A stretch of DNA of 32,156 bases. Origin: Muribaculaceae bacterium. GTDB taxonomy: Bacteria; Bacteroidota; Bacteroidia; Bacteroidales; Muribaculaceae. Shown piece after piece: positions 1-32,156 of the stretch (position 1 is its first letter; each line of letters begins with the position of its first letter). The position numbers and the translations under genes are program-made. The stretch spans positions 1 to 32,156 of the forward strand of contig JAFVCX010000111.1 of the NCBI GenBank assembly GCA_017478855.1, read 5' to 3'. The notes beneath the pieces are model-generated. The model was given only the letters and a program-made list of their open reading frames with translations. It searched no databases and was not told the DNA's origin.

Positions 1-2
1 AA

Positions 3-302
3 CGGCTGGGGGCGCTGCCTCCCGCCGTGCTGGCGCAGTCCGCAGCCCCAACAGTCATTGTCCAAGAGAACAATGCCCTGCGTGAAATATTGAGCAAGCC
101 GAATGCAGAGACAAGCTCGCTTGGCTATGCTGAGGCGCAGCCAATATTCAACTTGGTTGAAACCATCCAACGGCTCAACGAACGCCTCAACGAGCCATTT
201 GTCACCGTCAACACCGTCACCGGCGACATGGGCATCAAGCAAGCGCAAGACGACTACCAACGACTGATGAACAACAAAAGTCCAAAATCCAAACGCAAGT
301 AG
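3..302 (+). CDS. C-terminal end of a probable prophage tail tape measure protein (partial)
   Basis: The frame is open from the window edge, so this is the 3' end of a longer gene; the GTG at 27 is not a convincing start. The visible ~100 residues are hydrophilic and end in a lysine-rich tail (SPKSKRK). I associate the motif VTVNTVTGDMGIKQAQDDYQ with the C-termini of tape measure proteins of Bacteroidales prophages; this is from memory, not a search. Tape measure proteins set tail length and are injected with the DNA. A rearranged second copy of the last 30 codons lies at 24555-24735. The next genes (DUF3784 protein, truncated phage gene at 698) fit a prophage remnant ending near tRNA-Pro. Confidence 0.55.
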   Translation, partial: RLGALPPAVLAQSAAPTVIVQENNALREILSKPNAETSSLGYAEAQPIFNLVETIQRLNERLNEPFVTVNTVTGDMGIKQAQDDYQRLMNNKSPKSKRK

Positions 303-309
303 CAGAAAA

Positions 310-636
310 ATGCCTACCTTTGTGCTCGTTATGATAATTGTTCTCATATTAAATATTATCTTGGTGGCATCAGCTATAGCCATCATGCTCGGTAAAGGTG
401 ATTTCCTTATTGCAGGTTATAACACTGCCAGCGAAAAAGAAAAGCAAAAGGTAAATATCAAAAGGTTACGCTATGTTATGGCTGTAATTCTTCTCTTATC
501 TGCCGTACTCAGCAGTATTCCATTTTTATCCGGGCAGGAAGATAATGTTAGGGTCCATCTTTCCGTGACACTCGGAATTGTAGTCGTTGCAATAAGTGGA
601 GTAATCGCCGCAAATACTTGGTGCATGAAAAAATAG
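310..636 (+). CDS. DUF3784-type small membrane protein, prophage cargo gene
   Basis: A 108-residue protein with three hydrophobic segments: residues about 3-28, 55-75 and 85-103. The stretch GKGDFLIAGYNTASEKEK after the first helix is the hallmark I know from the DUF3784 family, whose function is unknown. It starts 7 bases after the tape measure stop. The start is ambiguous: a Bacteroidota -7 box TACCTTTG at 315-322 lies inside the first codons of the ATG at 310. A transcript from that box can only be translated from the in-frame ATG at 331, giving a 101-residue protein on an almost leaderless mRNA. AT-rich codon use compared with the flanking phage gene suggests separately acquired cargo. 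A large hairpin element follows at 641-692. Confidence 0.7.
   Translation: MPTFVLVMIIVLILNIILVASAIAIMLGKGDFLIAGYNTASEKEKQKVNIKRLRYVMAVILLLSAVLSSIPFLSGQEDNVRVHLSVTLGIVVVAISGVIAANTWCMKK
315..322 (+). promoter_or_regulatory. -7 box of the cargo promoter (DUF3784 gene)
   Basis: The sequence TACCTTTG matches the Bacteroidota -7 consensus TAnnTTTG. No clear TTG is seen at the -33 position. The equivalent position of the second cargo slot has the same octamer at 24758-24765, upstream of the NERD gene, which supports a real cargo promoter. Confidence 0.45.
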
Positions 637-640
637 CAAC

Positions 641-692
641 GTCTTTTAAGAGCCAAAGCGGTTGGTTTACCTTTGCGGTAAATCAACCGCTT
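641..692 (+). promoter_or_regulatory. Conserved 52-nt hairpin element at the 3' border of the cargo slot, copy 1
   Basis: Begins with GTCTTTTAAGAGCC and then forms a hairpin: 656-671 pairs with 677-692 (about 16 bp, one G-T), with the 5-nt loop TTTGC. The element recurs at 25599-25650 after the other cargo gene. The copies differ mostly in ways that keep the stem paired, including two full compensatory changes (658/690 G-C to T-A; 671/677 C-G to T-A). The -7-like box TACCTTTG (668-675) sits at the hairpin apex, so this could be a promoter, a terminator for the cargo gene, or both. Confidence 0.6.
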
Positions 693-697
693 AACTT

Positions 698-820
698 ATG
701 GCAATATCACTTATCATCAACGGTCTCGAAGCGAGCCTAAAGAAAGGCTCGTCAATCGAGTATGTGTCCGAGAATAGGGTATTCACGGACGCGGACGATT
801 ACTCTATGGAGATAGTATAG
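698..820 (+). pseudogene. Truncated phage structural gene (N-terminal 40 codons)
   Basis: ATG at 698 opens a 40-codon frame reading MAISLIINGLEASLKKGSSI and then EYVSENRVF, ending at TAG 818-820. I recall this N-terminus from a large Bacteroidales prophage protein found just downstream of the tape measure gene (probably tail-associated), where the frame continues for hundreds of residues. Here it stops after 40 codons and the following 80 bases show no recognisable continuation. So it looks like a deletion end point of the prophage. The family assignment is from memory and moderate. Confidence 0.5.
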
Positions 821-902
821 TCGTTGGCGGTTTTGGAACGAGCGCAAAACGACTACCACATGGCAAGGACCATCTGAATGTGCCTTGATAGCCGATGCAT
901 GA

Positions 903-947
903 AAAGAGAGTCCGCAGAAAATTCATGATTTTCTGCGGACTCTCTTT
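903..947 (-). terminator. Rho-independent terminator of tRNA-Pro
   Basis: A long perfect inverted repeat (905-922 with 928-945, 18 bp, 5-nt loop) lies 4 bases downstream of the tRNA-Pro 3' end on the minus strand. The arms end in A and T runs. It also marks where prophage-remnant DNA stops. Confidence 0.8.
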
Positions 948-950
948 CAG

Positions 951-1025
951 TCGGGATGACTAGATTCGAACTAGCGACCCCACGCCCCCCAGACGCGTAC
1001 TCTAACCGGACTGAGCTACATCCCG
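951..1025 (-). tRNA. tRNA-Pro (anticodon GGG)
   Basis: The reverse complement folds as a cloverleaf: acceptor CGGGATG with CATCCCG, D arm GCTC..GAGT, anticodon loop CTGGGGG giving anticodon GGG, T arm CTAG-TTCGAAT-CTAG, discriminator A; CCA is not encoded. It reads CCC and, by wobble, CCU. It has its own promoter (1062-1092) and terminator (903-947). A prophage remnant abuts its 3' side, consistent with tRNA-associated integration, but no duplicated tRNA end is visible in the window. Confidence 0.95.
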
Positions 1026-1061
1026 AATGATGCTTTCTGAATCAATTCCCGAAAAGCGGTG

Positions 1062-1092
1062 CAAAGTTACACCCATTTTTTGAATCCGGCAA
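1062..1092 (-). promoter_or_regulatory. Promoter of tRNA-Pro
   Basis: On the minus strand the -7 box is TAACTTTG (1062-1069) and a TTG (1090-1092) lies 20 bases upstream, the usual Bacteroidota spacing. Transcription should begin about 30 bases before the tRNA. Confidence 0.7.
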
Positions 1093-1125
1093 GCATTTTC
1101 GAAAAAAAATAAGAAAAACGTTTGG

Positions 1126-2157
1126 CAGAGTCAACTGGCAAGTGCAAAATTATGAAAAATGCTTGAAGAACTCTTTCTTGGGTGTTGAGAAATTGAGTTT
1201 TTCTCTTGGTCTGATGTTGAGTTTCTTCTGAACCATGCTCACAAAAGCATCAGTTATCTTATTGAAATCAGTGTTTTTGGGTATGTATTGTCTGATGAGT
1301 TTGTTAGTGTTTTCAATGGCCCCTTTCTGCCATGAGCAGTAGCTGTCTGCGAAATAGACTTTTGCGCCAAGTGCCTTTGTAATGTCTTGATGCGAGGCGA
1401 ACTCTGGTCCGTTATCGGTTGTTATTGTCAGTATTGACTTCTTGTATGGGAAAAGCAGTCCGTTGACTATCTGCTCCACGTATTTTGCCTTTTTCCCATG
1501 TGGCAGCTTCGCCATCAATGTCATGTTAGTGCTTCTCTCCACAAGGGTTAGTATTGCATGTTGTGCCATGTCCACAATAAGACCCATCTCCGAGTCACCG
1601 AAGCGCTTGCCGTTTGCCTGCGGTGGTCGTTGGTGGATGCTTGTCCAGTTGGCAATGAGCTTCGGCTTACGTTTTGGTCTGCATCGATGCTTCATCTTGT
1701 GCCTTGTGTTGCTGGCTAACTCTCCTGACCCGTCGCTCTTATCATGCGGAGATAGTCTCATGGGAGATCCTGATGCCTTCTCGGGCAAGGTATCCGGCAA
1801 TCAGCCTTGGCGACCACTGCTCGTCAATCATCAGCTGGCGCACCCTCCACATCAGCAACGGATCTTTAGCGCTGTTGGATGTGCTTCGCTTGCGCCGTTG
1901 CTCTGCCTTGGATTGAGCACTCCATGGATGGCAGTTCCCCCGCTCAGTGCGGTTGCGTTTGAGCTCTCTGGAAACAGTCGATTCTCTTTTGCCAATAATT
2001 TTGGCAATTACTTTTCTCGGCGTTTTTGTTTGGAGTAAGGCAAAGATTTGACACCTTTGCTCTGAGGTTAATTGTTTGTACATGACAACACAAAATTAGT
2101 TAATCTCGGGGAGACTTCGGGCTCCCTTTCTGTTTTTTGTGTTGCCAATTGATTCTG
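1126..2157 (-). mobile_element. Degenerate IS30-family insertion sequence
   Basis: A single IS30 transposase gene (1150-2083, minus) is flanked by imperfect terminal inverted repeats. The left end CAGAGTCAACTGGCAA (1126-1141) matches the inverted right end CAGAATCAATTGGCAA (2142-2157) with two differences. Total length about 1.03 kb is normal for the family. I could not identify a target-site duplication. The transposase is frameshifted and lacks a catalytic residue, so the element should not be able to move on its own. Confidence 0.75.
1150..2083 (-). pseudogene. IS30-family transposase, frameshifted and catalytically damaged
   Basis: The first frame (2083 down to 1742) has the IS30 N-terminus MYKQLTSEQRCQIFALLQ and a helix-turn-helix (RKVIAKIIGKRESTVSRELK). 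It runs to RISHETIS, then hits TGA. The second frame resumes immediately with HDKSDGSGELASNTRHKMKH and carries the DDE integrase core to the normal C-terminus STPKKEFFKHFS, so a 1-2 nt indel near 1755 breaks the gene. The second Asp (TTDNGPEF) and the Glu (KGAIENTNKLIRQY) remain. The first catalytic block, normally GDWE-x-D-T-I, reads GDSEMGLIV: the Trp is Ser and the Asp is Gly. The element is therefore old and inactive. Confidence 0.85.
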
Positions 2158-2176
2158 AGCCGCTATTGAAAGTCAG

Positions 2177-2205
2177 AATAACTTTCGGCAAAGCCGAAAG
2201 TTATT
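2177..2205. repeat. Strong inverted repeat with 3-nt loop
   Basis: AATAACTTTCGGC (2177-2189) and its exact complement (2193-2205) are separated by AAA. The pairing can be extended imperfectly outward through GAAAGTC and GACTTCC. It lies just outside the IS30 end. There is no T-run on the plus side, so terminator function is uncertain; it could be an IS- or repeat-derived palindrome. Confidence 0.6.
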
Positions 2206-2439
2206 TCCGACTTCCAACAGCACATCTTCAATAACTTTAATGATTTTAAAGTCATAAACGAATGAGTCTTTGCACTTCGTTTGTGAATTTAGCCGGTGAG
2301 CACAGTTTCGAGAGAGATAAAGCGCAATAGCGGTCAATGAGGCTACCACTATAGGCAAGCGCAAGTGAAAGCCGACGACAGAATGAGAAGATTGCAGAAC
2401 TATCGTGCATTAACGATAGGACTCAGATCTTTTATTCGC

Positions 2440-2471
2440 AAAAAAATACCCGATTCGCCATGAACCGGGTA
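2440..2471 (-). terminator. Terminator of the efflux operon
   Basis: On the minus strand TACCCG (2471-2466) pairs with CGGGTA (2452-2447) and is followed by a run of seven T, about 105 bases after the MFS gene stop. This is a normal Rho-independent terminator for the three-gene operon. Confidence 0.65.
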
Positions 2472-2575
2472 AGGAGAGTTTTGCCCATTATATTATTTTA
2501 GATGAAAGAGCCGTGGGTTTCGGCTGTGCAGTTTACTTTTTTGATTAACCGAAAGCCGCAGGCAGCCTCACCACC

Positions 2576-4105
2576 CTACCGACGCAGGTGGTGACTCACG
2601 TAGCGATACACCCGCCTCACATCCACCATACGTAACATGGTGGCACGCACGGGCTGCACATCGTAGAGCATCATCAGCAAGAGCACCAGCATGCCCACCA
2701 CACACAGTACTCCCCACATCTGCTTGATGCCCACCATGAGCACTCCGCTAAAGTCGGGGTGAATGCCACGGGCCAGCGTGTCGGCAATCTGCCGACGCAG
2801 CCCATAGCCATAGAGGCCCGAGCATATCGACTCGGCCACTCCATTGCGAATGAAGCCCGACACTGTGAGAGCCATGAAAAACGTAGGGAAGGCGATGAGG
2901 TCCTTTAAATACAAGGTCATGGTCGAGAAAAAGATGGCATAGCCAAACGTGCGCAAAAAGGTGGGCAACGCCAGTCGGGCAAAGTTGAGTTGCGGCGACA
3001 CATAGCCATACATCATCACTTGATACATCAACAGGCAAGCAAAGCCCACGGTGAGCAAGCGCGTATATTTCTGATGCAAGGGCCTGTGCCACAACACGGT
3101 GAACAGCGAGCCTAACGTGTAGCCCAAGAATTCATACACATAAAGGTTACGCGTGGTGGCTTGCCCCCAGTGCAGCACACTGCCCGTGAGTGCTCCTTGC
3201 AGGGCATGGGGCGTGGCATTCATCATCTCAGCCACGAAAAACATAGCCAAAATAGGTATCAGTCGAGCATGAGGCCACACCTTGGGGTCGATGTAAGGAT
3301 GGCGCACACGGCGCATGCGCATGACGGTCACCCCCAGTGTCACCGGCAGGGCAATGAGCACTTGGCACCACCTCACCGATTGAAACCAATTATAATATTC
3401 GCCATAAGTGAATAACCATATCACTTCGAGCATCACGGCCGACCATAACACGCAACCCAACCAATCGAGCGAGATGAGGGGGAGCGGCTTGGCAAAACGC
3501 CAATCATGCGTGAGCACATACACCATCAGCACCACGGTAAGCATTACCGCAGTCATCAGCCAGTGCATGGCCTGCCATGACCCTAATGTAACCGTGAGCC
3601 ACTGCGCCGCCCAGCTGCTGGCCGGCACGGCACCCAATATCACGATGTAGATGGTGGGCAGAAACACACCAAAATCTTGTTTGGGCGAAATCCATAGGCG
3701 AATGTTGGAAAAACATTCAAAGGTGCCGCATAACTTGAAAAATCCAGCCACATATGAAATCAGGCACAAGGCCGGCACCCAAGTCACATACAGGCTCAAC
3801 ACGTTGCACACGGCTATCACCACGGCCGCATTAATGAGCAATTTCCGATTAGTGAAGCGCAACTTAAAGCGGAAGAGGAACGGAAATGGCATATTCACGC
3901 CCACCACGCCAAACATGGCTATCATTTGAATGTCTTCGCGCATGAGTGAAGTGGCCCCCACCATGTGGCTCAAGTTGCCGAAATAGATGCCACCCGACAA
4001 CTGAAACACAAAAGCAAACACCAAGTAAATCCACGGTCTGATGCCCTCGGGCACAAAACCGTTGAACATGGACATGGCAAATTTTTGGTTATTCCAATCG
4101 GCCAT
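2576..4105 (-). CDS. MFS multidrug efflux permease, 14-TM EmrB-like
   Basis: A 509-residue inner-membrane protein with about 14 hydrophobic segments, the DHA2/EmrB layout, but with divergent loops typical of the Bacteroidota versions. It should use the proton gradient to drive drugs or other amphiphiles into a periplasmic adaptor. It is the last gene of a three-gene operon: the ATG (4105) lies one base after the stop of the HlyD-type adaptor gene, and the TolC-type gene comes first. The C-terminus is basic (YVSHHLRR). There is no Walker motif, excluding an ABC pump. The substrate cannot be read from sequence. The usual linked regulator (AraC or TetR) is absent here. Confidence 0.85.
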   Translation of the reverse strand: MADWNNQKFAMSMFNGFVPEGIRPWIYLVFAFVFQLSGGIYFGNLSHMVGATSLMREDIQMIAMFGVVGVNMPFPFLFRFKLRFTNRKLLINAAVVIAVCNVLSLYVTWVPALCLISYVAGFFKLCGTFECFSNIRLWISPKQDFGVFLPTIYIVILGAVPASSWAAQWLTVTLGSWQAMHWLMTAVMLTVVLMVYVLTHDWRFAKPLPLISLDWLGCVLWSAVMLEVIWLFTYGEYYNWFQSVRWCQVLIALPVTLGVTVMRMRRVRHPYIDPKVWPHARLIPILAMFFVAEMMNATPHALQGALTGSVLHWGQATTRNLYVYEFLGYTLGSLFTVLWHRPLHQKYTRLLTVGFACLLMYQVMMYGYVSPQLNFARLALPTFLRTFGYAIFFSTMTLYLKDLIAFPTFFMALTVSGFIRNGVAESICSGLYGYGLRRQIADTLARGIHPDFSGVLMVGIKQMWGVLCVVGMLVLLLMMLYDVQPVRATMLRMVDVRRVYRYVSHHLRR

Positions 4106-4106
4106 G

Positions 4107-5144
4107 TCAGTATTTCACTTCGGTTTCCACATTTAGCCCTGCCAACAGGCGGGCCACATCGGTCGGGTTATTGTCGGCGGTGAGTGCGATGCGCACCGGC
4201 ACACGTTGCTCCACTTTCACGAAATTGCCGGTGGCATTGTCTATGGGGATAGCCGAAAAGGCACTACCCGTGCCGGCCGAAATGCTTTGCACGCGCCCTG
4301 CAAACTCAATGCCGGGCAATGCATCCACGGTAACCGTCACCTCGTTGCCCACGGCAATGTGGGGCATTTGTGACTCGCGATAGTTGGCCACCACCCATAT
4401 TTGGCCATCGTCGACCAACTGCGCAAGCAGTTGCCCGGGCTGCACTAATTGTCCCTCGTGGATTTCTTTTTTACCCATCACGCCATCGCATGGGGCCATA
4501 ATCACGGTATACGACAGATTGAGACGAGCCAAATTCACCTGCGCCTGTGCCACGCTCACGCCTGCTGTGGTCTGCGACAAGCGTTGAGCCTGCTCGTTGT
4601 GAACCAATGCGGTGCTTTGTTTTTGATTAGCGGCTTGCTGATAGCGAGCGCGGGCCGCTTCGTAGCGGGCGCGCACGTTGTCGTACTGCTGCCGCGTCAC
4701 GGCATCTTTCTCAAGCAGCGTAGCATAACGCTCATAGTCGGCCTTCGCATTCTCCATGTTGACACGCGCTTCCTCAATTCCGGCTGCGGCCACCTGCACA
4801 TTCGATGCGGTGGTGGTCATGCCGGCACTCACGGCCCCCGAGCCCGACCGCGAGCCACGCAAGCCGGCCTCGGCCTGTGCCAAGTGCAGGCGATATTCGG
4901 CATCGTCGATTATGACTAAGGTGTCGCCTTTTTTCACATGCTGATATTCGTCGAACCGAATTTCGGTGATAAAGCCTTGCACGCGGGTGTTGATGGGCGT
5001 GATGTGACGATGCACTTGGGCATCATCAGTCCATTCCACTCGTCCCCAATGCACAAAGCGGCTGCACACATATCCTATTGCCAAAAGCAACAGAACAACA
5101 ATCACAACGTTATAGATTCTCTTAATGGTCTTTTTATGGCTCAT
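4107..5144 (-). CDS. HlyD/EmrA-family periplasmic adaptor (membrane fusion protein)
   Basis: 345 residues. An N-terminal signal anchor (residues about 10-28, YNVVIVVLLLLAIGYVCSRF) is followed by a first lipoyl half-motif (VQGFITEIRFDEYQHVKKGDTL). A long alpha-helical hairpin, about 80-210, is rich in Ala and Gln. Then come the second lipoyl half (APCDGVMGKKEIHEGQLVQPGQLL) and a beta-barrel domain. These adaptors bridge the inner-membrane permease and the outer-membrane TolC channel. The start ATG overlaps the stop of the TolC-type gene by 4 bases (ATGA) and the permease follows with a 1-base gap, so the genes are almost certainly translationally coupled. Confidence 0.92.
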   Translation of the reverse strand: MSHKKTIKRIYNVVIVVLLLLAIGYVCSRFVHWGRVEWTDDAQVHRHITPINTRVQGFITEIRFDEYQHVKKGDTLVIIDDAEYRLHLAQAEAGLRGSRSGSGAVSAGMTTTASNVQVAAAGIEEARVNMENAKADYERYATLLEKDAVTRQQYDNVRARYEAARARYQQAANQKQSTALVHNEQAQRLSQTTAGVSVAQAQVNLARLNLSYTVIMAPCDGVMGKKEIHEGQLVQPGQLLAQLVDDGQIWVVANYRESQMPHIAVGNEVTVTVDALPGIEFAGRVQSISAGTGSAFSAIPIDNATGNFVKVEQRVPVRIALTADNNPTDVARLLAGLNVETEVKY

Positions 5145-6445
5145 AGTGTTCCTGTTAGATATTTCATTTGATAATAAGCATAGATAATGCTGATGCGAGC
5201 ATCCACGAGTTGCAGTTCGGCATCAAGTTTCATCGATGAGGCATCAAGCATATCGGTTATTAAGGCTAATTGCGAGCGGTAACGGTCGCTCACCACCTGA
5301 TAGTTTTGCTGGGCCAATTCCACACTCTTGCGGCGCGTGTCGAGCTCGGCCATGGCTTGCTGCAGCAACGTGTAGCCACGTTGCACGCGATTATTCACCT
5401 GCTCGGCTGCCACTGCGGCTGCCTCGTGGCTCTGCCGCACAGCCGTGAGGGCCTGCCTAACGCGCTTTTTCCCCGTGTAAAGGGCGCTGATCGGGTAGTG
5501 CACCCCCACCCCAACATACCAATAATTGTAGTTAATGTCTTTAGGTGGTAAGTCGTAATTGAATGGTCCGTTCATGTAGTCGGCAGCCACGAGTGCCACC
5601 TTAGGCAACTGTTCGCTGCGAGCAAGGCGCAATAGCTGCTCGGCACAAGCGTGCTGCAAGCGACTGCGTTCAAGTTCGGGTGCCGCGACTATAGCTTGTT
5701 GCTGCCAATGCTGTTCGGTGGAGGCAACAATGGCCAGTGACAGCATCGTGGTGTCGGGACTCACGCTCACGCCGGTCAGTCCCAGCGTGTTACACAACTC
5801 ATGATTGATGATTGCTCGCCGGTCTTGCACCTTGCGCAGCCCTAACTTTAGCGTTTCGAGTTGCAATTCGTAGCGTGTAACATCGTTTCGAAGCACTAAG
5901 CCTTGCTCATATTTCTCTTTGATGTCGGCAATAAGCCGCTCGGTGAGGGAAATGTTTTGAGCATACACTTGCTCGCTATTACGCAACTTATACAGGTCGA
6001 GATATTGCCCCAAAGCCATGAATCGCTGTTGCTCGCGCGTGAGTGATTCGCCCACACGAGCAAGGCTATGCTCCAACTCGGCCAATCGTATGCCGGCATC
6101 GATTGCCCCTCCGGCATACACCACTTGGCGCGCCTCGAGGGCAAATGAGTTGCCCAAATGCGGCACGCTGTAGCCGTGTACATCAGTGAAATTGCGTTCA
6201 CTCGTGAGCACGTTTCCGTTAAAACTGACCGACACATCGGTGCTGACTTCGGGCAGACGTTTGTTTTTGGCCACGTCGATGCCTTGTTGGGCAAATTCTA
6301 CGCTTGTCTTCTGTAACTGAAGAGTCTTGCTGTTGCTTTCCACTAAATCAAACAGTTCACCCACTGTTATGGTTCGCTCCTCTTGGGCCTTCACCGTCAT
6401 CACGGCGGCTACGACCATCAGAAGCGCAACACTTCTCCATTTCAT
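5141..6445 (-). CDS. TolC-family outer membrane efflux channel
   Basis: 434 residues with a cleavable signal peptide (MKWRSVALLMVVAAVMTVKAQ). Two repeated outer-membrane-efflux domains follow, with long amphipathic helices (RLIADIKEKYEQGLVLRNDVTRYE in the first; RYRSQLALITDMLDASSMKLDAE in the second), the typical TolC pattern. The length is normal. It is the first gene of the efflux operon; promoter and a structured leader lie upstream (6473-6534). It forms the outer-membrane exit duct for the HlyD/MFS pair. Placing TolC first is common in Bacteroidota drug-efflux operons. Confidence 0.93.
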   Translation of the reverse strand: MKWRSVALLMVVAAVMTVKAQEERTITVGELFDLVESNSKTLQLQKTSVEFAQQGIDVAKNKRLPEVSTDVSVSFNGNVLTSERNFTDVHGYSVPHLGNSFALEARQVVYAGGAIDAGIRLAELEHSLARVGESLTREQQRFMALGQYLDLYKLRNSEQVYAQNISLTERLIADIKEKYEQGLVLRNDVTRYELQLETLKLGLRKVQDRRAIINHELCNTLGLTGVSVSPDTTMLSLAIVASTEQHWQQQAIVAAPELERSRLQHACAEQLLRLARSEQLPKVALVAADYMNGPFNYDLPPKDINYNYWYVGVGVHYPISALYTGKKRVRQALTAVRQSHEAAAVAAEQVNNRVQRGYTLLQQAMAELDTRRKSVELAQQNYQVVSDRYRSQLALITDMLDASSMKLDAELQLVDARISIIYAYYQMKYLTGTL

Positions 6446-6472
6446 AGGTTATAAGACTGAATAACGTATTGA

Positions 6473-6520
6473 AGGTGGGGCCTCCGTTCAACAACTGAAG
6501 TTCAAGGAGAGCACCCACCT
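6473..6520 (-). promoter_or_regulatory. Structured 5' leader hairpin of the efflux operon
   Basis: On the minus strand AGGTGGG (6520-6514) pairs with CCCACCT (6479-6473), and an inner CTCC/GGAG pair closes the loop. The hairpin starts right at the predicted transcription start and ends 28 bases before the TolC start codon. It could stabilise the mRNA end or act as a cis-regulatory leader; no known riboswitch is recognised. Confidence 0.4.
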
Positions 6521-6526
6521 AAAGCA

Positions 6527-6534
6527 CAAAATTA
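6527..6534 (-). promoter_or_regulatory. -7 box of the efflux operon promoter
   Basis: TAATTTTG on the minus strand fits TAnnTTTG and lies about 82 bases upstream of the TolC start. I see no good TTG at -33, so the promoter may be weak or activator-dependent. Confidence 0.5.
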
Positions 6535-6636
6535 CTGCAAAAAACAATATAGTCGAATCGCCGTGTTAATATCAATTAACCTGCATAGTGGGTCATTTTA
6601 GCACAATTTAACCGAAAACTCGATTTGCGACCGGGT

Positions 6637-6666
6637 AAAAAAATCACCGACCTCCTGTTGGGCGAT
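6637..6666 (-). terminator. Terminator downstream of the 6705 gene fragment
   Basis: On the minus strand ATCGCC (6666-6661) pairs with GGTGAT (6648-6643), followed by a T-run. It lies 40 bases after the stop of the fragment at 6705, supporting that this was once a real minus-strand gene. Confidence 0.5.
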
Positions 6667-6704
6667 CGATGATGATGGATGATTGCCAAAGACGCGCAGT
6701 GGCG

Positions 6705-6872
6705 TTATCTCACGATTTTGGCAGTGGTCATCGTGCCGTCGGCATAGCGCGTCACCACCACATTGATGCAGGCAAAAGGCACAGCACTCACACGGCCGGT
6801 AACGTCGACATAGCGCACCTCAACAGGCTCGGTCGCCGCACATGGGATGCTCACAGCCTTTTCTCGCCCTGA
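6705..6872 (-). pseudogene. C-terminal remnant of a Bacteroidales exported protein
   Basis: The last ~55 codons of a minus-strand frame read EPVEVRYVDVTGRVSA, then INVVVTRYADGTMTTAKIVR and stop. This is the pattern of the C-terminal module of exported Bacteroidales proteins (YxDxxGRxV ... GIYIxxxxDGxxxxKxVx), a short beta-sandwich tail like those of type IX secretion clients. No N-terminus or gene body is present: upstream sequence passes straight into the leader of the oppositely oriented glycosidase gene at 6975. A terminator follows. I read it as the leftover 3' end of a deleted gene. The frame continues open further upstream but only as an antisense shadow. Confidence 0.5.
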
Positions 6873-6974
6873 AACCACCTGCCGGGTCGGGAGGAGAACA
6901 AAAATTATTTGGTGGTGTCGTGATTTTTGATTATTTTTACGGCATGAAAACCAACTTATAACGATTTGACCAAA

Positions 6975-9422
6975 ATGAAAAAAACGTTTGCAGCTTTTTT
7001 GATGGCAACCTGCGTTGCGACAACGGCATGGGCCAGCATCACCATTGGTGGTAAGGAATATGCCGCCGACACACTCGTGCGCCGCCAGATTGGGCCGGGC
7101 ATCATGCACACCATGATGCGGCTGCCCGATTTTCCTCTGAATGTCTACATCCTTGAAACCGATGTGACCAACCCCGCCAACCGCGTGGAAAGCACCATAG
7201 GCTACGACCAAGTGGGGCGCACCGAGGCTCTTGTGAATGCCGCCAAGCGGCACACCACGGCCACCAAGCGGCCGGTAGCAGCCTGCAATGCCAACTTCTG
7301 GATTGTGAGCGGCAGCGGTGCCCCCCTCAGCACTTATGGCACCGGCACGCCGCTGGGATGTGTGGTGCGTAACGACACCACCTATGTGAACTCTCCCACC
7401 ACCACCGATGGTTTCAATGGAGGACCTTGGAACACCGGAGCCACGGCCATCACAGCCGATCGCGTGTATGTGGGCCGCTGGATGTGGGCAGGGACGGTAC
7501 GTTCGCCCAAGATTAACGGCGGCGAAGCGCTGACCTATCACAACATCAACCGCCGATGCAAAAGCGGTGAAATGGCCCTGTGGAACCGTGGATACTCGGC
7601 CACACGCGAGTTTGAAAACAACTGGACCGGCCACAATGAGCGTGGCGACAACGAGAGCGACAACTACTACCTGATGATGAAAGAAGGCAGCAACTGGGCC
7701 GTGGGCAAAGACATGACCTTTGTGGTGAAGAAAATCATTCGCAACGCCGACCGGCAGACATTGGGCGACTATGATGCCTGCCTCACTGCCGCCAAAGGCG
7801 ACCTCAAAACAGCCATGACAGCCCTCGAAGAAGGCGATGAAATTGTCGTCACCACGGCTTGGACCACCTACGACACCTATGTGGCTGAAACGCCCGTCAT
7901 CGAAAACATGGTGGAGGGCAACGCGCCAGTGTTGCATCGCGGGCAGCTCGACCCTCGCAACTACAACGAAGCCTATAACACCATGGTGTATTCGCGCACG
8001 GCCTATGGCACCAACGCCGAAGGCACGCGCCTCTACATGATTGTGATTGACAAGAGCACCAGCAAAAAATATGGCGTATCGGCTGGCTGCACCACCGAGC
8101 AAATGTGTCAAATTTTGCAAAGCGTGTGCCCCGACGTAACCGAGGTTGCCAACTATGATGCCGGCGGTTCGGCCGAGATGATGGTGCGCGGAGAAATCAT
8201 CAACACCACCACCGAGGGCACACCGCGTGCTGTGGCATCGGGCATGATGCTGGTGGCCGTGGGCGAAGAAGACAACACGTTGGCCTCCATCGCTTTCGAC
8301 GAATATCGCATCAATGCGCCGGTTTACTCATCGTCAACGCCACGCATTCTCGGATACAATGCGCGTGGAGAACTCATCGACGAGGATGTGCAAGGATTCA
8401 CTTTGAGTTGCGACGAGCATCTGGGCCACACCGAGGGGTCGACGTTCATCGCCGGTGGCGAGGACGGTCATGGACTGCTCACCGCCACGCTCAATGGCAT
8501 GACCGCCACAGTGCCGGTGCGCACGCTGGCCGCGCAACCTGCCATTTCGATTAAACCTTGCATTGTGATCGACGACCGCGAATATGCCGTGGATGTGACT
8601 GCCACCGTCAACAACGTCACCTATAACTACGACCCCACCAAGCTGGGGTGGAACATCGACAATCCTGAGGTGGCCACCATCACCAGCGGGACCCTGCGCG
8701 GAGTGGCCAACGGCACCACCACGCTGCACTGCACCATAGGCGACCTCACCGATGAGGTGGAAGTGCGCACTCAGATAAGCGATGTGCCCTATCAATATCA
8801 AGACTGGAGCGATTGGACCCTCAAAGGCTCCGGCGCAAAAAACATCAAGCTCGACGAGAACGGCACCGTAGCCTTCACCTATAGTGGCGGACGCGCTCCT
8901 TACTTGCAGATGCGTAAAGAAATTGAGTTCTACGGTTTGCCCGACACGATTGGAGTGACCTTCACCAGCACTGTTCCCGTGGATTATGTGCAGATCGACA
9001 TGCGCAACCGCTACTTCACCACCGCCCACTATGTGAAGCACGGCGAAGACACCGGTTTTGAGGCCGGCAAAGAATATACCGTGGCCTTTGATCTTGCCGC
9101 GATGGGCGGCACAGAGAATGTGGGCACCTATCCTCTCACCATGAATGAGTTGCGCTTTGTGCCCTCAAAAAATGGAGAAACGGGTGAACACACGATTGCC
9201 ATCAAGCGGTTTTTTGCCCACTACAATGTGACCGGCACCGGAATCAAGGGCGATGTGAATGGCGATGGTCAGGTGGACGTAATCGACGCGAACACGCTCA
9301 TCAACATCGTGCTGGGCAAAGACGATGCCGAGAAATATGCCGGCCGTGCCAACGTGAACGGCGTGGGCGACATCGATGTGAGCGATGTGAATGGGCTGAT
9401 TAATATCATCTTGGGCAAATAG
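6975..9422 (+). CDS. Secreted phosphodiester glycosidase (NAGPA/DUF2233-like) with C-terminal dockerin-like domain
   Basis: 815 residues from the ATG at 6975 (an in-frame TTG at 6966 precedes it); MKKTFAAFLMATCVATTAWA is a clear signal peptide. The first ~420 residues look like a phosphodiester glycosidase domain, ending in the family's NYDAGGSAEMMVRGEIIN and RAVASGMMLV blocks (NLDGGGSS-type active site). Members such as NAGPA (uncovering enzyme) cleave GlcNAc-phosphodiesters; the substrate here is unknown. Middle regions look like beta-sandwich or Ig-like modules (about 430-760). The last 60 residues are a dockerin-I-like pair of calcium loops, GDVNGDGQVDVIDANTLI and ANVNGVGDIDVSDVNGLI. It is monocistronic, with a strong terminator at 9450-9496. 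Confidence 0.82.
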   Translation: MKKTFAAFLMATCVATTAWASITIGGKEYAADTLVRRQIGPGIMHTMMRLPDFPLNVYILETDVTNPANRVESTIGYDQVGRTEALVNAAKRHTTATKRPVAACNANFWIVSGSGAPLSTYGTGTPLGCVVRNDTTYVNSPTTTDGFNGGPWNTGATAITADRVYVGRWMWAGTVRSPKINGGEALTYHNINRRCKSGEMALWNRGYSATREFENNWTGHNERGDNESDNYYLMMKEGSNWAVGKDMTFVVKKIIRNADRQTLGDYDACLTAAKGDLKTAMTALEEGDEIVVTTAWTTYDTYVAETPVIENMVEGNAPVLHRGQLDPRNYNEAYNTMVYSRTAYGTNAEGTRLYMIVIDKSTSKKYGVSAGCTTEQMCQILQSVCPDVTEVANYDAGGSAEMMVRGEIINTTTEGTPRAVASGMMLVAVGEEDNTLASIAFDEYRINAPVYSSSTPRILGYNARGELIDEDVQGFTLSCDEHLGHTEGSTFIAGGEDGHGLLTATLNGMTATVPVRTLAAQPAISIKPCIVIDDREYAVDVTATVNNVTYNYDPTKLGWNIDNPEVATITSGTLRGVANGTTTLHCTIGDLTDEVEVRTQISDVPYQYQDWSDWTLKGSGAKNIKLDENGTVAFTYSGGRAPYLQMRKEIEFYGLPDTIGVTFTSTVPVDYVQIDMRNRYFTTAHYVKHGEDTGFEAGKEYTVAFDLAAMGGTENVGTYPLTMNELRFVPSKNGETGEHTIAIKRFFAHYNVTGTGIKGDVNGDGQVDVIDANTLINIVLGKDDAEKYAGRANVNGVGDIDVSDVNGLINIILGK

Positions 9423-9449
9423 ACGGCCGAAGCGTCAAGACCCATTTCA

Positions 9450-9496
9450 TGCGATGAGGGTGTCATTAAACAGTTGGCATCCTCATCGCATTTTTT
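9450..9496 (+). terminator. Terminator of the phosphodiester glycosidase gene
   Basis: TGCGATGAGG (9450-9459) pairs with CCTCATCGCA (9481-9490), and the stem extends inward with G-T pairs. TTTTTT follows. The convergent DedA gene ends inside the T-run (stop at 9496-9498). Confidence 0.85.
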
Positions 9497-9963
9497 CACA
9501 GCAACGCCGCAATGCCTATGGTGGCCGCGATAATGATCCCATAGCGCAAAGCTTTCCCTATGGTCATTGCCAGTGTGGTGACTGCCAGATTGGCACGCAT
9601 AAGTCCCAAAGCCACCGTGAGGGCGCTGCCCAGCACCGGAACAAAGGCAAAAAATGCCACCCACGCGCCTCGTCCGGCAATGAAGCGATGGGCACGCTCA
9701 AGTTTTTCGTGGCTCACATGGGCGTAACGTTCAATCCACTCCATATTGCCCAGAGTGCCCAGCCAGTAGCAAGTGAGCCCGCCCAGCACATTGCCGGCTG
9801 TGGCAGCCACAAGGCACAGCCACGGGTTCAGGTGCAGCGGCCCCACACAAGCCACCAGCACCGCCTCACTGCTCAAGGGCACTATGCTGCCCGCGATAAA
9901 GGCACTCACAAACATGCCCCAAGCCCCAAACTGGATGAGAAAATGCACCAATGCGTCGATCAT
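9496..9963 (-). CDS. DedA/VTT-family small membrane protein (YqaA-like)
   Basis: 155 residues from the ATG at 9963; a TTG 18 bases further upstream is less likely. Several hydrophobic segments surround the family signature in PLSSEAVLVACV and the glycine-rich AGNVLGGLTCYWLGTLG, then a loop (HVSHEKLERAHRFIAGRGAW) and FVPVLGSALTVALGLMRAN. VTT/DedA proteins are probable lipid scramblases or flippases; the YqaA subgroup is short like this one. It is convergent with the glycosidase gene, sharing its terminator region. No clear TAnnTTTG box is seen directly upstream. Confidence 0.85.
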   Translation of the reverse strand: MIDALVHFLIQFGAWGMFVSAFIAGSIVPLSSEAVLVACVGPLHLNPWLCLVAATAGNVLGGLTCYWLGTLGNMEWIERYAHVSHEKLERAHRFIAGRGAWVAFFAFVPVLGSALTVALGLMRANLAVTTLAMTIGKALRYGIIIAATIGIAALL

Positions 9964-10113
9964 ACGCTCATTTCCCTGCAAAAATCATGCGAGGTGACAA
10001 AAAGGACACACAGCGGTGCGGTGTTGGCATAAAAAAGTGGACAAACTTCGAAAGTCTGCCCACAGAGAAATCAATAAGTATTTTGTGTGTATGAGATTGT
10101 GGTCAATTACGAG

Positions 10114-10623
10114 TCAATCGCCGCAGCACGACTTGCTCGGGCCTTTGCAACAGCCCTCTTTGCCTCCGCCTTTACCTGCATCTTCCCTGCGAGGAGGACG
10201 CTGCTTCTTCAGCTCGGCATATTTGGCCTTTTGATCGGCCGTGAGCACGGCCTCAATCTTAGCCTCCGTTTCAGGATTGGGACGCATGTGAGGTCCGCGC
10301 GGCCCTCCCTTGTGGCCTTTGAATTGAGCTTTGCCCTCGCCACTATCCAACTTTTCTTGTGGCGGCTGCGGCTTGGCCTTCTGCATGTCCTTGCGAGCTT
10401 CTTTCATCTGCTTCATCTCGTCGGCATAGATGGCCGTGATGGCCGCCTTTTGGTCGGCGGTGAGCTGAAGCTCCTTGTCGAGTTGGTTAACACGCATCTC
10501 CACCATCTGCTCCGGCGTGGGCCGGCCTTTGTGGCGCGGTGCGTTTTGCGATACTTCTTGCGCATTGACACCCATTGTGGCACTCAATGCGATGGCAATA
10601 GCCAAAATCATGTGTTTCATCAT
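10114..10623 (-). CDS. Spy-like periplasmic protein with LTxxQ motifs and a Cys-rich tail
   Basis: 169 residues; signal peptide MMKHMILAIAIALSATMGVNAQ. Two LTADQK motifs (near residues 53 and 126) lie in a charged helical region (ADEMKQMKEARKDMQKA), as in Spy/CpxP-type periplasmic chaperones and Bacteroidota DUF4890-like proteins. The C-terminus is odd: Gly-rich and then GCCKGPSKSCCGD, with four cysteines in the last 11 residues, suggesting metal binding or disulfides. A perfect 16-bp palindrome lies 45 bases upstream of the start (10668-10683), a candidate operator. The lipoprotein gene at 10711 is just upstream on the same strand but has its own promoter. A role in envelope or metal stress is inference. 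Confidence 0.7.
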   Translation of the reverse strand: MMKHMILAIAIALSATMGVNAQEVSQNAPRHKGRPTPEQMVEMRVNQLDKELQLTADQKAAITAIYADEMKQMKEARKDMQKAKPQPPQEKLDSGEGKAQFKGHKGGPRGPHMRPNPETEAKIEAVLTADQKAKYAELKKQRPPRREDAGKGGGKEGCCKGPSKSCCGD

Positions 10624-10667
10624 TTTAATTTGTTTTTAAGAAATGAATAAAATAGTTAGATAGAAAA

Positions 10668-10683
10668 ATGTAACCGGTTACAT
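10668..10683. promoter_or_regulatory. Perfect 16-bp palindrome, candidate operator
   Basis: ATGTAACCGGTTACAT is its own reverse complement. It lies between the lipoprotein gene and the Spy-like gene, where the latter's promoter should be (minus strand TACATTTTT overlaps it). A dimeric repressor or activator site is the simplest reading. Confidence 0.5.
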
Positions 10684-10710
10684 AATCAGTATAATTGTGT
10701 GTCTTCCTTA

Positions 10711-11133
10711 TCATTGCTGATAGCCCACCACCTGATAGCGCACGGTGCGATTCATGCCGCTGCCGGTGCTCACCACCTTGTAGTAAACGCCATTCACCAA
10801 AAAGAGTTGCTCATTGCGCACGGTGATGGTGCGCACGTTGCGCGAGGGCAATGAGTTCACATAGCTTCCCAGCGCGGGGCGGTTGGCATAACGGCTATTA
10901 TTGTTATAGTAACTGCCGCTGTTGCCGCGGGGATCGGTGGTGTAACGCCCATTATTGCCGTTATTATTGCCGTTCCACTGGCCATAGCGGTCGTCGGGAG
11001 GAGGCGTGGGCCGTCCATTGGGATCGTTCATCTCGGGACGGTCACGATAAGAGCCGCCCGTGGTGTCTTGCATGTTGGTCCAGCAGCTGGTGAGCATGGT
11101 CACCGCAATGGCTGCAAATAATATCTTTTTCAT
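10711..11133 (-). CDS. Small lipoprotein with Asn/Gly-rich linker and a C-terminal beta domain
   Basis: 140 residues. The signal peptide ends in a lipobox (MKKILFAAIAVTMLTSC, Cys at 17). A low-complexity stretch follows, rich in Asn, Gly, Pro and Tyr (residues about 30-85: PPPDDRYGQWNGNNNGNNG). Then comes a small domain, NEQLFLVNGVYYKVVSTGSG and RYQVVGYQ, a beta-hairpin motif I know from Bacteroidota envelope proteins in which a variable front precedes 'xFLVNGVYYK'. It probably sits on the periplasmic or surface face of a membrane. Promoter at 11187-11217. Function unknown. Confidence 0.75.
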   Translation of the reverse strand: MKKILFAAIAVTMLTSCWTNMQDTTGGSYRDRPEMNDPNGRPTPPPDDRYGQWNGNNNGNNGRYTTDPRGNSGSYYNNNSRYANRPALGSYVNSLPSRNVRTITVRNEQLFLVNGVYYKVVSTGSGMNRTVRYQVVGYQQ

Positions 11134-11186
11134 CGTCGCAATAATTTTAGAAGTGAATATTCTCTGTTTGTCTCCTTTTCACGTTG

Positions 11187-11217
11187 CAAAAATAATGCGA
11201 AAAAATGGTCATGTCAA
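11187..11217 (-). promoter_or_regulatory. Promoter of the lipoprotein gene
   Basis: On the minus strand the -7 box TATTTTTG (11187-11194) and TTG (11215-11217) are 20 bases apart. The predicted leader is about 45 bases. Confidence 0.65.
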
Positions 11218-11572
11218 GTCCTTTTGAGCCAAGTCAAGACCAAAAGCCGCAATACAAAGACCAATGAGCCAATCACATATACCAAACCGCCGCCCTCTCC
11301 AAAGTCCCAACCACAAAGAAATCCAGTTTTTTCGTCATTCTTTGCCTTTTGCGCATATTCCAGCACTTGCTCTGCCTTTGCCGGCCGCCGTGTCAAGAAA
11401 TTTATTTAAGTGCATTCCGATGGCGACCATCGCCTCACCCTTCGCCGCCAAATGGGTTAAGTCACGCCAAACCAAACAGTAACACAATTTCTTGATGGCT
11501 CATCTTGAAAGATTAGCAGATGTTAAAAATCAGGTGTTTTTGCTTAAAAATCTTCGTTATCGGGGCCGGGGA
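11218..11572. other. Intergenic stretch without a supported gene
   Basis: A minus-strand frame of 60 codons (11214-11396, hydrophobic at its C-terminus) starts only at a TTG, has no visible promoter and no family resemblance I recognise, and overlaps the lipoprotein promoter. I do not call it a gene. The rest is spacer leading to the promoter at 11573. Confidence 0.4.
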
Positions 11573-11604
11573 TTGGCTAAAACGGGATTTTTTTCGTAAT
11601 TTTG
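11573..11604 (+). promoter_or_regulatory. Promoter of the glycogen-synthase-like gene; decides the start
   Basis: TTG at 11573-11575 and TAATTTTG at 11597-11604, 21 bases apart. The box lies downstream of an in-frame ATG at 11520, so that ATG cannot be the start; the ATG at 11634 is used. Confidence 0.75.
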
Positions 11605-11633
11605 CATACTTAAACCAAGCATTCGTCAAAATT

Positions 11634-12440
11634 ATGGAAGTAAAGAAAGCATTATTTATTTCACAGGAGATTACTCCCTATCTGCCCGAAACGCCCATGT
11701 CGCTCATGGGTCGCGATTTGCCGCAAGGCATTCAGGAGCGTGGGGTTGAGGTGCGCACTTTCATGCCCAAATATGGCTACATCAATGAGCGTCGCAACCA
11801 GTTGCACGAGGTCATCAGGCTTTCAGGGATGAATCTGATTATTGACGATAGCGACCACCCGCTCATCATCAAGGTGGCCACGATGCAACCCTCGCGCATG
11901 CAGGTGTATTTCATCTATAATGACGACTATTTTGCCAACGTCATGACCAAAGAGCTTGAAACGATGACCTCGCATGCCAACAACGACGAGCGCAGCATCT
12001 TTTATGTGCGTGGTGTGATTGAAACCATCAGGAAGCTCCGCTGGGAGCCCAGCGTGATCCAGTGCAGTGGCTGGATATCGGCGTTGGCACCCATGTATAT
12101 GCGCGAAATCTTCAGCGATGACCCCTCTTTCCGCGATTCCAAAATAGTTTATACGCTATGGAATGACGCATTCACCGAACCATTGAGCGACCGCTTGGCC
12201 GATAAGTTGCGCCAAGACGGCATCAGCGACGAGGCGTTGCGCGACATCATGGGCAAGCCGGTGGATTACTTGGCACTCACCAAGCTCGCCATCGAGCACA
12301 GCGATGCCATTGCCCAATGCAGCCCCGAGGTGATGCCTGAAGTGCTTGAACTGGCCAAAGCGTCGGGCCTTCCCTTCCTGCCCTATCAAGGTGAAGAAGG
12401 CTATGTGGAAAGTTTCTCAAAATTCTATGAGTCGCTCTGA
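11634..12440 (+). CDS. Short glycogen/starch-synthase-like protein, probably non-catalytic
   Basis: 268 residues. It resembles the N-terminal Rossmann domain of GT5 glycogen synthases (KKALFISQEITPYLPETPMS then GRDLPQGIQERGVEVRTFMPKYGYINER). The C-terminal GT-B domain is missing, and the KTGGL loop that binds ADP-glucose in GlgA is replaced by PETPM. This short form is a conserved Bacteroidota gene, usually annotated 'glycogen/starch synthase', and as here precedes a DUF4270 lipoprotein gene. A binding or regulatory role is more likely than synthesis; this is inference. The gene has its own promoter; the downstream gene follows after 57 bases with no terminator, so they probably form an operon. 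Confidence 0.8.
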   Translation: MEVKKALFISQEITPYLPETPMSLMGRDLPQGIQERGVEVRTFMPKYGYINERRNQLHEVIRLSGMNLIIDDSDHPLIIKVATMQPSRMQVYFIYNDDYFANVMTKELETMTSHANNDERSIFYVRGVIETIRKLRWEPSVIQCSGWISALAPMYMREIFSDDPSFRDSKIVYTLWNDAFTEPLSDRLADKLRQDGISDEALRDIMGKPVDYLALTKLAIEHSDAIAQCSPEVMPEVLELAKASGLPFLPYQGEEGYVESFSKFYESL

Positions 12441-12497
12441 TGTTTTGGGACACATTTGAATCATTATAAGTTATTTAGCAATCTTTTTTAGAGAGAA

Positions 12498-13907
12498 ATG
12501 AGACAATCCATTACTGTGGTACTTGCATGGATGCTGCTCGCCGCAATCTTCCCGGCAATGTACTCATGTACTGATGAAAACATAGGGTCTTCACTGGCCG
12601 AAACACGTGTGTCGATTATTGAGGACTCCTCTTTTGTCATCACAGGAACTTCGGTGCGCAACGAGCGACTGCTCTCGCGCACGAGCACCCAACTCTTGGG
12701 CATCATCAAGAGCAATGGCTATGGCACTTTGCGGAGCGATGTGGTCACACAATTTATGCCCGCGATGGCTATTGACACATCGGGCGTTTCGACCGACATG
12801 ATTGATTCTTGCCGCCTGCGCCTGCGCATTCCCGTCACAGGCGGATTTACCGGCGACTCTTTGGCGCCCATGCGCCTGCGCGTGTACAAGCTGAATAAGC
12901 CGCTTCCCGGCACGCTTTATAGTGACTTTGACGCAAGCGACTATTATGACGCGGCCGATCTGCTGGGCGAAACCCCTTACTCGGCGGCATCGACCACTTT
13001 CCAATACGACACACAGCTGCAAGTGCTTTATCGCTCGGTGAGCGTGCCTTTGCCCGTGAGCCTCGCACAAGAGATCTTCACCGAATACGGTAAAAATCCC
13101 GACACCTTTAAGTCGCCCAGCAAATTCGCCCAGTTTTTTCCGGGCATCTACATTACCAACAGCTTTGGCAGTGGCCGCATGATGAACTATGAGCGCACCG
13201 AACTTGACGTGTATTATCGCCGTCACTTGGTGACCGACACTATAGACTCTATTCAGACGGGGCTGGTGCAAACCTACCTCTCGGCCTCGCCCGAAGCGTT
13301 GCAAACCAACATCATTCACCTGAATGTGGACGACCAGATCACAAGCATGGTAAGCGATGGAGATGCCATTCTGATGGCACCGGCCGGCTATGAGGTGCAA
13401 ATGAGATTTCCCATTCAAGATGTGATAGATAGCTATAAGAAACGCTCGTCGGGCAGTTTGTCGTCGATCAGCTCACTTGAATTGCAAATTCCGGTGGAGA
13501 ACACCGCCAGCGATTACGACATCGCCCCTCCGACCTATTTGCTCATGGTGAAAACCTCGATGAAAGACGAGTTTGTGGCCGGCGACAGCCTGACCAACAA
13601 CAAGGACTCGTTCTACGCCGTGTATGACGCTACCAACAAGTGCTACACCTTTAGCGGCATGCGCGATTATATCCTTGACATCTTGAATAACCGAGGGGGC
13701 GTGGCCACAGAGGACGACGTCAATCTCTCGGCTGTGGCGGTGGACATTTCAAGCTACACGCCCACGTCGAGCTACTATTATTACGGCACAGCGGCCACAT
13801 CGATTGTAACCAAGATTGCCCCGCAGGTGTCGAAGCCGGCCATTGCCAAGCTGCGCCTCGACAAAGCAAAAGTCAAGATTACTTACAGCACACTAAGCAT
13901 GGATTGA
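12498..13907 (+). CDS. DUF4270-family lipoprotein
   Basis: 469 residues. A signal peptide ends in a lipobox-like MYSC (Cys at about 24), followed by TDENIGSS, whose acidic residues fit the Bacteroidota signal that sends lipoproteins to the outer surface. The body matches my memory of DUF4270: VSIIEDSSFVITGTSVRN, QFMPAM, DSCRLRLRIP, RLRVYKLNKPLP, PGIYITNSFGSGRM, and a C-terminal end that contains KLRLDKAKVKITYS. The family is beta-rich and of unknown role. It follows the glycogen-synthase-like gene, its usual neighbour, with a start 57 bases downstream. Confidence 0.85.
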   Translation: MRQSITVVLAWMLLAAIFPAMYSCTDENIGSSLAETRVSIIEDSSFVITGTSVRNERLLSRTSTQLLGIIKSNGYGTLRSDVVTQFMPAMAIDTSGVSTDMIDSCRLRLRIPVTGGFTGDSLAPMRLRVYKLNKPLPGTLYSDFDASDYYDAADLLGETPYSAASTTFQYDTQLQVLYRSVSVPLPVSLAQEIFTEYGKNPDTFKSPSKFAQFFPGIYITNSFGSGRMMNYERTELDVYYRRHLVTDTIDSIQTGLVQTYLSASPEALQTNIIHLNVDDQITSMVSDGDAILMAPAGYEVQMRFPIQDVIDSYKKRSSGSLSSISSLELQIPVENTASDYDIAPPTYLLMVKTSMKDEFVAGDSLTNNKDSFYAVYDATNKCYTFSGMRDYILDILNNRGGVATEDDVNLSAVAVDISSYTPTSSYYYYGTAATSIVTKIAPQVSKPAIAKLRLDKAKVKITYSTLSMD

Positions 13908-13961
13908 GGTTCGCCCACAAGGGTAAAACTTCTTCAAAACCGAAAAAAACAGGGCACAAAG

Positions 13962-13992
13962 TTGGCCGTTTTACTAAAAATGATTACCTTTG
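13962..13992 (+). promoter_or_regulatory. Promoter of tRNA-Thr
   Basis: TTG at 13962-13964 and TACCTTTG at 13985-13992, 20 bases apart. Between it and the tRNA lies a short inverted repeat, GCAATGC (13999-14005) with GCATTGC (14013-14019), probably a leader hairpin removed during processing. Confidence 0.75.
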
Positions 13993-14023
13993 CACCCGCA
14001 ATGCAAAGTGACGCATTGCATTA

Positions 14024-14096
14024 GCCGCAATAGCTCAGTCGGTAGAGCATTTCATTCGTAACGAAAAGGTCGCGGGTTCGAGTCCCGCTCGCGGCT
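14024..14096 (+). tRNA. tRNA-Thr (anticodon CGT)
   Basis: Cloverleaf: acceptor GCCGC..GCGGC, D arm GCTC..GAGC, anticodon loop TTCGTAA giving CGT, T arm GCGGG-TTCGAGT-CCCGC, discriminator T; CCA is not encoded. It reads ACG. Own promoter upstream and terminator directly downstream. Confidence 0.95.
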
Positions 14097-14097
14097 C

Positions 14098-14137
14098 AAC
14101 AGCCAGCCACCAAAGAGTGGCTGGCTGGTTTTTTTCT
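14098..14137 (+). terminator. Terminator of tRNA-Thr
   Basis: CAGCCAGCCAC (14100-14110) pairs with GTGGCTGGCTG (14117-14127), loop CAAAGA, followed by GGTTTTTTT. Starts 3 bases after the tRNA. Confidence 0.9.
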
Positions 14138-14209
14138 TGTGGCGCCGACACTCTCCATACTTGCCTTTTTTTGTAGATATCCACTCTTTAAGAAAAAATC
14201 TGTGGCCTC

Positions 14210-14251
14210 AGAAAGAAGCAGGCGAGAACAAAATTGTGTCCCCGCCTGCTT
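14210..14251 (-). terminator. Terminator of the Bax-inhibitor-1 gene
   Basis: On the minus strand AAGCAGGCG (14251-14243) pairs with CGCCTGCTT (14224-14216), followed by CTTTCT. It lies 22 bases after the stop of the gene. Confidence 0.6.
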
Positions 14252-14273
14252 AAATGCGCTTTTATCTATAAGG

Positions 14274-15005
14274 TTAATTGTCGCGACCGAAAATGCGAAG
14301 CAAATAGATAAACAAATTGATGAAATCAAGATAAAGCGATAGAGCACCCATCGTGGCCACCTTGCCCACTTGGCTGGGGTCGGTCATCTCGGCCATGCGC
14401 TTGATGCTTTGGGTATCCCAAGCGGTTAGTCCCACAAAGATGGCAATGCCTGCCAAGCTGATGATCCATTCCATCGTGCTGCTGTGCAAGAATATGTTGA
14501 CCACCGCACAGATAATCAGTCCCACCAGTGCCATGACCAGAAACGAGCCAAATTTGCTCAAATCTTGCTTGGTTACATAGCCAAAGAGGCACATCGCTCC
14601 AAAGGTGCCAGCCGTGATGAGGAAAGTGGTGGCAATGGACGAGGCCGTGTAGATGAGAAAGATGGGAGTGAGCGTGAGGCCATTGAGCATGCTATACACA
14701 TAGAACAAGAGAGTGGCCATGCTTTGCGACATCTTGTTGATGCGTGCCGTGAGCCAAATGACCAAGCCCAGCTCTGCAGCAGCCAGAATCCAAAATGCGA
14801 ATCGGTTGCCGAAAAACATCGTCATGAGCGACTCGTTGGTCATCACAAAGAATGAAGTGAGAGCCGTGACGAGCAGGCCTAAAAACATTTTGCCAAACAC
14901 GCGACGCATCACGCGAGCCACATAGGCACGCATGGTCAGTTCGTTCTCGGCTTCGGCAGCAGTGGCATAGCCTTGCTGATAAGGATAATTATTGAAGTTA
15001 TTCAT
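14274..15005 (-). CDS. Bax inhibitor-1/YccA family membrane protein
   Basis: 243 residues from the ATG at 15005; a TTG 21 bases upstream is in frame but less likely. An N-terminal hydrophilic part (NNYPYQQGYATAAEAENELTMRAYVARVMRRVF) precedes seven hydrophobic segments. The family's features are visible: NGLTLTPIFLIYTASSIATTFLITAGTFGAMCLFGY, and near the end AWDTQSIKRMAE and SLYLDFINLFIYLLRIFG. BI-1 proteins are inner-membrane, pH-sensitive calcium-leak-like channels; bacterial YccA also interacts with FtsH. It lies downstream of argS on the same strand with a 60-base gap. No clear promoter box lies in that gap. Confidence 0.93.
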   Translation of the reverse strand: MNNFNNYPYQQGYATAAEAENELTMRAYVARVMRRVFGKMFLGLLVTALTSFFVMTNESLMTMFFGNRFAFWILAAAELGLVIWLTARINKMSQSMATLLFYVYSMLNGLTLTPIFLIYTASSIATTFLITAGTFGAMCLFGYVTKQDLSKFGSFLVMALVGLIICAVVNIFLHSSTMEWIISLAGIAIFVGLTAWDTQSIKRMAEMTDPSQVGKVATMGALSLYLDFINLFIYLLRIFGRDN

Positions 15006-15065
15006 AATCGTGTTAGTTTTTGTCAATCAAAGAGTGATTTGCAAAAATCGTGCCAGCATGAAGGA

Positions 15066-16853
15066 TTACATGCGTTCGGGCACTTCCATGCCCAGCAGCC
15101 ACACGGCACGCTTGATGATTTGCCCCACTGTGCGCGACAGTTTCAGCCTGAACACGCGCAAAGCGGCATTTTCTTCACGCAAAATGCCAAAGTCGTGATA
15201 GAACTGATTGTATTCTTTGGCAAGGTCATACACATAGTTGGCGATAAGGGCCGGGCTATAGCTCTTGCCCGCGTCGGTCACTGCAGTCGAGAAGTCGGCC
15301 ATGCGCTGAATGAGCGAGATCTCTTTTTCATTGGGGCTGACTGAAGCCGTGTCGCAAGAATCGATGTCATCGGTGCTCTTGCGCAGCACCGACTGGATGC
15401 GGGCATAAGTGTATTGCAAGAAAGGCCCCGTATTGCCATTGAAATCAATGGACTCCTGAGGGTTGAACGTCATGTTTTTGCGTGGATCCACTTTGAGTAT
15501 GAAATACTTGAGTGCCCCCAAGCCCACCATGCGCAGAACGTCGTCGCGCTCGGCTTGCGGCAAATCTTTGAGTGTGTCGCGCTCATCGCTCATGCGACGT
15601 GCCGTGAGAATCATTTCGTCCATTAGGTCATCGGCATCCACCACCGTTCCCTCGCGCGATTTCATCTTGCCGTTAGGCAATTCCACCATGCCATAAGAAA
15701 AATGAATCAGGTCTTTCCCCCACGCGAAGCCCAACTTATCGAGCAGCAGCGCGAGTACTTGGAAATGATAGTTTTGCTCGTTGCCCACCACATAAATCAT
15801 CTTGTCGATAGGATAGTCTTGGTAGCGCAATTTGGCAGTGCCTATGTCTTGTGTCATATAGACCGACGTTCCATCGCTGCGCAGCAGCAGTTTCTGATCA
15901 AGCCCGTCGGGGGTGAGGTCGGCCCACACGCTGCCATCGTCTTTGCGATAAAAGAGGCCTTTGTCTAAGCCTTCAAGCACTTTTTCTTTTCCTTCAAGGT
16001 AGGTGTTGCTTTCGTAATAAATTTTATCAAAGTCCACACCCAGCCGCTTGTAGGTTTCATCAAAACCGGCATACACCCATTCGTTCATTTTCGACCATAA
16101 GGAGCGCACTTCGGGGTCGCCGTCTTCCCAGCGTTTGAGCATGTCGCGTGCCTCTTGCATGAGTGCGCTTTGCTTCTCAGCTTCTTCCTGCGAAAGTCCG
16201 CTCTCAACGAGCGCACGCAGCTCGGCCTTATAATGCTTGTCGAACTCCACATAGTAGTCGCCAATCAGGTGGTCGCCTTTCTTGCCGGTGCTTTCGGGCG
16301 TGGCGCCATCACCCCATTTGAGCCATGCAAGCATCGACTTGCAGATATGAATGCCGCGGTCGTTCACAATATTGGTCTTAACCACTTTGTTTCCGCAGGC
16401 CTGCATGATGCGCGACAGGCTGAATCCCAGCAAATTGTTGCGCACATGCCCTAAATGAAGCGGTTTATTGGTGTTGGGCGAGGAGTATTCAATCATCACC
16501 AGCTGGCTATCGGGGGTGGCAGCCGCGAAACCATAGTCGGGGGTGGCGGCAATGTGATTGAGCACGCCCGTCCAAAACGAAGGTTTGATGGTGATGTTCA
16601 AGAAGCCCTTTATCACATTGAATTTCTCAACTGCCTCGCAATGCTTCACAAGGTACTCTCCTATTTCCTGCGCTGTGGCATCGGGAGCCTTGTGAGATGC
16701 CTTCAAAAAAGGAAACACCACAATGGTTTCGTTGCCTTCAAACTCTTTTTTGGTGGTCTGGGGCACGATTTTATCGGCAGGAAAAGTCACGCCATAGAGT
16801 GCTTCTACGGCTTGGGAGGTCGCTTGCGCGAGAAGTTGGTCAATTGTAATCAT
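15066..16853 (-). CDS. argS: Arginyl-tRNA synthetase
   Basis: 595 residues from the ATG at 16853. Class I synthetase that charges tRNA-Arg. The N-terminal additional domain (to about 110) is followed by the catalytic Rossmann core with the HIGH motif as HLGHVRNN (SSPNTNKPLHLGHVRNN, near residue 135). The second signature is the KMSKS-type KMKSREG (about 405), preceded by HFSYGMVELPNG. The C-terminal DALR anticodon-binding domain contains NFNPQESIDFNGNTGPFLQYTYAR-like sequence and ends WLLGMEVPERM. Length is normal. A -7 box TAAATTTG lies 32 bases upstream. Confidence 0.97.
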   Translation of the reverse strand: MITIDQLLAQATSQAVEALYGVTFPADKIVPQTTKKEFEGNETIVVFPFLKASHKAPDATAQEIGEYLVKHCEAVEKFNVIKGFLNITIKPSFWTGVLNHIAATPDYGFAAATPDSQLVMIEYSSPNTNKPLHLGHVRNNLLGFSLSRIMQACGNKVVKTNIVNDRGIHICKSMLAWLKWGDGATPESTGKKGDHLIGDYYVEFDKHYKAELRALVESGLSQEEAEKQSALMQEARDMLKRWEDGDPEVRSLWSKMNEWVYAGFDETYKRLGVDFDKIYYESNTYLEGKEKVLEGLDKGLFYRKDDGSVWADLTPDGLDQKLLLRSDGTSVYMTQDIGTAKLRYQDYPIDKMIYVVGNEQNYHFQVLALLLDKLGFAWGKDLIHFSYGMVELPNGKMKSREGTVVDADDLMDEMILTARRMSDERDTLKDLPQAERDDVLRMVGLGALKYFILKVDPRKNMTFNPQESIDFNGNTGPFLQYTYARIQSVLRKSTDDIDSCDTASVSPNEKEISLIQRMADFSTAVTDAGKSYSPALIANYVYDLAKEYNQFYHDFGILREENAALRVFRLKLSRTVGQIIKRAVWLLGMEVPERM

Positions 16854-16884
16854 TCTCAAAAACTGTTCTAATTAAATAAAGGTG

Positions 16885-16892
16885 CAAATTTA
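16885..16892 (-). promoter_or_regulatory. -7 box of argS
   Basis: TAAATTTG on the minus strand, about 32 bases before the argS start. A TTTG further upstream is only 14 bases away, so the -33 element is uncertain. Confidence 0.45.
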
Positions 16893-16927
16893 ACGCTTTT
16901 TTTTGACAAAAGCTATGCTTTGCCTCA

Positions 16928-19900
16928 TCAAATCACCTCTTGCACATCTTGTGGGGTCACACGGTAAACCTTGTCTTCGGTCACATACCACAGAAAACCC
17001 ACCACATGTGTCATGCCGGCTGCATGCAAATCAGTCATGTAGCCTCGCACTTGCTTCACATTGTCGGCAAGGTCTTCTTGTCCGAACTTATAGTCCACCA
17101 CAAGCACATCGCCATTGGGGCGGCGCACCACACGGTCGGGGCGTTTGCGTCGAGTTTTTTCGGGGCTGTAAACGTTGCGTTCGTTATACACACGATTGTC
17201 ATCGCTAAACCACACGCTGGTGCGATGGTCTTCGAACATGTGAACGAGCATGCGTCTGATGCGTGTGAGCGGCCACTGAGGGTCATCGCGAGAAATGATG
17301 CCTCTATTCAGACAAAAATGGATGGCCCGCTCCACATCGCGCCTATAAAAAATGCGGCTCATCAGGTTGTGCAGGCGGTTGCCCATGAGTTGTTTGTCGG
17401 TGATTTCGCGAGGCAGTTTCACCACCACTTGCCGGCTGCTTTGTGTCACCTTATAGGGTGGCATGGGCTCAACTCGGCCGTTGAGAAGCGCATGCGCATG
17501 CTTGGGCGTGCGGCGAGGTTCTCCACACTGATACACTCCTGACCTTATTTCTTGAACGGTGAGATCGGGATGGGGTTGCCCGGCAGCCAGCATGAAATGC
17601 TGCTGCAACAGTTCGCTCACTTTTCCCCGCCCCGTTTTGGCAAACACATGCAGCTCCTCACGCGGTCGTGTGAAGGCCACGTAAGTTTTATTCATGCCGT
17701 CGATCAGCGTGCTTTCCTCCTCCCTGTTCACCAGCTGCGAAAAATCACCCCTAAGAGAGGCGTAGCTTTTCAGATGCTTTTTCACAACAGGGATCAACGG
17801 CGGCACAAGCCCCTCGTCGGCCAAATTCGGAGTTAGGCTCAGTCCCTTCTGAGCCACCCATTCGCTTCGAGTCACCCAATAGATGGACGAGGTTTTATCT
17901 GACGGAAGCACACGGCTACCCATTAGCGACCAATCGGCAAAAGGAATGACCACGCAATCAAACTCCAACCCCTTTGATTTGTGAATGGTGAGCACATTAA
18001 TGGCATCAAGGTTCACGTTGCCCGGCACACTTATTTTTTCACTTTCAGCGTCCCAATAACGCAAAAATTCGCGCAGTGTGCCCCCTCCATTAGAACGGGA
18101 GGCAAAGTCATGCACACAATCTTGAAAGGCCAGCAGAAATAATGTTTCTTGCTCGTGGCATTCAGGAGCGCTCGTGAGCAAAAATCGAGCAATGATTTTT
18201 TCCACTATGTTGTCAAGGCTCATCAGCTCTGTTTCTCGATTGGGCAAGATGTCGGTCATGCAAGTGGCAAAAAAGTTCATCTGCTCTACTTCGCTTTGTG
18301 TGGCCAGCTGGTCATAAGCCCGGAAACTTTTCACCAGCAATTCTCCCGGGGGTGTGGTGGAATCATTGGCCAAGAGTTCCATAAAATGACCCATGATGTA
18401 ATAGAGCCTTTGCGCTCCGGCGCGTTGTTTGTTCGCTGCGTTCTTCGGTGTGGCGGCGTCGACATCGGTTTCGGCGAGGTGATATTGGGTCAATTCCACA
18501 AAACGCAGCATGCTCACGATGCGGCACACCGCGGGAGAGTTGGCAAGCATCATGGCCTCGTCGCTCACGACTGCAATGAGTTCTTCAGGGGTTGCCGTCG
18601 TGTTGTGGCGCATGATGCGTTGCACCACTTCTGTTCCCTCTTTGACGCGATCCACAAGAATACCTATGCTCCCCCAGCTAAAACGCCGGTGCAGTTCAAG
18701 CAAATATTGCGGCAATGCTTCAAGCACCTGCGTCTTGTTCTTTATGGGCTGGCCCTCGATGTCATTAAAGTGAAAGCTCACAAACCCCGGCACCTCATCA
18801 TGGTGCGTTTTTTGCTTATAGTCTATTTTTTTGCGTGGGTCCAAATAGGTGGCTTGCAGCATCGCGTATTGGGGGAAGTCAGCCAAAAGTTTTTCAAAAA
18901 TCCAATTATTGAAGTGCACCACAGTGGGCGCGCTGCGATAGTTGGTGTTGAGGTTTTGTGGCACAGCGTTAAAATCCATTCCCACATGGTCGCGAAACAG
19001 GCTCACATCGGCATTGCGAAAGCGATAGATGCTCTGCTTGGTGTCGCCTATGACCATGCTCAGGTTCTCACGATTTTGTGCCAACCCTTCTTCAAGCAGA
19101 GGCTTGAAGTTGCCATATTGCTTGCGGCTCGTGTCTTGGAACTCATCTATCATGAAGTGCTTGATGAGTGTGCCGGTCCTCTCATATATAAAGGGCACAC
19201 CACTATCGAGCACTCGAGCTATCAGGTCGTTAGTATCGGCAATAAGGACAGAATTGGTTTCTTGCGTGTATTCAAGCAATTTTTGGCTGATTTGCCCCAA
19301 TAGCCCTACAATGCCCAAGTCATGAGCGAGGTTATCCAGCAGTTGCCACTTGGTCCACGTCAGCTGCACCTCGCGGCACCAGTCCAGCAAGTGTTGCCGC
19401 CCTTCAAGGCTCATCGATTTGAGCACTTGCCCATCAATTCCTCCTGTGGCCAATTCCAGAAAATCTTTGGGTTCCTTGCCTTGCCGCAGGCCGTCGGCCT
19501 GAAAAAAGTTCCACACTTTTCGTCCCTTGTACAGTGATGTCATTTCATCGCCCAGCAGAGCCGGCAGCATGTCGTGCAAATCCTGTGTGTAGTGAGCTTT
19601 TTGTTGCCGGGCGGCCTCAATCACGTGAGCGCGAAACTGGCGTATGCGGCTAAAGTCGTTTGCCGGCTTACCCTCGCTCGACAAATAGGCTTGCACCTCC
19701 TGCATGTGCTCGCGAAACACCTCTTTATTGATTGTCTTGGCAAAATTAATCAGATCGCCATCTTCTCGAAAGAAGTTCCAGCTGCGATCGTCTTGCACCT
19801 GCAATTTGATAAGATCTCGTACCCACAACTCCACGTCCGACATGCGGTAACTGCCGTTGCTGCGAATGCGGTGCGAATCGGTGCCCAATCCCAACAAAAA

Positions 19901-20413
19901 GTTATGCAATGCTTCACGCAGGGCAAAATCATCATCAATTTGCACCTCATAATTATAGTCGCGGTCAAGTTCACGGGCGAAATTGCGCAAGATGGATTGA
20001 AAAAATGAGTCGATGGTGCTCACATTAAAGTCACCATAATGAAACACAATGCTTGCCAGCGCACGGCGAGCCGCATCTTGCAGATTCTCAGCATCGAGCA
20101 CATGGGGCGCATATTCGTCAGAATTCTCCTTAAATTGGGCGTAAAAATGGCTTCGGGTCACATCGGTGGCAAGAATGAACAGTTCGTTCACAATGCGTTC
20201 CTTCATTTCTTGCGTGGCCTTGTTGGTGAATGTGATGGCCAAAATGTGCTTGTGATATCCGCGATGCCGCCTGAAGCGTTTCAGTCCGTCGTCACCCACT
20301 TCAAACAGCAGCAACTCAATGTAGCGCAGAGCCAGAGTGAACGTTTTGCCGCTACCCGCCGAGGCTTGAATCACCAGCAGCCCCTGATGTGAATTGCTCT
20401 CCATAAGCGTCAC
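16928..20413 (-). CDS. addA: AddA/RecB-type UvrD-like helicase with C-terminal nuclease domain
   Basis: 1161 residues if the GTG at 20413 is the start; it overlaps the SUI1 gene stop by 4 bases (GTGA). A later ATG is at 20404. Superfamily 1A motifs in order: Walker A IQASAGSGKTFTLA (~15), Ia AITFTNKATQEMKERI, II FMIDEFQDTSR, III VIGDTKQSIYRFRNADV, V NVLTIHKSKGLEFDCVV, VI TYVAFTRPREELHVF. The C-terminus carries a RecB-type PD-(D/E)XK nuclease: RPDRVVRRPNGDVLVVDYKFG, then QVRGYM. Such enzymes process double-strand breaks with an AddB partner for RecA loading. No AddB is in the window, so the assignment rests on domain order. Cys residues for an AddB-like iron-sulfur cluster are not seen. Confidence 0.85.
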   Translation of the reverse strand: MTLMESNSHQGLLVIQASAGSGKTFTLALRYIELLLFEVGDDGLKRFRRHRGYHKHILAITFTNKATQEMKERIVNELFILATDVTRSHFYAQFKENSDEYAPHVLDAENLQDAARRALASIVFHYGDFNVSTIDSFFQSILRNFARELDRDYNYEVQIDDDFALREALHNFLLGLGTDSHRIRSNGSYRMSDVELWVRDLIKLQVQDDRSWNFFREDGDLINFAKTINKEVFREHMQEVQAYLSSEGKPANDFSRIRQFRAHVIEAARQQKAHYTQDLHDMLPALLGDEMTSLYKGRKVWNFFQADGLRQGKEPKDFLELATGGIDGQVLKSMSLEGRQHLLDWCREVQLTWTKWQLLDNLAHDLGIVGLLGQISQKLLEYTQETNSVLIADTNDLIARVLDSGVPFIYERTGTLIKHFMIDEFQDTSRKQYGNFKPLLEEGLAQNRENLSMVIGDTKQSIYRFRNADVSLFRDHVGMDFNAVPQNLNTNYRSAPTVVHFNNWIFEKLLADFPQYAMLQATYLDPRKKIDYKQKTHHDEVPGFVSFHFNDIEGQPIKNKTQVLEALPQYLLELHRRFSWGSIGILVDRVKEGTEVVQRIMRHNTTATPEELIAVVSDEAMMLANSPAVCRIVSMLRFVELTQYHLAETDVDAATPKNAANKQRAGAQRLYYIMGHFMELLANDSTTPPGELLVKSFRAYDQLATQSEVEQMNFFATCMTDILPNRETELMSLDNIVEKIIARFLLTSAPECHEQETLFLLAFQDCVHDFASRSNGGGTLREFLRYWDAESEKISVPGNVNLDAINVLTIHKSKGLEFDCVVIPFADWSLMGSRVLPSDKTSSIYWVTRSEWVAQKGLSLTPNLADEGLVPPLIPVVKKHLKSYASLRGDFSQLVNREEESTLIDGMNKTYVAFTRPREELHVFAKTGRGKVSELLQQHFMLAAGQPHPDLTVQEIRSGVYQCGEPRRTPKHAHALLNGRVEPMPPYKVTQSSRQVVVKLPREITDKQLMGNRLHNLMSRIFYRRDVERAIHFCLNRGIISRDDPQWPLTRIRRMLVHMFEDHRTSVWFSDDNRVYNERNVYSPEKTRRKRPDRVVRRPNGDVLVVDYKFGQEDLADNVKQVRGYMTDLHAAGMTHVVGFLWYVTEDKVYRVTPQDVQEVI

Positions 20414-20754
20414 TTGACTTTGAAACCCTTGTTGCGCAACATTTCCATGACGCGGTCGCGATGGTCGCCCTGAATGAGAATCTCTCCACCGCGTGCCGAG
20501 CCGCCCACGCCCAGCTGTCGCTTCAGCTCTCGTGCGAGGTCGTCGATGGCCCGGTCGTCGGCCACAAGATCAACAATCAGCGTAGCCGTTTTGCCTTTTC
20601 TTCCTTTTTTATCGAGCAGCACATGCACCACTTGGTTGCCTTGCTGTGCACGGGCATCGGCAGGAGCTTCAGCCTCTTGTTCGAGCCGATCCTCTTCGGG
20701 TTGCACAGGAGCTACGCCAAAAGCTGCGCTTAACTTATCTTTCCAGTCCTCCAT
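20410..20754 (-). CDS. SUI1/eIF1-family translation factor (YciH-like)
   Basis: 114 residues. The first ~45 are acidic and variable (PEEDRLEQEAEAPADARAQQ). The SUI1 fold follows, with KGRKGKTATLIVDLVADD and the signature LGVGGSARGGEILIQGDHRDRVMEMLRNKGFKVK. YciH-type proteins bind the 30S subunit and influence initiation-codon choice. The stop overlaps the start of the AddA-type gene by 4 bases, indicating coupled translation of two functionally unrelated genes. Promoter at 20773-20803. Confidence 0.92.
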   Translation of the reverse strand: MEDWKDKLSAAFGVAPVQPEEDRLEQEAEAPADARAQQGNQVVHVLLDKKGRKGKTATLIVDLVADDRAIDDLARELKRQLGVGGSARGGEILIQGDHRDRVMEMLRNKGFKVK

Positions 20755-20772
20755 AATCAGTTAAAATAATGC

Positions 20773-20803
20773 CAAAGTTACTCCTAAAAAGGCAAAGAGC
20801 CAA
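20773..20803 (-). promoter_or_regulatory. Promoter of the SUI1-addA operon
   Basis: On the minus strand TAACTTTG (20773-20780) with TTG (20801-20803) 20 bases upstream; the leader is short (about 12 bases). Confidence 0.7.
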
Positions 20804-20821
20804 AAAAAATGCCAAAAACCA

Positions 20822-20852
20822 TTGTGCGTTTCAAAAAATAGCACTACTTTTG
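20822..20852 (+). promoter_or_regulatory. Promoter of the ferredoxin gene
   Basis: TTG at 20822-20824 and TACTTTTG at 20845-20852, 20 bases apart; leader about 45 bases. Divergent from the SUI1 promoter, with about 20 bases between the two -33 elements. Confidence 0.75.
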
Positions 20853-20903
20853 CCGTCAAGTTTACTATTCAATTAATAACACTTTTCATTTTTAATTATC
20901 ATT

Positions 20904-21074
20904 ATGGCATACGTAATTACCGACTCTTGTCTGGCTTGTGGCACTTGCCAGAGTGTTTGCCCCACTGGTGCTATCAGCGAGGGTGACATCTACAAGATTG
21001 ACCCCGATGTGTGCATCGATTGCGGCACTTGCGCCGATGCATGCCCTGCCGGAGCTATCGAGCCGGGTGAGTAA
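20904..21074 (+). CDS. 2[4Fe-4S] bacterial-type ferredoxin
   Basis: 56 residues. Two complete cluster motifs are visible: SCLACGTCQSVCPTGA and VCIDCGTCADACPAGA, each CxxCxxCxxxCP, the clostridial-type low-potential ferredoxin pattern. It carries electrons in the cytoplasm, for example with pyruvate:ferredoxin oxidoreductase or Rnf. It has its own promoter (20822-20852) and a strong terminator (21097-21132), so it is monocistronic. The start MAYVITDSC is the standard N-terminus of this Bacteroidota ferredoxin. Confidence 0.97.
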   Translation: MAYVITDSCLACGTCQSVCPTGAISEGDIYKIDPDVCIDCGTCADACPAGAIEPGE

Positions 21075-21096
21075 CACACAGTTCACAACCCAAATG

Positions 21097-21132
21097 GAGT
21101 TGCGCACCGCGATGGGGCGCAACTCTTTTTTT
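21097..21132 (+). terminator. Terminator of the ferredoxin gene
   Basis: GAGTTGCGC (21097-21105) pairs exactly with GCGCAACTC (21117-21125), followed by TTTTTTT. Confidence 0.9.
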
Positions 21133-21134
21133 GA

Positions 21135-21166
21135 TTTGCATATGTAGAAATTCCTCACTATCTTTG
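21135..21166 (+). promoter_or_regulatory. Promoter of recX-comF
   Basis: TTTG at 21135-21138 and TATCTTTG at 21159-21166, 20 bases apart. The -7 box ends only 5 bases before the ATG at 21172, so the transcript is leaderless or translation begins at the in-frame ATG at 21184. Confidence 0.7.
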
Positions 21167-21171
21167 CAGGG

Positions 21172-21690
21172 ATGAAACGACAGATGACAGCAGAAAAAGC
21201 ATACACACGCGCAGCCACACTGTGCAGCCGCAGTGAGCAAGCCGAGAGCGACATCCGTGAGAAATTGGCCGGATGGGGTATTGATGAGGCCGACGTTGAG
21301 CAGATTGTGCAACGTCTGCGCGAGGGCAATTACCTGAATGAGCAACGTTATGCCCATGCTTTTGTGCACGACAAGTTCGCTTTTAACGGCTGGGGCAAAA
21401 TCAAAATGGCTTTTATGCTCAAACAAAAACAAGTGTCACCTGCCGTAATCGAAGAGGCACTGGCTGCCATCAACCACGAGGAATATCGCGAGAAACTCAT
21501 GTCGCTGCTTTATGCCAAGATGCAAGCACAAGCCGGACGCGATGCCTTGCTCGTGCGTGCCTCGTTGCTGCGCCTTGCCGCATCTCGCGGCTATGAGCCA
21601 AGCGTGTTTTATGGATGTGTGGATCGCACCATGGCTAAATTTGACACGCTGGTGGCCGGCGACGGCGAGCCCAATCCAGACAATGAATAA
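21172..21690 (+). CDS. recX: RecX-family regulator of RecA
   Basis: 172 residues from ATG 21172, or 168 from ATG 21184. Three-helix repeats typical of RecX are visible: AYTRAATLCSRSEQAESDIREKLAGWGI, then VEQIVQRLREGNYLNEQRYAHAFVHDKFAFNGWGKIKMAFMLKQKQV, with the hallmark sequences 'RSEQAESDI' and 'LNEQRYAxAFVxDK'. RecX binds RecA filaments and modulates recombination. The last codons overlap the comF start (ATG at 21683 within CAATGAATAA), so the two are translationally coupled. The SUI1-AddA operon is divergent, so recombination functions lie on both sides of the ferredoxin gene. Confidence 0.9.
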   Translation: MKRQMTAEKAYTRAATLCSRSEQAESDIREKLAGWGIDEADVEQIVQRLREGNYLNEQRYAHAFVHDKFAFNGWGKIKMAFMLKQKQVSPAVIEEALAAINHEEYREKLMSLLYAKMQAQAGRDALLVRASLLRLAASRGYEPSVFYGCVDRTMAKFDTLVAGDGEPNPDNE

Positions 21691-22381
21691 GTGGCTGCAT
21701 GCGCTGGCCGACGTGCTGATGCCACGCACTTGTGCTGTGTGTGGGCAGGCATTGGGACTTGATGAACCCTACTTATGCCCGGCATGCGAACTTGCCCTTC
21801 CCCGCACTCACTATGAGAATGAATCTTTTAACGCCATGGAGCAACTGGCGGCCGGGCGCACACCCATAGAGCGTGCCGCCGGCTATTTCTTTTATGAGAA
21901 AGCATCGCCCTATGCCGCCATTCTGCACGACATCAAGTATCGCAACATGCCGCTCATGGGACAATGGCTGTGCCGGCAAGCGGCACGCCACATGCAGCAA
22001 AGCAACTTTTTTGAAGGAATCGACGCGATAGCACCCGTGCCATTGCACAGAAGCAAACTTGCCGACAGGGGCTACAACCAGTCGCAATATCTGGCGCAAG
22101 GATTGGCCGACGTAACCGGCATTCAGCTCGTGCAGGCACTCACGGCAACGCGACCCCACGCCACACAAACCCGCAAGTCGGCACAAGAACGATGGGAAAA
22201 CATTCAAGACATGTATGCGCCACGCAGCAGCGCTGCGCGGCAGCTGGCCGGCAAGCACATTCTCATCGTGGACGACGTGATTACGACCGGAGCCACGCTC
22301 ATAGCGTGCTCACAGGCATTGCATCAGTTGCCCGGCGTGCGAATTTCTTGGTTCACGCTGGCTGTGGCGCGGCTTGATTGA
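21683..22381 (+). CDS. comF: ComF-family phosphoribosyltransferase-like protein
   Basis: 232 residues from ATG 21683, which overlaps the recX stop by 8 bases; the frame is open much further upstream, but that part is antisense/overlap with recX. An N-terminal zinc ribbon (CAVCGQ ... CPACE, residues about 16-35) precedes a phosphoribosyltransferase domain. This has APVPLHRSKLADRGYNQSQYLAQGLA and the PRPP loop ILIVDDVITTGATL. ComF proteins are needed for DNA uptake in naturally competent bacteria; in others their role is unclear. The pfkA gene is convergent with a gap of only 8 bases and no terminator between. Confidence 0.93.
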   Translation: MNKWLHALADVLMPRTCAVCGQALGLDEPYLCPACELALPRTHYENESFNAMEQLAAGRTPIERAAGYFFYEKASPYAAILHDIKYRNMPLMGQWLCRQAARHMQQSNFFEGIDAIAPVPLHRSKLADRGYNQSQYLAQGLADVTGIQLVQALTATRPHATQTRKSAQERWENIQDMYAPRSSAARQLAGKHILIVDDVITTGATLIACSQALHQLPGVRISWFTLAVARLD

Positions 22382-22389
22382 CCGCTCCA

Positions 22390-23370
22390 TCAAATAGACA
22401 ATCTGCGCAAGATCGTCACCAGCTCAGGGTCGATGGGCTTGTCTTTGCGAATCGCTTTGGAGAAAGGCACGTACACGATTTCGTCGTTGGCATCACCAAT
22501 CATCACATTGCGCTGCCCCTCAAGCAGAGCATCGATCGCAGCCGCGCCCATGCGCGAAGCCAGAATGCGGTCTTGTGCCGTGGGCGAGCCGCCGCGTTGC
22601 AAATGGCCCAAAATGGTGACACGCACGTCGTATTGAGGATACTCTTTGCGCACACGCTCGGCCAGCCCCATAGCACCACCTGTGATGGGGCTTTCTGCCA
22701 CCAACACGATGCTGGAGTTCTTGCTCTTTCGGAAACCATTTTGAATCAGTTCGGCCAACTGGTCGACTTCGGTGGAGATTTCGGGTATGATTGCAGCTTC
22801 GGCTCCGCTGGCGATGGCACCATTAAGTGCCAAGAATCCGGCGTTTCTGCCCATCACCTCGATGAAAAACAGCCGTTCGTGGCTCGTGGCTGTGTCGCGA
22901 ATGCGGTCCACACACCACATGATAGTGTTGAGTGCCGTGTCATAACCTATGGTGTGGTCGGTGCCGTATAGGTCATTATCGATGGTGCCCGGAAGCCCCA
23001 CGATGGGAATGTCGAATTCACCGGCGAAATCGCGCGCGCCACTCAGCGAGCCATCGCCGCCTATCACCACCAGCGCATCAATCTCATGACTGCGCATCAC
23101 ATCGAAAGCCTGCTGACGGCCCTCGGGGGTGGTGAACTCTTTGCAGCGAGCTGTTTTCAAAATGGTGCCTCCCTGCTGCACAATGTTGCTCACATTTTGT
23201 GTTTTGAAATCCACAATCTCGTTGGTGATAAGCCCCTTGTAGCCACGATAAATGCCTTTCACCTTGAAACCACTGAAGATTGCCGAGCGCGTCACCGCGC
23301 GTATGGCCGCATTCATTCCCGGGGCATCGCCGCCCGAGGTTAGCAAGCCTATCGTTTTAATCTTTGCCAT
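22390..23370 (-). CDS. pfkA: ATP-dependent 6-phosphofructokinase
   Basis: 326 residues, the usual size for the bacterial A-type enzyme that phosphorylates fructose 6-phosphate in glycolysis. Landmarks: [17 protein letters not shown] (ATP site), [12 protein letters not shown], the catalytic [21 protein letters not shown], and [23 protein letters not shown] with Gly after GGD favours ATP over pyrophosphate as donor. Promoter at 23399-23428. The tcdA gene lies upstream on the same strand, 81 bases away, with this promoter between, so pfkA can be transcribed alone. Confidence 0.97.
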
Positions 23371-23398
23371 AACTGAATTCTATTCTTTTTCGAGAAGG

Positions 23399-23428
23399 CA
23401 AAGATACAACTTATCCCCTGCCCCGCAA
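23399..23428 (-). promoter_or_regulatory. Promoter of pfkA
   Basis: On the minus strand TATCTTTG (23399-23406) with TTG (23426-23428) 19 bases upstream. Confidence 0.75.
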
Positions 23429-23451
23429 TAGCAACAAGCGCTTCATTTGCG

Positions 23452-24267
23452 TTATTTAACGCCCACGGTGTCCGAAGGCTCCTCCACCTCGACAGGTTGG
23501 CGCATGGTGCCGGCCGCCTCCACAAGGTCTTTCACCACCTCACCACCTAAAATAAGGCCCGCCGTGGCCGGAACCCACGCATTGCTGGCCGGGATGTTGC
23601 GACGCTCGGTGCATTTGCGCATATTCTTGTCAGGGCAAATGCAGTGAAAACGGCAGCTGATGCTGGGGTCGTCAAGAGGCTCCAACGGGATCTCCGGGCT
23701 ATACACACACTTGAAGTGATTAATTCCCTCTCGCCGCAACCGTTTGCGAATCACTTTGGCCAAAGGATCCATCATGGTCTTGGTTATATCAACCACACGA
23801 AAAGCCGTCGCATCCAGCTTGTTAGCTGCCCCCATCGAGCAAATGATGGGCACGTTCAGTCGTTTGCATCGGCGAATCAGCTCCATCTTCGCGCTCACGG
23901 TATCTATGCAATCCACCACATAGTCATAGACCGACAAGTCCACCTCATCGGCATTGCTCACCAAGTAGAACATGCGTCGCTTTTCCACCTTGCAGTGCGG
24001 ATTGATGGCATGGATTCTTTCTTCGGCCACATCCACCTTGTAGCGGCCAATATTATTGGTCAAGGCTATAATCTGCCTGTTGACATTGGTCAGGCAAATG
24101 CGGTCATCGTCAAAAATATCAATGGCACCCACCCCACTTCGGGCCAGCACCTCCACGGCATAACCGCCCACGCCGCCCACGCCAAACACCGCCACACGGC
24201 TGGCCTTCAACGTTTGCATAGCCGCGCCACCCAGCAACAGCTGCGTCCTTGAGAACTGATTCTGCAT
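23452..24267 (-). CDS. tcdA: tRNA threonylcarbamoyladenosine dehydratase (TcdA/CsdL)
   Basis: 271 residues. E1/ThiF-like fold: VAVFGVGGVGGYAVEVLARSGVG (nucleotide loop, residues about 25-48), IDIFDDDRICLTNVNRQI, DYVVDCIDTVSAKMELI, and the C-terminal part with CRFHCICP and ASNAWVPATAGLILGGEVV, which are all standard in TcdA. The enzyme uses ATP to cyclise t6A37 to ct6A in tRNAs reading ANN codons. It has a -7 box just upstream (24290-24297) and is divergent from tRNA-Leu. The C-terminal end EVEEPSDTVGVK is variable. Confidence 0.95.
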   Translation of the reverse strand: MQNQFSRTQLLLGGAAMQTLKASRVAVFGVGGVGGYAVEVLARSGVGAIDIFDDDRICLTNVNRQIIALTNNIGRYKVDVAEERIHAINPHCKVEKRRMFYLVSNADEVDLSVYDYVVDCIDTVSAKMELIRRCKRLNVPIICSMGAANKLDATAFRVVDITKTMMDPLAKVIRKRLRREGINHFKCVYSPEIPLEPLDDPSISCRFHCICPDKNMRKCTERRNIPASNAWVPATAGLILGGEVVKDLVEAAGTMRQPVEVEEPSDTVGVK

Positions 24268-24289
24268 AACAATCTACATTATTCTTGTG

Positions 24290-24297
24290 CAAAAATA
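24290..24297 (-). promoter_or_regulatory. -7 box of tcdA
   Basis: TATTTTTG on the minus strand, 22 bases before the ATG. No convincing TTG at -33. Confidence 0.5.
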
Positions 24298-24318
24298 AGA
24301 TTTTTTTTGCAGTCTTAC

Positions 24319-24348
24319 TTGATTATTCAGAAAAAATAGCTACCTTTG
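24319..24348 (+). promoter_or_regulatory. Promoter of tRNA-Leu
   Basis: TTG at 24319-24321 and TACCTTTG at 24341-24348, 19 bases apart; the tRNA begins 11 bases after the box. Confidence 0.75.
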
Positions 24349-24359
24349 CACCGCTTTTA

Positions 24360-24443
24360 GCCCAGATGGCGGAATCGGTAGACGCGCTGGTCTCAAACAC
24401 CAGTGGGGTAAAACCCGTGCCGGTTCGACCCCGGCTCTGGGTA
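24360..24443 (+). tRNA. tRNA-Leu (anticodon CAA)
   Basis: Class II tRNA: acceptor GCCCAGA with TCTGGGT, anticodon stem CTGGT/ACCAG around loop CTCAAAC (anticodon CAA), a variable arm (GGGGTAAAACCC) and T arm CCGG-TTCGACC-CCGG; discriminator A. It reads UUG. A terminator follows directly; beyond it starts the mobile-element remnant zone, so this tRNA is a likely integration locus. Confidence 0.95.
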
Positions 24444-24444
24444 C

Positions 24445-24484
24445 AAATAACGGCTGTTAATCGCTTGATTTTCAGCCGTTATTT
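24445..24484 (+). terminator. Terminator of tRNA-Leu
   Basis: AAATAACGGCTG (24445-24456) pairs exactly with CAGCCGTTATTT (24473-24484). Confidence 0.75.
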
Positions 24485-24491
24485 ATTTGCT

Positions 24492-24513
24492 GGGTAGCCA
24501 AAGGGTAGCCAAA
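24492..24513 (+). repeat. Tandem 11-bp repeat, possible integrase arm sites
   Basis: GGGTAGCCAAA occurs twice head to tail. It lies just past the tRNA-Leu terminator. Short direct repeats of this sort flank attachment sites of tyrosine-recombinase elements; the function here is inferred, and no integrase gene remains. An inverted repeat (GCCC/GGGC with TTTTGAC/GTCAAAA, 24525-24550) follows. Confidence 0.45.
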
Positions 24514-24554
24514 AGCAACACAATAGCCCATTTTTGACGGTCAAAAGGGCGGTT

Positions 24555-24735
24555 TCACCAAACCCGGTGCAGTCAACACAGTGACCGGCGGCATGGGCTT
24601 CAATATTTGCGCAAGGCGAACTCAATGCTAAGCTTGCTTGAGCATTGATGAGGCGCAGCCAAATTTATCCAACCAAGCCAAGACGACTACCAGCGACTGA
24701 TGAATAACAAAAGTCCGAAATCCAAGCGAAAACAA
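24555..24735 (+). pseudogene. Scrambled second copy of the prophage tape measure 3' end
   Basis: GTCAACACAGTGACCGGCGG encodes VNTVTGG and aligns with VNTVTGD of the copy at 211-231. The final block encoding QDDYQRLMNNKSPKSKR (about 24681-24731) aligns with 247-300. Between the two lies about 75 bases of rearranged sequence that resembles an earlier part of the first copy (GAGGCGCAGCCAA, present near 131 and 24650), so the order of segments is changed and the frame is broken. This is the left border of the second cargo slot. Confidence 0.65.
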
Positions 24736-24757
24736 CCTTTCGTATCGAAATAATCGC

Positions 24758-24765
24758 TACCTTTG
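24758..24765 (+). promoter_or_regulatory. -7 box of the second cargo gene
   Basis: TACCTTTG, 26 bases before the ATG of the NERD gene and in the same relative position as the box at 315-322 of slot 1. Confidence 0.55.
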
Positions 24766-24791
24766 CAATACATTTAAGAACACGTATCTTA

Positions 24792-25586
24792 ATGTCTGCA
24801 TTTACATCTATAATAATCATAATACTTGTCCTTGGAATCGTAATTTTCCGCTTGTGGTATAATTCGCCAAAGCAGAAAGGAAAACGAGGCGAGAAAAAGG
24901 TGCATAATATTCTATCTCATTTGTCAGAAGAATATCATGTCTTAGATGATGTTGTATTAAAGACACAAAGAGGCACAACTCAAATTGACCACATTGTTAT
25001 ATCTAAATACGGTGTTTTTGCCATTGAAACAAAGAATTATCGCGGTGACATCTATGGTGACGACAATCGTGAACAATGGACGCAGATAATTGCAACAGAA
25101 GTGACTTATAGCAAAAAGTGGTATAAGACATATACTTATATCACGAAGAATCAGCTTTATAATCCGGTCAAACAATCCTTTGGGCACATTTATGTACTGA
25201 AAAAGATACTATCCGAATGGAAGCATATAAAGTATATTCCTATAGTCGTATTTACCGGTAATGCCAATCTGTCAAATGTAATGTCAAGTATAGATGTTGT
25301 TTTCGATAGCGATTTGATTACAACTATTCTTCGTTATCAAACCGAATGTTTATCTCATGAAGATGTTTATGCAGTAATCAATAGAATTTTAGAACAAAAC
25401 GTTAGAGAAATTGTTGATGATGGTGTGCATGCTCTAAATGTCAATACGGCAAAGAAACAAACTCAACAAAAGATTGAATCCGGAATTTGCCCAAGATGTG
25501 GAGGGACATTGATCCTGCGTAGTGGAAGATATAGTCGCTTCTATGGCTGTTCAAATTATCCGAGATGTAGATTTACGACGCACTAA
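24792..25586 (+). CDS. NERD-domain nuclease-like membrane protein with C-terminal zinc ribbon (prophage cargo)
   Basis: 264 residues. Residues about 4-23 form one transmembrane helix (TSIIIIILVLGIVIFRLWY), so the rest probably lies in the cytoplasm. The NERD domain (nuclease-related, PD-(D/E)XK-like) spans about 30-160: KGKRGEKKVHNIL, then TQIDHIVISKYGVFAIETKNYRG, where Asp in QIDH and Glu/Lys in IETK are the expected active-site residues. A topoisomerase-type zinc ribbon closes the protein: CPRCGGTLILRSGRYSRFYGCSNYPRCRF. Codon use is clearly more AT-rich than core genes. The gene fills the same prophage slot as the DUF3784 gene at 310. NERD/zinc-ribbon proteins appear in phages and defence islands; a defence role is inference. 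Confidence 0.82.
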   Translation: MSAFTSIIIIILVLGIVIFRLWYNSPKQKGKRGEKKVHNILSHLSEEYHVLDDVVLKTQRGTTQIDHIVISKYGVFAIETKNYRGDIYGDDNREQWTQIIATEVTYSKKWYKTYTYITKNQLYNPVKQSFGHIYVLKKILSEWKHIKYIPIVVFTGNANLSNVMSSIDVVFDSDLITTILRYQTECLSHEDVYAVINRILEQNVREIVDDGVHALNVNTAKKQTQQKIESGICPRCGGTLILRSGRYSRFYGCSNYPRCRFTTH

Positions 25587-25598
25587 TATAGACTGATC

Positions 25599-25650
25599 GT
25601 CTTTTAAGAGCCAAATCGGCTGGTTTACTTTTGCAGTAAACTCACCGATT
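25599..25650 (+). promoter_or_regulatory. Conserved 52-nt hairpin element at the 3' border of the cargo slot, copy 2
   Basis: Same length and start as the element at 641-692. 25614-25629 pairs with 25635-25650 around loop TTTGC, with two unpaired positions in mid-stem. Relative to copy 1 it has compensatory changes at 25616/25648 (T-A instead of G-C) and 25629/25635 (T-A instead of C-G). A T-run follows (25649-25653), so here it could act as a terminator for the NERD gene and, in reverse, downstream of the convergent sanA-like gene. Confidence 0.6.
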
Positions 25651-25653
25651 TTT

Positions 25654-26297
25654 CTATGTCAACAAGTCCAAAAACATCTTCACTCTCGCGAAATATTCAC
25701 GGATAGAAGTTAGGTAGGCTCGTCTTGACTTGGGCATCTCTGCATTACAGGCTTGCACGTTTTCTATATCCAGCCCAAGATGTTCCGCCTGATAGATTGC
25801 CCGCTCGTCATGAAACTCCTGAGAGATAATCGTGAAACTTTTCAGCCCAAACACCTTGTTGGCATTAACAATAGAGCAAATAGTCCTGTAGCCCTTACCA
25901 TCCATGATGATTGCACTCGCAGGAACGCCCTTTGTCAGTAGCGAATCCCTCATACATTCCGGTTCATTGACCCCATCAAGACTATTCTCATCGCCGCTAA
26001 TTAGGATTTTCTCTATCTTTCCTGCCTTATACAACTGCTCTGCCGCGTCAATACGGTAGGTAAAGAACTCGTTTGTAACCTTTGCTAAGCGAGCTTGTGG
26101 AGTCGTCCCCAGCAACAGCCCCACCTTATTAGGTTTCACATTTTCAAGCTCATTGAATACTTCCCCTTGGCGTTATTCACAACAATCTGGTTGCAAACCA
26201 ACATGGTCACTATACATAAGATTGCAATTAAACTAAATCCCCCTATCGCAACTTTCGCTAAAGAAGTTTTCATCTGTCTTTGGATCCGTGCAAACAT
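25654..26297 (-). pseudogene. SanA/YdcF (DUF218)-family envelope protein gene with a -1 frameshift
   Basis: Downstream frame (25654-26139): KPNKVGLLLGTTPQARLAKVTNEFFTYRIDAAEQLYKAGKIEKILISGDE and later FTIISQEFHDERAIYQAEHLG, the SanA-like DUF218 signature. The missing N-terminus is in another frame just upstream: ATG at 26297 or 26273, MKTSLAKVAIGGFSLIAILC (membrane anchor), to VVNNAKGK. The two join smoothly as NAKGK/VFNELENVKPNK if one base is restored near 26160. So a single-base deletion (or a sequencing error) splits an otherwise complete gene of about 215 codons. SanA proteins are inner-membrane-anchored periplasmic proteins linked to envelope barrier function and vancomycin exclusion. 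Confidence 0.8.
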
Positions 26298-26322
26298 CTC
26301 TTTTGTTTTGTCATTAAAAACG

Positions 26323-26609
26323 TTATCTCAATTTGTGAACCACCTTATAGAACTTCCGATTATCTTTCATCCTTGATTTACAGGCATCTCTAGTCGCCAG
26401 CCCTGAGAAGCTCCAGTGGCGCTTGATACGACGTTGCTGCACCATCTGCCGCAGGTTGGCGATGAGCGCATCTTGATGGCGTTGGCAATCGAAGGCATAA
26501 ACTCCTTGGACATACTCACACCCAGCAAGTTCGCAACTTTCAAGTCCCGATTACGAGCATTCATCTCTCTAATATAGTCGCCTAAACGTTTATATTCCGC
26601 TTTATCCAC
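26323..26609 (-). pseudogene. Truncated type I restriction specificity subunit (hsdS) fragment
   Basis: From GTG 26609 the frame reads VDKAEYKRLGDYIREMNARN and RDLKVANLLGVSMSKEFMPSIAN, the usual N-terminus of Bacteroidales HsdS proteins (YKLGDYI...VRN.DLKV..LLGVS...F.PSIAN). After SIAN the similarity ends. One frame runs to a stop at 26367. Another frame across the same DNA (CQRHQDALIANLRQMVQQRR, then SGLATRDACKSRMKDN) runs to a stop at 26323 and looks like the tail of some other protein that I cannot name. So this is a fusion or deletion junction with no target-recognition domains; it cannot work as HsdS. Confidence 0.65.
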
Positions 26610-26621
26610 ATTAGTTCCTTT

Positions 26622-26668
26622 CTTTCCAATTCTTTCCAATGTTTAAAGAATTGGAAAGAATTGGAAAG
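26622..26668. repeat. 19-bp perfect inverted repeat upstream of the hsdS fragment
   Basis: CTTTCCAATTCTTTCCAAT (26622-26640) and its exact complement (26650-26668) flank the 9-nt loop GTTTAAAGA. Each arm is itself built from a repeated CTTTCCAATT unit. It sits between the probable hsdM tail and the hsdS start. In Bacteroides, hsdS loci can switch by recombination at inverted repeats; whether this is such a site is speculation. Confidence 0.6.
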
Positions 26669-26671
26669 TTG

Positions 26672-26770
26672 TTATAAAGTATATCCCAACTTCTCAAAGA
26701 GGACTTTCAGGTCCTGTTTGCTCTTCTCTTCATGCTTTGCGCAACGTTGTTCATGATTGCGCTGGTTTCT
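26672..26770 (-). pseudogene. Possible 3' tail of an hsdM gene
   Basis: A minus-strand frame ends in KVLFEKLGYTL and TAA (26672-26674), preceded by a charged helical stretch (CAKHEEKSKQDL). The ending and position 62 bases before the hsdS start fit the C-terminus of a type I methyltransferase subunit. The same bases are read on the plus strand by the membrane ORF at 26690, so only one of the two can be real here. Low confidence. Confidence 0.25.
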
Positions 26771-26995
26771 CACTTTGCCATAGACCACGAAAAAGTACTG
26801 GCAGGGCGACTGCATTCCGATTTTGCCGGTAATCGGCAGAAATCTTTTTGGGTGCTCTACGGGCTTGACCAGTTGCTGTGCATGCTGGTTATCGTGGCAA
26901 TGGTCTACCTTTCGCGCCTCACCGTGCCAATCGCATCAATGCGGATGGAGAACCATGAAAAACCGGCAGTCAGCCGCAAAACTGCAACGGACTGC
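26690..26995 (+). pseudogene. Truncated two-helix membrane protein of unknown family
   Basis: The plus-strand frame opens after a TAA near 26675 and has ATG at 26732. It carries two hydrophobic helices (VLFALLFMLCATLFMIALVSHFA and FWVLYGLDQLLCMLVIVAMVYLS) around a charged loop (IDHEKVLAGRLHSDFAGNRQK). After about codon 90 it loses protein-like character and runs through the antisense of tRNA-Ser, so the 3' end is lost. I do not recognise the family. The composition is nearer to core GC than the neighbouring islands. It may be part of the same decayed element. Confidence 0.35.
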
Positions 26996-27036
26996 CCCTA
27001 TCGCGAGGAGGACAAAATTACTTACGCTGGGTCTGA

Positions 27037-27071
27037 TGAAAAAAACGGTTGCAACTTACGTCACAACCGTT
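27037..27071 (-). terminator. Terminator of tRNA-Ser
   Basis: On the minus strand AACGGTTG (27071-27064) pairs with CAACCGTT (27051-27044), followed by TTTTTTT. It lies about 16 bases after the tRNA. Confidence 0.8.
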
Positions 27072-27086
27072 CAGGCCTCGATTGGG

Positions 27087-27173
27087 CGGAGAGGACAAGA
27101 TTCGAACTTGCGGTAGAGTTACCCCTACGGCAGTTTAGCAAACTGCTGGTTTCAGCCACTCACCCACCTCTCC
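27087..27173 (-). tRNA. tRNA-Ser (anticodon GCT)
   Basis: Class II tRNA on the minus strand: acceptor GGAGAGG/CCTCTCC, anticodon stem GCAGT/ACTGC with loop TTGCTAA (anticodon GCT), long variable arm (GTAGGGGTAACTCTAC), T arm CAAG-TTCGAAT-CTTG, discriminator G. It reads AGC and AGU. Own promoter and terminator; mobile-element remnants lie on both sides. Confidence 0.95.
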
Positions 27174-27205
27174 AGTGCTCGGTGCTGATTTCCACAAAGC
27201 GAGTG

Positions 27206-27235
27206 CAAAATTACGGCTTATTTCTGAACTGGCAA
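27206..27235 (-). promoter_or_regulatory. Promoter of tRNA-Ser
   Basis: On the minus strand TAATTTTG (27206-27213) and TTG (27233-27235), 19 bases apart. The 20-bp direct repeat of the CoiA islet begins 16 bases further upstream. Confidence 0.75.
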
Positions 27236-27250
27236 AATTTTTCGCCTCTT

Positions 27251-27270
27251 TTTTCAGATTTTTCTGCACG
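27251..27270 (+). repeat. 20-bp direct repeat, left copy
   Basis: TTTTCAGATTTTTCTGCACG, identical to 29163-29182. The two copies enclose the XRE/CoiA-like gene pair. It lies just upstream of the tRNA-Ser promoter. Confidence 0.75.
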
Positions 27271-27427
27271 TTGCACAGACCTATAAGTAGATAACCATCT
27301 CACAATCTTTTAATTATTTTCGTCGAACTCACGTTAATCAAACTAAAATGAACCCATTTTTAATGTTTTTTGAATGTAAAAGCCAAATTAAGTCAGATTT
27401 CAGAAGCCAAATATAGCATTTCTCTTA

Positions 27428-28546
27428 TCACGTTTTAGACCAGACATCCACTTTGTTATTTTGTGAGAACCTATTAAAGTCATTAAGATTTTTATGATAG
27501 AAATCTTCTTCTAACTTATAATTACCACATGATATAGCATGAGAAACCTCAAAGGGTTCATCTGGTTTCAATTCACAAGTGAACTTTTCCTCCTCATAAT
27601 CATAATGACGATGAATGCAGAGACAGCAATTCCTCACATCAAATCCTTTGCTTTTTGCCAAAGCCAGCCCCCAGTTGCAAAAACGTCCTAAGGAAAATGC
27701 TTCCGGACTTCTTTCTTGACCAAATAACACCCCCAGACTATGTCTATTTTCCATGATTGTAACTTCCAACAAAGCACTCTTTCTTCTGTTCCTAAAAGTT
27801 TTACAATCGCATGCGGACCCTGCAAAAGCCTTTCCTGTTCTATAATAAATAAATTTTGAGAGTGAATATCGGGCTGGCATGGCTTCGTCAACAATTTCTT
27901 TAGGAGTAAAGCCATAGAATTTTACAGTGTCACACTCTTGAATGTTATTGTTTACAATATTTTCCACATCTTGTTCTGAATGAACTTCAAATTCGATAAT
28001 TCGTTTATGAGAGTCCTTCTTTTTTTGAGTACATTCATGCGTAACTTTAATCTCAATAAGAATATCATTCTTTGAATTGTAAGGATTACACCATAATAGG
28101 TCAGCCCTGAACCTATCATCATTTACGTGTACAATCTCTTCAAGTCTGCAAACTGTGAGATATGTCTTCAAATCAACTGTCTTTTCTTCAAGTCTGGAAC
28201 ACTCATTACCATTTCCCTTCCAGTTGCAATCTGTGGAATACTTACAGACCACTGGCTGCTGATAGTGGAGAAGGATGCTTTCGGACTCTTCAAACCACTG
28301 TTTGAGTTTCAACTTTGCAAAAGAATGGAGATAAGATTCATAAGAACATTTTTTATTAAATTCATTTTCAAACCTATAATCGTGTGCAAAATGCCAAGCA
28401 CGAATATTCCCGCAACGCTTGAGCATCCTGCATCCACAATGAGGACAGAAACAATCTTCCTTACTATCATGAGCGTCGTTGATATGCACCAATACACCGC
28501 CCTTGGAAACAGCATAATGCTGTTCCTTCCTATTCTCATATTTCAT
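27428..28546 (-). CDS. CoiA-like nuclease with N-terminal zinc finger
   Basis: 372 residues. The N-terminal part has a Cys/His cluster, CPHCGCRMLKRCGNIRAWHFAHDY (residues about 34-57), the zinc-binding motif of CoiA-like proteins (CPxCxxxxxxxxGxxxxxHFAH). A helical section (LHSFAKLKLKQWFEE) follows, then the nuclease core: RFRADLLWCNPYNSKNDILIEIKVTHEC (about 140-170), with Asp in RADLLW and Glu/Lys in IEIK as the PD-(D/E)XK residues. The C-terminal half has more paired Cys/His (CCLCIHRHYDY, CGNYK). CoiA is a competence-induced nuclease-like protein in Firmicutes; stand-alone Bacteroidota versions have unknown roles and sit on accessory DNA. It is downstream of the XRE gene by 11 bases, so one operon. 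AT-rich. Confidence 0.7.
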   Translation of the reverse strand: MKYENRKEQHYAVSKGGVLVHINDAHDSKEDCFCPHCGCRMLKRCGNIRAWHFAHDYRFENEFNKKCSYESYLHSFAKLKLKQWFEESESILLHYQQPVVCKYSTDCNWKGNGNECSRLEEKTVDLKTYLTVCRLEEIVHVNDDRFRADLLWCNPYNSKNDILIEIKVTHECTQKKKDSHKRIIEFEVHSEQDVENIVNNNIQECDTVKFYGFTPKEIVDEAMPARYSLSKFIYYRTGKAFAGSACDCKTFRNRRKSALLEVTIMENRHSLGVLFGQERSPEAFSLGRFCNWGLALAKSKGFDVRNCCLCIHRHYDYEEEKFTCELKPDEPFEVSHAISCGNYKLEEDFYHKNLNDFNRFSQNNKVDVWSKT

Positions 28547-28557
28547 GGACCTGTTGT

Positions 28558-29043
28558 TTACTGGTTAATATCAACAAAATCCACTTTCTTCCCCAGGGCG
28601 GTTGCAATCTTCGCAAGAATATCAAGTCCAACGGAGTAGCGACCGTTCTCAATACGACTGAGATTGGCAGCATCAATGCCTATAAGACGTGCTAGGTCTC
28701 GCGCTTCTATACCACGTTCTTCACGTATTTCCTTAATTCGATTGCCTATTCTGGCTCTGTCCTCATGTCTGGTACCACTACTAATTCCGAGAATACCACC
28801 ACCTATGCCAAAACGCAGTGACTCACGCCAGATGTTATTAATCATCTGTTCTTTATTATCGGAAAAGTTCTCATCAAACAAAGATTCAAGCCCGAAAAGT
28901 TCTTGTTTTTTGGTTTCCTCGTTAATATAACAGCCAATTTGACAAAGGACCGTAAACACTTCTCCGTCTGGAGCTGTAACTTCAACCTCTTTTCTATTAA
29001 TAATCTGGGCTGAAGATTGGTGCTTAAATTTAGATATATCCAT
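28558..29043 (-). CDS. XRE-family transcriptional regulator with a novel N-terminal domain
   Basis: 161 residues. The C-terminal ~60 form an HTH_3 domain: RIGNRIKEIREERGIEARDLARLIGIDAANLSRIENGRYSVGLDILAKIATALGKKVDFV. The N-terminal ~90 (SAQIINRKEVEVTAPDGEVFTVLCQIGCYINEETK ...) is beta-rich at first and unassigned. An N-terminal sensing or partner-binding domain with a C-terminal HTH is inverted relative to usual XRE repressors. It is the first gene of a two-gene operon with the CoiA-like nuclease, and a near-perfect palindrome in its leader (29063-29078) suggests self-regulation. Promoter at 29098-29127. Confidence 0.8.
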   Translation of the reverse strand: MDISKFKHQSSAQIINRKEVEVTAPDGEVFTVLCQIGCYINEETKKQELFGLESLFDENFSDNKEQMINNIWRESLRFGIGGGILGISSGTRHEDRARIGNRIKEIREERGIEARDLARLIGIDAANLSRIENGRYSVGLDILAKIATALGKKVDFVDINQ

Positions 29044-29062
29044 ATTCTTAAATCGTTTTTAT

Positions 29063-29078
29063 AGTGGTGTACCCCACT
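29063..29078. promoter_or_regulatory. Palindromic candidate operator of the XRE operon
   Basis: AGTGGTGTACCCCACT: AGTGG/CCACT arms and GTAC centre, with one non-matching pair. It lies in the 5' leader, 20 bases before the XRE start and 20 bases after the -7 box, where a bound repressor could block transcription. Confidence 0.5.
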
Positions 29079-29097
29079 TCTAAAATGAATATCGGCG

Positions 29098-29127
29098 CAA
29101 AGGTAATAAAAAATATCTAATTGGCAA
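29098..29127 (-). promoter_or_regulatory. Promoter of the XRE-CoiA operon
   Basis: On the minus strand TACCTTTG (29098-29105) and TTG (29125-29127), 19 bases apart. Confidence 0.75.
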
Positions 29128-29162
29128 ATATAACAATCACAACGTTACATATACAACAATTG

Positions 29163-29182
29163 TTTTCAGATTTTTCTGCACG
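29163..29182 (+). repeat. 20-bp direct repeat, right copy
   Basis: TTTTCAGATTTTTCTGCACG, identical to 27251-27270, 36 bases upstream of the XRE promoter. The copies are 1.9 kb apart and in the same orientation, as for an integrated or excisable segment. Confidence 0.75.
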
Positions 29183-29271
29183 CATGCAAGTCTTGAAGAG
29201 AGCCAACAACCAAAAGAAATATTATTTTGTTATCTTTTATGTGAATAATTTTGTCGCTGAAATAGCCACTA

Positions 29272-30135
29272 CTATGATTGAAAGTCGTGCACTTTCTTCT
29301 CGTCATCCGACATTTCAACGGTCTTGCTCTTGGCGTTGACCGTCGTTTCGGAAACCCAAATTATCTGACCACGTTTGTTTGTGTAGAATGACGATGATAG
29401 ACGTTTGAAGTAGCCTTTGCGGAAGTGTGGACGCATTGCGCCCTTGACGGTTTCAGCAATCTTATCTGATGTCACCAACTGCACGCTGCGTTCTTTGTAG
29501 CGGTAGGTGTTACTGTTGTTCACATCGGGAGCACCGTTGCTTACACATTCAGGGAAGCATTTCATATATGCAAGCAGGTTAACTGCTAAAGTGAAATCAG
29601 CAAGTGCTTTTACGGCATCCTCATCGGTCCTGCCTTTGATACGATTGTATTGACTTTCATGAATCAAGCCGGCACTATTACCAGTGCAGAATAGCAATGT
29701 GAATGTGCCGTCGTGCATGATAGTGAAAGAGTACATATAACCATCAATTTCGCCGGGGACGTGCAGAGCTAAGTCATACCTCACCCATTCCAAGTTCTGT
29801 CCGATTTCGACAAACGGAGTTGTTTGTTTCTCTCCTTCCTCTTTCAAGTATTGCTTGATGCCTTCGAGGTATCTGAGCGGCAAGTCGCGCAAGAAATCTC
29901 GAAGTTCCTTTTGCTCAATCCAAATGTGCAGAATTTCTTTTTTGAAATCCTTTAACCAAAAGTTGAGCGCGAGAAATTCGTTTTGTCGATTGAGTTCAAT
30001 TGGGTCGGTACTGGCAATAGCTCTCGCATAACGATAAAATCCCATTTCGTCGGAACTTTTGTTTTCTTTGCACCATTGCTTGTACATTTTCCACATTCGG
30101 CGCAATGGTATGCTATATGAAACTCTCTTTGTCAT
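29272..30135 (-). CDS. Hypothetical protein of accessory-DNA type, possible distant AcrVA2-like domain
   Basis: 287 residues, no signal peptide or membrane segment. The N-terminus is basic and helical (MTKRVSYSIPLRRMWKMYKQW). The centre has aromatic-rich and beta-like segments (EIDGYMYSFTIMHDGTFTLLFCTG) and a helix LADFTLAVNLLAYMKCFPECVSNG. The C-terminus is basic, with RPHFRKGYFKRLSSSFYTNKRGQIIWVSE. The order helix-AVNLLAYM-CFPE then PHxRxGxxxR reminds me of the widespread AcrVA2-like family of mobile-element proteins, but this is weak recall and not a call. It lies 40 bases downstream of the exported protein gene at 30183, perhaps co-transcribed. The function is unknown. Confidence 0.6.
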   Translation of the reverse strand: MTKRVSYSIPLRRMWKMYKQWCKENKSSDEMGFYRYARAIASTDPIELNRQNEFLALNFWLKDFKKEILHIWIEQKELRDFLRDLPLRYLEGIKQYLKEEGEKQTTPFVEIGQNLEWVRYDLALHVPGEIDGYMYSFTIMHDGTFTLLFCTGNSAGLIHESQYNRIKGRTDEDAVKALADFTLAVNLLAYMKCFPECVSNGAPDVNNSNTYRYKERSVQLVTSDKIAETVKGAMRPHFRKGYFKRLSSSFYTNKRGQIIWVSETTVNAKSKTVEMSDDEKKVHDFQS

Positions 30136-30182
30136 AACATATTGCCAACCAAAGAAATGAGCAACACAGTTACCACTAAGGT

Positions 30183-30578
30183 TCAGAAATTATATATCTG
30201 ACCAATTATTCCTCTATGATTCGATTGGGTTTGCCAAACTCTGCCATCAATGGTGTCAAGCAATAAAAATGTGTACATGTTTTCAGTTGGGTACAACGTA
30301 AACCTACCATTAACTTTCTTATCGGTACTTCCGATGAGAACTAAATCGTTTAACGTTACACCTATACGACTGTCATCATCGTTAACGGAATATTGCACTT
30401 GCCACATTTCACCGGTTTGAGTATTCAACTTGATAAAGTTCCACATATTTTGCGTGGGAAACAGCTGGAAGGTAGCATTAGGGTTATCCGCATATTTGGG
30501 CGACCTACTTGATGATGACTGAGCAAGTGTACAAATCATCATCATGCTTAAAGTTATTGCAAAGAATATTCGTTTCAT
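30183..30578 (-). CDS. Small exported protein with two internal repeats
   Basis: 131 residues; signal peptide MKRIFFAITLSMMMICTLAQ. Two copies of a ~30-residue unit follow: FQLFPTQNMWNFIKLNTQTGEMWQVQYS (about 37-64) and FTLYPTENMYTFLLLDTIDGRVWQTQSN (about 92-119). The shared pattern is F.L.PT.NM...KLDT..G..WQ.Q, suggesting paired beta-sheet modules. I know this repeat from small Bacteroidota proteins of unknown role. It probably acts in the periplasm or outside. No good promoter was found; the DNA between it and the upstream gene is 91 bases. Confidence 0.75.
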   Translation of the reverse strand: MKRIFFAITLSMMMICTLAQSSSSRSPKYADNPNATFQLFPTQNMWNFIKLNTQTGEMWQVQYSVNDDDSRIGVTLNDLVLIGSTDKKVNGRFTLYPTENMYTFLLLDTIDGRVWQTQSNHRGIIGQIYNF

Positions 30579-30669
30579 ATCGGTTAAAGCTTATATAAGT
30601 TCAAACAAGAAAGGTTATTTGGAGTTGGATATTTGATGCGGGGTGTGCCAGAGGGGCGGTGGAATGGGA

Positions 30670-31362
30670 TTATTTGCTCAAAGATGACAAATATTCTTCA
30701 TACACTTGCAAGAATGCTTGCGGGGATCGTTCCACCGCTTTGCGGTTTTTCTTTTTCTTGAAGTGGTTTTTCATGAAGCGGGTGAATTTTCCGTTTTTGC
30801 CTCCACGCAGGTGGTGATACATGGCTTCGAGGTCGAGTTTGCCACCCGTCACGATGGGATACACCACCGGGTTGCCCTCCATCATCACGCCATATTGCTC
30901 GGCCTCATAGAGCACATTGTCGCCCACGGTGGCCGGCACCAGCACCGTGCAGCGGTAGATGGTGGCGTGAGCCGACGCGCTGTCGCGAGCCATGATTTGG
31001 TATTTGTAGTTGATGAGCAGCTGCATGAGCTTCTCGGTGTCGAAATAGGCCACTTTGCAAGCCCGGTAATGCGCTGGCTTCACTTCGGGGCTGGTGAAAT
31101 CTATGGCCGTCACGTCGTTCACCGTATATTCGTCGCGGTCGTCCTTTTCATCGTCCATCTTTTCCACGATGGAAAACTTGGTGTTGGGCACCGTCGAGGC
31201 ATATTGTCCCTTGTACCAATGGTCATACAGGTAGCCTTGCACGGTGGAGCCATCGGCAAGTGTAACGACCACATGGTCGGCCGGAGTGAGTGATTTCTTG
31301 GCCCACGTCGCCGCGGGGAAAAGCAGGCCCGCGCAGGCCACGGCAAGTAAAAATCTCTTCAT
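30670..31362 (-). CDS. Exported protein of unknown function
   Basis: 230 residues; signal peptide MKRFLLAVACAGLLFPAATWA. A short beta-rich domain follows (DHVVVTLADGSTVQGYLYDHWYKG, then VNDVTAIDFTSPEV), as in proteins that start 'VTLKDGSxVEGxL', then a mixed region and a very basic C-terminus (KNHFKKKKNRKAVERSP). Core-like GC. It has a good promoter (31390-31420). I do not recognise a named family; a typical Bacteroidales secreted protein. Confidence 0.75.
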   Translation of the reverse strand: MKRFLLAVACAGLLFPAATWAKKSLTPADHVVVTLADGSTVQGYLYDHWYKGQYASTVPNTKFSIVEKMDDEKDDRDEYTVNDVTAIDFTSPEVKPAHYRACKVAYFDTEKLMQLLINYKYQIMARDSASAHATIYRCTVLVPATVGDNVLYEAEQYGVMMEGNPVVYPIVTGGKLDLEAMYHHLRGGKNGKFTRFMKNHFKKKKNRKAVERSPQAFLQVYEEYLSSLSK

Positions 31363-31389
31363 GTTTCTGTCATATTAAAATTTGAGCAA

Positions 31390-31420
31390 CAAAGCTAATG
31401 AATTGTTTTGTCATCAGCAA
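31390..31420 (-). promoter_or_regulatory. Promoter of the exported protein gene at 30670
   Basis: On the minus strand TAGCTTTG (31390-31397) and TTG (31418-31420), 20 bases apart; leader about 22 bases. Confidence 0.7.
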
Positions 31421-31474
31421 ATTGCGAGATGCAAATTTGAGTGTGAAATGTGATTTTTTAACGCGCACCCATTC

Positions 31475-31513
31475 AAAAAAAGTTCCGCAGCCCGAAAGAT
31501 GCGGCTGCGGAAC
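31475..31513 (-). terminator. Terminator of the gene at 31542
   Basis: On the minus strand GTTCCGCAGCC (31513-31503) pairs exactly with GGCTGCGGAAC (31492-31482), followed by TTTTTTT. Confidence 0.9.
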
Positions 31514-31541
31514 TGAAAAAGAGATGTGAAATTAAATGTGA

Positions 31542-32039
31542 TTATTTAACTTTCTCATAGATGTAGAGCTCGTGCACCTCACCGGTGTAACCTTCCTCTT
31601 TGAACGGGCCTTGCGACATACCCAGAATGATTTGGGTGCCACGGTTGTTCAGAACCACGAGGTCGTCGTTGGTCGGGTCGATTGCCAAACCTTCGATTTC
31701 ACCTGCGCGCTTGAAGTCGGTCATTTCACGGAACAACTTCACATAGCCAGCCTTTGCGCCGCCAGCGATTTTGCCAGTGCGTTTCACAACGTTGCCCTTC
31801 TTGTCGAGCTGCACGCTGAACGGAGTGTCCTTCACGACCTCGGTACCATCGACCAAGCCGGTGTAGGGAAGCTCGCTGATGTCAGCAATGTAGATGTTGT
31901 CGGCAATGTGGAAGGTCGACTCACCGTCGTCGCTGGTGAAGAGGATCTTGCCATCAGCAATGAAGATACCCTGGCACCAGTAGGGAGTGGGGCGGCATTG
32001 CATCTTGGTGTAGAATCCATGTGGAAGTGTTTGAGAACT
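31542..32039 (-). CDS. 3' part of a probable beta-propeller (DUF6454-like) protein, possibly frameshifted
   Basis: The frame is open from about 32039 to the stop at 31542; an internal ATG at 32003 is probably not the start. Blade-like units are visible: CQGIFIADGKILFTSDDGE, IADNIYIADISELP, and near the C-terminus GEIEGLAIDPTNDDLVVLNNRGTQIILG then GEVHELYIYEK. The last part is similar to the C-terminus I recall for DUF6454 and related esterase-like propellers. Upstream, another frame encodes a plausible continuation (GIFVSTCVTDTYKVLK) joining at TLPHGFYTKMQ if one base were restored near 32030, so a frameshift or sequencing error is likely. The N-terminal end lies at or beyond the window edge. 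Confidence 0.55.
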   Translation of the reverse strand, partial: SSQTLPHGFYTKMQCRPTPYWCQGIFIADGKILFTSDDGESTFHIADNIYIADISELPYTGLVDGTEVVKDTPFSVQLDKKGNVVKRTGKIAGGAKAGYVKLFREMTDFKRAGEIEGLAIDPTNDDLVVLNNRGTQIILGMSQGPFKEEGYTGEVHELYIYEKVK

Positions 32040-32156
32040 TTATAAGTATCTGTAACACAGGTAGAAACGAATATGCCCTGAAGTTGAAAGGTACAAAAAA
32101 GTGCAATTTACAATTTGCCGTTTTTGGTGCCAAAGCAAGCAGTTTTTCTATCATTA

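Follow-up and report, generated by a model that had tools for sequence, protein, structure and literature searches.

In the portions available to us, the morons of lambdoid and other temperate phages are described as extra genes flanked by a promoter and a terminator, and the plasticity regions of Mu-like Pseudomonas phages as fixed sites that hold zero to six accessory ORFs (PMC4378225). According to excerpts of a second source, the promoters of phage T4 gene e and of I-TevI lie in the 5′ arm region of a hairpin, and read-through RNA hides the start (PMC3014915). Bfgi2 of Bacteroides fragilis is a prophage in a tRNA gene, with the protease gene bfp3 as a passenger, in the part of its description that we could consult (PMC2873492).

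We analyzed a 32,156-nt stretch of a Muribaculaceae genome (the window, meaning this whole stretch), in which a slot recurs between the tape measure protein gene (TMP) and the next tail gene (NG). We read the TMP–NG slot as a variant form of moron locus. Like morons as described, it holds genes of foreign composition, with their own putative promoter, between genes that are adjacent in related phages; unlike them, a single site accommodates 79 or more ORF families behind a putative promoter box that recurs for any cargo, its far end is a putative hairpin late-type promoter of the following gene, and several cassettes may stand in tandem, parted by repeated ends of genes that belong to the phage itself. 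It resembles the Mu-like plasticity regions in being a fixed site for accessory ORFs and differs from their description in its constant putative border promoters and tandem border repeats. The 52-nt element at the right border (EL) is like T4 gene e and I-TevI, here by prediction only, in that its promoter would lie in the 5′ arm and late-started RNA would lack that arm. Unlike in T4 as described, the phage is one of Bacteroidales, the promoter is of the TAnnTTTG type with GTCTTTT at −33, and its location is a moron border. With Bfgi2 the slot shares a Bacteroidales siphovirus-type prophage, a tRNA gene, and a passenger gene, whereas the position between TMP and the next tail gene is absent from the available description of Bfgi2. 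In the titles, abstract openings, and excerpts covered by our literature search, mostly outside subscription journals, we found no description of the TMP–NG slot or its motif. We put at about 0.7 the probability that the slot serves as a moron locus in a family of temperate tailed phages infecting Muribaculaceae-type Bacteroidales of the rumen and works by the mechanism proposed below.

Two eroded slots in the window

The window contains two eroded prophages, left mainly with a cargo cassette (Table 1). The order in both copies is TMP tail, cargo, and EL, followed in copy 1 by the start of NG; an NG match was also sought after the EL of slot 2, and none was recognizable. The preliminary description had proposed two copies of one prophage slot with the same borders and different cargo. 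We confirmed this, with 91% identity over 53 nt at the left border (246–298 versus 24679–24731) and 80% over 65 nt at the right border (640–704 versus 25598–25662); chance as the origin of the shared borders is excluded because the same borders recur in 95 distinct slots. Its assignment of the left border to the end of a tape measure gene was also upheld, since TMP of the intact relative L034 matches tape measure families (PHROG "tail length tape measure," 1.5e-34; Pfam PhageMin_Tail, 2.1e-17), and both cargo identities hold (DUF3784, 3.2e-14; NERD, 4e-27; Zn_ribbon_Top1, 1.6e-14). Other statements stood in part. The box noted after the left border is present in both slots and fits the −7 consensus TAnnTTTG, but in slot 1 it lies within the ORF listed from 310, and ATG 331 is for this reason the more likely start of cargo 1. 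The end given for the second TMP copy, about 24731, is where the matched border ends, but the frame has lost its stop and continues. The 52-nt element does recur in both slots, but rather than simply bounding them it belongs to NG.

Table 1. Features of the two slots in the window.
Feature	Position	Strand	Remarks
TMP C-terminal stub, copy 1	1..302	+	open at contig start
Cargo promoter region (LP) of slot 1, putative	303..322	+	-7 box TACCTTTG at 315-322; late -33 motif absent
Cargo 1, DUF3784 membrane protein	331..636	+	ORF listed from 310
EL of slot 1	641..690	+	GTCTTTT (641-647) - N20 - TACCTTTG (668-675); hairpin arms 658-670 / 678-690
NG start, truncated, slot 1	698..815	+	89% to L034 6350-6467 (intact NG, same genome)
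Possible extra TMP-tail scrap	841..858	+	17/18 nt
tRNA-Pro(ggg)	950..1025	-	adjoins slot 1
TMP C-terminal stub, copy 2	24665..24752	+	original stop lost; ends at TAA 24750-24752
-7 box TACCTTTG, putative cargo promoter of slot 2	24758..24765	+	
Cargo 2, NERD domain and C-terminal zinc ribbon	24792..25586	+	
EL of slot 2	25599..25648	+	GTCTTTT (25599-25605) - N20 - TACTTTTG (25626-25633); hairpin 25616-25628 / 25636-25648
tRNA-Ser(gct)	27083..27174	-	slot 2 about 1.4 kb upstream of tRNA

Relative to L034, the copy-1 TMP stub has an insertion of ∼70 to 80 nt (within about 88–170), on the basis that window 19–87 matches L034 6130–6198 and window 158–301 matches L034 6194–6337. The extra TMP-tail scrap scored 32, against 31 for the 99th percentile of 1000 random places, and is a possible, weak candidate for a decayed array junction. 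Both tRNA genes of the window are on the minus strand, as in intact relatives such as L034, L042, L065, and L077, in which such a gene lies to the right of NG, and window 27086–27223 is 87% identical to the tRNA-Ser region right of the intact prophage L042. tRNA-Pro(ggg) and tRNA-Ser(gct) are probably the attachment sides of remnants 1 and 2, respectively.

All 165 records that TMP matched in the phage collection were distant, with identities below 60%. NG of L034 had no Pfam or PHROG match, and NG of L053 had no significant match in the PDB (best E 0.19). A known large RNA was considered for an odd stretch upstream of TMP and dropped, as Rfam returned only tRNAs from the six sources scanned.

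Empty and filled slots among relatives

TMP is followed directly by NG in many relatives, and in others a low-GC cassette lies between them. Public sequences yielded 95 distinct slots with both borders: 65 with cargo, three with other genes, and 27 that are empty and so place the cargo, as for morons, between genes adjacent in related phages. The search ran from the TMP C-terminus, and a slot was defined by TMP and NG, so slots that have lost either are missed. TMP and NG of the empty slots overlap or sit at most 36 nt apart, with no room for EL; in L034, an intact empty-slot prophage of the window's own genome, 11 nt separate the TMP stop from the NG start. Filled slots share a layout in which LP lies just past the end of TMP, EL stands just before NG, and between them are one to four cargo genes that are unrelated. 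With both window slots included, 67 slots hold one ORF (39 slots), two (17), three (9), or four (2), making 108 cargo ORFs in 79 families, some of the ORFs probably being spurious short frames. L145 to L147 were excluded from the cargo counts, the scan of relatives' contigs took in 80 of 108 relatives, and misassembly of metagenome-assembled genomes at these repeats may affect single loci.

These counts support the earlier suggestion of a recurrent moron site of a prophage family. The search proposed there, for varied contents between constant borders, was carried out in substance, starting from the C-terminus of TMP and from NG, and found many different genes; instead of one cargo always present, there was varied cargo, along with intact prophages whose slot is empty. 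The base composition of the cargo is also unlike that of its neighbors, as is typical of morons (GC of 0.377 versus 0.538 and 0.503 in the flanks; below both flanks in 61 of 64 slots). The cargo includes nuclease domains of the NERD, YhcG, and GIY-YIG types, a CrcB-family protein, and an HTH protein accompanied by a small partner gene; batch scans also gave matches to the Mrr_cat, CdiI_3, and Tli3 immunity families. A homologue of cargo 2 (63%) occupies a slot of this type in a different genome (L158). When 29 other DUF3784 loci were checked for signs of the slot within 1.5 kb, only four showed any, one of them complete. A defense island was rejected after PADLOC was run on 78 cargo representatives, each family listed (25 of the 50 matching) being hit by one member.

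The nearly identical prophages L078 and L081 differ cleanly in their contents. Their TMP genes are 98.95% identical over 4202 bp up to the TMP stop, and identity resumes at EL and NG (97.3%), whereas the cargo is of Dockerin type in the former and CrcB in the latter.

Putative promoters at the slot borders

TAnnTTTG is the usual −7 box of Bacteroidetes. Among 66 slots, 54 have such a box within 60 nt of the TMP stop, compared with a mean of 4.2 and a maximum of 11 in shuffles. The late motif described below is found at LP in none of the 66, and the host −33 box there is unclear (TTG at 18–22 nt in four, TTTG in one). We infer that LP is the promoter of the cargo gene or genes, recurrent whatever the cargo.

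EL is present in all 65 cargo slots (fuzzy match, up to three errors), where its association with TMP and NG holds by construction of the slot definition. Its motif, GTCTTTT-N20-TAnnTTTG, also precedes other structural genes of these phages. With spacings of 18 to 23 allowed (nearly always 20), the loci scanned gave 129 occurrences, 59 of them at NG starts, and the reversed control gave 0, exact duplicates having been removed from the former count and kept in the control. The reversed motif was likewise absent from all 25 genus genomes scanned, the window's own included. On whole virus contigs the motif kept to one strand (4/4, 8/8, 4/4, 4/4, and 4/5). It was absent from one of six virus contigs searched and from the cultured Bacteroides phages B40-8 and B124-14, which rules out a general Bacteroides phage promoter; a plain host promoter was also discarded, EL having GTCTTTT at −33, with a spacing of 20, instead of TTTG. 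Because its motif also stands before other structural genes, we call EL a putative phage late promoter, "late" referring to that position.

Ten further EL copies in the genus, those among the copies listed that lie on contigs new to the analysis and have sequence upstream (for some, 1–3 kb only), included two with a TMP tail, seven with an NG start, and two with neither. The preliminary description had taken an element without a nearby TMP as evidence against the slot, and such copies do occur, the TMP tail being found in only two of the 10. We read them as more eroded copies, so that the slot interpretation stands, and EL as a promoter that needs no adjacent TMP.

EL has a predicted hairpin that is conserved among its copies. 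Across 66 distinct copies, with the pairing register chosen per sequence, 804 of 858 cells were paired, whereas 500 shuffles gave a mean of 756 and a maximum of 770. The fold z score was −3.8 for 45 EL-type promoters versus −0.84 for 69 host-like ones, a contrast that would be weakened by late promoters (with GTCTTTTG) that the host-like set may include. For 84 promoters, predicted folding energy averaged −15.05 kcal/mol for the full sequence versus −1.5 when the RNA began 5 nt beyond the −7 box. The T4-type arrangement, a promoter in the 5′ arm and its own RNA without that arm, is thus seen in geometry and predicted folding only. NG, portal-like, and MIDIQQL/MIDT genes have a strong hairpin, and several TMP promoters have none.

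Two other readings of this hairpin were weighed. It could be the terminator of cargo transcription in a classic moron, the −7 box inside it being incidental; by eye, a T-rich run follows the hairpin in many EL copies, such as CGCTTTTTTATG, which makes a terminator possible, and the consulted part of PMC4378225 defines morons as promoter- and terminator-flanked. However, many EL copies before MAISL-type NG genes end in CCGCTTAACTTATG and have no T-run, the arms vary while GTCTTTT, TAnnTTTG, and the 20 nt between them mostly persist, and the same motif lies ahead of other structural genes. We consider the hairpin unlikely to be simply a terminator. We likewise doubt that the inverted repeat is a repressor operator, with symmetry of DNA rather than an RNA hairpin. 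The palindrome does span the −7 box and its arms vary together, as an operator might have it, but many departures are G–T (G–U in RNA; 15 at position 8 and eight at position 4), next to some A–C mismatches (17 at position 12, within the −7 box), and the right arm overlaps the start codon at the portal-like gene.

Tandem cassettes and a proposed mechanism

About 10 multi-gene slots repeat the TMP tail and promoter between cargo genes and are, judged by sequence, cassette arrays. The repeat is mostly TMP tail plus LP, and the same cassettes occur in different order. Integron cassettes are also tandem, promoter-fed, separated by a short repeat, and variable in order; unlike theirs, the slot repeats consist of the ends of phage genes and a putative promoter box found again ahead of each additional cargo. 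An integron-like system, in which EL or LP is a folded site where a tyrosine recombinase inserts cassettes, would suit the constant folded element at the 3′ border as well as the tandem and reordered cassettes, and a tyrosine integrase gene adjoins NG in L034 and L078. That integrase, however, matches phage families (phrog_1) and sits between NG and the tRNA in L034 and L042, the inter-cassette repeat has the makeup just given, and breakpoints vary among NG|TMP junctions, though some recur. EL as an attC-like site was rejected as the main reading, as motif and hairpin also occur at portal-like, MIDIQQL, and some TMP genes, and an integron-like origin appears highly improbable.

At 12 NG|TMP junctions, the matches meet in nine and fail to meet in three. 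Five of the nine overlap by 2–19 nt and four have no overlap, so no single mechanism is shown, and microhomology common to all array junctions proved wrong. The 129 compared pairs were selected for similar flanks and aligned without gaps. Mere decay, in which deletions in tandem prophages at one tRNA leave cargo and stubs and the arrays are fossils without exchange, would fit the varying stub lengths, the differing junctions, the EL copies without TMP, and the presence of tRNA genes at 21 of the 25 loci scanned. Against it, arrays adjoin long TMP and full NG genes in L074 (where TMP reaches at least 718 aa before the contig stops) and L077 (full TMP), separate genomes share identical breakpoints (L039/L074; L037/L090/L101), and the nearly identical L078 and L081 carry different cargo. 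Decay alone is an improbable account.

For the moron locus that we favor, we propose the following mechanism, in which the putative hairpin late-type promoter, the separate constant cargo promoter box, and the tandem cassettes go beyond the preliminary description. The ancestral state would be TMP–NG without cargo. In the dormant prophage, LP would drive cargo expression, and EL would isolate NG from cargo transcription because read-through RNA would fold and hide the NG start, keeping NG silent until the late phase, by analogy with T4 gene e. Late-phase RNA begun at EL would lack the 5′ arm, allowing NG to be translated. Cargo would be swapped by recombination in the constant borders (TMP tail and LP on one side, EL and NG head on the other), and illegitimate crossovers between related phages would double the slot and give tandem cassettes. 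Useful cargo would be retained by the host after the phage has decayed; passenger genes often persist where the remaining virus has decayed. More tentatively, and with the odds somewhat against it, the slot may belong to an integrase-free, phage-borne cassette system in which promoter-tagged cargo moves between phages and eroded chromosomal arrays through recombination at the TMP tail and NG head, while a 3′ hairpin late promoter allows any cargo to be taken on and spares tail-gene timing. On that view the same logic, recurring at a second slot (30 loci, several without a match in the scripted comparison) and at other late genes, would amount to a general rule of expression in an uncultured Bacteroidales phage family.

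The slot provides a single address at which a large gut phage family, apparently uncultured, can have its cargo listed from intact or fossil copies, with the cargo readable between two short constant sequences. In EL, phages of a phylum whose promoters are unusual gain a probable late-promoter motif. The arrangement suggests how a phage might admit passenger genes that are constitutively expressed into a late operon and still express its tail genes correctly, and it marks the slot as a place to seek lysogen benefits and phage defense.

Slot borders in the window and across genomes

Self-comparison of the window, the complete contig C11 of a genome in 147 contigs, revealed two direct-repeat families common to both places, with a DUF3784 gene between the repeats of slot 1 and a NERD/zinc-ribbon gene between those of slot 2. 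The start of the next tail gene is kept in slot 1; in slot 2, a match to it was sought downstream of the second repeat and none was detected. The two slots look like the right ends of two eroded prophages, because intact relatives (e.g. L034, an intact prophage of the same genome, and locus L042) run tape measure gene, next tail gene, convergent integrase and minus-strand tRNA. Palindromic short REP/MITE-like inserts (..AAGCTCGCTTGGC..GAGGCGCAGCCAA..), recognized by eye, lie within tape measure tails, and similar inserts occur near other copies (also by eye). The transposase-like gene may be IS30-like, and the genes near slot 2 are perhaps another mobile remnant. Several MAG contigs, namely the window (position 1), L008, L010, L011 and L030, start in or near slot borders, as expected if repeats break assemblies.

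Features of the window and of related loci (window coordinates unless a locus is named)
Feature	Position	Strand	Remark
Direct repeat 1, tape measure gene end	246-298 / 24679-24731		53 nt, 91%
Direct repeat 2, next tail gene promoter region	640-704 / 25598-25662		65 nt, 80%
Next tail gene start, slot 1	698-815		first 118 nt; 89% to the same genome's intact gene
tRNA-Pro(ggg)	adjoins slot 1	minus	
tRNA-Ser(gct)	~1.4 kb downstream of slot 2	minus	
REP/MITE-like inserts	~88-170; 24600-24680; L036 10496-10616		
Transposase-like gene	1150-2083	minus	two overlapping frames; ~125 nt past tRNA-Pro of remnant 1
CoiA_N-like gene, HTH regulator, unknown 287-aa gene	27428-30135	minus	near slot 2
Gene-poor stretch upstream of tape measure gene	L034 ~200-1500; L053 3900-6400; L057 5000-6400		1-2 kb; no clear coding-strand genes
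Hairpin right arm at or near start codon	L204 1096-2502; L209 4969; L211 15247		late-type promoters of portal-like and MIDIQQL genes
AGCGGTTACCGTACTTTTGC..GTACGATAACCGCT match, own genome	C82:43865-43882		

Relatives were sought with the tape measure C-terminus as query, whose DNA was matched in 22 of 61 related genomes, at least twice in several. A scan of GTDB species genomes, with 80 of 108 relatives taken, gave 79 loci; IMG/VR, scanned twice, yielded 8 and 19, partly on the same contigs. Once both genes were mapped, 95 distinct slots had both borders, and a further 27 tape measure ends lacked the next tail gene. Cargo separates the two genes in 65 of the 95 slots. Another 27 are empty, the genes overlapping or lying at most 36 nt apart, and in three IMG/VR phages (L145, L146 and L147) the interval is taken up by other genes over 5-7 kb, a stretch that contains late-type promoters and lacks the 52-nt border element. 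Empty slots include one in the window's own genome (L034) and reach phages in MAGs of Paludibacteraceae (L127, L130, L131) and Barnesiella (L114), so the ancestral slot was probably empty. An Rfam search of the gene-poor stretch seen upstream of some tape measure genes returned zero matches.

Content and probable exchange of the cargo

In loci L078 and L081, the tape measure genes agree at 98.95% over 4202 bp up to the stop codon, where the match ends; it returns at 97.3% at the border element and next tail gene, and the cargo is a Dockerin-type protein in L078 and CrcB in L081. We compared 129 slot pairs (30 slots), selected to have similar flanks and no cargo in common. Identity, computed without gaps, was 0.83-1.0 before the tape measure stop, ~0.4 over the next 30 nt, 0.3 beyond, and 0.95 at the ATG of the next tail gene. 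By the same crude ungapped measure, both flanks were below 90% in 15 of 27 pairs that share cargo. Both comparisons argue for movement of cargo relative to the phage backbone.

The cargo (ORFs of at least 60 aa on the coding strand, window included) comprises 108 ORFs in 79 families, 21 with two or more members; of 67 slots, 39 hold one ORF, 17 two, 9 three and 2 four. A Pfam scan of 82 ORFs in three batches, including 5 that lie beyond the 65 slots on array contigs of the window's own genome (L033, L035), matched CrcB, NERD, YhcG/DUF1016, Mrr_cat, GIY-YIG, Redoxin, M50, CdiI_3, Tli3, HTH, histidine kinase and response regulator domains, TonB_C, GH3, Dockerin and SUFU. Ten proteins were tested singly: CrcB (L081), Dockerin (L078), GIY-YIG (L072), YhcG (L113), NERD (L109), HTH (L064) and DUF5714 (L080) were confirmed, and three had no domain match. 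Cargo GC is 0.377, against 0.538 for the tape measure tail and 0.503 for the next tail gene head; in 61 of 64 slots it is lower than that of either flank. Intact and fossil slots share the same cargo in L068/L066 and L072/L104. Homologs of DUF3784 occur in 30 of 101 genus genomes; among the 29 other loci examined, only L175 has the whole slot, and L178, L185 and L190 show one slot sign each. The NERD query matched 13 of 101 genomes, five strongly, window included; of the other four, one is in a slot.

Candidate promoters at the two borders

A TAnnTTTG box (-7 box) lies within 60 nt past the tape measure stop in 54 of 66 slots (shuffles: mean 4.2, maximum 11); at this site, the -33 part of the late motif occurs in 0 of 66 and a host -33 box in few. 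The candidate left promoter seems to be a feature of the slot and not of whichever cargo it holds, because in the clade with MILTINGQQ-type next tail genes a TGAGTGTTTAG...GCTACCTTTGC-like sequence precedes many different cargos (by eye). It would drive cargo expression in the lysogen.

The 52-nt element is present in all 65 cargo slots, with the core GTCTTTT-N20-TAnnTTTG. The scanned loci contain 129 occurrences of this motif (reversed control 0), 59 of them at next tail gene starts; many of the other 70, by eye, precede tape measure or MIDIQQL-type genes, or are border elements whose next tail gene is eroded or undetected. Among 41 genomes, it matched 24 of 25 of the genus, with 0 reversed-control matches in all 25, and gave 14 matches versus 18 reversed in 16 genomes of other families. 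Of six virus contigs, one lacks it and five carry it 4-8 times, with at most one copy per contig on the opposite strand. We call the element a late-type promoter in a hairpin, 'late' for its position, because the motif precedes the tape measure gene, MIDIQQL genes and a gene that looks portal-like by a weak PHROG match (1.7e-4). Ten further copies in the genus, within the stretch fetched, have a tape measure tail in 2, a next tail gene start in 7 and neither in 2; the element's presence is not tied to the tape measure gene.

The hairpin spans the -7 box, with 804 of 858 cells paired (500 shuffles: mean 756, maximum 770). For 84 late promoters, the predicted promoter-to-start fold averages -15.05 kcal/mol, and RNA from 5 nt past the -7 box -1.5; fold z is -3.3 (-3.8 for those of the element's type) versus -0.84 for 69 host-like promoters. 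Several tape measure promoters were folded and lack such a hairpin. The element would restart the next tail gene late and leave read-through RNA poorly translatable, on the model of T4 gene e, where, in the portion of PMC3014915 available, long early transcripts contain an inhibitory structure whose 5′ part is missing from late-started ones. In Flavobacterium, which lacks Shine–Dalgarno sequences, start-codon structure tunes initiation (PMC6847099, in part), which fits the proposed mechanism. As a rival or an addition to start-codon hiding, the hairpin may terminate transcription.

Another hairpin late-type promoter, AGCGGTTACCGTACTTTTGC..GTACGATAACCGCT, distinct from the first, occurs in L201-L204 and L206-L208. 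Its pattern matches 29 of 101 genus genomes (at most 1 mismatch; 2 reversed-control matches), and in several places it precedes an MQQDK-type gene start, with differing cargo-like genes upstream. These sites probably mark a second moron slot, built on the same plan.

Cassette arrays and relation to known morons

A next tail gene start is followed by a tape measure end within 400 nt in 12 places, the matches meeting in 9; the junction in L074 sits between a full next tail gene and a tape measure gene that the contig end truncates but that still encodes 718 aa or more. Breakpoints vary, one being common to L039 and L074 and another to L037, L090 and L101. Internal matches to the tape measure tail and/or left promoter number 19, in 14 slots. 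Tail copies of 50-92 nt run into the left promoter before further cargo in L083, L074, L077, L087, L109, L123, L037, L045, L088 and L079, and L105 has one of 35 nt; the remaining matches are short or look like chance. One and the same array is present in L045 and L088, and the same three cargos appear in L074 and L083 in differing order, with the joins at these repeats. The slot would be doubled by illegitimate crossover between related phages and then shuffled by homologous recombination in the repeats.

At the level of sequence, these comparisons show the anatomy of the slot, its conservation and differing cargo in near-identical backbones. The phage family seems uncultured, because its next tail gene has a single weak match among 50,697 phage records. 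Morons have been described (PMC4378225, in part), phage sites with variable genes are already known, and we found no published description of such a slot in the open-licence literature. The novelty relative to known morons lies in three features: the paired promoters, the tandem cassettes, and a border at which a late-type promoter is set in a hairpin.
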